From Candidatus Schekmanbacteria bacterium (GTDB lineage Bacteria > CSSED10-310 > JACPHN01): a stretch of 57,523 bases of DNA. Positions 1 through 57,523 of this stretch are shown here, piece by piece. The translations under genes and the position numbers were made by a program. The notes beneath the pieces are model-generated. The model had not been told where the DNA came from. It searched no databases and saw only the letters and a list, made by a program, of their open reading frames with translations. The stretch spans positions 1-57,523 of the forward strand of contig JACPHN010000108.1 of NCBI GenBank assembly GCA_016188575.1, in the 5' to 3' direction. Within the stretch, counting starts at the first letter, position 1. Each line of letters begins with the position of its first letter.

Positions 1-326
1 CCGATATCCCCGGCCGTCGGTTCACGGATCAAGCCACCACAGGCCTACTTGCTCCCGGCCATACCCACCCAACTGCCACGCCCCGTCTGGCCTACTTTTC
101 GCCGGCACACCCCGGTCGTTTTTCGCCAGCGTTGAAGGGGAGGTGTGTTTACGTGGGAGGATGCTGGCCTTTAGGCCGGCGACAGTTTGGGCGGGGGTTC
201 GGACCGGCTGACGAATGGATGAGGCCCATTCCTGCAGCAGCCGGAGAACAGCGGAAGTGAGCTTACTGGCTTGCGCCACAACGCGTCAAGTCGCCGAGCC
301 TCCAGGCGGCCGCCGCGAAGCGGCCA
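1..326. other. Gene-free left edge
   Basis: No convincing protein-coding gene was seen here. Open frames in this stretch have no ribosome-binding site and no recognisable protein features. It holds the three related ~19-bp repeats listed separately and a short GC-rich palindrome around 162-177. The FkbM gene ends at 327 on the minus strand, so this is its 3' flank. Confidence 0.5.
42..130. repeat. Three imperfect ~19-bp direct repeats
   Basis: Related blocks lie at 42-59 (GGCCTACTTGCTCCCGGC), 89-106 (GGCCTACTTTTCGCCGGC) and 111-130 (CCCGGTCGTTTTTCGCCAGC). The third shares mainly the TTTTCGCC core. Closely spaced repeats of this kind occur at the ends of some insertion sequences such as the IS21 family, where the transposase binds. 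They could also be operator sites. No transposase gene is present, so a decayed element end is inference only. Confidence 0.35.
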
Positions 327-1064
327 TCATCGCCTCCGCAGCAGCCGCCGCGACGAGTGCAGCAGCGCCCCCGACAGGCGGATCCCGGCGGCTAGCATCC
401 AGCGTCGAAACGAACGCGTGAAGTACCACTGACCAAAGAAGGGCGCCGGAAGATAGCGGTTCTTGAGCATCCACGCAATAACGGATCGGGGGCGCGCGCC
501 TGTCTCCGGGTCGCCCCATGGATGTACCTCTATCTGAAAGTCCGCATGCCCTCGCTTGAGTATCGCCTCAGCGCCGCGCAAGACTCTGAGCTCCGCGCCC
601 TCCACGTCGATTTTGATGAAATCAGGGTCCTCCCCGAACAGGGTATCCAGGCGAACGCACGGCACCCGCACTCGGGTCCAAGTCACCGGTTCGGCAGCCG
701 CCACGTCATGCCGAAAGAGCCCGCCGCTGACGTTGCTGCCGCTGACGGCAAACTCGGTTTCGCCGGTGCAATCGGACGCCGCTGCATGCCGCGCCACAAT
801 CACCGCGCCTGTCGCCCGCTCCCATTCTGCACAGTTGAGCAAAAGCTGCTCAAAGCGCAGAGGATCCGCCTCAATCGCCCAGATCTTCGGTGACTCCAGA
901 CACCACGCGGCTAGCCGGGTGTACTGACCAAGGCTCGCGCCGACGTCAACGAATCTTCGCATGCCGCTCAATAGGCGGGGTAGGTGGCGCAAAACGTCTT
1001 CCTCATGTGGATGCTCCGAGAAATAGGCGGAGCGCAACCGCTCGTACAGCTCTTCTCGCTGCAT
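327..1064 (-). CDS. FkbM-family methyltransferase
   Basis: This 245-residue protein is a SAM-dependent methyltransferase of the FkbM family, which usually methylates sugars or other small substrates during polysaccharide or natural-product assembly. The SAM-binding motif VDVGASLGQY lies near residues 39-48. The family's IKIDVEGAE segment lies at about residues 150-158. The ATG start is preceded by GGGAG at good spacing. It is the last gene of a minus-strand run with a DUF115-like protein, a flippase, an epimerase and an oxidoreductase, so a role in decorating a surface glycan is likely. The exact acceptor cannot be read from sequence. The last residues are very Arg-rich. Confidence 0.85.
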   Translation of the reverse strand: MQREELYERLRSAYFSEHPHEEDVLRHLPRLLSGMRRFVDVGASLGQYTRLAAWCLESPKIWAIEADPLRFEQLLLNCAEWERATGAVIVARHAAASDCTGETEFAVSGSNVSGGLFRHDVAAAEPVTWTRVRVPCVRLDTLFGEDPDFIKIDVEGAELRVLRGAEAILKRGHADFQIEVHPWGDPETGARPRSVIAWMLKNRYLPAPFFGQWYFTRSFRRWMLAAGIRLSGALLHSSRRLLRRR

Positions 1065-1140
1065 GTGATCGCTCCCAGCAAAGAACTAGGGAAAAGCTCG
1101 GTCCGCGAGTGCCACGGGCAGACGATTCCAACTTGCGTCA

Positions 1141-2034
1141 TCACTCATCGGCACAGGTTCGATCCGCGCTATCGTCCATCGGCGCCGGCGCGGATTCCAC
1201 TGGAAACAGACTGCCAAACTCCACCCGCGGAAAGACCTCGAGCATGCCGCCGATGGTGGCGTTCAGGATCCGAAAGCCACGCTGCGCAGCGAACGATCGC
1301 GCGGACTCGTACGCCTGTTCCATGCGCGCCACCTTGGGGTTATGCCAGCGATACCCGGGTCCAAAATAATCCGGGTCGAAGTGGTTCGGATCTCTTGAGG
1401 CCGAACGAATCACGAAGTCGTGATCCGCAGAAGGTGTTTCCGCCGGCAAGACGTAGCTGTGGTCGACGCCCACCAGGATGATCGGGTCACATCGCAGGTG
1501 AAAGGCGAGCTGCATGTTCAGGTAGGTCACAGTCCCTCCCCAATAGGCACAGGAGCGAAGATCTGCACTGAACGGGAAGGGGGGGCGGGTGCGGCGATCG
1601 AAGTAGACGTAGACCGTGTCTTGAGCAGGCAATAGCCACCGCCGCAGATCCCATGGAATGACCTTTATGGAACCGCTCCGATCGTTGAGTGCCGCCGCTC
1701 GGTCCTGGGCCACCAAGATATCCTCGACCGTCAGGAATGTCGGTTCGAAACGCATGCGGTGGTAGTTCAGAAACAAGGCGTTCGAACCGATCGTCAGTTC
1801 CCCGGCGAGAAGCTGCAAGTTCGTTTCTCGGAGGCTCGGGCCATTGCCGATGATGAAGCAGCGCTGCCCCCGGAAGGCACCGCGAAGCTCCTCGAGGCGC
1901 GCTCGGCTCGCAGCGGTGGCGGGATGCTGCCGCCAACTCGCCGCCGCGACCGCCGCCACGGCGCGGTCATAGCGGTAGGTCGCCCATCGATAGCCGCGCT
2001 CTCCGGCCATGGCGATGCCAATACGCCGCACCAC
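1141..2034 (-). CDS. DUF115 / MptE-like protein, probable surface-glycan or glycosylation protein
   Basis: The 297-residue product carries the DUF115/MptE-like signature: CFIIGNGPSL near residue 50 and GVDHSY further on. Bacterial members occur with surface polysaccharide and flagellin-glycosylation genes; the archaeal relative is a pterin pyrophosphokinase. The frame stays open far upstream into the flippase gene. I chose the GTG at 2034 because AAAGGA stands six bases before it; an ATG at 2010 is the alternative. The context between a flippase and an FkbM methyltransferase argues for glycan work in the cytoplasm. The enzymatic activity of the bacterial form is not settled. Confidence 0.7.
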   Translation of the reverse strand: MVRRIGIAMAGERGYRWATYRYDRAVAAVAAASWRQHPATAASRARLEELRGAFRGQRCFIIGNGPSLRETNLQLLAGELTIGSNALFLNYHRMRFEPTFLTVEDILVAQDRAAALNDRSGSIKVIPWDLRRWLLPAQDTVYVYFDRRTRPPFPFSADLRSCAYWGGTVTYLNMQLAFHLRCDPIILVGVDHSYVLPAETPSADHDFVIRSASRDPNHFDPDYFGPGYRWHNPKVARMEQAYESARSFAAQRGFRILNATIGGMLEVFPRVEFGSLFPVESAPAPMDDSADRTCADE

Positions 2035-2243
2035 CGCTCGTCCTTTTCCGATATCTCCTGCCACCAGGCATTCTCCGCGAAGCGCGGTACCCGCAACGCG
2101 GGTCCAGCGCGGGCTGAAACTGAGTCTAGCGCAAAGGGCCAAGAAACTCGCCACCAAACCGAGGCCGCGCCGAAATATCGTGCACGGTCCCGAGATTGCC
2201 GCGTGCGGAACCTGGGCCGTGCCACTTGAGAGCCGCCGGGCGA

Positions 2244-3815
2244 TCAGGTGCCGATCGGCTGTCCGGGCTGGCCCTGGCGGAAATGAGAAATGAGCAGCTT
2301 GGCGAGGCGCCCGGGGTTGAAGACACCCGTAATATATGATAGGAAGATATATAAAGAAAACGATGACAGTGATGAAATTATATATGATGGATACATGTAG
2401 CGAAGCATCACAAATGTTAACACACACGAAATGTAAATAGAGATCATACTAGTGCATCTAAATATACGTATTGCCTTATTGTCAATTGACCATGCGTATA
2501 ACATGTACAACGATGATAGTAAAGCATAGCAAATTGATGTAGAAATCGCCGCAGCTTCTGCACCAATCCTTGGAATAAATATCAAATTGGCTGAAATATT
2601 AATAGCGGCTGCGATGGGAGTTGCAATTCCGAAAATTGTTGTCTTGCCGTGTATTACGCTAATGATGGTAATAGATGGAAAATATATTCCAAGGAAGGCG
2701 TACGCCGATATGATCCAGTATATATAACGTTCTGACATCCCGTATTCGTCTGAGCCCAATACCGATACGAGAATTCTGGCCGTAATCGTCATCAGGAAGG
2801 AAAAAAAGAGAATAAACGATATGTACGATTCTGCGAGCATGTTCATGTATTCATAGTTAGCTCGGCCAGGAGAACCATGCTTCCCGAGCTCTGGTAGCAA
2901 GGCCGCATAAGCTCCTGTCGCGACTACCATTGTGGAAAATGCGATCTGATATGCAAATGAATACAATCCTATCTCATCCATTCCTACAAATTCTTGTAGT
3001 ATTAGTCTATCTGAGAAGTTCATTGACCACAAACACATGATGTGCACAAATAATGGCGCGCTATATAAAGCGCTCGCCTTTATTTCAGAGAAATCCATCC
3101 GCACCCGCATCGTGCTATGAGCGAATACTGATGATACAACTCCAGCAGCGACGCACGACAACAGGTCTGAAACTACGATTCCGAACGATGCCAGGCGAAA
3201 GTATGCAACGAGGGCGATCGTAAAAAGCGTATTAGCCGCTATAAAAGCAAGAGTTATAATAGAATAGGCATATTTCCTCCCATCCGCTTTTAGAATTTCC
3301 TTTGGCAAGAATACCAGTAGCGCAAATCCGTATCCCGTCAGGATCGATATCGCAATCATCGGATCATACGGCGTCTCTCCTTCCATCGTGATACCGGTGT
3401 TCTTGATAACAATATGGATACCAAGCATAATCACGGCCGGTCCTGTCAGCATGAGCGTAAACACTGTTCTCCGGAAGTGCAGTCGCTCCAGAGCACTGAC
3501 GTTGTACGAATAGCGAACGGCCGCGCCGGTAAGCCCGAATGTAAAGAAGAGTGCACAGAAATCGCGAATCGATCGACAGATCGCCACCACACCGAACTCG
3601 GATGGGGTCAAGTAGCGGGTGGTAATGGGCAGGAGCGCGACCATGATGATGCCGCCGACGAGCTCTGCGGCAACGTAGAGGATCGCGCTGCGGATAACTT
3701 GTCGGCGCGGCGCCTCCAGCGGGTACGGAGCCTGTTGGGAGACGTCGGCGGCCGCGTGCTGAGCCGGCGTCTGCCCGCCTACGCCAGCCCCGCCCACCGT
3801 AACCACGCGGCACAC
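2244..3815 (-). CDS. Wzx-like polysaccharide flippase (oligosaccharide exporter)
   Basis: About 523 residues with 12-14 hydrophobic segments and the usual start of the MATE/Wzx-type polysaccharide transport family, with the segment RYLTPSEFGVV after the first helix. Such proteins flip lipid-linked oligosaccharides across the inner membrane. The start is one of three GTG codons (3815, 3806, 3797), all inside the end of the epimerase gene, so translation is probably coupled. Positions 2300-3450 are strikingly AT-rich, with many ATA, AGA and TTA codons on the coding strand, while the first ~110 codons are GC-rich like the neighbours. This points to horizontal origin of most of the gene or an intragenic recombination. 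Confidence 0.85.
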   Translation of the reverse strand: MCRVVTVGGAGVGGQTPAQHAAADVSQQAPYPLEAPRRQVIRSAILYVAAELVGGIIMVALLPITTRYLTPSEFGVVAICRSIRDFCALFFTFGLTGAAVRYSYNVSALERLHFRRTVFTLMLTGPAVIMLGIHIVIKNTGITMEGETPYDPMIAISILTGYGFALLVFLPKEILKADGRKYAYSIITLAFIAANTLFTIALVAYFRLASFGIVVSDLLSCVAAGVVSSVFAHSTMRVRMDFSEIKASALYSAPLFVHIMCLWSMNFSDRLILQEFVGMDEIGLYSFAYQIAFSTMVVATGAYAALLPELGKHGSPGRANYEYMNMLAESYISFILFFSFLMTITARILVSVLGSDEYGMSERYIYWIISAYAFLGIYFPSITIISVIHGKTTIFGIATPIAAAINISANLIFIPRIGAEAAAISTSICYALLSSLYMLYAWSIDNKAIRIFRCTSMISIYISCVLTFVMLRYMYPSYIISSLSSFSLYIFLSYITGVFNPGRLAKLLISHFRQGQPGQPIGT

Positions 3816-4870
3816 TGCTCCATCCCCGCGTCCAGCGCGATCCGGGGTGCAAAGCCGAGCACGGAGCGCGCGTGATCAGTACAAACAGTGGGCTTCGCGC
3901 GGAACAGGTCGAGGCGCTCCTCGTCCGGAATGATCGGGATCCCGCGAATTCGCTTCTTGAGGGCTCGCCACGCCTGTTCGCCGAGAACGGATTGCATCCA
4001 CCGCGGGCGCGCGAGCAAGCCGGTGCGGGCGGCACTCCGCACTGCCGCTTTTGCCGGCCGGCGGATCAGGCGAATGATTCCAGCCTGCAGGCGCACCAGG
4101 CGGCGAAGCCGGCCGTAGGGCATGCACACGACCGTGTTCCGGCCGGTAAGGCGCTCGAAGAACGCATAGTACTCCCGCCACGTTACCGCGGCCGCGCCGC
4201 TGATCAGGAACCTCTTGCCGGCGGCAGCGTCCTGGACCGCTGCCAGGCAGAACGCGTCGACCACATCGTCGACGTGCACCGGGTTGCACAGGCCCGCGCC
4301 GGCGTCCGGTAGCACGATGCGCCCGCGCACGACTTGCCGCAGCGGGCCGACGGTCCAGGCGCCGCCCCTCGGGCCGTAAACGATGGTCGGCTGCAGCACG
4401 ACCACGGGCAGCCCATCCGTGGCGGCGCGCTGCAGCAAGTACCGCTCAATCGCCAGCTTGTTGTCAGGATAGGCCCATCCGCAAGGCTCCGTGTTCGCGC
4501 TCTCGTCCAGTCGCCCATCCGGCAGCGGATGGTAGACCGAAATCGAGCTGGCGTAGACGAGTCTCTGTGCTCCATGGTGCAAACAGGCATCGGCGAGTAG
4601 CCGGGCCGCGGTTACGTTTGCAAGCGGGTCCGCGAAGTCGTGGGCGAGGTGAAAGACGACGTCGCAACCCCGCACCGCGGCGTTCACGGAGGCCGGGTCT
4701 GTCAGACTGCCCTGAACCATGTCGACGCCGAATCGCGACAGACCAGCGGCGCGCTGGTAACCGCGCACGAAGGCGCGAACGGGTGCATTTTCGACCTGAA
4801 CGAGGCGCTCGACCAAGTGCCCGCCGATGAATCCGGTCGCTCCGGTAACGAGAGCCCGAAGCGGCTTCAC
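3779..4870 (-). CDS. NAD-dependent epimerase/dehydratase (extended SDR)
   Basis: The 363-residue product is a nucleotide-sugar-type extended short-chain dehydrogenase. The Rossmann motif TGATGFIGGHL sits at the N-terminus, VYASSISVYH follows, and the YxxxK-type motif is YPDNK near residue 140. The start is the GTG at 4870, which overlaps the TGA of the upstream oxidoreductase as GTGA; the open frame upstream has no protein-like features. The 3' end overlaps the flippase start. With the oxidoreductase, flippase and methyltransferase it forms a compact polysaccharide operon. The C-terminal ~90 residues are rich in Arg and look like a substrate-specific extension. The precise sugar is unknown. 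Confidence 0.85.
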   Translation of the reverse strand: MKPLRALVTGATGFIGGHLVERLVQVENAPVRAFVRGYQRAAGLSRFGVDMVQGSLTDPASVNAAVRGCDVVFHLAHDFADPLANVTAARLLADACLHHGAQRLVYASSISVYHPLPDGRLDESANTEPCGWAYPDNKLAIERYLLQRAATDGLPVVVLQPTIVYGPRGGAWTVGPLRQVVRGRIVLPDAGAGLCNPVHVDDVVDAFCLAAVQDAAAGKRFLISGAAAVTWREYYAFFERLTGRNTVVCMPYGRLRRLVRLQAGIIRLIRRPAKAAVRSAARTGLLARPRWMQSVLGEQAWRALKKRIRGIPIIPDEERLDLFRAKPTVCTDHARSVLGFAPRIALDAGMEQCAAWLRWAGLA

Positions 4871-5907
4871 GATTCTGCTCTCCGCATGAGTTGTTGGCCG
4901 GGGTGCTCGCGGCCCCACGGAAACTGTAGCGGGCGCCGCCGCTGATAGCATTGTTCCATCAGGCGCTGCGACGGTAGCGCCGTCTCCGCGCCAACACGTG
5001 GAGCGGTCCCCGCGGAGATCGCCGTCAAGAAATCCGCGAGCTGCTCCACGAAAAGGTCGGTAAAGAACTGACCAGGGATGCGCCAGCCCGAGTATGCGCC
5101 GTCGAAAAAGCGAAGCAGCTTGCGCGGCCGGGCGCGCAGAAAATTTTCGTGTAGCCCGACTTCCACGATTCCGCGGCTGCCGACAATGACCGCGGTCTGG
5201 CGCAGATCGCGCGTCCGACTCAGCACGATCCGCCCCTGCGCGCCACACCGCATGCGCAACCGCACCTCGGCGTCCGCCTCCACCCCTCCCGCCCTGTCAT
5301 CGAAATACTCCAGCTCCGCGGCGTCCCCGAGCCACCAGGTCAGCAGATCGAGGAGGTGTGCACCCGAATCCAGCAAGACGCCACCGCCGGCGGTTTCTCT
5401 GCGCAAGCTCGCCGCGGATGCCAGCGGCCAGCGCCCGTCGAGCCCCTCTTGAAACTCGATCCAGTGAATGTCCCCGAGGGCGCCGGCGCTCAACAGGCCG
5501 TGCGTCCAACGCGCCACGTGGCGAAAGCGCCGCAACAGTCCAACGGCCAGGATGGCGCGTTTGGCCTTGGCGGCCTCCGCCATCGCCTCCGCATCCTGCA
5601 CCGTCGACGCCAACGGTTTCTCGACCAGTAGATGTACTCCAGCCGCCAGTAGCGCGAGCGCCGCGGGGGCGTGCAGCGCATGCGGCAAGCAGATGATCGC
5701 CGCGTCGAGCTCGTGCCCGGCCGCCTCCCAACCGGAGGCCGTATGGGCGGCCCCAAAGCGCTCCTGCAATCCCCGCAAGCGCTCCGGGTTCGCGTCCACT
5801 AGCAGGTGCGGCACCACGCCGAGCTGCCGCAGCGCCGGCAGATGACCGATCTCCGCCACCGCTCCACAGCCGATGACGCCGATCTTGAGATGCGGATTAT
5901 GGGGCAC
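4867..5907 (-). CDS. Gfo/Idh/MocA-family oxidoreductase
   Basis: A 346-residue NAD(P)-dependent sugar oxidoreductase. The N-terminal Rossmann fold begins IGVIGCGAVAEIGHLPAL, followed by the family's EKPLA motif (LLVEKPLAST, about residue 95). The C-terminal alpha/beta domain has the DSGAHLLDLLTWW segment, whose His is the usual catalytic residue. The start is GTG at 5907, preceded by GGAG seven bases upstream; a TTG at 5940 is less likely. It ends with a GTGA overlap into the epimerase gene, so the two are co-translated. It lies about 120 bp downstream of sctU on the same strand, so read-through from the secretion operon is possible. Confidence 0.88.
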   Translation of the reverse strand: MPHNPHLKIGVIGCGAVAEIGHLPALRQLGVVPHLLVDANPERLRGLQERFGAAHTASGWEAAGHELDAAIICLPHALHAPAALALLAAGVHLLVEKPLASTVQDAEAMAEAAKAKRAILAVGLLRRFRHVARWTHGLLSAGALGDIHWIEFQEGLDGRWPLASAASLRRETAGGGVLLDSGAHLLDLLTWWLGDAAELEYFDDRAGGVEADAEVRLRMRCGAQGRIVLSRTRDLRQTAVIVGSRGIVEVGLHENFLRARPRKLLRFFDGAYSGWRIPGQFFTDLFVEQLADFLTAISAGTAPRVGAETALPSQRLMEQCYQRRRPLQFPWGREHPGQQLMRRAES

Positions 5908-6026
5908 GTCGCCGCTCCAATGCCTGACGCTGGCCGCCAATAAAGTCTTTTGCAGGCGATCCTAGCGGCGCCCTTCCGGACCCGCAAGTGCCGGGTCCTC
6001 GGGCCATCGGCAGCAGCACGGGGCTG

Positions 6027-7082
6027 CTACTCGCGCCCTTCCTCCTGCGCCAGCCGATAGACGAAGGAAAGGACCTCGGCAACCGCCTCGTACAACGCCT
6101 CAGGGATCTCCTCGTCGGTCTCCAGCTCGTAAAGCGCCTGCGCGAGCGGCACATTATGGATGATCGGCACGCCCGCCTCCTTGGCGATCTCCTTGATCTT
6201 CTCGGCCATCAAGTTCTGGCCTTTGGCGACCATGCGCGGGGCGTTCCAGTTCTCGCGGTCATACTGAACGGCCGTTGCCAGGTGGTTGGGGTTGGTGACC
6301 ACCGCATCGGCTTTCGCCGCAGCCTTCGCCCCACCGCCGAACGCCGTTTCCATGGCGATCTGCTTCCGCTTGCCCTTGATCTCAGGGTCGCCTTCCTGGC
6401 CCTTGTACTCCTGTTTGATGTCGTCCTTGGACATCTTCAGACCCTTCTTGTGCTGCCATTTCTGTACAGCAAAGTCCATAACGCCCATCGCAACAAAGAA
6501 AACGCCGCAGCGTGTAACCATGTCAAATATGATGTCATTGGTTATTCCAACGCTTCCTCGCACATTATAGAAACCAGTCATCATAATTGCATGCAGCGCA
6601 TCCATCATGATCAAGTAGCACAAGATCAACGCTCCGCCCAACTTGATGCTCGACAAGATGAGCGTGATTAGCGTCTGCATCTTGAACATGTTCTTCAGGC
6701 CGGCAATGGGGTTTAGCTTCTTTATGTCTGGCTTCAATGGTTCCGTGACAAAAAGCGAGCCTACCTGCATGAACATCAAGAAGCCACCCAGGACCATGAC
6801 CGCCGCCAATACAGGCAAAGTGACCTCAATGATGAGAGAAGTCCCCTCCTTGAGCACTTCGACAAACAGCCCCGGCTGTGGCGAATCCGTCATTGCCCAG
6901 TCGAGGCATCGGAGCAAGTAGGCGCGGATCTTCTCTCCGGCGCCCGGCGCGGTCTTGAGGAGCAGAACGGCGCCGATGAGAAATGCGAAGGCACCGGAAA
7001 AATCCTTGCTCTTGGCGACCTGACCCTTCTTGCGGGCATCCCGCATTTTTTGCGGGGTAGGTTCCTCTGTTTTCTCACCCAT
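6027..7082 (-). CDS. sctU: Type III secretion export-gate switch protein SctU (FlhB/YscU family)
   Basis: A 351-residue inner-membrane protein of the FlhB/YscU family that controls substrate switching in type III export. The N-terminal signature EEPTPQKMRDARKKGQVAKS is near-perfect. Four membrane segments lie between about residues 30 and 215, then a cytoplasmic domain with the autocleavage site. Here the site reads NPNH (residues 264-267) instead of the usual NPTH. Asn264-Pro265, where cleavage occurs, are kept. The start is the ATG at 7082 with CGGAG eight bases upstream. It is the last gene of the sctQ-fliO-sctR-sctS-sctT-sctU run. Cleavage motif and N-terminus look more like secretion systems than flagella. 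Confidence 0.9.
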   Translation of the reverse strand: MGEKTEEPTPQKMRDARKKGQVAKSKDFSGAFAFLIGAVLLLKTAPGAGEKIRAYLLRCLDWAMTDSPQPGLFVEVLKEGTSLIIEVTLPVLAAVMVLGGFLMFMQVGSLFVTEPLKPDIKKLNPIAGLKNMFKMQTLITLILSSIKLGGALILCYLIMMDALHAIMMTGFYNVRGSVGITNDIIFDMVTRCGVFFVAMGVMDFAVQKWQHKKGLKMSKDDIKQEYKGQEGDPEIKGKRKQIAMETAFGGGAKAAAKADAVVTNPNHLATAVQYDRENWNAPRMVAKGQNLMAEKIKEIAKEAGVPIIHNVPLAQALYELETDEEIPEALYEAVAEVLSFVYRLAQEEGRE

Positions 7083-7166
7083 GGATTCCACTCCGAGGGT
7101 CGACATGTGCGCGCACTGCGGCTTCGTTATCGGTCCGTACCGCCAGCAAGTTGCGCCGCCGTACCC

Positions 7167-7988
7167 TCAACTTCCGCGCGCGATCAAGCGCACGTAGTAG
7201 TCCACCCACCGCGGGATCATTCCGAGGATGACCTCCATTTGCTCCACGATGAGACTGATGCCGACCATCACTGCCCACACGCCGACGATCATTTTGGTCG
7301 GCGCCGCGACAAAATCGATCTTGATCTGCTGGGCAACGCGCCCCAGGATGCCAACCACGGCGTCGGTCAGAAAGACCAGAATGAACGCCGGAAGGTTGAG
7401 CTGAATGGCGACGAGCCACATGTTTGCGGTCAGACGCACAATCAGATCCAGCGCCGGCCCGACCCCCTGACCGAACGTCGGGTATTCCGTGACGCCGATC
7501 ATCGTAAAGCTGGTGAAAAAACCACTCAGGAACACGCGATGGGCGCCTGTCAGGAATACGAGCTGAATGGCGAGCTGAAACAGCAATATGCCCAGGTGCG
7601 AAGCCTGCGTCCCAAAGGCGGGATCCTGCATCGACGCCATCGAGGCGCCTCTGGCCATGTCGACAAGGTGCCCGGACATCATGATCGCGTGCATGAGGTG
7701 GGCGGCAATGAATCCTATCGTCATGCCGAGAAAGATCTCCTTGAGCAGCAGGAGCACGTATTCCCCGGTCGAGGGAGGAAACGCTGAAGGATCGAGCGGC
7801 GCCGCGATCGGGTAGATGAAGATCGACAAGATGAATGCAAGACTCATCTTGGTGCGCCCGGGCACGGATTTCCCCCCGATAAAGGGCACCAGCACGATGA
7901 TCGGCTGGACACGCGCCATGATCAATCCCCAGGTCTTGATGACAAAAACCACATCAAGACCCCCGAGGATTTCCGCTAGCTCTTTCAT
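7167..7988 (-). CDS. sctT: Type III secretion export-gate protein SctT (FliR/SpaR family)
   Basis: A 273-residue polytopic protein of the FliR/YscT/SpaR family, part of the SctR5-S4-T1 export gate in the inner membrane. Sequence landmarks are RVQPIIVLVPFIGGKSVPGR near the N-terminus, IFLGMTIGFIAAHLMHA in the middle and the C-terminal LPAFILVFLTDAVVGILGRVAQQ. Gene order between sctS and sctU matches both flagellar fliQ-fliR-flhB and secretion sctS-sctT-sctU. A GAGGT-containing leader precedes the ATG. Length is close to the usual ~260. Nothing is missing. Confidence 0.9.
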   Translation of the reverse strand: MKELAEILGGLDVVFVIKTWGLIMARVQPIIVLVPFIGGKSVPGRTKMSLAFILSIFIYPIAAPLDPSAFPPSTGEYVLLLLKEIFLGMTIGFIAAHLMHAIMMSGHLVDMARGASMASMQDPAFGTQASHLGILLFQLAIQLVFLTGAHRVFLSGFFTSFTMIGVTEYPTFGQGVGPALDLIVRLTANMWLVAIQLNLPAFILVFLTDAVVGILGRVAQQIKIDFVAAPTKMIVGVWAVMVGISLIVEQMEVILGMIPRWVDYYVRLIARGS

Positions 7989-8052
7989 CAGGCTACTCTA
8001 CCTCGTGCAGCGCGGCTGCCCCACTTCATCCGCCCGAGGCTCCGGGACATCA

Positions 8053-8322
8053 TCAGCCGCCCAGGTACTTCGGAAAGGCCTCGTAAAGCGATTGAGAAAA
8101 GCGAATCATCTGCGCCATCATCCAGTACCCCATCAGCCCCAGCAGTCCCAGCACCACGAGCATTTTCGGCACGAAGGACAAGGTCTGCTCCTGTATCTGC
8201 GTCGTCGCCTGGATCAGACTGACGAAAAGTCCGACCACCATACTGATTCCCACCGGCAAGCCCGAGATGATGACGACCATCATCAACGCCTCGCGGCAAA
8301 TCTGCACCAAAAACTGCTCCAC
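8053..8322 (-). CDS. sctS: Type III secretion export-gate protein SctS (FliQ family)
   Basis: An 89-residue hydrophobic protein with two membrane helices, the length and layout of FliQ/SctS. It contains SGLPVGISMVVGLFVSLIQA and the segment TQIQEQTLSFVPKM, both typical of the family. Four copies wrap around the SctR-SctT cone in known export gates. The start is GTG, preceded by AGGAGG at seven to eight bases. It follows sctR by 12 bases and precedes sctT. Confidence 0.92.
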   Translation of the reverse strand: MEQFLVQICREALMMVVIISGLPVGISMVVGLFVSLIQATTQIQEQTLSFVPKMLVVLGLLGLMGYWMMAQMIRFSQSLYEAFPKYLGG

Positions 8323-8334
8323 GCTGCCACCCTC

Positions 8335-9351
8335 CTACAAATATCCGATGACGAGGCCCTTCGTCAGCAGGTACCACCCGTCGATCAAAACAAATAGCAG
8401 AATTTTGAATGGCAGCGATATCGTAGTCGGTGATAGCATTGACATACCGAGCGCCTGAAGGACGTTGGCGACAATCATGTCGATTACCAAGAACGGAACA
8501 AAAAGTATGAATCCAATCTGAAATGCCTCTTTTAGCTGACTGATCGCAAAAGCCGGGATCAGGACCATGAAATCGTGTGGCCCAATCATCGGCGTGCGAT
8601 CCTCAGCAGAGGCATTCTTCTTCAATCCATGTCGGTGCAACTGCATACCAACGCTGTAGAATAACATGCGCTCTCTCTTATGTGCATGCTTCTCCAAGAA
8701 CTCTCTTAGTGGCTCTTTGCCCTTGTCAAACGCCAATTTCCCTATCGATACGGTTGCGTTCGACAATAGGGGTTGTCCGGTTTTTACTTCTACTATGTCT
8801 CTTATCTCATTATGTATTCTCGCCCCAACCGGCATCATGATAAATATGGTTAATATCATAGACAGACCAATGATAATCTGGTTCGGCGGAATCTGCTGGG
8901 TCCCAAGCGCGTTTCTCAGAATCGAAAAAGTCACGCTCACCTTCACAAAAGAGGTGACCATCGTGAGCAGGAACGGTGCCAACGAAACCGCCACAAGCGC
9001 TCCCATCATCAGCATGGGGCGGCTCACAGGGGTGTCGCTTCGCGATTCGGACAGGATGTCGCGCAGCGATTCCTCCACATTCGGCTCCGTGGTCGCCGTC
9101 GGTGTAGGCGGCGACGCCACCGGTGCCGCCGTGGCCACGGGCGTCTGTGCCTGCGCGCCAGCGGTCATCAGCAGTCCGCCCATCACGATTACAGCGGCGA
9201 GAAGCGAGGCGCGGACCGCCCAGCCGCGGGCGTGCCGGCGGCGGGCGCCGCGAGTGCGCGCGGGGACGGACGCCGCGGCGAACTGGCTGCGGATCGGCGG
9301 GCGATTCGGGGATTCCCACTCCATCCGCGATACGCCACTGGGCTGCGTCAT
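8335..9351 (-). CDS. sctR: Type III secretion export-gate protein SctR with FliP-like signal/leader
   Basis: A 338-residue FliP/SctR family protein. The core has SFVKVSVTFSILRNALGTQQ, then IPPNQ, and the C-terminal SPTTISLPFKILLFVLIDGW. Typical SctR is about 215 residues. Here a ~45-residue Arg-rich leader, a hydrophobic segment ending in AGAQAQ (signal-peptide-like, as in FliP) and a Pro/Thr/Ala linker are added. The ATG at 9351 overlaps the TGA of the fliO-like gene as ATGA, supporting this start; an internal ATG nine codons on is possible. From about 8390 to 8880 the coding strand uses ATA, AGA, TTA and CTA codons rare elsewhere in the window, an unexplained codon-usage island. Confidence 0.88.
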   Translation of the reverse strand: MTQPSGVSRMEWESPNRPPIRSQFAAASVPARTRGARRRHARGWAVRASLLAAVIVMGGLLMTAGAQAQTPVATAAPVASPPTPTATTEPNVEESLRDILSESRSDTPVSRPMLMMGALVAVSLAPFLLTMVTSFVKVSVTFSILRNALGTQQIPPNQIIIGLSMILTIFIMMPVGARIHNEIRDIVEVKTGQPLLSNATVSIGKLAFDKGKEPLREFLEKHAHKRERMLFYSVGMQLHRHGLKKNASAEDRTPMIGPHDFMVLIPAFAISQLKEAFQIGFILFVPFLVIDMIVANVLQALGMSMLSPTTISLPFKILLFVLIDGWYLLTKGLVIGYL

Positions 9352-10007
9352 GATTGTTTCCCTCCCGCGAGCGCTCTGAAGAGGGCTCGCACTCCATTTT
9401 GGTCGCGCGGCGCCTGGCGAGCGTTCGTTGCCGGCCCCGCAGTTTCTTCCGCCAAGAGCTCGTCGACATCACTTGCCGGGATCTCCGCGAGGGTGTCGAG
9501 ACCCTTTTCTCCCGATCCGAGCAGAAAGTAGCGCTTCCCCGCCCGCACGATGTGAACCGTCCGGTTAGGCGCCACGCCAACGGTGTCCATGACCGCCAGC
9601 AAGCGCCCGCGCGGCACCGCAGACCGATACGCTCGCGGCAGACCCAGGCGCAAGACAACGTAGGCGCCGCCGCCGACGAAGGTGAGGGCAAGCAGGGTCT
9701 TGAGGAGCAGACCCACGCCGAGGAGCCCTTCCATAGGAGGCGCATCATCCTCGCCTATCGCCGGCCCGGTATTCGCCGGCGCCTCGCGCTCGTCGCTCGC
9801 CGCTACCACATCGCTGCGCGGGGAGCTGACGTCAGGAACCGGCTCCTCCAAGACCGCAGCACCCGCGGGGGCGCTGGCCACGGCCGTAGTCTCAGGCTCG
9901 GCGCCCGCGAGTGACAGGCTCGCGACCAGCACTACGGCAGCGCCTATCAGCCAGCCCGCGCGCCGTTGGGGCGCGAGCACGTCGGCGGAGCAAGTCACGT
10001 GGCTCAC
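9348..10007 (-). CDS. FliO-like membrane protein of the export operon
   Basis: About 219 residues with an N-terminal hydrophobic signal/anchor, an acidic Pro/Ala linker, a second membrane helix around residues 95-115 and a small basic-hydrophobic domain (RGRLLAVMDTVGVAPNRTVH, then IVRAGKRYFLLGSGEKGLDT). That layout and the pattern of the last domain match FliO, the flagellar assembly factor for FliP. FliO is normally absent from non-flagellar secretion systems. Position between sctQ and sctR is exactly that of fliO. The start is uncertain: GTG at 10007 follows the sctQ stop directly, another GTG is at 9998, and neither has a clear ribosome-binding site. The family call is by layout and context. 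Confidence 0.65.
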   Translation of the reverse strand: MSHVTCSADVLAPQRRAGWLIGAAVVLVASLSLAGAEPETTAVASAPAGAAVLEEPVPDVSSPRSDVVAASDEREAPANTGPAIGEDDAPPMEGLLGVGLLLKTLLALTFVGGGAYVVLRLGLPRAYRSAVPRGRLLAVMDTVGVAPNRTVHIVRAGKRYFLLGSGEKGLDTLAEIPASDVDELLAEETAGPATNARQAPRDQNGVRALFRALAGGKQS

Positions 10008-10011
10008 GAGA

Positions 10012-11658
10012 CTAGCGGAACAGGTTGAGCACGCGGACACCCAACTTCCCCTCGACGTCGACGAGCTCCCCCTTCGCCACGGTGCGGCCTTCGACTGCGA
10101 GATCGACGGGTTCTCCGGGGATCTTGTTGAGCTCAATGATCTGGCCTGGACGGATTTTCATCAGATCCTTCATGGTCATGATTGCCTGACCAATAACGAT
10201 TTTCACCGGGACATACACGTCGCTGAGCATGGGATAGGCCTGGTCCAGGTTGTCTGCCTCTTGACCTCCGCCACCAGGGCCGTCCGGGCCGAGCACCGGG
10301 CCAATATGTTCCTGCGTCGCGTCCTGTCCTTCTCGCACGCCCATGTGGGTATCCTCTCCGCGAATGATTTCTTCAACTCTGAGCTGAATTGTGCGGCCTT
10401 CCTTGACGATGACGGCGCGCAACCCACCCGCTCCCGGCCGATAATTGACACGCAGGATGACGGGTCCTCGCAGCTCGCCCTCGACGAGCCGCAAGCCGAG
10501 GTCATCGATGAGCACGACGTCTCCCAGACGTAGCCCGTTGATTTCGGCCTCGTTGAGCTCCAGCCTGCCGAGCTCGGCCCACATGCGGGTGCGATAGCTC
10601 GCCCAGGGTATCAGCCGCTCGCGAAGCAGCGCAATCTCCCGCGCCGACATGTCCTTGATGCTGTCGGGATCGGGCAGAAACCCCTCGAGGATCGCGGGCT
10701 GCGGCAGGAAGACGTGAACGTAGCCGCCATTGGCACCGATCGACCAGTCGAGGGAAAGCAGCACACCGGTCTCCGCCGCTGGAATCTCGCGCTCGGACAA
10801 CAGCGTGCGGGCATCGATGAGGCCATGCAAGCGGAGGTGCACGCGAGGCCGATCGCCCCACTCCTCGTGGAGCAGATGCAGAACCTTGAGAAAAACAAAC
10901 TCCAACACCCCGCGCTCTAGCTCCGAGAGCCCGACAGCCGCCTGGTCCCGCGCTTCCGTGCCGCCGAGAAAGCTGCTGACCAGGAAAGTCGCAAGCTCAC
11001 TGTCCACTTCCACGAGGCACTCATGGTTGGTGGGGATCATCAGCACGCGCGCGACCTGCCCGCCTTTCGGTACCGCCTTGAGAAATGCGGCGGTGCCGCA
11101 GGTCTCGACTCGCCGCAGGCGAATCCGCTGGCGAAGCTGATGGCTGGCCTCGCTGCGCACCGAAAACCGCAGCTCGTAGCATTCGACGAGAATCATGTCA
11201 CCGTCGCGGAGCGCTTCCGGCGTCTCGGGCAAAAGCCGCCTGCCGTTGACTAGCGTGCCGTTGGTCGAGCGGAGGTCCACTGCGTAGTAGCGTCCATCCT
11301 GTGCATAGATCTTGGCGTGCCGTCCCGACACGGCCTTGTCGGCAAGCTGTAAGGTGTTGTCAGCGTGTCTGCCGATTACCATTGGGGTTTCGCCGAGCGC
11401 GAACATGGTGCCGCTTGGCGTCGCCCTCTGCTCGTCACGGGATACCACTTCGATGGTAGCAACCTCGTCGCGGGCCTCATCGAGGCCGAACTTGTGCAGC
11501 AGACTGGCGAGCCTGCCAAAGAAATCTTCCTTGAAAAGCGACAGCGGCACGATTCCTGTCAGGCTTTCCACGAGTCGCGCCTGCTGCGCATCGACCTTGG
11601 GCAGCGACTGAAGGGTAAGTGGCCTGATTTTCTTGCTCTGAGCGGTGTCGGTGGTCAT
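10012..11658 (-). CDS. sctQ: SctQ/FliM-FliN-type C-ring protein with N-terminal FHA domain
   Basis: A 548-residue protein, well above the ~300 residues usual for SctQ. Residues about 83-168 are an FHA phosphothreonine-binding domain with its key residues present: GRHADN (96-101), SGRH (111-114) and STNGT (131-135). A middle region follows. Two SPOA (surface presentation of antigens) domains lie near 378-445 and 475-548, the last reading ELNKIPGEPVDLAVEGR. SPOA domains build the cytoplasmic sorting platform that docks export substrates. A Gly/Pro-rich linker separates the two. The ATG overlaps the upstream stop as ATGA. The FHA domain suggests that platform assembly responds to a Ser/Thr kinase; no such kinase is in the window. 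Confidence 0.88.
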   Translation of the reverse strand: MTTDTAQSKKIRPLTLQSLPKVDAQQARLVESLTGIVPLSLFKEDFFGRLASLLHKFGLDEARDEVATIEVVSRDEQRATPSGTMFALGETPMVIGRHADNTLQLADKAVSGRHAKIYAQDGRYYAVDLRSTNGTLVNGRRLLPETPEALRDGDMILVECYELRFSVRSEASHQLRQRIRLRRVETCGTAAFLKAVPKGGQVARVLMIPTNHECLVEVDSELATFLVSSFLGGTEARDQAAVGLSELERGVLEFVFLKVLHLLHEEWGDRPRVHLRLHGLIDARTLLSEREIPAAETGVLLSLDWSIGANGGYVHVFLPQPAILEGFLPDPDSIKDMSAREIALLRERLIPWASYRTRMWAELGRLELNEAEINGLRLGDVVLIDDLGLRLVEGELRGPVILRVNYRPGAGGLRAVIVKEGRTIQLRVEEIIRGEDTHMGVREGQDATQEHIGPVLGPDGPGGGGQEADNLDQAYPMLSDVYVPVKIVIGQAIMTMKDLMKIRPGQIIELNKIPGEPVDLAVEGRTVAKGELVDVEGKLGVRVLNLFR

Positions 11659-12488
11659 GGCTTGTCCAGGTTTTCCTCTCCGATAGTGGCGCCTTCCAAC
11701 AGGGCGCCGTCAAGACGGGCGCCGTCCAACTTGGCGTCAACCAGGTTGGCTCTCTTGAGGAAAGCGCCATGCAGGTCGGCGCCGCTGAGATCGGCACCGC
11801 GCAAGTCGGCCTCGCTCAGGTTGGCGTGCCGGAGCGAGCAACGGCTCAGATCGGCGCCTTGGAGATTGGCGGCGCGCAGGTTTGCGTAGTCCAGGCAGGC
11901 CCCGGTGAGCACCGCCGAGGCCAGGTCAGCGCGCTTCAACGTCGCCTTTTGCAGGTTTGCCCCCACGAGGCGGGCCCGCCGCAGAAACGCATTCTTGAGA
12001 CTCGACCACTCCAGATTCGCGGAGCTGAGATCGGCGTCCTCCAAGTCAGCGTTATTGAGGTCCACATCCTTCAGGTTGGCCTTGACCAATTTCGCGCGGA
12101 CCAGGTTTGCATCTTCCATGTCCGCCTTGTACAGATCGGCGGCATTCAGGAGACACTCCTCCAAGTTCGCCTCTTCCAGGTCTACGTGGGGCATGCGCGC
12201 TTGCTGCAGGTCGGCTTCTTTCAGGTTGGCACCGTACATGTTGACCAGTTGCATCTCGGTTTTGCCCATTTTGGCGCGAAAGAGGTTGGCGCGCCACATG
12301 CTGACCGCCGAGAAGCGGGAGCGCGAAAAGTCCGCGTTGGAGAGGTCGCGATGGTCGAGATCGAGCCCCGAGAGATCGAGATCCTGGAGCGGCTGCCCGC
12401 CGAGCTCGACATCGTCGATGTCCAGCCCGGCAACGCCCTGACCAGATCGCAGCCGGTTCAGCAACTCGTCCAGGGAAACTTTCCTCAT
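11655..12488 (-). CDS. Pentapeptide-repeat protein
   Basis: A 277-residue protein made almost wholly of A(D/N)LXX pentapeptide repeats from about residue 35 to the end, expected to fold as a right-handed quadrilateral beta-helix. The first ~30 residues are different and may cap the helix. The ATG has GGAGG five bases upstream. The stop overlaps the sctQ start as ATGA, so it is translationally coupled to the FHA-SctQ protein. No signal peptide is seen, so it starts in the cytoplasm. It may be a platform scaffold or a secreted substrate; known pentapeptide effectors exist in Salmonella, but nothing here proves secretion. Confidence 0.9.
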   Translation of the reverse strand: MRKVSLDELLNRLRSGQGVAGLDIDDVELGGQPLQDLDLSGLDLDHRDLSNADFSRSRFSAVSMWRANLFRAKMGKTEMQLVNMYGANLKEADLQQARMPHVDLEEANLEECLLNAADLYKADMEDANLVRAKLVKANLKDVDLNNADLEDADLSSANLEWSSLKNAFLRRARLVGANLQKATLKRADLASAVLTGACLDYANLRAANLQGADLSRCSLRHANLSEADLRGADLSGADLHGAFLKRANLVDAKLDGARLDGALLEGATIGEENLDKP

Positions 12489-12506
12489 GAGAGATCCTCC
12501 GACTCG

Positions 12507-14072
12507 TCAAAAATCCACGCGAACCGAGTGCTCGCCGCTGTTGTTCAGCCGCTGCCAATCGTTGATCCCCAACTGCAGTGCTCCCGATCCAGGTGCGGCG
12601 ACGCCCGCGCTACCGACCAGAAAGATCGAGCCGGCACTGCCGATTCTACCGATGAGCGCGCCATGAGGGAAGCCAGGGACAGGGTCGAGGGCGCGGTTGG
12701 AGGCGCATTCGGTAAGCTTGTTGCACAACGCGCTCGACAGCCCGCCCGGACCGGCGCTCGCGGATCCCCCTCGGCAATCCTCTTCCTGATCCAGACAAAT
12801 CGTCCCCGTGACGGCGGCGGTGATGCGATCCCCTTTCTCGACCCGGATCCCGGCAACCTGCAGCGCCGACGTTTCAGCGTCCCGCGCCGGAACGGACACG
12901 GTCACTGTGGTATCCGTCGCGGTGGTTGCCCGCGAAGTCTCGGTCAGCGGGGAATTCCCGTTGAGACCGAGCGCCTTGATGCGATAGCCGTACGCGATAC
13001 CCGGTTGCAGTGTGGCATCGGCAAATGTGACGACGTTGGCCACCACCTGGCCAACCACCGCAAACTCGCCATCTCCGGTCTGGCGTTGCAGCTCCAGCCC
13101 TTGCTCGAGGCAGCCCGCCCAGTTCGTGCCGTCGGACGGATCGTGCCAGCGGATTTGCACTTGATTCTGACCGGTGGGAATGGCGCGAAAGCTGCGCGGC
13201 ATCGCCGGCACATCCCCCGTTGTGGAGGCCTCGAGATCTGCGGAGATAAGGCCATCGGCGAGCTCGTGCCGCACGCGAGCGCGGGCGACCAGGTAGGAGC
13301 ATGAGTCCAGGTCCGTCAGCGTGATGGACCCCGCCGCAGGGTCCGTGCTTGCGGCCGATTCGTACCAGGTGTCGCGAAACCGCAGGTCGAGGGTAAAGAA
13401 GACTCCTGGCGGATACGGCTGGAGATTCCAACCAATGACCAGAAAGTCGTCGCCGCGGCCCTTCAGATACAAGATCGGCGGCGGCAGTGGCCCCACTCCT
13501 GTCAGCACGGCCGAGCGGTCGCTCTCGTTGCCGGCGAGGTCGAGAGCCGTGACGTACACGTTACCGGTGATATCTGGCATCGACACTTTGGTAGCATACT
13601 TGATCGGCGATCTGTACCCAAAGAGCTCTGCGTTTCCCGTCCAGTAGACGCGGTAACCGAAAATCTCGGAAACGGCAATCGGGACGCCGTTGGCGCGCGT
13701 TACCGGCGGGACGAAATCGAGAATGATGTGGGTCATGCTCAGGGGAAACCAGCGAATCGAGGTTGGGGGTCGGGGCGGCGGCAGCGTGGCGTCGAACGTC
13801 ACCGCGGCGGAATGGTCGGCACCGGCCCGTCCGGGTGTGGGCCCGGCGACCGCCCAAGCCAGCGTGATCAGGAGGACGATCACCGCGACGAGCGGCGCAC
13901 GCGCGCCGCAAATCGCCCGTTGCTGCGGGACCGGGTCGTGGCGGAGGTCGCTTCCGTCATGCCGGTCCCTGGCCTTCGCCGGGAGGAATGTTGCCGGCAT
14001 GGCGATGATGGCGCCCTCGCGTCCAGTAGACGGGTGGTTTCGAGCGCCGCGACACCCTGACATGTTGCTCAT
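12507..14072 (-). CDS. Membrane-anchored or secreted protein with FN3 repeats and a LecA-like C-terminal domain
   Basis: About 521 residues. A basic N-terminus of ~55 residues precedes a hydrophobic segment (LVAVIVLLITLAWAVAG). Fibronectin type III-like repeats follow, the clearest near residues 300-400 (VQIRWHDPSDG and GYRIKALGLNGNSP). The last ~115 residues resemble the beta-sandwich of PA-IL-type lectins: GALIGRIG, then VGSAG and LQLGINDW, with a final NSGEHSVRVDF. The start is uncertain among GTG 14087, ATG 14072 and ATG 14063. The gene lies 18 bp upstream of the pentapeptide gene and heads the type III operon. Being exported by Sec and carbohydrate-binding are inferences from the layout. 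Confidence 0.7.
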   Translation of the reverse strand: MSNMSGCRGARNHPSTGREGAIIAMPATFLPAKARDRHDGSDLRHDPVPQQRAICGARAPLVAVIVLLITLAWAVAGPTPGRAGADHSAAVTFDATLPPPRPPTSIRWFPLSMTHIILDFVPPVTRANGVPIAVSEIFGYRVYWTGNAELFGYRSPIKYATKVSMPDITGNVYVTALDLAGNESDRSAVLTGVGPLPPPILYLKGRGDDFLVIGWNLQPYPPGVFFTLDLRFRDTWYESAASTDPAAGSITLTDLDSCSYLVARARVRHELADGLISADLEASTTGDVPAMPRSFRAIPTGQNQVQIRWHDPSDGTNWAGCLEQGLELQRQTGDGEFAVVGQVVANVVTFADATLQPGIAYGYRIKALGLNGNSPLTETSRATTATDTTVTVSVPARDAETSALQVAGIRVEKGDRITAAVTGTICLDQEEDCRGGSASAGPGGLSSALCNKLTECASNRALDPVPGFPHGALIGRIGSAGSIFLVGSAGVAAPGSGALQLGINDWQRLNNSGEHSVRVDF

Positions 14073-14087
14073 CACCTCGCCTCGCAC

Positions 14088-14237
14088 TACGTTAATTCCA
14101 GGACGGGTCGATATCCTGCATCGCGATCCGACACCGTCACCCTGGCGTCATAACAATACCTTAGAGGATTCCGGCGAGGAGAACAAGACGTCGACTGCCG
14201 CCGAATCCTGGTGTCCGAACCGCCGCTGGCAATAGAT
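14088..14237. other. Divergent intergenic region
   Basis: This 150-bp gap separates the start of the FN3/lectin-like operon (minus) from the large surface-protein gene (plus). Promoters for both must lie here or nearby. I could not pick a confident -35/-10 pair. GAGGAG at about 14175-14180 is too far from either candidate start of the plus gene to act as its ribosome-binding site. Confidence 0.4.
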
Positions 14238-17200
14238 ATGAACCGACCACCGTCATCCCGACGCGCCCCTGCTTGCAGATTCTCGCCACTACCTGCGGCC
14301 ACCGCCGTAGGCGCGCTGTTGGTGGGTCTCGCCGTCGCCGCCCCCGCCGTCAGACCCGCGTACGCCGAGACCCTCACGTTCGCTACCCATGTGGTCATCA
14401 ACGAAGTGGCCTCGGCCCCGAACGGACGGCCCACCGCACAGTATGTCGAGATCTACAACGCGTCGAAACAGAATCAGATTTTGCGGACGGCTGACGGCAT
14501 CACGGTAAATCGTAGAATCGGGGATGCCGCCGAAGTGACGGCGACCGGCGGCATGTACCGATTCCCAAAGAACACCTACCTCTCGCCGCGACAGGCATTT
14601 GTCATTGCGAAGTGCGGAACGCCCTTCCGCAACGCCTTCGGATACAGCCCGGATTTCGAGTTCGCAGCCGGTTGCAATGACATCACCGTTCCGAACATGG
14701 AGCGGGATTCCTCGTGGGGAATCGGCTCCTTCGACCTGGCCTCGTCCGGCGACACGGTCGTGTTGATCGACACCAATGGTGCGGACATCAGCAGCTTTGC
14801 ATACGGCAATGCCACCCTCGGCTCGGGAACGGCCGCCCCGCTGCCGCCTCCCGGCAAGGCCCTTGGTCGCATCACCGACGGCTTCGAGGCCACCATCGCC
14901 GGTAGCGACGAACGGTGGGATCGGTCGTTCGATTCCCGCGATCCGACACCGGGAGCCGGCCACATCGTGAGCGCGTTTGGTCGTCTGGACGAGACGCGCG
15001 TGCGCGTCGGATTTTCCGAAGCGCTGGTTGCCGGCACCGTCCCCGTGCCGAAGGCCATGACCACCGCAAACTTCACGCTCGAAGGCGTGTTCGCGCTGGA
15101 ATTCGCCGAAAGCAAGCCGCTCGTGCTTCCCGATGGCACCGAGCCGTCGACTCTCGTGCGCCCGGACACTGTCATTTTTAACCTCCTCGCCGGGTTGACC
15201 ATCGCGCAAGTCGATGCCAGTCAGTCGACAATCGGCCTGCGCAATGTCGTCAACGGTTCCAACCGCGTGGCCTCTGGAGATACCGTGCGGGTTCGCCAGG
15301 CGGCCGTGGGCGCTGACGACATCACCGACCTGTTCCTGCCCGGCAACGGGGACGCCGCGGCGCACCTTCTTCTCTACCTCGATCTTTCCTCCTGGGTAGG
15401 CGATGGGGACCGCCTGGAGGCCATCACGCTCCAGTTGACGCCGGTCGCCGGGTCCCCGAGCGGTGCGCAGCTCGCGCCCTTCTCTACGTCAAGCGCCGAG
15501 AGCGGGCTCGGCCTGTACCGGGACGATGGTAACGGCGTCTTTGACGAGTCACTTGATTATCCGATGCCGTTGCTGGCGCCTGATAACTGGGAGTTCAACG
15601 TGCCGATCACACTGGCCACGGAGCTCGGCGACATCGCTGACGTGCTGTCCACGGACGTGCTCAACCCGCCGCGCTTCTTCGCGGTGGCGCGCATGCCCGG
15701 CATCAGCAACGGCGATGCGTTCACGGCCACGCTGATTGCCACCGTCATCGAGATGCAAGATGGCGCGCGCGCCGCCCTGCGACCCGTCAGTCTCTTTGCC
15801 GCAACCAGAGACCTGGTTACGCAGGTGATCACCGGCGACACGGCGGCTCCCGTAATCCAGCCCCAGTCCGTGTCGCCCCAGGTCGCCAAGGATGGCGATC
15901 CGGTCACGATTCGCTTCGCCGTCAGCGAACCGTCGGGCGCCGATCCCGCCGTGCAGATCGATACTCATGGTGCGCAAAAGGATCCTTCGAGCACCACGAC
16001 CAGCTTCGTCTATCGCTTCACCGTCGACCAGGAAGCTGGCGATGAGGAAGGAGAGCATCCCATTGTCATCGGCGTCGAAGACAGGGCGGGCTACACGGCG
16101 AGCGACAACTCGCTGACGGTCACTTTCGATTACACGCCGCCAGAGTTTTCAATTCCTGTGGAGGTACTCCCGGCCGCGGTGCCCGCGGGGGGAACGGTAA
16201 CGATCACCTTCGAAGCTGGCGAAACGTTGGGGGGAGCCCCCGTGGTCACTCTGGCCGGACGGCCTGCGACCCTTATCGGCCAGCTTGCCAACGCGTATAC
16301 CTACTCGTATACGGTTGATTCCGACGTCGATCCGGAAGGATCGCAGCTCGTGCTCGCCACGATTCGGGACAAGCCGGGGAATGAAATCACGGGCCAGACC
16401 GCGGTATGGGTCGACTACTCGCCGCCGCGATTCACCGCAGACCCGGTCATTGATCCGCCGTATGCGGCAGACGGGGCGAATCTCAAGATTACCTTCGACG
16501 TCAATGAGCCGCTCGCGGCTGATCCCATCGTGACGCTGGGAAATCGCGAAGCGATGCTCGTCTCGCGTAACGGGATGTCCTACGAGTACGCCTTCGTCGT
16601 CGACAAGCAACGGGATCCGGAGGGGGTCTTCGCGGCGACCGCGACGGTAGAGGACCTGCTGGGCAACCGGGGTTCGGCCACCGGCGGACAGGTGGCTTTC
16701 GACTTCACGGCACCGCAGCTCTCGGTGCTGTTGGATCGGCGCGGCGCGAGCTCACAGGAGACGGTCGTCCCCGTACAGTACTCGCTGCTCGACGCCATTG
16801 GCATCGATGACGAAGTGACGCGACTGACTTTCACTCGGGTGCGCGGCGCACCGGATCTGCGCGCCCATTACCTGATGAAGTCGGGGGGCATTACCTCCGA
16901 CCTCGGGGTAAACACCGTCGCCCTCGACGGAGCCCTACTCGGGCTGGTGGAAGGCGCTTTCTATACGCTGACGCTGGACGCCGCAGACTGGGTGGGAAAC
17001 AGCAGCTCGACTCAGGCTGAAGGTCTGTTGCTGTACCGCGGGGGCAAGACGGTCTTCGAGGTATCGGTTGGGGCAAAGGGCAGTGCCGACGGGTCTCCGG
17101 AGAAACCGTACGGCACGATTACCGCGGCGGTAAAGGCGGCAAACGCGGCCGCTGGGGGGTATGTCGTGGTTCACCCGGGGGTCTACGAGCAGCGAAACGG

Positions 17201-17972
17201 AGAGACCTTCCCGATCAACGTGAGCAACGACGTCTCCCTTATCGGCTACGGCGCTGACCTCTGCATGATCTATGGGGAGGCCGCCACAACCGTGCTTGAC
17301 CTTGGCCCGGCACAGGGCTCGCGCCTCACGGGGACGAATGTGAGCGGTCTCAGCGTTCGCTGTGAGAGCACGGTTGCCGGCGCTGGAGCCGGGATCGCGA
17401 TCTTTGCGGCGGAGTCCGACGTTTGGGTGCGAAACGTGATCGTGGATGGCTGTCAGACTGGGATTCGCCTGGACTACAGCGCCGCGCGGCTGGAAAATAA
17501 TACGATCGTCAACAGCTCGGGTCACGGCATTTATCTGTGGTTTCCGCTGAGCGCCGACGCCGGAGAGTACGCCGTGGTCCGCTCCAACATCGTGGCCTTT
17601 AGCCGCGGCGCGGGACTGTACTGGTGGATCCCCGGCGGCAAGGACAACGGCCCTTCCGCGGCCACAGATGTCACCTACAACGACCTGTACGCCAACGCCA
17701 AGCTGGCGGCGGGCCACGCGCTCGGGGAAGAAAACCTGCTAATCGATCCGAGATTCGCCAACGCCGATGTCAGCGACTGGCGGCTGGCCGCGGACTCCCC
17801 TGTGGTGGGCGCGGGTCCCGCGGGAGAACCGCTCGGTGCGTTTGGAGGAAGCGGGTCGGTTGCCGTCCCGTTAGTGCCACTGAGCCCGGTCCCGCTGGCT
17901 CACGCGCCGTGGCTCGCTGCGGCCCTGGCCGTCGTCGTCTCGATCGCCTCCAGAAAGCGACGAAAGAGATAG
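14238..17972 (+). CDS. Large surface protein: lamin-tail domain, Ig-like repeats, beta-helix, C-terminal anchor
   Basis: A 1244-residue secreted protein. A signal peptide ends near residue 36 (VRPAYAET). Residues ~38-230 look like a lamin-tail domain (HVVINEVAS and QYVEIYNAS). Three tandem ~90-residue Ig/cadherin-like repeats lie at about 535-815, each with a DP.G or D.EG turn and ending in a DYTPP/DYSPP/DFTAP motif. Residues ~935-1170 form a DUF1565-type right-handed beta-helix (GSADGSPEKPYGTITAAV). The C-terminus is a hydrophobic helix followed by RKRRKR, a sorting- or anchor-like tail. The ATG at 14238 fits the signal peptide best; GTG 14211 is in frame. Its last 73 bp overlap carA on the other strand. 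It may be an adhesin or polysaccharide-binding protein. Confidence 0.75.
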   Translation: MNRPPSSRRAPACRFSPLPAATAVGALLVGLAVAAPAVRPAYAETLTFATHVVINEVASAPNGRPTAQYVEIYNASKQNQILRTADGITVNRRIGDAAEVTATGGMYRFPKNTYLSPRQAFVIAKCGTPFRNAFGYSPDFEFAAGCNDITVPNMERDSSWGIGSFDLASSGDTVVLIDTNGADISSFAYGNATLGSGTAAPLPPPGKALGRITDGFEATIAGSDERWDRSFDSRDPTPGAGHIVSAFGRLDETRVRVGFSEALVAGTVPVPKAMTTANFTLEGVFALEFAESKPLVLPDGTEPSTLVRPDTVIFNLLAGLTIAQVDASQSTIGLRNVVNGSNRVASGDTVRVRQAAVGADDITDLFLPGNGDAAAHLLLYLDLSSWVGDGDRLEAITLQLTPVAGSPSGAQLAPFSTSSAESGLGLYRDDGNGVFDESLDYPMPLLAPDNWEFNVPITLATELGDIADVLSTDVLNPPRFFAVARMPGISNGDAFTATLIATVIEMQDGARAALRPVSLFAATRDLVTQVITGDTAAPVIQPQSVSPQVAKDGDPVTIRFAVSEPSGADPAVQIDTHGAQKDPSSTTTSFVYRFTVDQEAGDEEGEHPIVIGVEDRAGYTASDNSLTVTFDYTPPEFSIPVEVLPAAVPAGGTVTITFEAGETLGGAPVVTLAGRPATLIGQLANAYTYSYTVDSDVDPEGSQLVLATIRDKPGNEITGQTAVWVDYSPPRFTADPVIDPPYAADGANLKITFDVNEPLAADPIVTLGNREAMLVSRNGMSYEYAFVVDKQRDPEGVFAATATVEDLLGNRGSATGGQVAFDFTAPQLSVLLDRRGASSQETVVPVQYSLLDAIGIDDEVTRLTFTRVRGAPDLRAHYLMKSGGITSDLGVNTVALDGALLGLVEGAFYTLTLDAADWVGNSSSTQAEGLLLYRGGKTVFEVSVGAKGSADGSPEKPYGTITAAVKAANAAAGGYVVVHPGVYEQRNGETFPINVSNDVSLIGYGADLCMIYGEAATTVLDLGPAQGSRLTGTNVSGLSVRCESTVAGAGAGIAIFAAESDVWVRNVIVDGCQTGIRLDYSAARLENNTIVNSSGHGIYLWFPLSADAGEYAVVRSNIVAFSRGAGLYWWIPGGKDNGPSAATDVTYNDLYANAKLAAGHALGEENLLIDPRFANADVSDWRLAADSPVVGAGPAGEPLGAFGGSGSVAVPLVPLSPVPLAHAPWLAAALAVVVSIASRKRRKR

Positions 17973-19102
17973 CTGGAATCTCTCGGCCCTGGCGCTGCTT
18001 CCGGGTGATACTGAACCGAAAAGGCCGCAGCTCGCGGTGCGGAGATCCCTTCGCAGGTCCCATCATACAGGCTGACATGAGTGAGGTCGACGCCGCTTCC
18101 GGCGGGAAAGCTCAGTGGATCGACCGCAAAACCGTGGTTTTGAGAGGTGATCTCGACGTGGCCGGTGGTCAGGTCCTTCACGGGGTGATTGACGCCGTGA
18201 TGGCCGAACTTGAGCTTGTATGTGCGCCCCTCGAGGGCACGCGCCAGGAGCTGATGGCCGAGGCAGATGCCGAATATCGGGCAGCGTCCGAGCAGCTCTC
18301 GGATCTGCTCGATAGCTCCCCCAAGCGTTGCGGGGTCACCTGGCCCGTTCGCGAGCAGGATGCCGTCAGGCTGTAGCGTCAGGACCTCGCGAGCGGAGGT
18401 GTGCGCGGGAACGATCGTCGGCTGGCATCCGTGCCGCACCAGCATGCGCAGCGTGTGCGCCTTGACGCCGAAGTCGTAGACCACGATGCGGCGCGGCGCA
18501 TGCCCCGGAGACGGCGAGCTCGTCAGGCCACGTAGCGGCCACAGGGTGCTGGCAAGGTCGCGACCGGGATCGTCACCAGCGGTAAACTGAACAATCTCCC
18601 TACGGGACACCTCGGCCACGAGATTGCGCCCTGCCATTTGCGGAGAGTCGCGAACCGCGGCAAGTAGCGCGTGGGGGTCAGCGTTTTCGGTGGAGAGCAC
18701 CCCGCGCAACGCTCCGGCCTGGCGAAGGTGCGCGGTGAGCCGGCGGGTGTCGATGCCCTCGAGCCCGATGACGCCCTGTTTCTCAAGAAAGCTGGCGAGC
18801 GATTCGCGGGCCCGCCAAGAGCTCGGCGTCGAGCAGCAATTGTGGACAACGAAGCCGGACAGATACGCGCGCCCGCTCTCGTCATCATCGCCGTTTATCC
18901 CGGTATTGCCAATATGGGGACAGGTCATGACGACAATCTGGCCGCAGTACGAAGGGTCAGTGAGGACTTCCTGATAGCCGCACATTGCGGTGTTGAATAC
19001 GACCTCGCCAAAGACGGTTCCTACCGCCCCGAAGCACCGCCCTGGCAGGACCAGGCCATCCTCCAATACCAGGAGTGCTTCCCGTTCCGCGCACTCGGTC
19101 AT
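17900..19102 (-). CDS. carA: Carbamoyl-phosphate synthase small subunit
   Basis: The 400-residue glutaminase subunit, which hydrolyses glutamine and passes ammonia to CarB for carbamoyl phosphate used in arginine and pyrimidine synthesis. The class I amidotransferase core has the nucleophile motif FGICLGHQLLARAL and the catalytic His-Glu pair in VQYHPEAAPGP near the end. The N-terminal CarA domain has FNTAMCGYQEVLTDPSY. I chose the ATG at 19102 because GGAGGAG lies nine bases upstream; longer starts lack such a site. carB is not nearby. Its 3' end runs 73 bp into the convergent surface-protein gene. A 9-bp inverted repeat sits upstream. Confidence 0.95.
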   Translation of the reverse strand: MTECAEREALLVLEDGLVLPGRCFGAVGTVFGEVVFNTAMCGYQEVLTDPSYCGQIVVMTCPHIGNTGINGDDDESGRAYLSGFVVHNCCSTPSSWRARESLASFLEKQGVIGLEGIDTRRLTAHLRQAGALRGVLSTENADPHALLAAVRDSPQMAGRNLVAEVSRREIVQFTAGDDPGRDLASTLWPLRGLTSSPSPGHAPRRIVVYDFGVKAHTLRMLVRHGCQPTIVPAHTSAREVLTLQPDGILLANGPGDPATLGGAIEQIRELLGRCPIFGICLGHQLLARALEGRTYKLKFGHHGVNHPVKDLTTGHVEITSQNHGFAVDPLSFPAGSGVDLTHVSLYDGTCEGISAPRAAAFSVQYHPEAAPGPRDSSYLFRRFLEAIETTTARAAASHGA

Positions 19103-19149
19103 CGTCCCAGACTCCTCCATGGATACCAGTGATGGGAGTGCTGCTTCTT

Positions 19150-19199
19150 GTTGCACGCTCCCGTCCAAGGGCGGAAGCGATCAGAGCAGCGCGTGCAAC
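19150..19199. promoter_or_regulatory. Inverted repeat upstream of carA
   Basis: GTTGCACGC at 19150-19158 and its exact complement GCGTGCAAC at 19191-19199 flank 32 bases. The site lies 48-97 bp upstream of the carA start. It could bind a dimeric regulator or fold in the leader mRNA. No known operator consensus was matched. Confidence 0.35.
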
Positions 19200-19396
19200 G
19201 ATACCACATCGCCATGGCTGCCGCAACTCGGCGCACCGGAAGCAGGCGCGGGCGGGCCTACGAGCAGCGGCTGGTTGATCTCCAGCATGCTCACGGGCTC
19301 GTCAACAGCGACAGCTTTCACTGGCCGGCAAGTGCATGGATGGAATGACACAACGGTTTTCGTCGTGTCGGACTGCCGGCGGCTAGCTTCCAGCCC

Positions 19397-19425
19397 TTGC
19401 ACGAAACCGTTCAATGCTCTATATT
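19397..19425 (+). promoter_or_regulatory. Sigma70-type promoter for the small zinc-binding protein
   Basis: TTGCAC (19397-19402), a 17-base spacer and TATATT (19420-19425) form a near-consensus promoter. It would start transcription about 45 bp before the ATG of the gene at 19478. Confidence 0.65.
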
Positions 19426-19477
19426 AAGAATCGATCGCTGATATGAAGTCTTTCACTTTTTTTCTGGAGTACCAAGA

Positions 19478-19825
19478 ATGAGCGATTCCACTGAGCTCGT
19501 ACGGCAAGCGGAGGCCTTGATGAACGTGGAGTCTCCTCTGGAGCTCTTGCAGCGTCTTGATGACGAGATCGGCCGCCTGAAGCGGCTCCGGGAGGGTCTT
19601 GCCGAGAAGTATGGTGAGAAAAGGACGGGGCGGGCGGGCCGCAGGCGGACGTGTCGCGAGCCCGGCTGTCAACTGCCGTCAATGAGCCGTAAGCATGACG
19701 GCGATGCCGGATACGGTTATTGTTCCGAGCACTGGAAAAAGCAATCCGCACAGAACAAGGCCAAATGGAAGACGGCCTACTCGGAACGGCTTGCTACGGC
19801 TCGCGGAGCACGCGGAAAGGCTTAG
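19478..19825 (+). CDS. Small basic protein with a CxxxxC...CxxH zinc-binding motif
   Basis: A 115-residue protein of unknown function. The first ~45 residues are predicted helical and leucine-rich (ESPLELLQRLDDEIGRLKRL), possibly a coiled coil. A basic stretch RTGRAGRRRTC leads into CREPGC and then YCSEH about twenty residues later, a likely four-ligand zinc site. The C-terminus is Lys/Arg-rich. This looks like a small DNA- or RNA-binding protein. CTGGAG precedes the ATG and a strong promoter lies upstream, so it is likely a real single-gene unit. Its stop overlaps that of a possible minus-strand ORF. Confidence 0.7.
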   Translation: MSDSTELVRQAEALMNVESPLELLQRLDDEIGRLKRLREGLAEKYGEKRTGRAGRRRTCREPGCQLPSMSRKHDGDAGYGYCSEHWKKQSAQNKAKWKTAYSERLATARGARGKA

Positions 19826-20043
19826 CGCGCAGCGAATAGCTCCTGATTGTCCAGAACGGGCATTTCGATGTCGCGGAGCGACACGAAGTGCTCGTTGTGT
19901 TTCCCCCTGGGGCGTCGAATGGCCATCATTCGATCCGCGCAAGCTGGATATGAGCGGGGAGCCAGATCGTGCAGCCCAAGTAGAGTGAAGCGCGCGCCGA
20001 TTTCCGCGCGCGGGTGGGGTTCACAACAGTTGGCGAATTTCAT
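19822..20043 (-). CDS. Possible 73-residue protein, unknown function
   Basis: The frame encodes a 73-residue product starting MKFANCCEPHPRAEIGARF, not recognised. Codon choice is normal for this genome and the residues are well mixed. Its TAA overlaps the TAG of the zinc-protein gene, a tidy convergent arrangement. No ribosome-binding site is seen, but a TACAAT -10 box (complement of 20048-20053) sits six bases before the ATG, as in leaderless genes. The longer open frame upstream of this ATG looks non-coding. It may be a real small gene or chance. Confidence 0.4.
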   Translation of the reverse strand: MKFANCCEPHPRAEIGARFTLLGLHDLAPRSYPACADRMMAIRRPRGKHNEHFVSLRDIEMPVLDNQELFAAR

Positions 20044-20102
20044 GGACAATTGTAGACATGACAGTCGTCGGACCGCGTGAACAAGCAATCGGTGCCGAGG
20101 CC

Positions 20103-20131
20103 TTGACATGGGCAGATGCCTGTGATAAGAA
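20103..20131 (+). promoter_or_regulatory. Sigma70-type promoter of the RNA locus
   Basis: TTGACA at 20103-20108 (perfect -35) and TAAGAA at 20126-20131 with a 17-base spacer. Transcription would begin near 20138 and run to the terminator at 20446. No protein-coding gene follows on this strand. Confidence 0.6.
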
Positions 20132-20137
20132 GGCGAA

Positions 20138-20446
20138 CATTGAGCGAGCGGCCCGGGCGTTAGGTCGCCTCTCACGCTCCTGTAAGGAAGCGTGGCGAGC
20201 ACGTGTGGCGTCATGGGGGGCAGCTGGCTCGTCGGCAGCGTCATGAACGCGCCCGGGGTAGGAGCACGAGAGGAGGTATTCACGCTCTCCGCTCGACCGC
20301 ACCGACTTCCCGCGAGGGGGGCAAGGCCGGTCTTGGCGGCAATCTCCGGGAAGTCGGTGCGACTCCGACTGCAAGTCAGGAACGCTGTTCGCCTGGCGAA
20401 GGAAATAGCGTAGACATCAACGGTGTTTACGTTTGTCTACCTTTTT
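20138..20446 (+). ncRNA. Candidate structured non-coding RNA, about 310 nt
   Basis: A consensus promoter upstream and an intrinsic terminator at the end frame about 310 nt with no convincing ORF. A 14-bp perfect stem pairs GCACCGACTTCCCG (20299-20312) with 20347-20360. The 3' arm continues as GGGAAGTCGGTGCGACTCC, then GAC. Within this GGGAA, GGTG, A and TCC occur in the order and spacing of the cobalamin riboswitch core, with GTC and GAC able to pair around it. AAGTCAGGA follows close by. The usual middle stems would have to be missing and no gene lies downstream, so the riboswitch idea is weak. A small hairpin CACGCT/AGCGTG lies near 20174-20195. Confidence 0.45.
20410..20446 (+). terminator. 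Intrinsic terminator
   Basis: GTAGACA (20410-20416) pairs with TGTCTAC (20434-20440); inside, AACG pairs with CGTT. Five T residues follow at 20442-20446. It ends the candidate RNA. The hairpin may also help stop the converging glycosyltransferase transcript. Confidence 0.7.
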
Positions 20447-20494
20447 AGGAACGGTAAGGTCAGTGCGGTCTCCGGGTGCCGAGGGCCGCGAGGC

Positions 20495-21559
20495 TCACTG
20501 CGCCGGAGTCCCGGAGGTGGGCGGCGCCGCAACCAGGATTCGCGTCGCCACGGTACCAAAGGCGCGGGCGCGCCGGCATGCGCCAGTGGCTGCTTTCCGG
20601 TCGCGCGCGACCACTCCACCAGCACTGCTCAGCAGCCACTTGGCAGCGCGCAACGCGAATGCCGTAACCAGCAGAGACTTCGCGCCCGCGCCGGACAGCC
20701 GACCGTAGCTCTTGCGCAGGAACAGCCATTGGCTGCGCGCAAATTCCGCAAGCAGCAGGCGCCTCACCACCAGACTCTCACCCGCAGCCTGCTCCGAGCT
20801 TCCCCCCTCGTAGTGCCGGACAAGCACGTCGGCCAAAAATACCGTGTGCCATCCTTCACGCGCCGCCGCGAAGCACAGGTCCTGCTCCTCACAATACATG
20901 AAGTAGCGGGGATCGAGACCGCGGTGCCGAGCCAGTAGCTCGCGCCGCGCACAGAGCGCCGACCCGCTTACCCAATCTACCCGACGCGAGCTGCTGCGAT
21001 CCCACCCCGCGTAGACATAGCCGCCGAACCGCCGCGGAAAGCGGGCGCGCAGCCCAAAGTGCTCCGCCACGAGCCAGCCGAGCGTCAAAAATCGCCCACA
21101 CGAGATCTGCAGGCGCTCGGTCTCGGCTTCCCCCGCACTGACGCTCGGTGTCTGCTCATCCGGCAGCACCGCGTCCGGGGGATAGGTGATGCGCGCACCC
21201 GCAATGCCGCAGCGGCGATGAGCACGCAAGAACGCAACCATGCGGTCAAGCGCGTCATTGACGAGCTCGGAGTCCGGATTCAACAGCGCCACGTACTCTC
21301 CCCTGCAGTACCGCAGCCCGAGGTTGACGCCACCGGCAAAACCCTGGTTGCAGGGTGATTCCACCAGCATGACGCCCGGCTCGATCTCGCGAAACCACCG
21401 AGCACTGAACCCGGGACTGGCGTTGTCGACGACGATGACCTCGTGGAGAACCGAAGTCTTGCAAGCGATCGACGCCAGACAGCGGCGCAGCCGCTCCGTC
21501 GAGCGGTAGTTGACGATCACTACGGACAGCACTGGCCGGGAAGGGGACTCGATGCTCAC
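20495..21559 (-). CDS. Family 2 glycosyltransferase
   Basis: A 354-residue GT-A fold glycosyltransferase, rhamnosyltransferase-like. The N-terminus LSVVIVNYRSTERLRRCLAS is the nucleotide-sugar binding start. NQGFAGGVNLGLRYCRGEYV leads to the metal-binding LLNPDSEL. FMYCEEQDLCFAAAREGW holds the acidic catalytic region. A weak hydrophobic stretch lies near the C-terminus. The GTG start overlaps the stop of the methyltransferase gene (GTGA), so it is the last gene of that operon. The substrate is unknown; cell-surface glycan synthesis is likely. Confidence 0.88.
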   Translation of the reverse strand: MSIESPSRPVLSVVIVNYRSTERLRRCLASIACKTSVLHEVIVVDNASPGFSARWFREIEPGVMLVESPCNQGFAGGVNLGLRYCRGEYVALLNPDSELVNDALDRMVAFLRAHRRCGIAGARITYPPDAVLPDEQTPSVSAGEAETERLQISCGRFLTLGWLVAEHFGLRARFPRRFGGYVYAGWDRSSSRRVDWVSGSALCARRELLARHRGLDPRYFMYCEEQDLCFAAAREGWHTVFLADVLVRHYEGGSSEQAAGESLVVRRLLLAEFARSQWLFLRKSYGRLSGAGAKSLLVTAFALRAAKWLLSSAGGVVARDRKAATGACRRARAFGTVATRILVAAPPTSGTPAQ

Positions 21560-24213
21560 AACCGACCCGTTCGCGACTGCGCCTGATCGTAGTAGAGCAT
21601 GAGTGACTCGTCGTCCATCAGGAGCTCCGCGGGCAAGCGGTCGGCCACGGCAATGATCGTTTCGTAGTCGGCGTCGGCCCAGGCCTTACGGAAACCAGCC
21701 CGGATCGCCTCGCGCCGTAACGGCCCGCGTATGGGGCCGCGCTTTGCCGTTACTTCGCGGAATTCGCGCAGCAATCTCCTCTCGCGCATCGCCGCCACGT
21801 CTCGCGCCTGCCCGGGATCCGGAATCGTCCACTCCTCCCCGCGGCAGACGAAGTTCTCCTCCAAGAGCTCGCGCAGCTCACGTTTCCCTTCGTCGTGGCG
21901 CCAGCCGCTGCAGGCTCGGAGAAACGGCGCGTGCAGGTCCCGATACGTGCTTGGGGCCGCGGTGAGCCGCAGGCGCAGCCAGCGCAGCGCTGACTGCTCG
22001 TCGACAACCGGGAGCAGATCGTCCCGCGCCGCGTCGCACGTCAGCCGCAAGGCGTCATAGCGAACGGCCTGCTCCGGCAGGAAGCACATCCCGTCTCTCA
22101 TCGGGAATCGCGCCCTGAGCCCATCATAGAACGTGGCAGCGGAGAGCGGCACGGCCAGCCCGCGCTGCACGTAGAAAGCGACCATCCGGTCATATAGCAG
22201 GCAGTCCTGACGCTCCGCGGTAACTTCCACCTTTCCCGACGAGGTCGAATCGAGGGCGCCGACGGGGAGGGCGCTCAGGTGGGATTCGACGAGCTCCCAC
22301 ACCCCGAGCTCCGAGCCTGCGGCGGCGCGGATCCGGCGCTCGAGGCCCGGTCGCGGCTTGTATGCTGAAATCACCAGATCCCGCTTCACGGCCCCCGACG
22401 CCGTAATTTGCTTGAAGGACATCTGTTTCTTGTCCAGGACGCGAACGTCCGCCACGATGAATCCCGCGCGCGCAATGGCCTCCTGTAGCGCATGCCAGAC
22501 GGCGTTGTGCGAGTTGTGGAACTCCACGGTGATCCATCGGCCTGGCTTGAGCACGCGATACATCTCGGAAAGGCATCGCTCCATCAGGTTTCGGTAGTCG
22601 CCGAGGCTCTTCCCCTGGGTCTTGTTGATGACCGCTTCTTCGCGATCACTGGTGCGCACGCGAAGCCAGGACTCGAGCAGAAAGTTGAGCTCCGAATACT
22701 GCAGATTCTGCCCGAACGGTGGATCGATGAAGATGTAGTCGATACAGTTGTCGGGGAGGTCAAGCTGCGCGCACGACCCCGTGGACACCACGACATCGCC
22801 TGCCGAAAACGGCGATGCTCGCAGCGCACCTTTCACCTGTCGAGCCTTGGTGCGCAGGAGGTCGAGCAGATTGTTCTCCACAGAAACGCTGGGGACGTAG
22901 AGCGTCCCGGACATGGATGCCTGACCGAATCGCAAGGGATGCCACGCTGTGCGCACGGAGACCCGCCGATTTGTGGACAGGAGGGTAAAAAGCAGAAACC
23001 GGCGATCGTCATAGGGTAGTTCCGCGGCGAGCTCCCAACAACACGAAAAGGCCAGCAGGTTTCGACGCGTGAAAAAGTGATGCGCGTGGGTGAGGCCGAT
23101 GCGCTCATTGCGGTTGCTTTCATCACCGGGCGGCACTCGATCTTTCGGGTACCACCACGGCGCATCGGCTTGCTCGACACGGCGAAGCACGTTGAGGTCG
23201 TACGCCGTGGGGGCGTAGTGAAAGTTATTGGGCTTGCGCCCCTGGTGCACCCACACCGGGACGCTCTTGACCATCGCGACGGGGCCGCCGACCGCGTGGT
23301 CGTAGGACGTCGAGAACGCTTCCGGGCAACGCGCCTTGGTGAGCTGCGCTCCGCACCCCGAGCAGGTGAACGCGGAGGAAACCTCGCCGCTCTCGGCAGA
23401 CACGGCGACATCCCAAAAAGCCAGCTCGCACCCGCATGCAGGACAGAGAAACACCTGAGACCAGACGAAGTAGGAAGCCGAAACGACGTGGCCGCCGAGC
23501 TTCGGCGGCTGCGTGTGGTACATCCAGCCGACCTTCTGGTCGGCCGCTGACAGGAGATGCGCGACGGCAGCCTCGTAGCGCGCCACCGGCAGCGGCGCGT
23601 TGTAGGCGTAGCTCACGAATGTGGCCAGCGGGCTGAGGTCGCACAAGACCGCTCGCCTTGCTCCCCAGCGAACCGCTTCTCCGCCGCATGACGCGTCGGG
23701 GAAGGCGCACATCTGCGCCGCGACCCCCGTCATTCCCGTCCCACAGAAGCCGTCCAGGACGATGTCTCCGGGATCGGTATAGTGGAGGATGTAGCGCATG
23801 ATGGCCTGATGGGGCACTTTGGTGTGGTAGCTGTAGCTCTTGTACACCGCGTGATGCTTGCCTTCCGTGACATCCGCGGAGAACGGAGCCCGCGCATACG
23901 TATCCGTGAGCTCATCGTAGGGCGTGCCGTGGCGGGAGATGAGCTCGCGGAGATAGGGATTTGGGCAGGCGGTGAAAAAAGGCGGATCTGACAGGGCCAG
24001 GATGTCGTCGATGCTGCCCTCGGGAAATCCGGGCGACGATGTGTAACCGGGATGGCGGAGACGCGCCTCCAGATCGAGGCGATAGCGGGCTCGCCGCGAT
24101 TCGTCGCGCGGGTCATCGCCGGTCGCCGCAAGTTTGGAATGCTGCGCCTCGGCGCTGTCCAGGTCGCTTGACCTCATCGGCCGCCTGGCCCGTGGCGGTG
24201 GCGGCGGGATCAT
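21556..24213 (-). CDS. Solitary DNA methyltransferase (N4/N6-type) with zinc ribbon
   Basis: An 885-residue protein with a SAM-binding motif LDGFCGTGMTGVAA near residue 155 and the catalytic motif IFIDPPFGQNLQYSELN near 495. An earlier DPPFFTACPNPYLREL block and KVPHQAIMRYILHYTDPGD are typical of a family of large DNA methylases. Between the two motifs lie CPACG and CSGCG pairs, a probable zinc ribbon, and a likely target-recognition region. The C-terminal third has no domain I recognise. The ATG overlaps the acetyltransferase stop (ATGA). No restriction endonuclease gene adjoins it, so it may be an orphan epigenetic or defence-related enzyme. Base specificity (N6-adenine or N4-cytosine) cannot be decided. 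Confidence 0.8.
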   Translation of the reverse strand: MIPPPPPRARRPMRSSDLDSAEAQHSKLAATGDDPRDESRRARYRLDLEARLRHPGYTSSPGFPEGSIDDILALSDPPFFTACPNPYLRELISRHGTPYDELTDTYARAPFSADVTEGKHHAVYKSYSYHTKVPHQAIMRYILHYTDPGDIVLDGFCGTGMTGVAAQMCAFPDASCGGEAVRWGARRAVLCDLSPLATFVSYAYNAPLPVARYEAAVAHLLSAADQKVGWMYHTQPPKLGGHVVSASYFVWSQVFLCPACGCELAFWDVAVSAESGEVSSAFTCSGCGAQLTKARCPEAFSTSYDHAVGGPVAMVKSVPVWVHQGRKPNNFHYAPTAYDLNVLRRVEQADAPWWYPKDRVPPGDESNRNERIGLTHAHHFFTRRNLLAFSCCWELAAELPYDDRRFLLFTLLSTNRRVSVRTAWHPLRFGQASMSGTLYVPSVSVENNLLDLLRTKARQVKGALRASPFSAGDVVVSTGSCAQLDLPDNCIDYIFIDPPFGQNLQYSELNFLLESWLRVRTSDREEAVINKTQGKSLGDYRNLMERCLSEMYRVLKPGRWITVEFHNSHNAVWHALQEAIARAGFIVADVRVLDKKQMSFKQITASGAVKRDLVISAYKPRPGLERRIRAAAGSELGVWELVESHLSALPVGALDSTSSGKVEVTAERQDCLLYDRMVAFYVQRGLAVPLSAATFYDGLRARFPMRDGMCFLPEQAVRYDALRLTCDAARDDLLPVVDEQSALRWLRLRLTAAPSTYRDLHAPFLRACSGWRHDEGKRELRELLEENFVCRGEEWTIPDPGQARDVAAMRERRLLREFREVTAKRGPIRGPLRREAIRAGFRKAWADADYETIIAVADRLPAELLMDDESLMLYYDQAQSRTGRL

Positions 24214-24740
24214 GGGCTGAGGTTCTTTCTGAAGTAGTACTCGACGCTGTGACTCAAGTCGTGAAGGTCGCGAGTTTCGGATCCGCGGCGATATCCCAGC
24301 CGTTCGTAGAGGCGGTGTGCGTCGCCGAACCGGGTATCGCTCCAGAGCTCCACGTGGCGCGCCTCAACCCGCACGGCGGCGGCCTCGACGAGATCGCACA
24401 GACGCTTTCCGAGGCCGCGCCGCCGAGCTGCTCGGGCGACGTACAGCTTGCACAGCTCGATACCATCGGGCGCGGCCGCGGGGCGCCAGCCGACGCAGCC
24501 CGTGACGAGCCCCGTGCGGTCCTCGGCAATCCAAAATTCGCCATGCACGCGGGCAAAAGCCGAGGCGATGCAGCGCAGCTCGGGGACCTCGCCGTCGATG
24601 TCCATGACGCACCCCGGATACTCGCTCCAGACGGTGCTGATCAACGCGATCAGCGCGGCAGCGTCAGTATCGCGTGCCGCGCGAACGGCAATGTCCGCGG
24701 GCGCGACCTCGGGCAGGTGGTCAGGTTTCGGTGCTGGCAT
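24210..24740 (-). CDS. GNAT-family acetyltransferase
   Basis: A 176-residue GNAT acetyltransferase. The acetyl-CoA loop is [18 protein letters not shown], and the C-terminal [20 protein letters not shown] motif is typical of the fold. The ATG at 24740 lies 20 bp inside the end of the broken acetoacetyl-CoA synthetase gene, and the stop overlaps the methyltransferase start. The substrate, an amine on a protein or small molecule, is unknown. Being co-translated with a DNA methyltransferase is unusual. Confidence 0.85.
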
Positions 24741-26645
24741 CGAGGCGAAGCTGTTCAAAGTAGCGAAGCGCTTCAGGGTTGGCGAGGGCATTGCGGTTTG
24801 TCACCGGCAAGCCCTGGAGCGCTCGCTTGACGGCAATTTCGACCTTCTTGCCACTGACGGTGTAAGGAATATCGGGAACGGCCAGGATTTGCGCCGGCAC
24901 GTGGCGCGGCGAGGCCGCCGCGCGGATCGCCTGGCGAATGCGGGCGGCGAGGCTCGCCGAAAGCTCGCAGCCGGCGGCGAGCTTGACGAAGAGGACGATC
25001 TGGACGTCGCCATCCTGGTCTCGACCCACCACCAGGCTGTCCGCAATCTCGGCGAGCGGTTCGACGGCGCGATAGATCTCGGCCGTGCCGATGCGCACAC
25101 CGCCGGGATTCAGAGTCGCGTCTGACCGGCCGTAGATGATCACACTGCCGCGCTCGGTGATTTCCACGAAGTCGCCATGGCACCACACTCCCGGGAAGCG
25201 GTCGAAGTACGCGCTGCGGTACTTCTCACCGGCCGGGTCGTTCCAGAAGCCCACGGGTTGTGACGGAAACGGCGTGGCACACACCAGCTCGCCCTTTTGA
25301 CCGATCACGGAGCGGCCTTCCTCGTCAAAGGCGTGGACGTCCATGCCGAGGCCCCGGCATTGGATCTCGACGAGATGATGTCGGTGCCGCCGGAGATGGA
25401 CGCAAGGAGCACATCGGATTTGATGTCTCGATAGACATAGCGAAAGCTGGCCTCGGTCAGCGGCGACCCCGTGGAAAGAATGGCTCGCAGCGCGGACAGG
25501 TCGTGCTGCTCTCGGGGGCGCAGGCCGGCCTTTTCAAGCGCGGCGAGGTACTTGGCGCTCGTGCCGAAGACGGTAACCTTGAGCTCCTCGGCCATGCGCC
25601 ACAGCACCGCGGGATCGGGCGAAAACGGCGCCCCGTCAAAAAGGACGACCGTGGCTCCGGACGCCAGACCCGATACCAGCCAATTCCACATCATCCAGCC
25701 ACAGGTCGTGTAATAGAAGATGCGGTCGCCGAGTTTCAGATCCACGTGCAGCCGGTGTTCCTTGAGGTGTTGAAGGAGGGATCCCCCTGCACCGTGAACT
25801 ATACACTTCGGGGCTCCCGTAGTCCCGGACGAATAGAGCACGTATACCGGGTGGTCGAATGGGAGCTCCGCGAATACGAGGCGCTCATCTCGCGTCGCGG
25901 CGGTCAGCTCAGTCCACAGGATCGCGCGGGGAACGCCGCTGAGGTCGGGTGACGGTCGCAAGTAAGGCACGACGACAACCAGCTCGATGGACGGGATTGC
26001 CGCTGCGACCTCAGCCAGCCGGTCGAGGCAGTCGATCTCGGTGCCGCGATACACGTACCCGTCGGCGGCGAATAGCACCTTCGGCCGAATTTGTCCAAAG
26101 CGATCGACGACGCTCTGAGTGCCGAAATCCGGGCTGGCGGAGGACCAGACTGCCCCGATGCTCGTCGTCGCCAGCATCGCGATCACGGTTTCAACAATGT
26201 TCGGGAGATAGCCCGCGACGCAATCGCCCGCGCTCACCCCAGCTCTGCGCAGGGCGGCGGCCAGCGTCCCGGTGGCCGCCCGCAGCTCCGCGTAACTGAC
26301 GCGGCGGCAAGCGCCGGTCTCGTTGCGGAAATCCAGGGCAATGGCTTCCGGCGCCGCTCCGGCCAGCAGATTCTCGGCGAAATTCAGGCGGCAGCCGGCA
26401 AACCACCGCGCCGTCAACATGTCGCCACCACCGCGGAGGATGGGCGCTGCCGGTGGCGTCATGCGGACCCCGAAATAGTCGGCCAGGAGCGACCAGAAGG
26501 CACCGGGATCGGTCACGCTCCAGCGGTGCAGCTCATCATACGCGGCGAACGTCCGGCCCGTGGCGGTCTCGGCCCGCCGGGTGAATTCGCTGATGTTCGC
26601 CGCCGCAATGCGATCCAGGGTCGGCTGCCATACCATTTCGCGCAT
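24721..26645 (-). pseudogene. Acetoacetyl-CoA synthetase, broken by an internal deletion and frameshift
   Basis: The gene would encode acetoacetate-CoA ligase, an AMP-forming enzyme that activates acetoacetate. The first frame (26645 down to ~25371) has the AMP-binding motif YVLYSSGTTGAPK and ends its family match at [10 protein letters not shown]. The match resumes in another frame at [18 protein letters not shown] from ~25368 and runs to 24721. Family members have about 13-15 more residues between these blocks (a CF..GNP..LPV..G segment), so a short deletion of a length not divisible by three is inferred at 25368-25373. The first frame alone ends at 25305. The ATG at 26645 has AGGAGA eight bases upstream. 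It may be real decay or an assembly or sequencing error. Confidence 0.8.
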
Positions 26646-26722
26646 GTTCGTCGTCTCCTGTCCCGCACAGCCTTGCCCGGCAGCAGATTCGCCGTGCCCC
26701 GCCGCCGCTGGCCGCGGGCGAT

Positions 26723-26752
26723 AGAGTAGACACACCAGCGGGGCACAGTCAA
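26723..26752 (-). promoter_or_regulatory. Probable promoter of the acetoacetyl-CoA synthetase operon
   Basis: On the minus strand TTGACT (26752-26747), an 18-base spacer and TACTCT (26728-26723) form a plausible sigma70 promoter about 80 bp before the ATG at 26645. Confidence 0.5.
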
Positions 26753-26803
26753 GCTCGTCATCGTTTCGTCAGGTGGTGCGCGAGAGATCCGTGGCGGACG
26801 GCC

Positions 26804-26933
26804 ATCTGAACCCACCGCCTGGTCGACTGCACGCTGAGTGGAAAGCGCATCACGAAGATCCCCACCTCGCCTCCCCGCGCAGGCGAGGGGAGGAGGGCGC
26901 TCGCGTCAACGCCGAGCAGACAAGGGATCGACG
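26804..26933. repeat. Dispersed inverted-repeat element, copy A
   Basis: This copy begins CTGAACCCACCGCCTGG and contains GAAAGCGCATCACGAAGA, the hairpin around CCTCCCCGCGCAGGCGAGGGG, and a degenerate right end near CAAGGGATCGAC. It is about 130 bp and lies between the acetoacetyl-CoA synthetase and histidine kinase genes. It matches the copies at 32945, 37191 and 48533. The rest of 26646-27056 holds the minus-strand promoter and no gene. Confidence 0.7.
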
Positions 26934-27056
26934 GCCGGCCACCCGCTGGCGAAATGGCCGCAAACGGGCTATGCTAATGCCGCTCGCTAGCAGTTCCGGA
27001 GGCGGTGCGGTGGAGGCGTGCTCGGACACCCTGAGCCTTGATCGTGGCATGACGCC

Positions 27057-30000
27057 GTGAACGTGGCACTGATTTGTGACACGGGGCCATCCTGCCGCTG
27101 TCGAGCACTCGCCGCGGCTGCCGGCGGGCACGGCCTGCGCATTACCGAGATGACGGCCGCGTCCGCTCTTGCGAGTGGGAATCGCGAGAGCGGAATCGCC
27201 ATCCTGTGCGCGCTCGATCCGCGAACAAGCCGCGCCCTCCCGGAAGCGGCCCGCGCGTTCCTGTCACCGAAGCGCCCGCCGCTAATGCTGCTGGTACCTA
27301 CTCTCCGGCAGGTCGACATCGGGCCACTTCTCGATACCGGTGTCGCCGACATCTGCGCCGCCGATGATCCTCTGCGGCTGGTTTGCCGCCGCCTGAAAAA
27401 CGCCGCGCGGCCCAATCACGGCAACGGCGTCGCCGCCATGGACTTGACGCCCTACCGCCGCGTCGTCGGCATTCCCCGCGCTTCCTTCGTGTATTCGCAC
27501 AACCCGCACGGGGTATTTACATTTCTCAGCCCCACGGTAACGGACGTGCTCGGGTATTCTGCGGAGGAGTTCTGCACGCACTACACCGAGTATCTCACCG
27601 CCAACCCGATCAACGAGCTCGTCGTCAGTCACACCGACGGCAGCCTGCGCGGCGAGGTGCAACCGCCGTACGACGTGGAGCTCTACCGAAAAGACGGCTC
27701 GGTTTGCCATCTCGTCGTCAGCGAGGTTCCCGTCATCGACGAAACGGGACAGGTGGTGGCGGTGGAGGGGCTGGCTACGGACGTCACGGAGCGGGTCGTC
27801 GCCGAAGAAAACTTGAAGCGCTCCTATGCGATTCTGGAGGCCCTTATCGAGAACACGGGCGATTTCATCCTCTACTCGGACGAGTGCGGCTTCCCGGTTT
27901 TCTTCAACACCGCCTACGCGCACATCATGATGGATGTCTTGGGGCTCGAGATGCGGCCCGGGATCAAACCGCACGAGCTTCTGCCTGAGGCCGCCGATCG
28001 GGAGTTCTGGGACCAGTGCCATCGCCGCGTGCTCGCCGGCGAACGCTTTTCCTTCGAGTACCGGATTCCCCTAGGTGAGCCCAGGTACCTGGAGGTGCGC
28101 TACAACCCCGCCATAAAAGATGGCAAAGTCATCGGCTTCTCCGAGATTTCCCACGACATCACCGCTCACAAGCTCGCGGAGCAGGAGCTCCGCAAACACC
28201 GCGATCAACTCCACGAGCTGGTGCGGCAGCGCACGGTGGAGCTCGAGAGCAAGGAACGCCGCTATCGCACCTACGTCGACGCGGCTCCCCACGGGATCTT
28301 CATCTTTGATGCGCAGGGCCGCTTCCTCGAGGCGAACCCCGCAGCCTGCGAGCTGACCGGTTTCGGGGCCGCCGAGCTCCGGGGCCTGTGCCTCGCGGAT
28401 CTCGTGCATCCAGACGACCGCGCCGATTGCTGGCGACTGCTGTCCGAGCTTCTGGAGCGGGGAAAGATGTCGGCCGAGCTTCACTGCGTCCGCGCCAACA
28501 AGTCCGACCTCTACCTGTCGCTGGCAACTGTCGAAGTCGCTCCGGGCCGCTATCTGGGTTTCGCCGAGGACACGACCGACCGCAAGCACATGGAGGACGA
28601 CCTGCGCGCGAGCGAACGCAAGTACCGCGACCTCGTGGAGACCTCCCAGGATCTCATCTGGCAGTGCGATATCGAAGGCCGTTTCACATACCTGAATCCC
28701 GCCTGGGAGAAAACGCATGGCTTGCCGCTCGGCGAGATGCTCGGCAGGCGCTTTGCGGACTTCGTGCCGCCGGACGAAGCCGCGGCCTGTAGCGAAGCGT
28801 TCGAGCAGTGCCTTCACGAGGGTAACCTCGTTGGCCTCGAAGCCGCTCACGTGGCCAAGGACGGCAGAGTTGTGCACCTCATCGTCAATGCCATTCCGCT
28901 GCTCGCTGACAGCGGCTTTGTCGTCGGCACGCAGGGAACAGCTCACGACAGGACGGCAAAGAAGCTGCTGGAGGAAGAGCTCCGCGAGAGCCGGCGTGAG
29001 CTTGAGCAGGCCAATCGCATGCTCCGCCTGGTGCTGGACACCATTCCTGTCCGGGTGTTCTGGAAGGACTTGAGTCTGGCCTACCTCGGGTGCAACCTTC
29101 CCTTTGCCCGGGATGCCGGTTCCGAGTCCCCTGAGGATCTGTTGGGTCGCAATGATTTTGACATGGTCTGGCGAAACGAGGCGCCCCGCTATCGCCTCGA
29201 CGATCGGCAGGTGATCAGCACGGGCATCCCGAAGCTCGGCTTCGACGAGCCCCAGAGCACACCTGCCGGCACCACCATCTGGTTGCGCACGAGCAAGGTG
29301 CCGCTCCGTGACGGCGACGGCAAGATCATCGGCGTGCTTGGCACCTACGAAGATATCACCGAACGCAAGAACGCCGAACGCGAAAGGCGCGAGCTCGAAG
29401 AGCAGGTCCGGCACGCGCAAAAGCTGGAGAGTCTGGGCGTGCTGGCGGGCGGCATCGCGCACGATTTCAACAACTTGTTGACGGCGCTGTTTGGCGGCAT
29501 CGACCTTGCTCTGCTGCGCCTGGGGCCGGACCAACCCGCCCGCACCCATCTCGAGACCATGGCGACAGCCGCAGCGCGCATGGCCGAGCTCACCAACCAG
29601 ATGCTGGCGTACGCGGGGAAGGCGCACTTCGAGCAGAGCCTGGTCGACATCACCACCGTCGTCCGCGACATGAGCCCGCTGCTGCAAATGTCCGTGGCGA
29701 AGACGTCAAAGCTAGCGTTTGACCTGAGTATCGCCCTGCCCATGGTGAACGGCGACCCTGCACAACTGCGACAGGTTCTTCTCAATCTCGTGACCAACGC
29801 CTCCGAAGCGCATGATGGCGCTCACGGAGAGGTCACGGTTTCAACTTTCGCAGGGCCCTTGCCCGACCTCGAACTTGCCGAGCTCGTTGGCACCCTCGAT
29901 ATCGATGCGGCGACCGCCGTCGTCATCGGCGTCAAGGACCGCGGCCGCGGCATCGAGCCGGAGATCCGCCACAAGCTGTTTGACCCGTTTTTCACGACCA

Positions 30001-30566
30001 AATTCACGGGGCGAGGTTTGGGACTGGCCACCACCCTCGGTATCGTAAAGCAGCACGGCGGGGCTATCGTCGTGCGCAGCACGCCGGGGAGCGGAACCAC
30101 TTTCTATGTGCTCCTGCCCGCCCTCACGGTGGCCTCGTCCGCGACCGAGTCCCCGGAGCCCCCCACAGCCCAGGGCCTGGCGCGCTTCGGCGCCCGGGTG
30201 CTGCTCGCCGACGACAACGCGGACGTCCGGGAAACCGCCATCCTCATGCTGGAGTCGGTGGGGTGCGACGTCGTTGCAGTCGGCGACGGTGAGGCGGCGG
30301 TCGAAATGGTCCAGAGCGATGTAGGTGCTTTTCACATCGCGATTCTCGACGTCACGATGCCGCGTCTCGGCGGCATAGCGGCGCTCCAAAAGCTCAGAGA
30401 GCTGGCGCCGCGGGTTCCCGTCGTGCTCGCCAGCGGGTACGCGGAAGAGGACGTCGCGCAGCGGCCCGGAACCGCTGGAGCCGCCGCCTTCCTGCACAAG
30501 CCGTTCAACCTCTCCGAGCTGCGGGAGGTTCTGCACCACGTGCTGCGGGTGCGATCAATCCCGTAA
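27057..30566 (+). CDS. Multi-PAS hybrid histidine kinase
   Basis: A 1169-residue cytoplasmic sensor kinase. Residues 1-110 resemble a degenerate receiver-like domain. About five PAS domains follow between ~130 and 770, several ending in the typical DITERK or DVTERV motif. The dimerisation/phosphoacceptor site is AGGIAHDFNNLL with His802. The ATPase domain has NLVTNASEAHDG and DRGRGIEPE. A C-terminal receiver has LLADDNADV and Asp1098 in AILDVTMPRL. No membrane segment is seen, so it senses an internal signal. The start is GTG. Such kinases pass phosphate from His802 to Asp1098 and on to a partner not in the window. Its last 62 bp overlap argC. Confidence 0.92.
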   Translation: MNVALICDTGPSCRCRALAAAAGGHGLRITEMTAASALASGNRESGIAILCALDPRTSRALPEAARAFLSPKRPPLMLLVPTLRQVDIGPLLDTGVADICAADDPLRLVCRRLKNAARPNHGNGVAAMDLTPYRRVVGIPRASFVYSHNPHGVFTFLSPTVTDVLGYSAEEFCTHYTEYLTANPINELVVSHTDGSLRGEVQPPYDVELYRKDGSVCHLVVSEVPVIDETGQVVAVEGLATDVTERVVAEENLKRSYAILEALIENTGDFILYSDECGFPVFFNTAYAHIMMDVLGLEMRPGIKPHELLPEAADREFWDQCHRRVLAGERFSFEYRIPLGEPRYLEVRYNPAIKDGKVIGFSEISHDITAHKLAEQELRKHRDQLHELVRQRTVELESKERRYRTYVDAAPHGIFIFDAQGRFLEANPAACELTGFGAAELRGLCLADLVHPDDRADCWRLLSELLERGKMSAELHCVRANKSDLYLSLATVEVAPGRYLGFAEDTTDRKHMEDDLRASERKYRDLVETSQDLIWQCDIEGRFTYLNPAWEKTHGLPLGEMLGRRFADFVPPDEAAACSEAFEQCLHEGNLVGLEAAHVAKDGRVVHLIVNAIPLLADSGFVVGTQGTAHDRTAKKLLEEELRESRRELEQANRMLRLVLDTIPVRVFWKDLSLAYLGCNLPFARDAGSESPEDLLGRNDFDMVWRNEAPRYRLDDRQVISTGIPKLGFDEPQSTPAGTTIWLRTSKVPLRDGDGKIIGVLGTYEDITERKNAERERRELEEQVRHAQKLESLGVLAGGIAHDFNNLLTALFGGIDLALLRLGPDQPARTHLETMATAAARMAELTNQMLAYAGKAHFEQSLVDITTVVRDMSPLLQMSVAKTSKLAFDLSIALPMVNGDPAQLRQVLLNLVTNASEAHDGAHGEVTVSTFAGPLPDLELAELVGTLDIDAATAVVIGVKDRGRGIEPEIRHKLFDPFFTTKFTGRGLGLATTLGIVKQHGGAIVVRSTPGSGTTFYVLLPALTVASSATESPEPPTAQGLARFGARVLLADDNADVRETAILMLESVGCDVVAVGDGEAAVEMVQSDVGAFHIAILDVTMPRLGGIAALQKLRELAPRVPVVLASGYAEEDVAQRPGTAGAAAFLHKPFNLSELREVLHHVLRVRSIP

Positions 30567-31503
30567 GCTCATCGAAGCCGCATGCCAGGTTGAGATTCTG
30601 TATCGCCTGCGACGCTGCGCCCTTGAGAAGGTTATCGAGCGCCGCAACCACGACGCCGCGCCGCCCCCCCGCTGCGACTGCGATCCCGCCGATCGCGATC
30701 GCCGGCGTGCCCCGCACGTCCCGAATCTCCGGCGGTGCGGCGGTGATCCTCACGAGCGGCTCGCCGCCATATTGCTCGGAGTACCGTCGGCCAAGCCCCG
30801 CAGCGGACTGTTCCTCGCCAAAGGTGAGGGCGATCGTCAGGCTAATGCCGCGGAAGAACTGGGCAACGTGCGGCGTGAAGTGGACCGACATCCCGAGGTG
30901 CCGAGACACCTCGCGTTCGTGCACGTGCCCTACGAGCTGATACGCCAGCAAGTTGTCGTGCAGCCGATCGGGGTCATTTCGCTCCGAAGGTGTCGCCCCG
31001 GCACCGCTATACCCCGAAACGCCGAAGATCACGGGGGGTGCCACGAGCAAGCCGCGAATGGGCCACAGGGCGAGCTGCATGCCGGTCGCATAACAACCTG
31101 GGTTGGCGATGCGATGGCTATTCTGCACGCGATCCCGGAAGAGCTCCGGTACCCCGTACTGCCACTGTGCGTCGAACCGATGGTCGGCGCTGACATCCAC
31201 GATGACCGCGTGTGGAGCACGGCGGCTGATCGCCTCGACATACGACTCCGACATGCCGTTTGGCAAGGCCAAAATCCAGGCGTCAGCACCTCGCGATGCC
31301 GCCTCGTCGGCCGGCAGGTCCTCGAACAGAAGATCCTCCGGTGCGCCCGCGACGTGGTCCTGAACCCGTTGGCCGGCCAGTGACCTGGATGCGGCAAATG
31401 CCGGCTCGAAGCACGGGTGACGCAGAACGATGCGCAGCAGCTCGACACCGACATGTCCGCGCGCACCGACGACTGCAACTCGCCGTTTCTCGCGCTCCGT
31501 CAC
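30505..31503 (-). CDS. argC: N-acetyl-gamma-glutamyl-phosphate reductase
   Basis: The third enzyme of arginine synthesis, reducing N-acetylglutamyl phosphate to the semialdehyde with NADPH. The 332-residue product begins RVAVVGARGHVGVELLRIV (Rossmann fold). The active-site Cys is in NPGCYATGMQL, and the conserved HVAQFFRGI lies near the substrate-binding His. I place the start at GTG 31503, with GGAGGAG five to eight bases upstream; an in-frame ATG at 31524 lacks such a site. It follows the fused argB/argA gene on the same strand, forming an arginine operon. The 3' end overlaps the histidine kinase gene. Confidence 0.95.
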   Translation of the reverse strand: MTEREKRRVAVVGARGHVGVELLRIVLRHPCFEPAFAASRSLAGQRVQDHVAGAPEDLLFEDLPADEAASRGADAWILALPNGMSESYVEAISRRAPHAVIVDVSADHRFDAQWQYGVPELFRDRVQNSHRIANPGCYATGMQLALWPIRGLLVAPPVIFGVSGYSGAGATPSERNDPDRLHDNLLAYQLVGHVHEREVSRHLGMSVHFTPHVAQFFRGISLTIALTFGEEQSAAGLGRRYSEQYGGEPLVRITAAPPEIRDVRGTPAIAIGGIAVAAGGRRGVVVAALDNLLKGAASQAIQNLNLACGFDELTGLIAPAARGAEPPAARRG

Positions 31504-31542
31504 GGCCAGCTCCTCCTCTTCCATGCCAGGGACGGCGCCATC

Positions 31543-32850
31543 TCAGCCGGCGAGCGTCGCAGGAAAAGCGATCGCCGACTCGATGCATTCCTTGACTTCG
31601 TCGAAACTTTCCAAACCATACCAGAAGATGGTCCACGGGCCCTCCCGCCAGCTTCCCTGCGACTGCTGAAAATACCACTCGCTCACGGGATTGTCCCGGC
31701 GAGCGCGCCAGAACAGCTTGGGATGGTCACGTCGCATCCGCACCCACAAAGACGTTCCGATCCCCTCTCCTTGCGCCCGTTGGGTCACGGCGAACTTGTC
31801 GAGATACGGTATGGAGCTTGGGCGCAGCAAGATCGCGGTCGCTCGATAGGATTCCGCAAGGTAGACGCGATAGAAGCTCCTTGCCGTAAAGTAATCCTCC
31901 GCCAGCTTGCGCTCGAAGCACCGCTCGAGTAGCTCGCGCAGGCGCTCGATGTCGAGGGCGGACAAATCCTGATGAGTCTGGATGCGCTCGCCACGGCGCA
32001 CGAGTGTACCCGAGCCGCGGTGGGTGAACAGCTCGCGAGCGAGATGATCCGGGGAAGTGATGGATACCGATGACGTGGTGGGCAAGCGGCCTAGCAGGTA
32101 ATGGATTTCTTGAACTTTCAGGCGCATCCCGGAGTGAATCCACGGCTGGGCCATCAAAGTTTCATAGTCTTCTTCCAGGTTGATGGACGAAATCACTTTC
32201 CCCTCGCCGTCGAGCAAACCGCCTGTCTCCGTGAGGAACACGATCTTGAACGGTTTTATGGCCACCGCAAGCTCGCGCGCGGCAACGTCGGCGTTGATGT
32301 TTACGATCTGTCCATGGCGCGTTTCACCCAGGCTCGCGAGGATGGGAAGGTGCCCAGAGCGGATGCTGGAGTCGATGGCCTCCAAGTGAACCTGGGTCAC
32401 CTGGCCGACGAGCCCAAACTTCTCGGGTTCAAGAAGCTCGGCTTCGAAAACTCCGGAGGGGATGGGTCGAGCTCTCGTACCCAGATCCTCCAGCGCCTCG
32501 ACCAAACGGAGGTTCTCCTGCTGGAACACGCGCCTGGCAACCGTCAGCGTGGGGGGGCAGGTGACGCGAATTCCATCGAGCTTGTTCGTCTCGATGCCGG
32601 CGTCGCGAAGCGCATCGTTGAGCTGTGGGCCGGCGCCGTGAATAACGATGGGGTAGAGTCCAACGCGGTGCAGAAAAGTCAGTGATGAAGCCAGGCTCGC
32701 AATATCGTCGCGCAGGATGGCTCCTCCCACCTTGATGATTGCGAAGTGCTTGGACTCGACGCTCGAGAACAGCTTCAGGTAGAGATCGATTTCCTTGCTA
32801 CTCGCGATATTCCGCAGCAGCCTGACAATGATATCTTGCGTTGTCTTCAT
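31543..32850 (-). CDS. Bifunctional N-acetylglutamate kinase / N-acetylglutamate synthase
   Basis: A 435-residue fusion. The amino-acid-kinase domain (residues ~30-270) has AIIKVGGAIL, VIHGAGPQLNDAL and INADVAARELAVAI. The C-terminal ~150 residues are a GNAT-type NAT domain of the DUF619 class (AVTQRAQGEGIGTSLW, then FWRARRDNPVSEWYF). This layout is known from Xanthomonas-type bifunctional enzymes and resembles animal and fungal synthases; it makes acetylglutamate and then phosphorylates it. In related enzymes arginine inhibits the kinase or synthase part. The ATG at 32850 is chosen; a GTG lies five codons upstream. No strong ribosome-binding site is visible. argC follows within 40 bp. Confidence 0.92.
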   Translation of the reverse strand: MKTTQDIIVRLLRNIASSKEIDLYLKLFSSVESKHFAIIKVGGAILRDDIASLASSLTFLHRVGLYPIVIHGAGPQLNDALRDAGIETNKLDGIRVTCPPTLTVARRVFQQENLRLVEALEDLGTRARPIPSGVFEAELLEPEKFGLVGQVTQVHLEAIDSSIRSGHLPILASLGETRHGQIVNINADVAARELAVAIKPFKIVFLTETGGLLDGEGKVISSINLEEDYETLMAQPWIHSGMRLKVQEIHYLLGRLPTTSSVSITSPDHLARELFTHRGSGTLVRRGERIQTHQDLSALDIERLRELLERCFERKLAEDYFTARSFYRVYLAESYRATAILLRPSSIPYLDKFAVTQRAQGEGIGTSLWVRMRRDHPKLFWRARRDNPVSEWYFQQSQGSWREGPWTIFWYGLESFDEVKECIESAIAFPATLAG

Positions 32851-32902
32851 GTGCGTACCCGTCACGGCAGGCTACGGCCTGGAACAAACCTGGGGCATTT
32901 TG

Positions 32903-32931
32903 AGCGTAATGAGGGAGGAATACCGTGTCAA
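32903..32931 (-). promoter_or_regulatory. Sigma70-type promoter of the arginine genes
   Basis: On the minus strand TTGACA (32931-32926), a 17-base spacer and TACGCT (32908-32903). The -35 box lies 13 bp from the end of repeat copy C. Transcription would start about 45 bp before the ATG at 32850. Confidence 0.7.
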
Positions 32932-32944
32932 GTGAGGCAACACG

Positions 32945-33082
32945 CCTGAATCCACTGCCTGTTCGAGCTCGTCGCGACTGCCCCCCCTCCACCGCTCCCG
33001 CCGCTTGCGGGGGGAGAGGTCGAGGATGGTCTTCGTGATGCGCTTTCCGAGCATCTTGCAGCCGCCCCGGCGGGAGATTCAG
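32945..33082. repeat. Dispersed inverted-repeat element, copy C
   Basis: A 138-bp copy starting CCTGAATCCACTGCCTG and ending in the degenerate inverted terminus GGCGGGAGATTCAGA. The centre folds as a GC-rich hairpin around CGCTTGCGG, followed by GGTCTTCGTGATGCGCTTTC, the complement of the block seen in copies A and B. It has the same orientation as copy D. The rest of 32866-33279 contains the arginine promoter and no gene. Confidence 0.75.
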
Positions 33083-33279
33083 ACACGCGTACCCGAGCGG
33101 CGCCGAAAAGGTTGCCGGCGGCGCGCCGCGATGATAATTTGGAGCCTGTAGCTGGCAGATTCCGCTGTCGGCCGAATGTCGGGTGATGCTCCTTACAAGT
33201 GACCACGCATAGTGCACTCGCCATGGTGTAAAACCCGCCCGGCCGACGCCCAGATTCCCGTCATCTGGTGCCTGAGCGC

Positions 33280-34026
33280 ATGACCGACACGACCTCCGCC
33301 ATGGATCCGCACCGGTTTCGACCGGGGAGAGATTTTTTCGTCGAGCTCGGTTTCTACGCCCTGTGCTTGCTGTGCGCCGGCTTCTTGCGCGCGTATGACC
33401 CCTACCTCATGGCGCTTCTCTTTACGCTCATTGTCCTCAAGGAGCTTTACTGGCGCACTCCGGGCGATGGCTGGTTCATCGCCGGCGGCGCGCTCTTCGG
33501 CGTTGGATTGGATCTGTTGTTTGTTTGGCGAGGGCTCCACAGCTACGTTCACGTCGGAGCCGCGGGCGTGCCGCTTTGGTCCTTTGCCTTCTGGTCGGTT
33601 TCCGTGATGCTGCTGCGGCGCATCGTCACCTACGTCGACTTCCTGTCGGCGCCGGACGAGCAAACCCGGCTGTTTGCCGGGAAAGCCGGTGAGCTCGTGA
33701 TCTTCGCCGTGCTCTCGGCGGTGCTATGGTTCTGGCGCCCCGGCGAGGTCATGTCGGCGGCATGCATTCTGGCTGCCCTTCTGGTTCGACTCGCAGCAGT
33801 TCGCGAGAGTGGTGATACGGTCGTGTTTCTCCTCGTTGCGCTGGGATCCGCGATGACCGCCTCGTTCTTTGTCGCTCGCCACGTGTTGGCTTTCCCGCAC
33901 AGCGAATACGCCGCCGTTCCTCTCTGGTTGCCGCTGTTCTGGGGCTACTTTGCGCTACTGGCCCGCCGCGCGATTCGTCCGCTCGAGCATCGGTTGAATC
34001 CGGTAGTGCCCTTCGCCTACATGTAG
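33280..34026 (+). CDS. Polytopic membrane protein, unknown function
   Basis: A 248-residue protein with about six to seven predicted membrane helices (for example LGFYALCLLCAGFLRAY and FFVARHVLAFPHS on each side of the central helices). No family was recognised. Conserved-looking features are the WRTPGDGWF loop and GLHSYVHVGAAGVPLW. The ATG at 33280 is chosen; a GTG 12 bases earlier is in frame. It is followed three bases later by a glycosyltransferase gene, so the two are probably co-transcribed and may act together in surface glycan or lipid work. Confidence 0.7.
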   Translation: MTDTTSAMDPHRFRPGRDFFVELGFYALCLLCAGFLRAYDPYLMALLFTLIVLKELYWRTPGDGWFIAGGALFGVGLDLLFVWRGLHSYVHVGAAGVPLWSFAFWSVSVMLLRRIVTYVDFLSAPDEQTRLFAGKAGELVIFAVLSAVLWFWRPGEVMSAACILAALLVRLAAVRESGDTVVFLLVALGSAMTASFFVARHVLAFPHSEYAAVPLWLPLFWGYFALLARRAIRPLEHRLNPVVPFAYM

Positions 34027-34029
34027 GTC

Positions 34030-35073
34030 ATGCCGGACTTCGCGATCGAGCTGTCCGTGGTGATTGTGCACTACCGCTGCGCGGAGGCCATCGCCCGCTG
34101 CCTGGAGAGCCTGGCGGCGTTCCCCCCGGAAGCCCCGTGGGAGGTGTTGATTACGGATAACAGCGCGGGCACCAGCCATGCGCTCGAGCGTCACGGTATC
34201 GAGGGCGCATTTTCGGCCTCGCCCGCGCCGCCGCTCAAAGTCGAGATCCTGGCGGCCGAGCGCAACGTGGGCTTCGCTGCGGGCGTCAACCTCGCGATCG
34301 GGGAAGCGCGCGGCAGATTCCTGTTGCTGCTCAATCCCGACCTGGTGGTCCGCGAGCACACCATCGACTACTTGCTGCGGTTCGCTCGCGAGCGGGGCGA
34401 TGGCCTGGGCGCCGTCGGACCGCGGCTGCTCTACCCTGACGGGACCCTACAGCCGTCACGCGGGACGTTTCCGACCTTGCGCTCCACGCTGATGCACCTC
34501 AGCGGAGTCCGTCGCCTGCTCCCGCTCGATCGCCTACTCGCTGGCCGGGGCGGTGTCTTCGGCGCGACCCTTGGCCGGTACTGGGCGCAGCTTGCGCCGT
34601 TGCCAGCCGCGCCCGAGTGCGTAGACTATACGACGGGCGCGGCCCTGCTCGTCCCGGCCGCGGTCATCGACAGAATCGGCGCTCTGGATTCTGGCTTCTT
34701 TCTATTCTATGAGGAAATCGATTGGGCAAAGCGCATGGACGAAGCCGGTTTGGCGCGGTTCTTTCATCCGGGTGCCGTGGCCATACACACCGTTGGGGAA
34801 TCCAGTGGCGCCACCGATGAGGATCGCGCGCGCGTCGCGATCGAGCGCCTGCGCAGCATGCTGCGCTATTTTGCCAAGCACTCTCCGGCGCTTCTGCCAC
34901 TCGTGCGCGCGGTGGTCGCGGCGACGGCACTCGGGCGTCTGGCGGCGGCGGCGGCGCGGCGGGATCGCTTGGCGATCGGCGACGGCTGGAAGCTCGTGCG
35001 CGAGAGCACCCGCTGGCGCCACATTCGCGCTCGGAACCGCGCGGCCGAGGACGACCGCGCGGCTAGCCGGTAA
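34030..35073 (+). CDS. Family 2 glycosyltransferase
   Basis: A 347-residue GT2 enzyme. LSVVIVHYRCAEAIARCLES starts the nucleotide-binding fold. NVGFAAGVNLAIGEARGRF leads to the DxD-like LLNPDLVV, and FFLFYEEIDWAKRMDEAG is the catalytic-acid region typical of rhamnosyltransferases. The C-terminal ~80 residues are Arg/Ala-rich. The ATG lies three bases after the membrane-protein stop. It resembles the glycosyltransferase at 20495 in motif order, but they are not close copies. The sugar and acceptor are unknown. Confidence 0.88.
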   Translation: MPDFAIELSVVIVHYRCAEAIARCLESLAAFPPEAPWEVLITDNSAGTSHALERHGIEGAFSASPAPPLKVEILAAERNVGFAAGVNLAIGEARGRFLLLLNPDLVVREHTIDYLLRFARERGDGLGAVGPRLLYPDGTLQPSRGTFPTLRSTLMHLSGVRRLLPLDRLLAGRGGVFGATLGRYWAQLAPLPAAPECVDYTTGAALLVPAAVIDRIGALDSGFFLFYEEIDWAKRMDEAGLARFFHPGAVAIHTVGESSGATDEDRARVAIERLRSMLRYFAKHSPALLPLVRAVVAATALGRLAAAAARRDRLAIGDGWKLVRESTRWRHIRARNRAAEDDRAASR

Positions 35074-35079
35074 GAAGCG

Positions 35080-36006
35080 TCACCCGACCGATGCGTGGTG
35101 CTCCGCGGGCGAGACCTGCTCGCCGCCCCCCCTCCCATTCACCGGCTCGGCCACGTCTGCTCCCGGCATCAGCACGCCGCGAAGCGTTGTCGCCGCCAGG
35201 ACAATGGCGCCGCCGGTGAGCGAAAAAGCACTCGGCGTTTCCCCGTGCACGAGCCACGCCCAGACCGGGTTGAGGACGGGTTCGAGCAGCAAGAGAAGCG
35301 ACACTTCGAGCGCCGGCAAAACCCGAACTCCGCGGATCAAACACGCATACGCCGCGCCGATCTGGATGGCACCCAGGTAGAAAACGAGCGCCCAATCCAG
35401 GCTCGACCCCTGGGGCACGGATCCCGACAGCGGCAGCGCGACGCCGCTGGCGATGACATTGCCCAGGACGACGCCGGGAGCGGAGCCAGCAGGGTCTCGC
35501 CGCTCCGTCCAGCGCAGCAGCATCAAGGTGCATGCCCACACGAAACCGGACACCGCGGCGACGGCGTTGCCCAGCGCCGGATTGGGAGCGGTCGCAGAGG
35601 ACTCGTCGATACCGAACACCAGCAGCAGAATGCCACACCCCACCGCCCCAAGAAACGGCAGGTCGCGACGGCGGAACGGCTCTGCAAGCACGTAGGGTGC
35701 GAGGAGACAAACGAACAGCGGTGCGGTCGACTGCAGAAATATCGCGTTGGCTGCCGTGGTCAGCTTGTTCGCCGCAACATACAGGATCATGGTCCCCGCA
35801 TAGGCGGTACCGACAAGGAACGTCCGGGCCGTCCATCTTCCGCGCGCCTGCGGCACCGCTGCCAACAGCACCAGGGCGGCGACGCCGGACCGCAAACCCG
35901 CGACGTGCCACGCCCCGAGCGAACACGACTTGATGGCCGCCCCTCCCATGGAAAAGATGACCGCGGCAACCAACACCTGGAGACGCGCACGCAGCAATGC
36001 CGTCAC
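35080..36006 (-). CDS. EamA/DMT-family transporter
   Basis: A 308-residue membrane protein with about ten helices in two EamA halves (FSMGGAAIKSCSLGAWHVAG in the first, PLSGSVPQGSSLDWALVFYLG in the second). These drug/metabolite transporters usually export amino acids or metabolites. The start is GTG 36006, which overlaps the stop of the AI-2E-family gene (GTGA), so the two transporters are co-translated. The C-terminal ~25 residues form a polar tail. The substrate is unknown. Confidence 0.88.
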   Translation of the reverse strand: MTALLRARLQVLVAAVIFSMGGAAIKSCSLGAWHVAGLRSGVAALVLLAAVPQARGRWTARTFLVGTAYAGTMILYVAANKLTTAANAIFLQSTAPLFVCLLAPYVLAEPFRRRDLPFLGAVGCGILLLVFGIDESSATAPNPALGNAVAAVSGFVWACTLMLLRWTERRDPAGSAPGVVLGNVIASGVALPLSGSVPQGSSLDWALVFYLGAIQIGAAYACLIRGVRVLPALEVSLLLLLEPVLNPVWAWLVHGETPSAFSLTGGAIVLAATTLRGVLMPGADVAEPVNGRGGGEQVSPAEHHASVG

Positions 36007-37106
36007 CTTGCCTCTTCGGGCGTCGGCGCTGAGCCCGCATTGGCCACCACGGCAGGCTCGGCGGCCGCCACGACCTCCTGCGCCCATTCCTGCCAGAGCG
36101 CCACCAACACCGCCAGAAATACCGGCCCGATGAACAGCCCGATGAGCCCGAATGCGCCAAGGCCTCCGAGCACCCCGAAGAACACCAGGACGTACGGGAT
36201 CCGCGTGGCCCCACTGATGAAATAGGGGCGCAGGACGTTGTCAATGCCGCTCACACAAAAAAAGCTCCACAACAGCAGCGCCATCCCCATCCAGATCGAC
36301 TTGTTCAGGAAAACCCAGATGCAGGCGGGAACCCAGGCCAACGGCGCTCCAAAGGGCAGCAGCGCCAGGAACCCCGTCGCGCTGCCGAGCAACATCGGCG
36401 CCGGAACACCCGCGACGTAGTACCCGAGCGCCGCCAGAATGCCTTGCGCCAACGCCGTCAGCAGCAACCCGTAGACTACTGCCCGAACCGTCGCGCCCAC
36501 GGTGTGAAGCCGATCCTGGGCGGTGTCGCCGGTGAACAGATGCACCACCGTGCGAACCTGAGCGATGATCTCCTCGCCGTTGCGGTAAAAGAAGAACACG
36601 GTCATGAGCGTAAACAGCACCTTGACCAGATTCCGTCCCACCGTTCCCGCGGAATGAAGGACCACCCCCTGCAACGACGCCGCATTCTCCAGCACCAGCC
36701 GCTGCACGCTGGCCGGATCCGCCAAAATCCTGGCCGCATACGACGCCGCTCGATCCCCAACGATCGGCACCCTCTTGATCCCATCCACGACCTCCTGGGG
36801 GTGCCCCGCCAGGCGGCGAGCCTCGCCGATAGCGTCGCGCACCTCGCCGCCGAGCAACCACGAACCGGTCACGACCGGCACCGCCACGGCAAAGAACAGC
36901 AAGGCAGTCATCAGCGACGCGCACAGATTCCTGCGGTCCCGAGTCCGGGCCAGCATGAAGCGATAAACCGGCCACGTCGCATAGGCCAGAACGCCGGCCC
37001 AGGCGATGGAGGCGAGAAAGGGGCGCAGCACCGTGTATGCGCCAATAAACAGCGCACCGACGGCGATTGCCGCGAAAATCCAGCGTTGGCTTTGTGAGAT
37101 CTTCAA
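36003..37106 (-). CDS. AI-2E-family transporter (PerM/YdiK-like)
   Basis: A 367-residue membrane protein of the AI-2E transporter superfamily. It has N-terminal helices, a soluble region around residues 90-160, and a C-terminal helix set with FLALLPFGAPLAWVPACIW and GLGAFGLIGLFIGPVFLAVL, both typical. Some members move autoinducer-2 or act as antiporters; the substrate here is unknown. The only start that fits is TTG at 37106, about 36 bp from the predicted transcription start; an in-frame stop lies just upstream. It heads a two-gene unit with the EamA transporter. Confidence 0.85.
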   Translation of the reverse strand: MKISQSQRWIFAAIAVGALFIGAYTVLRPFLASIAWAGVLAYATWPVYRFMLARTRDRRNLCASLMTALLFFAVAVPVVTGSWLLGGEVRDAIGEARRLAGHPQEVVDGIKRVPIVGDRAASYAARILADPASVQRLVLENAASLQGVVLHSAGTVGRNLVKVLFTLMTVFFFYRNGEEIIAQVRTVVHLFTGDTAQDRLHTVGATVRAVVYGLLLTALAQGILAALGYYVAGVPAPMLLGSATGFLALLPFGAPLAWVPACIWVFLNKSIWMGMALLLWSFFCVSGIDNVLRPYFISGATRIPYVLVFFGVLGGLGAFGLIGLFIGPVFLAVLVALWQEWAQEVVAAAEPAVVANAGSAPTPEEAR

Positions 37107-37148
37107 CTGGCTGTCCGAGTCATTGCCGCTTGTGTCGAAGCAGGATCG

Positions 37149-37177
37149 AGGCTAGGACGATGCGAAGCGAAAAGCAA
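37149..37177 (-). promoter_or_regulatory. Probable promoter of the AI-2E/EamA transporter genes
   Basis: On the minus strand TTGCTT (37177-37172), a 17-base spacer and TAGCCT (37154-37149). The -35 box lies 13 bp from the end of repeat copy B. Confidence 0.55.
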
Positions 37178-37190
37178 CGGGACGGAACGG

Positions 37191-37283
37191 CCTGAATCCA
37201 CCGCCGGTACGACTGCACGCTGTGCGGAATGCGCATCACGAAGACCCCCCACCTCACCTCCCCCCGCAAGCGGGCGGAGGGAT
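37191..37283. repeat. Dispersed inverted-repeat element, copy B (partial)
   Basis: It begins CCTGAATCCACCGCCGG, continues GACTGCACGCTGTGCGGAAT, then GCGCATCACGAAGACC and the hairpin CCCCCCGCAAGCGGGCGGAGG. The second half of the element is missing. It has the same orientation as copy A, opposite to C and D. It sits between divergent transporter and enoyl-CoA hydratase genes. Confidence 0.7.
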
Positions 37284-37312
37284 GGAACCTTTGTTGAAAG
37301 GAGGAAGAGGAG

Positions 37313-38098
37313 ATGGCGTACACGTCGATTATCCTGGACCTGGGCACGGTTTGCAGGCTGACATTGAACAGGCCGCAGCTACGCAACGCCATGACGCCGT
37401 TGATGGGAGATGAGATTGTGGACGCCGTCCGGATCATCAATGACTGCGGCGATGCCCGGCTCGTGCACGTGCGCGGCAACGGCGAGGCCTTCAGCGCCGG
37501 GGGCGATTTCACCTTCATTGAGCGCGGCGCCGCCGACAGCCCAGATGAGAATAGGATCACGCTGGTCAACTTCTATCGGCGCTTCTTGAGCATTCGCTCG
37601 CTGCGCGTTCCGTCGCTCGCCGTCATCCACGGCGCCGCCGTCGGGGCGGGGCTCGGTCTGGCGCTTGCCTGCGATCTTCGCTACGCGGCCTGCGATGCCC
37701 GACTCGCCCTCAACTTCACCCGCATCGGTTTGCACCCAGGACTCGCTACGTCCTTTCTTGTGCCCGGCCTGATCGGGTTGGATCGTGCCGCGGAGCTATT
37801 TTTTACCGGCCGCTTCGTCAACGGGGAGGAGGCTGCCGAGCTCGGGCTGGTCACGGCTGCGGTGCCCCGCGAGCAACTCGAAGCGCTGGTCTCGGAAAGG
37901 ACGGAGCAGATCCTCGCGGCCGCACCGCTGGCGGTCGCCCAGGTGAAAGAAACGCTTTCGCACGGCGTTGAGGCGCGCCTGGAAGAGGCCATGGCACGCG
38001 AAGCTGCCGCGCAGTCCATTGACTTCGCCAGCGACGACCTCGCGGAGGCAATCCGCGCCTTTCGCGAGCGCCGGACGCCGACCTTTCGGCGTCGTTGA
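37313..38098 (+). CDS. Enoyl-CoA hydratase/isomerase family protein
   Basis: A 261-residue crotonase-fold enzyme. It has RNAMTPLMGDEI, the oxyanion-hole segment GEAFSAGGDF and the second GAAVGAGLGLALACDLRYA. The acidic catalytic positions of classic hydratases are not obvious: the second is replaced in the NFTRIGLHPG stretch, where hydratases often have E. It may therefore be an isomerase or another crotonase-fold reaction. The ATG has GGAGGAAGAGGAG directly upstream. It is a single gene on this strand, probably cytoplasmic fatty-acid or related CoA-ester metabolism. Confidence 0.85.
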   Translation: MAYTSIILDLGTVCRLTLNRPQLRNAMTPLMGDEIVDAVRIINDCGDARLVHVRGNGEAFSAGGDFTFIERGAADSPDENRITLVNFYRRFLSIRSLRVPSLAVIHGAAVGAGLGLALACDLRYAACDARLALNFTRIGLHPGLATSFLVPGLIGLDRAAELFFTGRFVNGEEAAELGLVTAAVPREQLEALVSERTEQILAAAPLAVAQVKETLSHGVEARLEEAMAREAAAQSIDFASDDLAEAIRAFRERRTPTFRRR

Positions 38099-38125
38099 CC
38101 TTCCTGCCCGCTCCGCGCCGGCGGC

Positions 38126-38647
38126 CTAGCCCTCAGTAGCGATCCACTGCCTGAGGGCGGGCAGCTCTGACCGTTCCCAGGACGCTCCTAGCCGCAGCTC
38201 CAAGAAACGCCGGTAAAGCGAACGGAGCATGCGATCGAGATCCTCGATCAGCGTCATGCGTTCAAGGATGCACTCCTCATCCTCCGGGGCGAGCACCGCC
38301 GGCACCTTCACGCCGCTGACTGCCAGCGCCGGCCCCTTGAGGAGAAAAGACCACTCTCCCTCGTCGCGCACGATGCGTATCCGCGCTTCCACCGCCTTCT
38401 TGCCGGCGCGCAGCGCGGCCTTCGCCTCAATGCTGGTGGCCGGCAAACCGCCGCGATAGAGGTTCTCCTGACAGTCCACGGCCAGCGCCGAGACGAGCAA
38501 GCGGTCATCGAAATACAGCTCGAAGTTCTTGCCCGCGCCCGGCAGGTCAGCAAAGAGCCCGTCCTGCGTCTCACTGCGAAACCAAAGCCATGTGACGAAC
38601 TCCACTCCGAGAAAGGTCGTGCGGTTTGCCAGGTCGTACAGACTCAT
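38126..38647 (-). CDS. Conserved protein paired with the RdgC-like protein
   Basis: A 173-residue soluble protein of unknown function that begins MSLYDLANRTTFLGVEFVTW. It has FELYFDDRLLVSALAVDC in the first half and a helical C-terminus with LYRRFLELRLG. The ATG overlaps the stop of the RdgC-like gene (ATGA), so the two are translated together. From memory, similar pairs occur in myxobacteria and other deltaproteobacteria. It may supply the region that the short RdgC-like protein lacks compared with the ~300-residue gammaproteobacterial RdgC, but that is a guess. Confidence 0.6.
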   Translation of the reverse strand: MSLYDLANRTTFLGVEFVTWLWFRSETQDGLFADLPGAGKNFELYFDDRLLVSALAVDCQENLYRGGLPATSIEAKAALRAGKKAVEARIRIVRDEGEWSFLLKGPALAVSGVKVPAVLAPEDEECILERMTLIEDLDRMLRSLYRRFLELRLGASWERSELPALRQWIATEG

Positions 38648-39294
38648 CGGCGGATCTCCGGAGCGGCTCGGCCGGCGTCCGCCAGCACGGCGGGTTCAAC
38701 GGTTGCAAGCGCGCCCAGCAAGGTATCGTCCAGCCCAAGCTTGCCATACACGGCAGCGGCGTACGGACTGTCGGGAACGAGCAACAGACCGAAGGTGTCC
38801 TCAAAAAGCTCGACAAAGAGCTCGTTGCGTCGGTTGGCGTGACTCCAGTAGCGAACGACTCCGGCGGTGACGTTCCACACCATGTCGACGGCGCTGATGA
38901 CGGGTAGGATCCGACGGCGCAACTGCTGGCGGACGCGCTCCTTGATCTCGTCGCGCAACTGGCGTCCGATCCGGTCCCGGTGGCTTTCGGCGAGGTATTT
39001 GCGCACTTCCGCCTCAACATAGAGGCGAAGCTGCGCCCCGGGAACCGTGAGCTTGTCGAAGCGGACCGCCAGAGTCAGGTATTCATTGTGCTGATACACG
39101 GCCGGTGAGAGGTCGAGGTCCAGCGGAAAGTGAGGGCTGCACCAGCCGACAGACTCCTCCGCGGTCCCGTCGATGTCGATCTCCTTGAAGACGGTTCGCC
39201 GGATTTGCTCTTCGAAGCGGGGACGCCAATCCTCGGGAAGCGGATCGACGACGTAGTATTGCTTGTAGGACAGATTACCCTTGAAGGCTCCCAC
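38644..39294 (-). CDS. Short RdgC-like protein (recombination-associated)
   Basis: A 216-residue protein resembling the short RdgC homologues of deltaproteobacteria. It starts VGAFKGNLSYKQYYVVDPLP, has EESVGWCSPHFPLDLDL, then the basic helix RDEIKERVRQQLRRRILPV, and ends its match at ELFEDTFGLLLVPDSPYAAA. RdgC binds DNA as a ring and modulates RecA-dependent recombination. Usual gammaproteobacterial length is ~300 residues. The GTG at 39294 has AGGAGG six bases upstream and a good promoter before it, so this start is firm. The family name is recalled, not searched. Confidence 0.6.
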   Translation of the reverse strand: MGAFKGNLSYKQYYVVDPLPEDWRPRFEEQIRRTVFKEIDIDGTAEESVGWCSPHFPLDLDLSPAVYQHNEYLTLAVRFDKLTVPGAQLRLYVEAEVRKYLAESHRDRIGRQLRDEIKERVRQQLRRRILPVISAVDMVWNVTAGVVRYWSHANRRNELFVELFEDTFGLLLVPDSPYAAAVYGKLGLDDTLLGALATVEPAVLADAGRAAPEIRR

Positions 39295-39323
39295 ATCGCA
39301 CCTCCTTGACCGTGGGGAAACCC

Positions 39324-39352
39324 ATATTGACATGGGCCCCGCGCTGGTGCAA
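39324..39352 (-). promoter_or_regulatory. Promoter of the RdgC-like pair
   Basis: On the minus strand TTGCAC (39352-39347), a 17-base spacer and CAATAT (39329-39324). It lies about 30 bp before the GTG start with its strong ribosome-binding site. Confidence 0.6.
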
Positions 39353-39537
39353 GGACATCGCGAGCGTCGGTTCCTTGCCAAGCTCGGTCGGTGCGGGTAT
39401 GCTGCTTGGTCGTAACCGTCGTTCGGATCCGCGGCGGGGAATGCAACCTCTCCGAACCGCTATCTGCGCTCCGCCGGTCGGATCGGGGTCAAGGCAGTGC
39501 CGCCAGGGAGTTTGGGATTTCGGTAGGAATGCTCAGG

Positions 39538-40203
39538 ATGAAGGTCGTAGGTCTGACCGGTGGAATCGGCACCGGAAAGAGCACGGTGGCGGCGGAGCTC
39601 GCTCGGCTTGGCGCCCACGTTATCGACGCGGATCTCATCGCGCGTAGCGCGGTGGAGCCCGGTCGACCGGCCTATGAATCGATCGTCGCGGAGTTCGGCG
39701 CGGGCGTGCTGACCGCCCCGCACGGTGCAATCGACCGCGCGAAGCTTCGCGAGGCCGCCTTTGCGAGTGCCGAGCGCAAGCGCGTGCTCGAGCGCATCGT
39801 CCACCCGGCCGTATTCGGCGAGATGGCGTCGCAGATGCAGGCGGTCGCTGCCGCGGAACCGCACAGAGTCATCATACTCGATGTTCCGCTGCTGTACGAG
39901 ACCGGCGCGGAGCGTCTGGTGCAATCCGTCATCGTGGTTTACGCGTCGCCGCCGATCCAGCTCGAGCGCCTGATGGCACGGGATGGACTGGCGTTGGCGG
40001 AGGCTGGCGCGCTAATCGAGCTGCAAATGCCGATGTCCGAAAAATGCCGGCGCGCAGACTGGATCATCAATAATTCCGGCGAGCTTTCCGCCACGCTGGC
40101 GGAGGTCGGGCACGTGTGGCGGGCCATCGTCGAGCGGAACGGACACGGAGCTTCGCCGCCGGAGGCGATGCCTCTGGGCGCGAGAGCGAGCGGTGAGGGC
40201 TGA
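39538..40203 (+). CDS. coaE: Dephospho-CoA kinase
   Basis: The last step of coenzyme A synthesis, phosphorylating the 3'-OH of dephospho-CoA. The 221-residue product has the P-loop VGLTGGIGTGKSTVA at its start, IDADLIAR, and VIILDVPLLYETGAERLV. The ATG at 39538 has AGGA about ten bases upstream; another ATG three codons earlier is possible. Length fits the family (about 200). Divergent from the RdgC pair. The last ~20 residues are a poorly conserved tail. Confidence 0.93.
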   Translation: MKVVGLTGGIGTGKSTVAAELARLGAHVIDADLIARSAVEPGRPAYESIVAEFGAGVLTAPHGAIDRAKLREAAFASAERKRVLERIVHPAVFGEMASQMQAVAAAEPHRVIILDVPLLYETGAERLVQSVIVVYASPPIQLERLMARDGLALAEAGALIELQMPMSEKCRRADWIINNSGELSATLAEVGHVWRAIVERNGHGASPPEAMPLGARASGEG

Positions 40204-40344
40204 AGTGGAGGTGCCACTCGGGACCTGGTCTGAATGGTACCAAATACGCGTGTCTGGGATGCCGGCGTCGTGGGCGGTGAGCTTGAGCACGCCAGAGACG
40301 CGAAGATGGGTCCGCAGTGGCGGCCCGAGAAGGATACGTGTCCC

Positions 40345-40959
40345 ATGAGAATCGCGGTTATTGGAACCGGCGCCTTGGGCAGCGCCCTAGCGCGCGGCTG
40401 GCGGCAGGCGGCGCATGACGTTGTGCTCGCGTCCCGCGATCCGCAGAGCCGAAGAGCGGTTGATCTCGGCGTCGAGCTTGGCGTTGGCGTCGGCGCTGTC
40501 GCCGAGGCCGTCCGCAACGCCGACGTCGCCGCCTTGGCGACGCCCTGGTCCGCTATTGAGACCTCCATCGGGACCTGCGGTGACCTGGGCGGGAAAGTGC
40601 TGCTTGACGCTACGAATCCCCTGAAGCCCGGTCTGGCGGGGCTGGCGCTCGGCTTTGAAACGTCAGGCGGTGAACGCGTTGCAACGCTGGCGCGCGGCGC
40701 TCGGGTCGTGAAGATCTTCAACACGATCGGCGCCAGCCACATGGCGAACGCGAGCGGCGAAACGATGTTTTACGCAGGCGACGACGCGGCTGCCAAGGGA
40801 GTTGCGGCAGGCCTGGCGAGGGACCTCGGTTTCACGCCCGTCGACGTCGGCGCGCTCCGCGAGGCCCGCCTGCTTGAGCCGCTGGCGATGCTGTGGATCA
40901 CACTTGCTTACAAGCAAGGCCTGGGACCCGAAATTTCCTTGCAGCTCGTACGGCCCTGA
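40345..40959 (+). CDS. F420-dependent NADP reductase-like oxidoreductase
   Basis: A 204-residue NAD(P)-binding protein of the FNO/NpdG-like family. RIAVIGTGALGSALARGW is the nucleotide-binding start. LASRDPQSRRA suggests NADP preference, LLDATNPLKPG follows, and VKIFNTIGASHM is the family's middle motif. Some relatives reduce F420 or act as dinucleotide-binding proteins without known substrate. No F420-synthesis gene is in the window, so the cofactor partner is uncertain. AAGGA lies upstream of the ATG. It is convergent with the SCP2 gene. Confidence 0.8.
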   Translation: MRIAVIGTGALGSALARGWRQAAHDVVLASRDPQSRRAVDLGVELGVGVGAVAEAVRNADVAALATPWSAIETSIGTCGDLGGKVLLDATNPLKPGLAGLALGFETSGGERVATLARGARVVKIFNTIGASHMANASGETMFYAGDDAAAKGVAAGLARDLGFTPVDVGALREARLLEPLAMLWITLAYKQGLGPEISLQLVRP

Positions 40960-40972
40960 CTCCGGTGCGCGG

Positions 40973-41293
40973 CTACGGTCGCGCGAAACTTTTTCCAAAC
41001 CGCTGCAGGAGCCCGATGTCGTTGGTCTTGAGGCGGCCACGCATGAAGTCTGCAGCGCCCGGCATCCAGCTCCCGAGAACCATGGCGCGAAACAGCTCCT
41101 CGGACGTTTTCAGAACGCAGTCCGCACGGTCACTGTGCTTGCCCTGGCGGTGGGACATGCCGTCCGGGCCGAGCTGAACTGTCCACTTCTGTTCGGGCAG
41201 CGCACCTAGCGTGAAATAATACGATGTTGCGGTCGAAAAGCTCTGGCGGTCGAAACGGCGCGCCATCTCCTGAAAGAGCTCGTCCAGGGTCAC
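40973..41293 (-). CDS. SCP2 sterol-binding-domain protein
   Basis: A 106-residue single-domain SCP2 protein, with WTVQLGPDGMSHRQG and ADCVLKTSEELFRAMVLGSW, then FMRGRLKTNDIGLLQRF at the lipid-binding end. Such domains bind hydrophobic ligands including acyl-CoA and sterols. The GTG has AAGGAG six bases upstream and overlaps the stop of the binding-protein gene (GTGA). It is the last gene of the proC-hyuA-hyuB-binding-protein run. Its link to the upstream genes is unknown. Confidence 0.85.
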   Translation of the reverse strand: MTLDELFQEMARRFDRQSFSTATSYYFTLGALPEQKWTVQLGPDGMSHRQGKHSDRADCVLKTSEELFRAMVLGSWMPGAADFMRGRLKTNDIGLLQRFGKSFARP

Positions 41294-42327
41294 GGGTCAC
41301 TCCTTGATTTTGCTTGTTGGATCTTGCGCTGCTCGAGAAAGTCCCGGTACGCTTGCTGCATGATTCGTTCGCGCTCCTGGCCGATCGGGACGCCGTAGCC
41401 GGCCTCTCGCAGGTAACTAGCTTCGAGCCGATCGAAGTCCGCCCACGTGCACGTGGAGAAGCCCTCGATGTGGAACGTATCCAGCAGCGCCAAACCTCCC
41501 GGGCGGTTGCGGACGTCGCCGAGAAACGCAGTGCGCATCTTTTCGACCCGTTCGGGCGGCGCACCGACCCAGGCGACGACCCCGCCATAATTCACATCTC
41601 GACTGACATAGATTTCGCGAACCGAGCGCCACACCCGCTGCGCCTTGGTGGTCATACGTTCGAGTATCGGTCGCATGACGATGGCAACGTCGGCGGCGTT
41701 AAACAGCAAGGACGTCACTGTTGAAGTCGGTGAATCCGTTTCGATCACCTTGGAAAAATGCGAGCGAATGTTAATCTTGTTATCGAAGGCAATCGCATCC
41801 ATCCAGTGCGGAGCGTCCGCACCGACGTCCGCCAGGGCGACGATCTTACCTCGCGCTTGCTCGAGCGTCTGGATATCGGAATTTCTGCGCACGAGCACCG
41901 AATACTGGAATGTGTGCGTACCGCCGAACGACGCGCACACGATGGGCTCGTATCCGTAGAGATAGCCTTTTTGCACCATATAGGACACGGACATCGAACC
42001 GAACCACGGCATGTCCTCGCCCTGAGCAACCCAGCGATCAAACGCGCGTTCCATATCCTCGGCGTGCCGAAATAGCTGCGTATCGAGGTCAGCCACACCG
42101 TGGGACTTCAGGAACACGGCGAATGCATCGAGGCCCTCGACGACGCGCGTCGGCAGGAGGGCTGAAGCGTCCGGATTGAAGTAGAAAAAGCGGGATCCCG
42201 GAAGCTGCGCCTCATCGGTCGGGCCGGTCGGTTGCTCGCCGCTGGCACGGGCCGGCGCCACGAGCATGGCGAGCACAAGCGTTGCGCACAACCCTGACCA
42301 AACGCCGGGACGCAGCCTCAACAGCAC
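41290..42327 (-). CDS. PhnD-like periplasmic substrate-binding protein 1
   Basis: A 345-residue exported protein with a signal peptide ending near AMLVAPARASG. The fold is that of PhnD/phosphate-phosphonate-type binding proteins: YEPIVCASFGG is the usual ligand-loop region and ARGKIVALADVGADAPHW follows. The C-terminal block has HIEGFSTCTWADFDRLEASY. It is clearly paralogous to the 460-residue protein upstream (shared GYLYGYEP, VWRSVREIYVS, EGFSTCTW). The start is GTG with GGAG ten bases upstream. No permease or ATPase gene is adjacent, so it may work with a distant transporter or as a sensor subunit. Confidence 0.8.
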   Translation of the reverse strand: MLLRLRPGVWSGLCATLVLAMLVAPARASGEQPTGPTDEAQLPGSRFFYFNPDASALLPTRVVEGLDAFAVFLKSHGVADLDTQLFRHAEDMERAFDRWVAQGEDMPWFGSMSVSYMVQKGYLYGYEPIVCASFGGTHTFQYSVLVRRNSDIQTLEQARGKIVALADVGADAPHWMDAIAFDNKINIRSHFSKVIETDSPTSTVTSLLFNAADVAIVMRPILERMTTKAQRVWRSVREIYVSRDVNYGGVVAWVGAPPERVEKMRTAFLGDVRNRPGGLALLDTFHIEGFSTCTWADFDRLEASYLREAGYGVPIGQERERIMQQAYRDFLEQRKIQQAKSRSDP

Positions 42328-42363
42328 CTTTTCCGAGCTCCACGTGCGCTTCCGTAGCGAAGG

Positions 42364-43746
42364 TTACTTGACCTGGAAGCTTCTCTTTCCTGAGGACAGG
42401 CGGGTTCCGTTTGCAAACGATACGACTACTTCATAATCCAGGGTGCTGACCTGACGGCCTTCCAGTACCAGCGGGCAGAGGTAGCGTCCCTGAGTCCATG
42501 GCGAGAATCCCTCGCGCTGCCCTTTCTTGCCGTCAAGCTGATAATCTAGCGCGATGTCCTTCACTTCGCCAAGACTTTCCTTGACCTTGGCGATCACGAC
42601 AATGCTGCTGCCCATGGAGTCCAGGCGCACCGATGTCTCGATCTCCTCTGCGGTAGCCAGCGCTACACCAGGCGCGTCCGCGGCGCTGCCGCCGTCCGAG
42701 CCCGCTGGCTCACCCGCAGCGGGAGCGGTTGGCGCCGCGCTCTCCGGCTCCCCTGAGGGCGGCAAAGCGGCTGCGCCTGGTTCTGCCGGAAGCGCGGCAG
42801 GGGTGGCTCCGGGAGGAGCCAGGGCGCTGCGGATCGCGGCGGCGCGCTGCTCGCCGGAGACCACCTGCAGGCCGACTGCCTGCAAGTGCTTGCCCTCGCG
42901 CTGTTCCAGCTCAGCCCAGTCGCACGGTTCGAATCCATCGATGAAAAAGGCGTCCAGCACGACGTCGCCGCCCTTCATCTCGCCCATGTTGCCGGTGAGC
43001 GTGTCAGCGAAGCGCCTGGACAGGTCGTCCGGAGCGCCCGCCCATTTTACTACACAGACCATGGTGAGCGGTTCGGACGTGTAGATCTCCCGCACCTCGC
43101 GCCAGATCATGGCCGCCTTCTCGCTCATTCTCTCGAAGAGTTGCTTGCTCACCAGTGCCACGTCAGTTGTCCGAAAGATGACGGCCATGACCGATTCCGT
43201 CGGTCCGTCCGTCGAGACCACTTCGCCGAAATACTTTTCGAGCCGCACCTTCTCGTCGAACGCCGTGATGTTGGTCCACGCAACCTGCTCGCCGCCCGTA
43301 TTCGTCATGGATATTTTGGTGCCGTTGGCGTCCTGCAAGTTCTTGACCTGGGAGCCGCGGCGCGCAATCAAGGAGAGCTGCATGGTCTTGCTGCCGTCTC
43401 GCTGAGCACAAACGAGCGGCTCATAGCCGAACTGATATCCCTTATACAGCAAGTACCCGGACGGCAACACACCATACATCGGCATGGCACCCTCTTTGCG
43501 CCACTGCTCGAATGCGGCTTCTATATCTTTGGTCTTGTCGAAATACAAGGGCTCCAGATCAATAACGGCCTGTTTTTCGAAGAACTTGTGGTACTTCTCT
43601 AGACCTTCTTTGACATCCTCCTCATTGAGACCGGAAGAATCGAGGCTCAGAACGACGAATTTCGAGCGTGGGAGGTCCTCCGCCAGGGCGGAGGCTGCAA
43701 GCGACAAGCAAGCGACAAAGAGCACGTGCGAGCAGAATAACTTCAT
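42364..43746 (-). CDS. PhnD-like periplasmic substrate-binding protein 2 with C-terminal domain
   Basis: A 460-residue exported protein. The signal peptide ends ASALAED. Residues ~25-310 form the binding-protein fold parallel to protein 1 (GYQFGYEPLVCAQRDG, IWREVREIYTSEP and DGFEPCDWAELE). A Pro/Ala-rich linker of ~60 residues follows, then a ~110-residue domain that looks beta-rich (SSIVVIAKVKESLGEVKDIA), unknown. It starts ten bases after hyuB and stops 36 bp before protein 1, so all three are one unit. Tandem duplication of the binding fold is clear; the added domain is special to this copy. Confidence 0.78.
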   Translation of the reverse strand: MKLFCSHVLFVACLSLAASALAEDLPRSKFVVLSLDSSGLNEEDVKEGLEKYHKFFEKQAVIDLEPLYFDKTKDIEAAFEQWRKEGAMPMYGVLPSGYLLYKGYQFGYEPLVCAQRDGSKTMQLSLIARRGSQVKNLQDANGTKISMTNTGGEQVAWTNITAFDEKVRLEKYFGEVVSTDGPTESVMAVIFRTTDVALVSKQLFERMSEKAAMIWREVREIYTSEPLTMVCVVKWAGAPDDLSRRFADTLTGNMGEMKGGDVVLDAFFIDGFEPCDWAELEQREGKHLQAVGLQVVSGEQRAAAIRSALAPPGATPAALPAEPGAAALPPSGEPESAAPTAPAAGEPAGSDGGSAADAPGVALATAEEIETSVRLDSMGSSIVVIAKVKESLGEVKDIALDYQLDGKKGQREGFSPWTQGRYLCPLVLEGRQVSTLDYEVVVSFANGTRLSSGKRSFQVK

Positions 43747-43756
43747 GATCATCACT

Positions 43757-45421
43757 CTAGGGCCTGGAAACGATGTTTTCAACGACAGGTGCGGTGCCGC
43801 AACCCCACCCCCCACCGCCGGGAGTCTCGATGCCGATCGTGTCGCCGGGATCCAGGATGATGGAGCATTTCTCCGCAAGCGGCTGCGGATCCGACGCTCC
43901 GCGACGGCGCACCCAGACCTTGCCGCCGAGACCCGGACCGCCCCCACGGAGCCCCCATGGGGACCGCAGGTGCCGCTCCGCCAGTACTGTCGCCTCGACC
44001 TGGCTCATGACCTCGATCTCCCGAATCAACCCGTCGCCACCGCGATGTCGGCCATCACCGCCGGAGCCAGCCCGCACCCGATATTGCCGAACGCGCAGCG
44101 GATAGGCGTGCTCCAGAGCCTCGACGGGAGTGTTTAGCGTGTTGGTCATGTGCGCATGCGTCGCCGACGCCCCGGGTCCCGCCTGCGAAGCGCCGAGTCC
44201 TCCGGCGATGGTCTCGTAGTAGACAAAGCTCGTCCCCTTGCGGGGATCGACTCCTCCCAGCGTAAGGTTGCTCATCGTTCCACTGCTGGCGGCGGGAATG
44301 TGCGCGTCGAGCTGCGCCATGGCGCCGAACAGGGCGTCCACGACGCGCTGCGAAGTCTCGACATTCCCACCGGCGACGGCATGGGGTGGCGCTGGATCCA
44401 GAACCGAGCCGGGTGGGATATCGATGGTGACCGGATCCAGAAGGCCGGCGTTGGCAGGGACGTCCGCCGGCACCAGACAACGAACCAGGTACGCGACTGC
44501 CGACACCGTCACGGCTCGCGGCGCGTTCACGCAGCCGCCCGTCGCCGGCGCGGAACCCGCGAAGTCCACGTGTAGGCGTCCCGCTGCAAACCGCAGCGAC
44601 ACCGAAATCGGCAGGTCGCGCGCGCCACAGCCGTCACTGTCAAGAAAGTCCGTGAACGCCGCCTGCATGCCGTCGTATTGCGCCAGGTGGGTGCGAACCC
44701 GAAGCGCGGTGTACGCCAGAAGCTGCTCACCCCAGGCCAACACCTGCGCGGCGCCGTGCGCATCGCAGAGCTCGCGCACCCGCTCCACCCCCCTGCGGTT
44801 CGCGCCAAGTTGGGCGCGAAGGTCGCCGTCGCGCTCTTCCGGCGTGCGGACGTTGGCAAGGATTAGCCTCCACAGGTCGTCGCTCACGCGTCCCCCCGTA
44901 ATCAGCTTGACTGGGGGAATCCGCACGCCTTCTTGAAAGATTTCACGGGAGAGCGGCATGGATCCGGGGCTCATGCCGCCGACGTCCGCATGGTGAGCGC
45001 GGCTGGCGACCAGTAGGGAGGGCCGATCCGCGGCGTCGTCCAGGAACACGGGTGAGATCATGGTAATGTCCGGCAGGTGGCTTCCGCCAAAGTACGGATC
45101 GTTCACCACCGCGACATCTCCTCGGGCCAGCGGGAACTGTCGCAGCGCCGCCTGCACCGAGAACGGCATGGCGCCGAGGTGCACGGGAAGGTGCTCGGCC
45201 TGGGCCAGAAGTATTCCGGTACCGGAAAAAACGGCGCAGGAAAAGTCGCGGCGCTCCTTGATATTCGGCGACAGGGCACTCCGCATGAGCACGGCGCCCA
45301 TCTCCTCGGCGCATGACGAAAGCAGCAGTCTGAACACCTCGAGCGCCACGGCGTCGGCCCCGCGCGGCAGCGGTGAAGCGGCTAACGGCGGGGATTCCGC
45401 CGAGGAGGTGGTGGCGCTCAT
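43757..45421 (-). CDS. hyuB: Hydantoinase B / 5-oxoprolinase beta-type subunit
   Basis: A 554-residue HyuB protein. Landmarks are MGAVLMRSALSPNIKERRDF, the GDVAVVNDPYFGGSHLPDIT block and the C-terminal ETPGGGGWGCG. With HyuA it forms an ATP-dependent enzyme that opens 5-oxoproline or hydantoin rings, or an acetone-carboxylase-like complex. The ATG has AGGAG seven bases upstream and overlaps the hyuA stop (ATGA). Length is typical (~520-580). Which ring compound is used cannot be told from sequence. Confidence 0.92.
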   Translation of the reverse strand: MSATTSSAESPPLAASPLPRGADAVALEVFRLLLSSCAEEMGAVLMRSALSPNIKERRDFSCAVFSGTGILLAQAEHLPVHLGAMPFSVQAALRQFPLARGDVAVVNDPYFGGSHLPDITMISPVFLDDAADRPSLLVASRAHHADVGGMSPGSMPLSREIFQEGVRIPPVKLITGGRVSDDLWRLILANVRTPEERDGDLRAQLGANRRGVERVRELCDAHGAAQVLAWGEQLLAYTALRVRTHLAQYDGMQAAFTDFLDSDGCGARDLPISVSLRFAAGRLHVDFAGSAPATGGCVNAPRAVTVSAVAYLVRCLVPADVPANAGLLDPVTIDIPPGSVLDPAPPHAVAGGNVETSQRVVDALFGAMAQLDAHIPAASSGTMSNLTLGGVDPRKGTSFVYYETIAGGLGASQAGPGASATHAHMTNTLNTPVEALEHAYPLRVRQYRVRAGSGGDGRHRGGDGLIREIEVMSQVEATVLAERHLRSPWGLRGGGPGLGGKVWVRRRGASDPQPLAEKCSIILDPGDTIGIETPGGGGWGCGTAPVVENIVSRP

Positions 45422-47502
45422 TGGCGCGCTCCTGGCCGCGCGTAAAGGAAGAGAAAGCCGCGCTCGTCAGCGGTCGCCAGAAAATCCGCCGGAACCCAGG
45501 TGGTGGCGTGGTCTTCGCATACGACCGCAGGACCGTGCAGCTCGTCCCCTGGAAGCAGGTCGTCTCTGTCGACCGTTTGCGCCGCGGGCGTCCCGGAGCT
45601 CGCGCCGCCGGCGGCGCTGTGCGCGCGCAGCGCCTGAGGGCGGCGCCGAGCCCGCCGCCGGCGCCGGCCGGCGTGCGCGAGGAGACGCTTCTCAAGCTCT
45701 TCCGCGACAACGGGGGCGGTCCCTTCGCCGGCGACGACTACCTGAACGAGCTCTATTGGCCGATCGGGGAACGCAAATCCGAGCTGCGCCAGATGCGCGG
45801 CCGTGAAGGCGTCGGCCAGTATTGCGGTGAGCGGCGTGGGCAAGGTCCCCAGCACCTCGCGGAGAGTTGCCTCGGCGAGCACCTCACGCGGCGCGAACGG
45901 CTGCACGGATATCTCGTAGGATTGCCCAACGTACCGCATCTCGAAGCTGACGGTCGCAGTTACCGCGAGCTCGCCCTCGGCCGCGGCAGCGCGCATGACC
46001 TGTGCACACAGCTCGTCGACAACTGCCGGGACCCCGCCCGCCAGGGACGCATCGAGTGGCGCGAGCAGGGCCTTGGCGGCGCGCACAATCACAGGTGCCG
46101 CGAGCACGCCGAGCGCCGACACCAGGCCGGGTTCAGGCGGAATGATCGCCCGGCTGACCCCGAGCAACGTGGCCAGCTCGGCCGCATGCAGGGGCCCCGC
46201 CCCTCCAAACGCGAGCAGCGAATAGCCGCGGGGATCGATACCGCGAGCGACGGATACCGATCGGAGCGCAGTGAGCATCGCTGTATTCGCGACGCTCAGA
46301 ATGCCGCGGGCGGTTGCCTCCGGCGAAAGCCCGACCTGGGCGGCCAGAGAGCTGACGGCGGTCGCCGCCGCGGCGGCGCGCAAGGCCATACGACCCCCAA
46401 GAAAGCGGTGTGGGACCATGCGCCCACAGACCACGTGAGCATCCGTAACGGTCGCAGGCCCGCCGAAGCCAAAGCAGGCCGGCCCTGGTCTGGCACCCGC
46501 CGAGCTCGGCCCAACGCGCAGCAAGCCGCCTTGATCGCGCCAGGCGATGGAGCCGCCCCCGGCACCAACCGTGGCCACGTCGACCTGGTGCAGCCGAATG
46601 GGCAAGTCACCGATCCGCGTCTCCCTGGTGAGCGGAATGCGTCCGGCGATGAGCGCAACATCCGTTGAGGTTCCGCCCATATCCAGGCTGATGATATTCT
46701 CGTCGCCGATCATCTTCCCAAGCAGGTACGCCGCCCTCACTCCGCCAGCGGGGCCGGACAGCACGGTCCGCACCGGCATGTCGGCAGCCGCCTGCCACGT
46801 GGCGGCGCCACCGTCTCCGAGCACGACCTGCAACGCGGCAGGGCCCAACCCGCTGTGCAACCTGCGGAGATACCGCTGCATCAACGGTGCCAGGTAGGCA
46901 TTCGCCGCCGCCGTGCTGAGGCGTTCGAACTCGCGGTGCTCCGGGTTGATTGCCGCTGAGCAACACACTGGGATGCCGAGGTCGCGCAGCGCCGCTGCTG
47001 CTGCCGCTTCGTGATGCGGCGCCGCATACGCATGCAAGAATCCGATCACAACGCTTTCGGCCTTGCACTCGGCGAGGTCGCGTTTGATCTTCTCGAGGTC
47101 ACCGAGAGCGAGCGGGACGACCACCTCGCCGCGACAATCCAGCCGCTCGGTGACGGGGAAACGCAGGCCGTCGGCCACGAGCGGCTGCGCCCGGTGTGAG
47201 ACGGGGTCGTAGAGCGCCGGCCGGTTCTGTCGCGCGATACTGAGAACATCCTCGAAGCCGCGAGTAGCAACCAACGCCACGCGCGCGCCCGTGCGCGCCA
47301 ACAGCGCGTTGGTTCCCACGGTCGTACCGTGCCGTACTACTGACGACGACGGCTCGCCGCCGAGCCCTACCTGCTCACAAGCCTGGATGACGGCGTCCCC
47401 GGGATTTGCAGGCGTGGACGGGACCTTGACGAAGCGAATCCCCTCGGCCTCCAGGGTGACGAGGTCTGTAAACGTCCCACCGGTATCGACCCCGATCTGC
47501 AT
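45418..47502 (-). CDS. hyuA: Hydantoinase A / 5-oxoprolinase alpha-type subunit
   Basis: A 694-residue HyuA protein. The ASKHA ATP-binding start is MQIGVDTGGTFTDLVTLE. It has VVRHGTTVGTNALLARTGA and SLDMGGTSTDVALI, both typical, and GGGSIAWRDQGGLLRVGPSS. It partners hyuB. The ATG at 47502 has AGGAAG four bases upstream; the open frame further upstream has no family match. It begins 22 bp after proC, so a proC-hyuA-hyuB operon is likely. The C-terminal ~180 residues include the YVGQSYEISVQ motif. Confidence 0.93.
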   Translation of the reverse strand: MQIGVDTGGTFTDLVTLEAEGIRFVKVPSTPANPGDAVIQACEQVGLGGEPSSSVVRHGTTVGTNALLARTGARVALVATRGFEDVLSIARQNRPALYDPVSHRAQPLVADGLRFPVTERLDCRGEVVVPLALGDLEKIKRDLAECKAESVVIGFLHAYAAPHHEAAAAAALRDLGIPVCCSAAINPEHREFERLSTAAANAYLAPLMQRYLRRLHSGLGPAALQVVLGDGGAATWQAAADMPVRTVLSGPAGGVRAAYLLGKMIGDENIISLDMGGTSTDVALIAGRIPLTRETRIGDLPIRLHQVDVATVGAGGGSIAWRDQGGLLRVGPSSAGARPGPACFGFGGPATVTDAHVVCGRMVPHRFLGGRMALRAAAAATAVSSLAAQVGLSPEATARGILSVANTAMLTALRSVSVARGIDPRGYSLLAFGGAGPLHAAELATLLGVSRAIIPPEPGLVSALGVLAAPVIVRAAKALLAPLDASLAGGVPAVVDELCAQVMRAAAAEGELAVTATVSFEMRYVGQSYEISVQPFAPREVLAEATLREVLGTLPTPLTAILADAFTAAHLAQLGFAFPDRPIELVQVVVAGEGTAPVVAEELEKRLLAHAGRRRRRARRRPQALRAHSAAGGASSGTPAAQTVDRDDLLPGDELHGPAVVCEDHATTWVPADFLATADERGFLFLYARPGARQ

Positions 47503-47524
47503 TCGGCTTCCTGAGCGTTCCGAC

Positions 47525-48379
47525 TCAGCCTCGCTTTTCCGTGTTGCTCGCAGGCGCAACCAGCATCCTCGAAAGTTGCTCGCTCCGCTCGGTCGCGGTG
47601 ACGACGGCGCTGATGAGCATCGGGCGAAGCCCGTGGCGTTCGAGCTCGTGAATGGCGGCGATGGCGGTTCCGCCGGGGGTCGTAACCTGGTCGCGGAGGA
47701 CAGCCGGGTGCTCGCCGGTCTCCTGCACCAGTCGCGCCGCACCGAGCACCGCCTGCGTGGCCAGGCGCAGGGAGATCGGGCGAGACAGACCCATCTTGAC
47801 GCCGCCATCGGTCAGCGCCTCAATGACCATATAGATGTATGCCGGTCCGCTGCCGCTGAGCCCCGTAACCGTGTTCATCAGGTTCTCATCGTCGACAACC
47901 TCGACCCCGCCAACGGCCTCAAAGATCGCCCGGGCCATGGCGACGTGCGAGGAATCTGCGAGCTCACCGGGATAGATCGCCGTGGCGGACTCGTCAACGA
48001 GGGCGGCAATGTTGGGCATGGCGCGGACGACAGGGCACTGGCAGCCGAGCATGCCGGCGATGGCGCTGGTAGTCACGCCGGCGAGGATGGAGATAAAGAG
48101 CTGCTGATCGGTGACGCAGCCGCGAATCTCGCTCAGGACAGCGGTGGCCGCCTGAGGCTTGACGCAGAGAATCACGATATCGGCGCCGCGCACGGCCTTT
48201 GTGTTGTCGGTGGTGACGGCGATCGGGAAGCGCTGCTCGAGGCGCGCGAGCGACTTTTCGCGGCGCACCGTGGCAATGAGGTTGTCTTTCGGTGTCAGGC
48301 CGGCCTTGAGGATGCCGCCGAGCAGTGCGCCCCCCATGTTGCCGGTGCCGAGGATCGCGATTCTTTTGGTGGTGAGCAT
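47525..48379 (-). CDS. proC: Pyrroline-5-carboxylate reductase
   Basis: The last enzyme of proline synthesis, reducing pyrroline-5-carboxylate with NAD(P)H. The 284-residue product has KRIAILGTGNMGGALLGGIL at the start, ILCVKPQ, RAMPNIAALV, and the C-terminal TVTGLSGSGPAYIYM and TPGGTAIAAIHELE, all standard. The ATG at 48379 is the one that fits; ten further codons upstream are unlikely. It heads the proC-hyuA-hyuB-binding-protein operon. A promoter lies at 48493-48521. Confidence 0.95.
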   Translation of the reverse strand: MLTTKRIAILGTGNMGGALLGGILKAGLTPKDNLIATVRREKSLARLEQRFPIAVTTDNTKAVRGADIVILCVKPQAATAVLSEIRGCVTDQQLFISILAGVTTSAIAGMLGCQCPVVRAMPNIAALVDESATAIYPGELADSSHVAMARAIFEAVGGVEVVDDENLMNTVTGLSGSGPAYIYMVIEALTDGGVKMGLSRPISLRLATQAVLGAARLVQETGEHPAVLRDQVTTPGGTAIAAIHELERHGLRPMLISAVVTATERSEQLSRMLVAPASNTEKRG

Positions 48380-48492
48380 GAGATGAGGCTCCGATGAGGA
48401 TTGCGGCAAGACGACCGGCTGGCGGCCGCGTGCTCGGCGCTCGAGAGGACACTGCGAGCAGCCCGCAGCGGTGGGGATGGCGCCGCGGGGTT

Positions 48493-48521
48493 AGGGTACC
48501 TGCACAGCCGCGCGCCGTCAA
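48493..48521 (-). promoter_or_regulatory. Sigma70-type promoter of the proC operon
   Basis: On the minus strand TTGACG (48521-48516), a 17-base spacer and TACCCT (48498-48493). The -35 lies 11 bp from the end of repeat copy D. Confidence 0.6.
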
Positions 48522-48532
48522 GTCAACGGTGT

Positions 48533-48670
48533 CCTGGATCCACCCCCTGTTCGCCGTTGGCGTGACAGTGCCCCCCACCCCGCCTTCCCCTGCAAGCGGG
48601 AGAAGGTGAGGTGGGGGTCTTCGTGGTGCGCTTCCGCGCAGCTCGCAGGCGCCCAGGCGGTGGATTCAGG
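48533..48670. repeat. Dispersed inverted-repeat element, copy D (best preserved)
   Basis: 138 bp bounded by CCTGGATCCACCCCCTG (from 48533) and CAGGCGGTGGATTCAGG (to 48670), near-perfect inverted ends. The centre (about 48571-48617) folds as an ~18-bp imperfect hairpin with loop TGCAAGC. A short palindrome GTGGTGGATACACCAC follows at 48673-48688. No ORF is inside. The remaining gene-free DNA of 48380-49047 holds the promoters on each side. Confidence 0.8.
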
Positions 48671-48840
48671 GTGTGGTGGATACACCACCTCGCATGCCCG
48701 TGGACTGTGGCTGGATCGCGTCACAGTCCGCGGCCGCAAAGACTGCCGGAGCGCGGCCGCGCACTCGCGCACCACAGGTGATCCTGGCCCAATTATTGCA
48801 AAAGCGGAGGTAATGATCTCAGCGGATACTTCGCTTGCCT

Positions 48841-48869
48841 TTGACAAATCCGTGCGTCGGCGCTACCGT
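48841..48869 (+). promoter_or_regulatory. Sigma70-type promoter of the TonB-dependent receptor
   Basis: TTGACA (48841-48846), a 17-base spacer and TACCGT (48864-48869). It leaves a leader of about 170 bp before the ATG at 49048. Confidence 0.6.
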
Positions 48870-49047
48870 CGAGGAAAAAATTCCTGCAGATACGCGAGGA
48901 TTGAGGAGGAGACGCAACAGGGAGGTGGAGAAGGTTTCAACTAGGCTCGGATAATCTGAACAGAGCATTCCCGCGAATGTTCCGCACGAGAAAGTTCTCG
49001 CAACGTGGTGATTCGTTTTTTTCCCCGCCACTTCCAGGAGGAGGTAA

Positions 49048-51921
49048 ATGAGACAAAGGTGGTTTGTTGCCACGGCCTTGCTTCTCGCCGCAGGGCTCGC
49101 CCTGTCCGGAAGCCCGACATCCGCCCAGACGCAGACGGGTAACATCTACGGCACTGTGAAGGATTCCGGACAAGGGCCACTTCCCGGCGCAGCCGTCGAG
49201 CTGCAGTCCCCCCAGCGCGCCCCCCAGACCGTGTACACGGACGTGAACGGCCGCTTCCGCTTCGTCGACCTGCCCCCAGGTAACTACAACATTACGGCCA
49301 CCATGGAGGGGTTCCAGGGTAACCGCATGGAGGGCATCGACGTCCGCGTCGGTGTCTCGGCAGACCTCAGCTTTACCCTGGTCGCCACGGTTGGCGAGGT
49401 CGTGACGGTAACGAGCGAGCAGCCGGTGGTCGACGTCAAGCAGACGGGAACGGCCACAAACGTCCCCTACGAAGAGCTCCAGAAGCTGCCCAACTCCCGC
49501 GACCCGTGGGGTGTTCTCAACCAGGTCCCGGGCGTCATGACCGACCGCATCAACGTCGGTGGCTCGGAGAGCGGCCAGCAGTCCAACTTCACTGGCAAGG
49601 GTGACGACGGTAACAACGCCATGTGGAACGTCGACGGCGTTACCATCACCGACGCCGCCGCCATCGGCTCCTCGCCGACGTATTACAACTTCGACGCCTT
49701 CGAGGAAATTCAGGTAACCACGGGTGGGTCCGATCCCAGTGTGCAGACCGGCGGCGTTGCCATCAACTTCGTCACCCGGCGCGGTACCGACGATTTCACC
49801 GGATCCGTGCACACCTACTACACCAACGATGCCCTCCAGGGTTCCAACGTCTCCGACGACTTGAAGAAGAAGAACTTCAAAGGCAACCGCATCCAGAGCA
49901 TCGCTGAGTACGGCTTCGAGATCGGCGGACCGATCTCCAAGGGAATGGCCTGGTTCTGGGCGTCCGCGGCCCGCAACGACATCCGGCAGCTCAACATCTC
50001 CGACGTCAGCGACCGCACCGAGCTCAACAACTACGCCCTCAAGCTGAACTTCCAGCCGGCCTCGAACACCAACATGACCTTCTTCACCCACTACGGCGAC
50101 AAGGTCAAGAGCGGCCGCCAGGCTGTCTTCACCACCGACCAGAACGCGACCTGGGACCAGAGCGGCCCGACGGCCGTCTACAAGCTCGAAGGCAGCCAGC
50201 TCTTCGGCTCCAGCTTCTACCTCTCCGGTAAGGTCGCCTATGTCGACGGCGGTTTCCGCCTCGAGCCCAACGGCAAGGGAGCCACGGTCTATGACCTGAA
50301 TACCGGTGAGTACCTCAACAACCTGTGGCTCTATGACACCGATCGGCCCCAGTACCAGGGCAACGTCGACGGTAGCTTCTTCACAGCGACTGGACCCGTC
50401 GATCACGAGTTCAAGTTCGGCTTCCAGTACCGCAGAACCCCGGTCGAGTCGTACACGACCTGGGTCGGCGACGACGGTCAGCTTTCGCTCTGGGGATTCG
50501 ATCCCGTCGTCGGTATCGCCTACTTCTACCGCCCCTACACGGTGAAGGGCGCCATCGACACTCTGAGCATTTACGCCGGCGACACGGTCACCTGGGGCGA
50601 CTTGACGGCAAACGTCGGCCTCCGCTTCGATCGCCAGGAAGGCGAGAACGATGCGTCCAAGGCCGAAGCCAGCGCGTACGTACCGGAGCTGACGGAAGTT
50701 ACTTTCAATGGCAAGGACCCCGGCTTCACCTGGAGCAACGTCGTCCCGCGCTTGGGCCTGAGCTACGCTCTCGGCGCCGAGGGGCGCACGGTCATCAAGG
50801 CGAACTACGCCTGGTACGCTGATCAGCTCGGTGTCGCCAGCGTCTTCAACAACAACCTCACCTACCAGGGTCTGGCCTACTACTTCGAGGACGCCAATGG
50901 CAACCATTTCGCCGATAAGGGGGAAGTTCGCTTCGATTGGGGCCTGTACGACGCCGTTCAGATCGACCCGGACGACACCAGCAAGGCGATTTGGGGCGCC
51001 ACCGACTCCGACCTCTCCGCGCCTGAAACCCAGGAGGTGCTCATCGGCTTGGATCAGGAGCTCCTCAACGACTTTGCAATCGGCGTCAACATGTCTTACC
51101 GGCAGCGCGATAACGACACCTGGGCGCCCTACATGAAGGTCGACGCGGCTGGCAACATGATCGGTACTCTCGGCGTCAACGACTGGGAAGTATCCAGGGT
51201 CATCGACGTGCCGCTCGACTACAACCATGACGGCGTGAACGAAGAAGTGCGCAAGTTTACGCTCTGGAAGCTCAAATCCGGCGTCACCCTCAACCCCGGA
51301 AAGGGTCGCTATCTGACCAATCGACCCGACTACTACGAGGAATACAAGGGAATCGAGCTGTCAGTCGTCAAGCGCCTCGCCAACAAGTGGATGGCCCGCG
51401 CAGGATTCTCCTGGAACGATTGGAAGCAGCACTTCGACAGCGACAAGGCGATGTTCTGGCCGTACGATCTGTACCGCGACGACGACATCGTCGCCCCCAG
51501 CTCGCTGGGTAGCGGCGCCAAGGGCTCGATCGCTCTCAACGCCCGATGGCAGGTCAATATCGCTGGCCTGTATCAACTGCCCGTCGGCTTCGAGGTCGGA
51601 GCGAATGTCTTCGCTCGCGAAGGCTATCCGGCTCCGCTGCTTCGCCGCACCAGCACCCCGGTCGGCACCCAAAACCTGCAGATCGAACGCATGCTCGATG
51701 CGGAACGCATGGACAACGTGTACAACTTCGACCTGCGCCTCTCCAACACCCAGGACCTCGGCAAGGCCGGCTCGATCACCGTCGACGCGGACATTTTCAA
51801 TGTCCTGAACAACGACGTTGTGATTCAGCGCAATCTGCGCACCGAGCAGTCGTCGTTCTGGAATGAGCGGGAAATCATGGCCCCGCGGATCTTCCGCCTC
51901 GGCCTGCGTTACCGCTTCTAA
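49048..51921 (+). CDS. TonB-dependent receptor with carboxypeptidase-regulatory-like domain
   Basis: A 957-residue outer-membrane protein. The signal peptide ends SPTSAQTQ. Residues ~30-115 are a carboxypeptidase-regulatory-like beta domain (VELQSPQRAPQTVYTDVNG). The plug follows with NAMWNVDGVTITD, then a beta-barrel with many alternating aromatic strands, ending in the outer-membrane signature RIFRLGLRYRF. It matches the Oar-like receptors common in deltaproteobacteria, Acidobacteria and relatives. It likely takes up a nutrient or helps secrete or bind a partner. Codon use is strongly biased to C-ending codons, which suggests high expression. GGAGGAGG lies before the ATG and a strong terminator follows. 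Confidence 0.88.
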   Translation: MRQRWFVATALLLAAGLALSGSPTSAQTQTGNIYGTVKDSGQGPLPGAAVELQSPQRAPQTVYTDVNGRFRFVDLPPGNYNITATMEGFQGNRMEGIDVRVGVSADLSFTLVATVGEVVTVTSEQPVVDVKQTGTATNVPYEELQKLPNSRDPWGVLNQVPGVMTDRINVGGSESGQQSNFTGKGDDGNNAMWNVDGVTITDAAAIGSSPTYYNFDAFEEIQVTTGGSDPSVQTGGVAINFVTRRGTDDFTGSVHTYYTNDALQGSNVSDDLKKKNFKGNRIQSIAEYGFEIGGPISKGMAWFWASAARNDIRQLNISDVSDRTELNNYALKLNFQPASNTNMTFFTHYGDKVKSGRQAVFTTDQNATWDQSGPTAVYKLEGSQLFGSSFYLSGKVAYVDGGFRLEPNGKGATVYDLNTGEYLNNLWLYDTDRPQYQGNVDGSFFTATGPVDHEFKFGFQYRRTPVESYTTWVGDDGQLSLWGFDPVVGIAYFYRPYTVKGAIDTLSIYAGDTVTWGDLTANVGLRFDRQEGENDASKAEASAYVPELTEVTFNGKDPGFTWSNVVPRLGLSYALGAEGRTVIKANYAWYADQLGVASVFNNNLTYQGLAYYFEDANGNHFADKGEVRFDWGLYDAVQIDPDDTSKAIWGATDSDLSAPETQEVLIGLDQELLNDFAIGVNMSYRQRDNDTWAPYMKVDAAGNMIGTLGVNDWEVSRVIDVPLDYNHDGVNEEVRKFTLWKLKSGVTLNPGKGRYLTNRPDYYEEYKGIELSVVKRLANKWMARAGFSWNDWKQHFDSDKAMFWPYDLYRDDDIVAPSSLGSGAKGSIALNARWQVNIAGLYQLPVGFEVGANVFAREGYPAPLLRRTSTPVGTQNLQIERMLDAERMDNVYNFDLRLSNTQDLGKAGSITVDADIFNVLNNDVVIQRNLRTEQSSFWNEREIMAPRIFRLGLRYRF

Positions 51922-51978
51922 CGCCTGATTTCGCGACAGCGCCGGTCGCCTCCGAGCGGCCGGCGGCTGTCTCCCCTC

Positions 51979-52010
51979 GCCCTGGTGCCGCTGGCACCAG
52001 GGCTTTTTTT
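51979..52010 (+). terminator. Intrinsic terminator
   Basis: An 11-bp perfect stem, GCCCTGGTGCC (51979-51989) with GGCACCAGGGC (51993-52003), a 3-base loop and seven T residues (52004-52010). It ends the TonB-dependent receptor transcript. Confidence 0.93.
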
Positions 52011-52111
52011 GTCTTTGGTTGCGGGCCGCGCGATGCGGTGTTAGCATGATGGGCTTTACAGGTCGGCGCGCACGCCCCGCGCTCCGGCTGTTCCGCAACC
52101 CGGCTCTGCCC

Positions 52112-53023
52112 ATGAAGATCACTTTCCTAGGAACCTCGTCCGCAACCCCCACGCTACGGCGCGGCCTCCCGGCCGTCGCCCTGCAGCGAGATGGCGAAGT
52201 CCTGCTCTTCGACTGTGGCGAAGGCACGCAAATGCAACTTCAGAAGGTCGAAGTCAGGCCGTCACGCATCGCCATGCTGCTCGTGACGCACCTGCACGGA
52301 GATCACGTTACCGGAATCATGGGGCTGCTCATGTCGCTGAAGCTGGCAGGGCGCACGGAACCGCTCATCATCCACGGCCCGGCCGGCATCAAAGATTATG
52401 TCCTCGGATCCATGCGCTACCTGCGCCTGCGGGTCGACTTCGCGCTCAGCGTCGAGGAGGTTGTACCTGGCGATGTCCTGCACAGAGCTGGATACGACAT
52501 CTCGGTCTTTCCGCTCGATCATACGGTGCCGACCCTGGGCTACGCGCTCGAGGAGAACATGCGACCTGGTCGCTTCAATGTCGAGCGCGCCCGCGCGCTG
52601 GGCGTGCCGGAAGGCCCGATGTGGGGCCGGTTACAGCGCGGAGACTGCGTGTTGCTGCCGGATGGCCGCACGGTGGCGCCCGCCGAGGTATTGGGACAAC
52701 CGCGCCGCGGCCGCAAGATCGTTTATGCACTCGACACGGCGCCGTGCCGCGATGCCATCTCAGCGGCAGCAGGCGCGAGCGTCCTCATCCATGATGCAAC
52801 GTTTGCGCCCGAAGAGGAGGCTCTGGCTCGGCAGCGCAAGCACTCCACCAGCGTGGAGGCCGCGGCAATCGCTCAGGAGGCCGCGGTTGAGCAGCTCTAC
52901 CTCACCCACATCAGCGCTCGCTACACGCATGCTGCGCCGCTGATGCGCGGGGTAAGGCGGCTGCTGCCGACAGCGCGAATAGCACACGACCTGATGGACG
53001 TGGAGATTCCTCTGCGCGAATAG
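52112..53023 (+). CDS. rnz: Ribonuclease Z (tRNA 3'-endonuclease)
   Basis: A 303-residue metallo-beta-lactamase-fold RNase that trims tRNA 3' ends. MKITFLGTSSATPTLRRGLP is the standard start. The zinc motif is THLHGDHVTG. The later PLDHTVPTLGYALEE is the family's substrate arm region, and LTHISARYT near the end supplies another ligand. The ATG at 52112 has no clear ribosome-binding site, but the family start fits it. Length equals the usual ~305. aroK follows ten bases later, so the genes may be co-transcribed. Confidence 0.93.
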   Translation: MKITFLGTSSATPTLRRGLPAVALQRDGEVLLFDCGEGTQMQLQKVEVRPSRIAMLLVTHLHGDHVTGIMGLLMSLKLAGRTEPLIIHGPAGIKDYVLGSMRYLRLRVDFALSVEEVVPGDVLHRAGYDISVFPLDHTVPTLGYALEENMRPGRFNVERARALGVPEGPMWGRLQRGDCVLLPDGRTVAPAEVLGQPRRGRKIVYALDTAPCRDAISAAAGASVLIHDATFAPEEEALARQRKHSTSVEAAAIAQEAAVEQLYLTHISARYTHAAPLMRGVRRLLPTARIAHDLMDVEIPLRE

Positions 53024-53033
53024 CGAGGTGAGC

Positions 53034-53555
53034 ATGAGACCGGTATTTCTCGTCGGATTCATGGGATCGGGGAAAAGTACGATAGGCAGACTCCTGGCCA
53101 GTCAATGGGCGCAGCCCTTCGTGGACACGGACGAGCTCGTCGAAGCGAAGGCGGGAAAGTCCATCACACGGATTTTTCAGGAGGATGGTGAGCAGGCATT
53201 TCGCACGCTCGAGAGGGATATTCTGGCACACGTGTGCGAGGAACGCGCCTCCGGGGGCGTCGTGGCGACTGGCGGTGGCGCCCCGATGGACCCCCGAAAC
53301 TGGGCGCTCATGGAAAAGACGGGCCAGATCATCGCCTTGGTCGCCCCATTTGAGGTGCTCCAGCGGCGCATCTGCGAGCTCGGCGAAAGCAGCCGGCCAC
53401 TGGCCGCTGACGCCGTCGGCCTGGAAGACCTCTATCGCGAGCGCGCAAGTCGGTACGCGGCGGCGAGAATCGTCGTCGAAACCGCGACGCTTTCGCCCGC
53501 GGCCGTGGCGGCGGAGATCAGCCAGCGGCTGGCCGAGCTTTGCCAAGAGGAATGA
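53034..53555 (+). CDS. aroK: Shikimate kinase
   Basis: A 173-residue kinase of the shikimate pathway, making shikimate 3-phosphate. P-loop: FLVGFMGSGKSTIGRLLA. Substrate-binding: DTDELVE, and GGVVATGGGAP. The ATG at 53034 has AGGTGAG just upstream. The aroB start lies two bases after its stop region (TGAGGTG), so the two enzymes are translated together. Confidence 0.95.
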   Translation: MRPVFLVGFMGSGKSTIGRLLASQWAQPFVDTDELVEAKAGKSITRIFQEDGEQAFRTLERDILAHVCEERASGGVVATGGGAPMDPRNWALMEKTGQIIALVAPFEVLQRRICELGESSRPLAADAVGLEDLYRERASRYAAARIVVETATLSPAAVAAEISQRLAELCQEE

Positions 53556-53556
53556 G

Positions 53557-54702
53557 GTGAGCTGCTCAACGACGGTTGTTGAAGTCAAGCTCGGACCCCG
53601 TTCCTACCCCATCTGCGTGGGCTACGGAATGTGCGGACCAGCAGGCGCCCAGGAGCTCAGGGAGAGGCTGGAGAGGCACTTAGGGAAACCTCGCGACCTC
53701 GCCATCGTCACCGACGAAAACGTGGCGGCGCTATACCTGGATCCCATGCGGGAGCGGTTGCGTCAGGCGGGTTGGCGATGCGAGGGGCTGGTGGTGCCCG
53801 CGGGAGAGGAATCGAAAAGCCTTGCCGTGGTCGAGCGCCTCTACGGACGGCTTATCAGTATGGACATGGATCGGGGAGGCGCTGTGCTCGCCCTGGGCGG
53901 CGGCGTCGTCGGCGACCTGGCCGGGTTTGTCGCCGCTACGTATCTACGCGGTATCGATTTCATTCAGATGCCAACTAGCCTGCTCGCGCAGGTGGACGCC
54001 AGTATCGGGGGCAAGGTCGGCATCAATCACGCGGCCGGCAAGAACCTGATCGGGGCTTTCCACCAGCCCCGCCTGGTGCTTGTGGATGTGGCGTACCTCC
54101 GCACCTTACCGCGAAAAGAGATCACGTGCGGCCTTGCGGAGGTGCTGAAGTACGCGGTTCTGGCGGGAGAGCCGCTATTCGGATGGCTCGAGAGCCGAAT
54201 CGAGGAGCTAGCTGGTGACGCCGTCGATACGCCGTTCCGCGGCGCAGACTGGGTGCAGACGGTAGCGAGCTGCGCTGCCATCAAGGCACAGGTGGTGGCC
54301 GACGACGAGCGGGAGGCGGACAAAAGGATGCTGCTGAACCTCGGACACACGTTTGGCCACGGTCTTGAGCAAGCGGGAGGATTTCGCGACTTCTCCCATG
54401 GTGAGGCCGTCGGCTGGGGCACGGCGGTGGCCACCGACGTCGCGGTGCGACTGGGGCTGCTATCCACCGCGGAGGGCGCGCGCATCGAACGCCTGTTCGC
54501 GCGCGCCGGGCTGCCCACCAGCGTGCGCGGCTATTCCGTTGAGGCGGTGATGGAGGCAATGCGAAGTGACAAGAAGCGGAGCTCGGGTCGCCTTCGCTTC
54601 GTACTGCCACGGGCCATCGGTGACGTTGCCGTTGTCAGTGACGTACCCGGCGCCGATATCGCGGCGGCGCTCCGCTGCCGACTCGGCGACGAATCTCGCT
54701 AA
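53557..54702 (+). CDS. aroB: 3-dehydroquinate synthase
   Basis: The second enzyme of the shikimate pathway, converting DAHP to 3-dehydroquinate. The 381-residue product has ALGGGVVGDLAGFVAATYLR for NAD binding, MPTSLLAQVDASIGGKVGIN and AGKNLIGAFHQP, and the metal-binding NLGHTFGHGLE. The start is GTG at 53557, preceded by AGAGGAATGAG that also covers the aroK stop. It overlaps the convergent small gene at its stop by four bases. Confidence 0.95.
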   Translation: MSCSTTVVEVKLGPRSYPICVGYGMCGPAGAQELRERLERHLGKPRDLAIVTDENVAALYLDPMRERLRQAGWRCEGLVVPAGEESKSLAVVERLYGRLISMDMDRGGAVLALGGGVVGDLAGFVAATYLRGIDFIQMPTSLLAQVDASIGGKVGINHAAGKNLIGAFHQPRLVLVDVAYLRTLPRKEITCGLAEVLKYAVLAGEPLFGWLESRIEELAGDAVDTPFRGADWVQTVASCAAIKAQVVADDEREADKRMLLNLGHTFGHGLEQAGGFRDFSHGEAVGWGTAVATDVAVRLGLLSTAEGARIERLFARAGLPTSVRGYSVEAVMEAMRSDKKRSSGRLRFVLPRAIGDVAVVSDVPGADIAAALRCRLGDESR

Positions 54703-55031
54703 AGCTCCGCCGCGTCCTGATCAAGGAGGATATCTTCGTGCCCGCCGCGAATCTCAAGATGCGGCTCGCGCATTGGGTGAACCCAGTTGATATGGCGCTT
54801 GTTCAGGAGCACAAAGATACGCGAGGCAATGGGCCGGCCGGACTCGAGATTAAAGACGTGTGCATCATTGATGGGAATAAAATCGATATCCTGGCGATTC
54901 AGATAGTCGGATAGCCTCCCTTTCCGGAACTCTTTCTCGGTCACGAGGATCTTCCCGACGATAGCATGTTTCGATGTATATATCTTTACGATCGCAAAGC
55001 CCTTGTCCAGGTCGACCACCAGTACCCCCAA
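54699..55031 (-). CDS. Small conserved-looking protein, unknown function
   Basis: A 110-residue soluble protein. Its features are VVDLDKGFAIVKIYTSKHA, then RLSDYLNRQDIDFIPINDAH, suggesting a compact beta domain, and an acidic C-terminus. Not recognised. TTG at 55031 directly follows the response-regulator stop; a GTG four codons later is an alternative. No ribosome-binding site is seen, so translation may be coupled. It is less GC-rich than its neighbours. It likely acts with the response regulator. Confidence 0.65.
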   Translation of the reverse strand: MGVLVVDLDKGFAIVKIYTSKHAIVGKILVTEKEFRKGRLSDYLNRQDIDFIPINDAHVFNLESGRPIASRIFVLLNKRHINWVHPMREPHLEIRGGHEDILLDQDAAEL

Positions 55032-55397
55032 TCAGTCGAGCATCAATTGCACTACGGCTTGTAGATCGGTAGCATTGAAAGGCTTCGCAAGGTAGCTGAT
55101 CGCTCCGGCACGGTAGCCTTTCTCCATATCGGCAACGTCGCCCAACGCCGTCAGCATGACAATTGGCATGTCATGAAGGCGCTCCTTCTTCAGCGTGGCG
55201 CAAAAGTCCAGTCCGCTCATGTTGGGCATCATCAGGTCAAGGACGATAAGGTCGGGTTTCGCCGCGCGCACCGCAGCGAGGGCCTGCAGACCGTCACACG
55301 CCTCGGCGATGTCGTAACCATCTTCGAGGATTCCGCGCACCAAGTCCCTGATGTTGGGCTCGTCGTCGACGACAAGCACTTTCTTGCGCTGAGCCAT
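55032..55397 (-). CDS. Single-domain response regulator
   Basis: A 121-residue receiver domain without output domain. LVVDDEPNIRDLV holds the acidic pair, LIVLDLMMPNMSG the phosphorylated Asp, MLTALGD the switch Thr and LAKPFN the conserved Lys. It probably receives phosphate from an unlinked kinase and acts by binding a partner, perhaps the small protein encoded next. The ATG at 55397 is chosen; a GTG two codons earlier is in frame. A strong promoter lies at 55444-55473. Confidence 0.9.
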   Translation of the reverse strand: MAQRKKVLVVDDEPNIRDLVRGILEDGYDIAEACDGLQALAAVRAAKPDLIVLDLMMPNMSGLDFCATLKKERLHDMPIVMLTALGDVADMEKGYRAGAISYLAKPFNATDLQAVVQLMLD

Positions 55398-55443
55398 GGA
55401 CACGATGACGTGCTTCTTATTCCGCGGCAGGAGTTTTCCCGCT

Positions 55444-55473
55444 ATCTTAGGATTGGGGTAGCAGCCCTGTCAA
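55444..55473 (-). promoter_or_regulatory. Promoter of the response-regulator gene
   Basis: On the minus strand TTGACA (55473-55468), an 18-base spacer and TAAGAT (55449-55444). It faces away from the promoter at 55506. Confidence 0.6.
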
Positions 55474-55505
55474 GCAGGCAGCCAGGCCCGTACTGCGGAT
55501 TCTGC

Positions 55506-55534
55506 TTGACACAGCAGTGCAGTGATGATAGGAC
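55506..55534 (+). promoter_or_regulatory. Promoter of the Cys-rich secreted protein
   Basis: TTGACA (55506-55511), a 17-base spacer and TAGGAC (55529-55534), about 110 bp before the ATG at 55646. The -10 is only moderate. Confidence 0.5.
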
Positions 55535-55645
55535 GCGGCGCGATTCACGCCAGGATTGTCAGCCGCCGCGCGGTAGCCCGATCGCTACGCAGGATTCCGC
55601 GGCACGGCCCAATCGGCGCGTTCCAAGTTCCAAGGAGATGACGCA

Positions 55646-56329
55646 ATGAGAAGAACAGCGCTGCTCACCACGGTCGTCTTGCTGGTATCGGTTGTGACGG
55701 CGGCGGCTCAGGAAAAGAAGTGCAAGGCGATGAAGGAAGATGGAACCGTCCTCGCCGAGCTGGCCTACGAATCGGGCAAGTATGGTGAATGCCTCGACAA
55801 GCTCAAAGCTGAGGTGGCCGGCAAGCTGTGCGGGCCGACGGACAAGAAAGTGAAATTCCAACTGCAAAAAGACGCGGACACGCCACGAACCTCCTCTGCG
55901 GACTGTTCCCTGGCGGCCGCGGCCGCCGAAAAGAGCGCCCCCTCCGAGCCAGCCGAGCCGGCGGCTGAAGAGCGTCAGAAAGACGCGACCGAGGCGCCCA
56001 AGCCTCTGACCTGCGAAGAGCAAAAAACGTATCTGCTTGACAATGCCGCCCACTGCGGCGCGGCCGACATCTACAAGAAGTGGAGCTGCGACACACCGGC
56101 GGAAGCCAAGGGAATCGGCAAGGCGTACGAAAAGTGCGCAAAGAAGGTCGAAAAACACGAGGGTGACCCGGGCGAAGCGGCGTGCACCGAAGCGCTCGAG
56201 CATCTCAAGGCTCAGGAGTGCGGCGCCGCGAAGATCATGGTCGCGGCCGCCGAAAAAGGTAAGGACTGCGCGACCGTCGAGGGGCGTCGGGCACTCGTGA
56301 ATTCCCGAAACGTGTGCGAGAAAAAGTAG
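55646..56329 (+). CDS. Secreted cysteine-rich protein, unknown function
   Basis: A 227-residue exported protein with a signal peptide ending VVTAAAQEK. The mature part has about a dozen cysteines in spaced motifs (KKCKAMKED, GECLDKL, ECGAAK), a Pro/Glu/Ala-rich linker (SAPSEPAEPAAEERQ) in the middle and many Lys. Disulfide bonds in the periplasm or outside are likely. Not a lipoprotein: no lipobox Cys at the cleavage site. CCAAGGAGAT precedes the ATG. No family recognised. Confidence 0.8.
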   Translation: MRRTALLTTVVLLVSVVTAAAQEKKCKAMKEDGTVLAELAYESGKYGECLDKLKAEVAGKLCGPTDKKVKFQLQKDADTPRTSSADCSLAAAAAEKSAPSEPAEPAAEERQKDATEAPKPLTCEEQKTYLLDNAAHCGAADIYKKWSCDTPAEAKGIGKAYEKCAKKVEKHEGDPGEAACTEALEHLKAQECGAAKIMVAAAEKGKDCATVEGRRALVNSRNVCEKK

Positions 56330-56345
56330 GCTCTCCCGGGGGATT

Positions 56346-56861
56346 TCACCTCAGGCACTCCGGGTGGCGACGTGTCGGCCCTGGCCGCATGGTCGGCAAG
56401 CCTTCTCGCGTCGCCACCGCCAGACGGTCAGAAAAGTCCACGGGCGGCGGCCCGCTGACGCCGCCGTCGCCCGCAGCAAGCGCCACACGTGGAAGACGCG
56501 CCGGGTCGTAGGCGGTGCGCGACGATCTTACGAGCTCACTCCCGTAGGCGCTCCACCAGGTAATTGCCTCGAGCAAGGACCCCACGTCAACCAGGCGCGT
56601 TTCGGCGTCGGCCGCTCGCAGGTGCCGCTGAGCTTTTGCGAGCAGCCGCACCATGCCAGTCGGTTTCCCCTGCTGCAGCTTGAAACACGCGGCTGCGACC
56701 TGAATCAGTCCCTGCAGCAGCCGCTTCTCGCCTCCCCGCACGAGCAGCCAGCCTTGCTCCCACTCTTCATGGGCGGCAAAGTAGCTTCCCTCGTTGAACA
56801 ATCGGGCGCCCCGCGCGAGGCAATCCGCGATTTCCGGGGCGCCGTTCAAGCGCCTTTGCAT
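56346..56861 (-). CDS. DUF309-family protein
   Basis: A 171-residue protein with the DUF309 signature GARLFNEGSYFAAHEEWEQG and LLQGLIQVAAACFKLQQGK, an all-helical domain of unknown function. The C-terminal ~60 residues are an unconserved Pro/Arg-rich tail. The ATG at 56861 is chosen; a start five codons upstream is in frame. It follows the threonine-dehydratase-like gene by 39 bp on the same strand, so they may be co-transcribed. Confidence 0.85.
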   Translation of the reverse strand: MQRRLNGAPEIADCLARGARLFNEGSYFAAHEEWEQGWLLVRGGEKRLLQGLIQVAAACFKLQQGKPTGMVRLLAKAQRHLRAADAETRLVDVGSLLEAITWWSAYGSELVRSSRTAYDPARLPRVALAAGDGGVSGPPPVDFSDRLAVATREGLPTMRPGPTRRHPECLR

Positions 56862-56900
56862 GATGCCACCGTCCACCCGCGGGAGCAGCGCGAGAGATGC

Positions 56901-57523
56901 TCAGTAGGCGCCCGTAACAACCTGCCGCAGCGTCGCTTCATCGATATTCGATCCTGAGAGGACAATGCCGACGGTTCTGCCCGCCAGGCGCTCGCGGAGC
57001 TTGATCAGCCCGGCCAGGCCAGCAGCTCCCGCGCCTTCCGCGAGGTTGTGCGTGGTGCGCAGCAACGCGCGGATGGCCGCGGCGATCTCGGCGTCCGAAA
57101 CCGTTACGAAATCAGCAAGCCCTTCCACCAGTGTGCCAAAGGTCATCTCATAGACGTTGCGCGTCGCCAGGCCGTCTGCAAACGTCTCCGCCAGCCTCCC
57201 GGGAAGCACGGCGCGCGCGCGCCACGAGTCGCAAATAGTCGGCGCCTGTGCCGCCTGCACGCCGAAAATCTCGAGCGTGGGTTGTAGGTGGCGAGAAACC
57301 GTGAGCGCGCCGACCGCTTGCGATCCCCCACCGATACTCAACACCAACGCATCCAGGGGAGTCTCGCACTGCCGCAGCATGGCGAGTGTCATGGTGGCGG
57401 CTCCCGCGATCACGAGCCGATCGTCGGTAGAATGAATCAGCCTCGCGCCCGTTCGCCGCTCGACATCTCTGGCGATGTCAACGCTCTCGTCGTAGTCGAG
57501 TCCGGACTCGATGAGAGTGGCAC
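56901..57523 (-). CDS. Threonine dehydratase-like PLP enzyme (5' part outside the window)
   Basis: The last ~206 residues of a fold-type II PLP enzyme; the N-terminus with the Lys that binds PLP lies beyond the right edge. The visible part begins ATLIESGLDYDES, contains the PLP-phosphate loop LSIGGGSQAVGAL, then HNLAEGAGAAGLAGL and ends IVLSGSNIDEATLRQVV. These match serine/threonine dehydratases. No ACT regulatory domain is present at the C-terminus, so it is the catabolic, non-ACT type or a serine racemase-like protein. Confidence 0.85.
   Translation of the reverse strand, partial: ATLIESGLDYDESVDIARDVERRTGARLIHSTDDRLVIAGAATMTLAMLRQCETPLDALVLSIGGGSQAVGALTVSRHLQPTLEIFGVQAAQAPTICDSWRARAVLPGRLAETFADGLATRNVYEMTFGTLVEGLADFVTVSDAEIAAAIRALLRTTHNLAEGAGAAGLAGLIKLRERLAGRTVGIVLSGSNIDEATLRQVVTGAY

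What the first reader, a model, noticed from the sequence alone, without database searches (positions are those of the whole stretch)
6027..14072. Type III export module mixing flagellar and secretion traits
The operon reads sctQ, fliO-like, sctR, sctS, sctT, sctU. SctU looks non-flagellar, yet a FliO-like protein is present and SctR carries a FliP-like signal segment. FliO is normally absent from non-flagellar systems. No flagellar rod, hook or filament gene and no secretin or needle gene is in the window. Early-branching myxobacterial secretion systems that lack a secretin are known; this could be another such lineage.
Basis: partly seen in the sequence, partly recalled or inferred. Interest (0 to 1): 0.75.

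Follow-up and report, generated by a model that had tools for sequence, protein, structure and literature searches.

The report
Secretin-less secretion system keeping flagellar parts
This DNA encodes the export gate of a protein-secretion machine, related to one that predatory myxobacteria use, that still carries two parts of the flagellum it evolved from and, contrary to published descriptions of that machine, also appears to have needle genes.

Summary
In detail: the window carries an operon fn3 / pentapeptide / FHA-SctQ / FliO / SctR / SctS / SctT / SctU, and the Pfam FliO model matches (4.5e-8, above cut-off). By tree it is non-flagellar (UFBoot 100). It lies in the FliO-bearing clade (98) of the secretin-less myxobacterial T3SS, here in a different, sparsely sampled phylum. 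The system is scattered: SctI, SctJ, SctL, SctN, SctO and SctP on contig C93, SctV on C195. The genome also has a separate flagellum; its five secretins are T2SS, T4P or Tad. FliO in myxobacterial T3SS was already reported (PNAS 2025), so that part is not new. What I could not find in the literature: (1) a FliG homologue in this family (40 of 42 loci), lacking FliG's torque residues, in near-flagellar gene order; (2) needle-subunit-like genes (27 of 29 loci; best PDB matches are the needles EscF, PrgI and MxiH), although the myxobacterial system is called 'needleless'; (3) larger proteins ending in the same needle tail, often beside TPR-chaperone-like genes, one carrying an exact GDPHVD autocleavage-type motif. 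Points 1 and 2 are sequence evidence; the function of point 3 is inference.

The parts
6027..7106 (-). sctU, export switch protein, 359 aa
   Evidence: Pfam Bac_export_2 1.9e-106; NCBIfam SctU 345.9 bits against FlhB 317.7
7167..7988 (-). sctT, 273 aa
   Evidence: Pfam Bac_export_1 3.1e-48
8053..8322 (-). sctS, 89 aa
   Evidence: Pfam Bac_export_3 1.8e-26
8335..9351 (-). sctR, 338 aa, with a FliP-like signal segment at the N-terminus
   Evidence: Pfam FliP 2.8e-66 over 119-333; over the NCBIfam SctR cut-off and below the FliP one; hydrophobic N-terminal segment
9348..10007 (-). fliO-like gene (start at 10007 or 9980): signal-like segment, TM helix and cytoplasmic FliO domain
   Evidence: Pfam FliO 4.5e-8, above cut-off; same position in 79/79 related named loci, Pfam FliO in 29/30 tested
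10012..11658 (-). FHA-sctQ fusion, 548 aa (FHA, FliM-like, FliN C-terminal domain)
   Evidence: Pfam FHA 1.9e-19, FliM 9.6e-10, FliMN_C 6.5e-21; the same fusion in the same-phylum genome G003 and in Acidobacteriota/Blastocatellia loci
11655..12488 (-). pentapeptide-repeat protein, 277 aa, overlapping sctQ by 4 bases; role unknown
   Evidence: Pfam Pentapeptide 2.2e-54
12507..14072 (-). protein with weak fn3 similarity, probably the first gene of the operon; role unknown
   Evidence: fn3 0.031, below cut-off; 18-base gap to the next gene

Best explanation
The operon encodes the export gate and pod protein of a non-flagellar, secretin-less T3SS of the myxobacterial kind ('Myxo' NF-T3SS / T3SS*). 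Shown by sequence: SctR/S/T/U with SctV on C195; a FliO homologue next to sctR; a lipoprotein-type SctJ, a FliG homologue, SctL, SctN, SctO and SctP in one C93 operon; an FHA-SctQ fusion; an inner-rod-like (SctI) and a needle-like (SctF) gene on C93; no SctD over its model's cut-off and no T3SS secretin. Inferred: FliO helps SctR assemble as it does FliP; the FliG-like protein links the SctJ ring to SctQ as FliG links FliF to FliM, but without torque, since those residues are gone; the gate exports rod and needle subunits and needle-tailed proteins bound by TPR chaperones; crossing the outer membrane relies on another channel, perhaps the Tad or T2SS secretin, as the M. xanthus system works with the Kil Tad pilus. 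FliO, FliG and the gene order are retained from the flagellum, not recently borrowed.
For: Tree. A second gate, SctV, SctJ and SctN besides the flagellar ones. Secretins: two GspD and a truncated near-copy of one of them, PilQ, and one in a Tad locus beside CpaB. FliO in 79/79 loci, FliG-like in 40/42 with SctJ and SctN, needle-like in 27/29 with SctU and SctV, SctI in 40/42 with SctJ. FliG: Pfam FliG_C in 16/18 members, PDB FliG 1.2e-17, Foldseek's top 14 hits all FliG or FliG-containing C-ring entries, T3SS FliGs monophyletic with UFBoot 100 and torque residues mostly lost. Needle: PDB EscF 2.4e-6, PrgI 5.3e-4, MxiH 9.7e-4; Pfam T3SS_needle_F best 8.3e-6; predicted helix-turn-helix; Shine-Dalgarno-like sites and third-position bias. 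SctI: PDB MxiI 3.7e-4.
Against: The three loci lie on separate contigs, so their joint action is inferred from each non-flagellar part being present once. The 93.8% complete genome could be missing a secretin or SctD. No function is shown; the link to predation rests on M. xanthus. No needle protein reaches the Pfam cut-off (29.4 bits; best 26.3), the window genome's own 81-aa protein does not match that model by itself, and a profile of the same phylum alone reaches a needle only at 0.0088.
Confidence: 0.86

Rival explanations
1. The operon is part of a second or degenerate flagellum.
For: FliO, FliG and near-flagellar gene order; the genome does have a flagellum.
Against: Non-flagellar clade UFBoot 100; lipoprotein-type SctJ of 301 aa rather than a FliF of about 570 aa; torque residues of FliG lost; separate flagellar set with MotA, FliE, FlgC, FliM, FliO and flagellins.
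Confidence: 0.03
2. It is an ordinary injectisome whose secretin and SctD genes were lost in assembly gaps of the MAG.
For: Genome 93.8% complete in 275 contigs.
Against: The clade it joins is described as secretin-less (PMC3459982), and no SctD was found over the model's cut-off in any of the eight genomes of its phylum.
Confidence: 0.06
3. The small needle-like proteins are not needle subunits but exported cargo or regulators that share a C-terminal helix with needles.
For: The tail also ends proteins of 208-710 aa; longer forms stand in the place of the short one in many Myxococcota loci.
Against: The 71-81 aa forms have needle length and a predicted hairpin shape, align with needles over nearly the whole profile, and often sit beside TPR genes, as the needle YscF pairs with the TPR-like YscG (general knowledge).
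Confidence: 0.3
4. FliO and FliG were re-acquired from flagella rather than retained.
For: FliO is too short for a firm tree, and branches inside the T3SS FliG clade are weak.
Against: T3SS FliGs form one clade (UFBoot 100) away from the genome's own flagellar FliG, and the order of the whole gene set is near-flagellar.
Confidence: 0.1

Closest known systems
'Myxo' NF-T3SS of Cystobacterineae (Abby and Rocha 2012, PMC3459982) / needleless T3SS* of Myxococcus xanthus (mxan_2434-2464, Herrou 2025, PMC12075869)
   Same: Same clade by SctRSTU, secretin-less, same gene set and order, FliO beside SctR, FliG-like protein, SctI, needle-like gene, TPR genes.
   Different: Different phylum; split over three contigs; FHA fused to SctQ (a separate double-FHA protein in many Myxococcota loci). 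The published description says FliG and the needle are absent, which my searches contradict for this family.
Bacterial flagellum (own set on contigs C164 and C4)
   Same: FliO, FliG homologue, and the order fliE-F-G-H-I-J-K-M/N-O-P-Q-R-flhB-flhA mirrored in the related one-locus systems.
   Different: No rod, hook or filament genes in the T3SS operons, FliG torque residues lost, SctJ instead of FliF, needle-like gene present.
Classic injectisomes (Rhc, Hrp and others)
   Same: SctJ, L, N, Q, R, S, T, U, V, needle and inner-rod relatives.
   Different: No secretin, no SctD found, FliO and FliG present; in the annotated classic references sctQ abuts or overlaps sctR with no fliO between.
NopE / MIIA (DUF1521) T3SS effectors (PMC6506597)
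   Same: Exact GDPHVD motif in a needle-tailed protein of this genome and in proteins encoded in Myxococcus T3SS loci, the latter over the Pfam DUF1521 cut-off.
   Different: In the window's genome the DUF1521 match itself is below cut-off (19.5 against 23.6 bits) and the region is joined to a needle tail.

Membership tests
Myxo-type NF-T3SS | SctRSTU branch outside flagella and with the Myxo group | tested here: met
   UFBoot 100 and 98
Myxo-type NF-T3SS | No secretin belonging to the system | tested here: met
   Five secretins: two GspD and one PilQ over their cut-offs, a truncated near-copy of the C73 GspD, one in a Tad locus; genome 93.8% complete
Myxo-type NF-T3SS | SctJ, SctN, SctV and inner-rod SctI present | tested here: met
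Myxo-type NF-T3SS | FliO present (PMC12403147) | tested here: met
   79/79 loci
Myxo-type NF-T3SS | FliG and SctF needle absent (as published in 2012) | tested here: not met
   FliG-like and needle-like genes found, but equally in the Myxococcota loci themselves, so this point of the family's description looks incomplete rather than broken by this member
Myxo-type NF-T3SS | SctD (reported for the long variant only) | tested here: not met
   TIGR02500: nothing over cut-off in 8 genomes; not required of the short variant
Myxo-type NF-T3SS | Role in predation with a Tad pilus (known for M. xanthus only) | not testable with these tools
   A Tad locus is present (C219); function untested
Flagellum | Export genes branch with flagella and go with rod, hook and filament genes | tested here: not met
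Classic injectisome | Secretin SctC and SctD | tested here: not met

The most novel reading that the evidence does not exclude
This T3SS family is not needleless. Its needle domain also serves as a C-terminal tail on a set of larger exported proteins, many with a TPR chaperone encoded next door, so that cargo is exported or mounted as part of a needle-like filament. One cargo carries a GDPHVD site and might be released by calcium-induced self-cleavage.
Probability: 0.3. Interest if true: 0.87.

Novelty: new variant of a known kind. Interest (0 to 1): 0.68.

Why it matters
How injectisomes arose from flagella is a long-standing question. A clade that keeps both FliO and a torque-dead FliG in near-flagellar order, yet has needle-like and rod-like genes but no secretin, is close to the intermediate that the exaptation model predicts. 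It also makes a direct prediction in a laboratory organism: the 'needleless' T3SS* that M. xanthus uses in predation should have a needle-subunit gene and a FliG-like adaptor, both of which can be deleted and assayed.

Tried and rejected
The first gene caller mis-called shadow frames in GC-rich loci, so profiles on six-frame ORFs were used instead. The SctD search gave only FHA-type partial matches. Foldseek with the needle model gave nothing useful (pLDDT 66.6). Pfam names such as mRNA_triPase on the 81-aa protein were judged chance. The Cell Reports 2022 paper on T3SS* is not held, so its gene list was not checked. The FliO-like ORF in G003 was a seed of my own profile and is not counted as independent. 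One C73 secretin looked untyped at first; its sequence is a truncated near-copy of the neighbouring GspD. The idea of a chimeric flagellar/T3SS operon was dropped because the whole clade shares the mix.

Full report
1. The observation. The minus-strand operon runs fn3-like (12507-14072), pentapeptide (11655-12488), FHA-SctQ (10012-11658), FliO (9348-10007), SctR (8335-9351), SctS (8053-8322), SctT (7167-7988), SctU (6027-7106), with short gaps or overlaps. SctR carries a signal-like segment as FliP does.

2. The rest of the system. The genome (9.2 Mb, 275 contigs, 93.8% complete) has two copies each of FlhA/SctV, FliP/SctR, FliF/SctJ and FliI/SctN. One set is flagellar: contigs C164 and C4, with MotA, FliE, FlgC, FliM, FliO, and flagellins elsewhere. 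The other is dispersed: this window; C93 with SctI-like, SctJ (301 aa, lipobox-like SSSGC), FliG-like, SctL/FliH, SctN, SctO (YscO 3.1e-22) and SctP/FliK genes; and C195 with a TPR gene and SctV. Five secretins are accounted for: C73 GspD and a truncated near-copy of it, C30 GspD, C150 PilQ, and C219 in a Tad locus with CpaB and a TadA-type ATPase. No SctD over cut-off.

3. Relatives. The phylum has only eight genomes held; four have an SctR. G007 (its contig has the same length as the named record of MAG Dive96_bin1.51, L063) has the same layout and no flagellar FlhA copy. G002 and G003 carry a different T3SS that branches with classic systems. A scan of named genomes returned 80 loci from Myxococcota, deltaproteobacterial MAGs, Acidobacteriota and Eisenbacteria. 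They were picked as the best matches to the window's SctR, so counts over them describe this clade and not T3SS in general.

4. Tree. Concatenated SctRSTU, LG+F+G4, 1000 ultrafast bootstraps, 56 taxa. All non-flagellar systems form a clade (100). The window joins G007 (93) inside the clade of the named loci (98). Its sister, with weak support (79), holds classic T3SS, a second Myxococcus system ('short' by my reading: no SctN, SctL or FliG-like gene within the stretch read) and G002/G003. The classic references are rhizobial, Paraburkholderia, Mycetohabitans, Enterobacter and Paracoccus only; Ysc, SPI and Chlamydia types were not sampled.

5. FliO. A FliO-profile match lies beside SctR in 79 of 79 named loci, and Pfam's own FliO model matches 29 of 30 tested. 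This agrees with a 2025 paper that reports FliO in Myxococcota T3SS, including both M. xanthus systems (PMC12403147).

6. FliG. In 40 of 42 loci with SctJ and SctN there is a FliG homologue, which lies between SctJ and SctL, where other systems have SctK: Pfam FliG_C in 16 of 18 members and FliG_M in 9; PDB FliG 1.2e-17. The model (pLDDT 81) finds FliG or FliG-containing C-ring entries in its first 14 Foldseek hits, though only one has E below 0.001 and global TM-scores are low; the middle domain alone fits at TM 0.65-0.76. A 2-sequence profile from this phylum already finds the genome's own flagellar FliG at about 1e-8. T3SS FliGs are one clade (UFBoot 100). The E of the EHPQ motif is invariant, while the residues aligned to E. 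coli K264, R281, D288, D289 and R297 are mostly replaced. Abby and Rocha (2012) list FliG as missing in Myxo systems; a search for papers naming FliG with the M. xanthus T3SS found only that paper.

7. Needle and rod. A family of 71-81 aa proteins lies near SctU and SctV in Myxococcus and Corallococcus loci (longer forms with the same C-terminal part in many others) and on C93 here (L013:13519-13764). The twelve best PDB matches of its profile are all T3SS needles: EscF 2.4e-6 (7y6c chain F, labelled in the entry as a needle co-chaperone but with a needle C-terminal sequence), PrgI 5.3e-4, MxiH 9.7e-4, YscF 0.056. Pfam T3SS_needle_F is matched by 6 of 16 members, none over the cut-off. The predicted shape is two helices, 3-28 and 32-72, with modest confidence. 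The ORFs have Shine-Dalgarno-like sites and third-position bias in close pairs. The SctI-like family finds MxiI at 3.7e-4. Published work calls the M. xanthus system needleless; no held paper from 2019 on combines Myxococcus, needle, T3SS and SctF. That the Myxococcus locus with the full sorting platform is T3SS* is inferred, not shown.

8. Needle-tailed proteins. The same C-terminal tail ends four more proteins in this genome (208, 250, 420 and 655 aa on C206, C248, C116, C195) and several in G007. Over all loci 50 of 64 needle-tail ORFs have a TPR-chaperone-like ORF on the same strand within 2 kb; several were confirmed as TPR by Pfam. There was no random-placement control, and both profiles were built partly from these loci. 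The 655-aa protein contains an exact GDPHVD; GDPH is the cleavage motif of calcium-induced MIIA domains of T3SS proteins (PMC6506597). Its DUF1521 match is below cut-off, while proteins in Myxococcus T3SS loci with the same motif are well above it.

9. FHA. The FHA domain fused to SctQ also occurs in G003 and in Acidobacteriota/Blastocatellia loci; many Myxococcota loci have a separate double-FHA protein beside the cluster. Since SctD's cytoplasmic domain is FHA-like (Yop-YscD_cpl also matches) and no SctD was found, the FHA domain may take over part of SctD's contact role. This is inference.

10. Verdict. A member of the myxobacterial secretin-less T3SS clade in another phylum, with features (FliG, needle-like genes, needle-tailed proteins) that extend the published description of that clade.

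Noticed in passing
L212:7228-9195 (contig C195 of the window's genome): 655-aa needle-tailed protein with an exact GDPHVD motif beside a TPR gene; candidate T3SS substrate with calcium-induced self-cleavage.
   Followed up: partly
L080, L083, L087, L091, L095, L105: Myxococcus and Pyxidicoccus T3SS loci encode DUF1521 (NopE-like MIIA) proteins near SctV or the needle-like genes.
   Followed up: partly
L037, L039, L040 (G002, G003): Two genomes of the same phylum carry a different T3SS that branches with classic systems, so the phylum has two T3SS types.
   Followed up: partly
L049 (contig C219): Tad pilus locus with CpaB, a TadA-type ATPase fused to a MinD-like part, a secretin and three FHA-like proteins; possible partner of the T3SS as in M. 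xanthus.
   Followed up: no
window:11655-12488 and L010:10312-11568: Pentapeptide-repeat proteins, one inside the T3SS operon and one several kb beyond SctV on C195; role unknown.
   Followed up: no
L047:9843-11327 (contig C73): Truncated near-copy of the neighbouring GspD gene, apparently a partial duplication.
   Followed up: no
L111, L128: Records named Comamonas and Microvirga carry T3SS genes like those of Myxococcus and of the Acidobacteriota group; probably misnamed or contaminated assemblies.
   Followed up: no

Follow-up and report, generated by a model that had tools for sequence, protein, structure and literature searches.

Four copies of a palindromic element

The window analyzed here is a whole 57,523-nucleotide contig (C227) of the draft genome of a Candidatus Schekmanbacteria bacterium, which comprises 9.2 Mb in 275 contigs. 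Four copies of a dispersed palindromic element lie in the window (Table 1), and their positions agree to within a few bases with those given in a preliminary description of the sequence. All four are located between divergent genes, a preference that is not seen genome-wide; copy C stops 26 bp short of the start codon of a gene for enoyl-CoA hydratase (37313-38098). Once the copies are brought into a common orientation (A+, B-, C+, D-) and aligned, they show the same left end, CCTGAATCCACCGCC, and the right end GGCGGTGGATTCAGG is present in copies B and D, absent from C and decayed in A. The shared ends, internal GCGCATCACGAAGA block and central GC-rich hairpin reported earlier are real features of the copies, and the genome-wide match counts given below place them far beyond chance.

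Table 1. Copies of the element in the window and component features of copy D
Feature	Positions	Strand	Remarks
Copy A	26805-26933	+	129 bp; right end decayed; flanks GCCA (26801-26804) / GCCG (26934-26937), 3/4 matching
Copy B	32945-33083	-	139 bp, near-complete; target duplication CACG / CACG (32941-32944, 33084-33087)
Copy C	37191-37286	+	right third missing
Copy D	48533-48670	-	138 bp, near-complete; target duplication GTGT / GTGT (48529-48532, 48671-48674)
Copy D, left terminal inverted repeat	48650-48670	-	CCTGAATCCACCGCCTGGGCG
Copy D, internal block	48618-48631	-	GCGCACCACGAAGA; consensus GCGCATCACGAAGA; most strongly conserved segment of the family
Copy D, central GC-rich hairpin	48583-48606	-	
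Copy D, right terminal inverted repeat	48533-48553	-	outer end at 48533

Abundance, ends and target duplication

A BLAST search of the genome with copy D retrieved at least 40 copies. The GCGCATCACGAAGA core 14-mer, with one mismatch allowed, matched the genome 212 times, compared with five matches for the reversed control; the 21-mer GCGGAAWGCGCATCACGAAGA (two mismatches) and the end motif CCTGAATCCACCGCCTGTTCG (three mismatches) gave 223 and 382 matches, respectively, and their reversed controls gave none. Searching 2.39 Mb of sequence with a profile located 109 loci, a density of 45.5 per Mb that is probably somewhat high because the sampled contigs were partly chosen for holding copies; a reversed-sequence control of the profile yielded no matches. 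Extrapolated to the 9.2 Mb genome, the family would number approximately 400-420 copies. The core was not found in 97 other genomes, seven of the same phylum among them, and an exact 22-mer had no match in the genomes of 84,980 species. The end motif was likewise missing from viral contigs and the core from plasmids. A lone end-motif match at three mismatches in the seven same-phylum genomes is taken as chance.

The consensus element, CCTGAATCCACCGCCTG...CAGGCGGTGGATTCAGG, is 140 bp long, which is also the modal copy length, and possesses 23-bp terminal inverted repeats with CC...GG ends. A 6-bp target duplication was first suspected by eye and was rejected in favor of 4 bp on the basis of a positional matrix. 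In this matrix of left- versus right-flank identity, computed for 58 unique full copies, four adjacent diagonal cells reached z values of 6.2-7.2, with nothing else comparable; the element is therefore bounded as CCTGAATCC...GGATTCAGG and accompanied by a 4-bp duplication. The target-site duplication is exactly 4 bp, with 4/4 positions matching in 22 and 3/4 in 17 of the 66 full copies, against 0.6 perfect pairs expected (maximum 4) from 500 shuffling runs, and the duplicated 4-mers are highly varied. Identity to the consensus averages 83% (range 69-93%), indicating that most copies are old.

Several variant forms were also observed. Three mini palindromes of 50-52 bp consist of the two ends only (L184:6252, with the duplication AGCA/AGCA; L187:14199; L140:15123). 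At three loci (L034, L036 and L041), the central hairpin is duplicated or extended, and at G000:C179:9772-9934, two like-oriented element ends are spaced 142 bp apart, perhaps representing adjacent or nested copies.

Genes were called with a simple dicodon-score caller of our own. For 58 of 85 copies, the overlap with these genes is below 10%; by comparison, random 140-bp placements land in genes 89% of the time. Most copies are intergenic.

Other repeats occur in the same genome. A second palindrome family, (TATC)TGTTCACC...CGCTTGCGG...GGTGAACA(GATA), has a similar central GC hairpin and different ends; six copies were seen in 2.39 Mb (L153:12749, L148:17378, L142:6165, L119:8210, L303:5913 and L314:1042). 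The central hairpin CCTCCCCCCGC-NN-GCGGGGGGAGG was counted 52 times outside and 64 times inside the 140-bp elements in 2.0 Mb, and this roughly equal frequency suggests an independent repeat module. There is also a third repeat, AATCGCCGCGGAACCGAGCGCAGCGAGGTC...CCCACCGCCTGCGG..., with GGCCTTCAGGCC hairpins in related flanks (L151:3064, L098:4222, L103:11161 and L220); in L220/L221, an IS1380 remnant is split by such a palindromic repeat.

A candidate mobilizing family and competing readings

The small size (140 bp), the lack of a transposase gene and the high copy number (~45 per Mb) of the element are those of a miniature inverted-repeat transposable element (MITE). Decayed IS1380-family (PF13701) transposases are present in the same genome, and their right ends share 13 bp with the MITE, but no left end was found and the likeness does not extend to the whole 23-bp repeat. 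Using the longest remnant as a DNA query, 32 matches were obtained, most of which reach one right end, ...GCCGGTGGATTCAGG or ...GGATTTAGG, i.e., CCTGAATCCACCGG. The terminal CCTGAATCCACCG of these remnants equals the MITE end over 13 bp; beyond this point, little similarity is left: one sequence reached p 0.01 against the MITE left end, and the other sequences gave no significant result. The remnants (L206-L233) almost always retain the right end, with 5' truncations at differing positions; internal fragments are few, and no left-end fragment was seen with this query, which itself lacks a left end.

Sixty relatives of this transposase were found in other bacteria, including complete elements with the same end type. 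For example, one relative (L238) has the arrangement TATA-CCTTGATCCACCACC ... GGTGGTGGATTACGG-TATA over 1862 bp, with the ends CCTTGATCCACCACC / CCGTAATCCACCAC and a TATA target duplication matching at 4/4 positions; another (L243) has the end CCTTAATCCACCG. Short imperfect inverted ends and short target duplications are likewise found in the IS1380 family (IS1247, ISPme1, ISEcp1; PF13701). In IS1247, the inverted ends are 16/13 bp and the DR is 5 bp (PMC3281130). The relatives found here bear CC..TGATCCACC-type ends, one of them with a 4-bp duplication. Unlike IS1380 insertion sequences, the present element has no transposase gene, measures 140 bp, exists in ~400 copies and would have been mobilized only in trans.

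The MITE reading put forward in the preliminary description is upheld by the hundreds of further copies, the conserved inverted ends, the 4-bp target duplication and the transposase remnants that share the element's terminal 13 bp. We consider it very probable that the family consists of 140-bp non-autonomous DNA transposons moved in trans by an IS1380-family DDE transposase. The elements would carry only the ends recognized by such an enzyme, an IS1380-type transposase acting in trans would have moved them, and insertions would persist where harmless, mostly between genes and occasionally in variable protein regions. The mobilizer is one that we infer, since the assembly yielded no intact IS1380 transposase. 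For the same reason, and because copies average 83% identity, the family is presumably now largely immobile.

As none of the IS1380 copies recovered from this genome has both ends, the mobilizer may instead have been a different, lost transposase with similar ends. A MITE of another DDE family, e.g., IS4/IS1634, IS5 or Tn3, is improbable. Several families have short target duplications and inverted repeats, and the genome holds 10 DDE_Tnp_1 matches; however, the terminal 13 bp are carried by IS1380 remnants, and, among the subset of transposase families searched, no such locus has the element ends as its own. None of the PF01609 / DDE_Tnp_1 transposases does so: the end matches near two of these loci (L198 and L199) belong to neighboring MITE copies, and that in a third (L195) marks where an IS1380 remnant terminates.

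The preliminary description had also suggested a REP-type family. REP/REPIN-type repeats mobilized by a RAYT (Y1) transposase would account for an intergenic, palindromic repeat with hundreds of copies and a GC-rich central hairpin. REP/REPIN palindromes, however, lack a target duplication. REPs are units of 20-40 bp (PMC3733652), whereas the elements described here are 140-bp units with 23-bp terminal inverted repeats, 4-bp target duplications and ends matching a DDE-type IS1380 element, and this origin is very unlikely.

A structured RNA, terminator or regulatory hairpin under selection is no better placed, and we give it hardly any weight: the predicted fold is strong and a 14-bp block without a pairing role is conserved, yet neither the inner stem (14 versus 9.2 +/- 3.0) nor the outer stem (27 versus 28.5 +/- 3.8) shows a clear excess of double compensatory changes over expectation, no Rfam covariance model matched in the window, and no T-run follows the stem. 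An RNA function was rejected on the lack of a covariation excess and of an Rfam match. Neighboring genes are oriented as expected from intergenic lengths (convergent in 13 of 58 cases, 11.2 expected), which gives no indication of a terminator or promoter role; the former was rejected on this gene context.

In-frame copies and relation to known elements

The preliminary description stated that the copies carry no ORF. The element indeed has no gene of its own, but four of the six reading frames of its consensus are open. Together with the duplication, an insertion adds 140 + 4 = 144 bp (48 codons), and the reading frame is thereby kept; this length and the several open frames would explain occasional survival within proteins. 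Six copies in the sampled sequence are predicted to lie in frame within genes (L019, L121, L149, L154, L164 and L095), as judged by a coding signal that flanks the copy on either side in the same frame. All six are sense-oriented, and five of them are read in the frame PESTACSTASCAESASRRPPTSPPPASGGRDGG... A seventh candidate (L118) was dropped, as it looked like two neighboring genes fused by an open frame; several long ORFs around elements, L118, L105 and L119 among them, looked fused or extended and were left uncounted. At three further loci (L024, L357 and L366), copies lengthen the C-terminus of an open frame.

The clearest case (L164) is a 140-bp copy with the duplication CGAG/CGAG that occupies residues 480-526 of a 1347-aa protein kinase/AAA ATPase and falls within the span of the Pfam AAA_16 match (366-591). 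In another kinase/ATPase (L019), the copy lies after the AAA_16 domain; the segment is absent from paralogues in the same genome, among which this region varies in length. Serine/threonine kinase-AAA_16 (STAND) proteins are abundant in the genome, and AAA_16-containing proteins hold four of the six in-frame elements. The strong one-frame bias of the local sample (5/6) is weaker genome-wide: in sense frames, among the matches listed, open frames of at least 500 aa include ~19 in the PEST frame and ~14 in the other. Because long open frames across the genome include both sense frames, no strong frame preference is claimed.

Rickettsia palindromic elements (RPEs) are ~150-bp palindromic, mobile sequences that occur both between genes and in frame within them, where they encode a recurrent inserted peptide (PMC10969869). 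By description, the present family is similar in being palindromic and in having intergenic and in-frame intragenic copies. It differs in its link to an IS family, provided by the ends and the target duplication, and in that only a small minority of copies lie in genes, compared with nearly half in the first RPE set. The bacterial MITEs Correia, ERIC, Chunjie and QMITE1/2 have inverted ends and direct repeats, are mostly intergenic, include truncated copies and show some overlap with the ends of genes (PMC10969869, PMC5896051). Compared by description, the present family is distinguished from them by its unrelated host and IS1380-type ends. No MITEs tied to IS1380 were found in the open-access literature searched; within that literature, the family is apparently undescribed, and it seems known in kind and new as a family.

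A bolder proposal is that this is an RPE-like family outside Rickettsiales with a nameable mobilizing IS family, phase-neutral (144 bp, four open frames) and seeding new protein segments (PESTACSTASCAESASRRPPTSPPPASGG...), in which tolerance was selected rather than being a side effect of GC-rich sequence. We regard this as doubtful. Most likely, the elements constitute a genuine, old, IS1380-dependent MITE family with a minority of RPE-like in-frame insertions. These findings provide a MITE family with its target duplication and likely mobilizing IS family from a sparsely sampled lineage. The in-frame copies further offer an RPE-like case in an unrelated lineage, in which the origin of protein insertions by transposition is testable.
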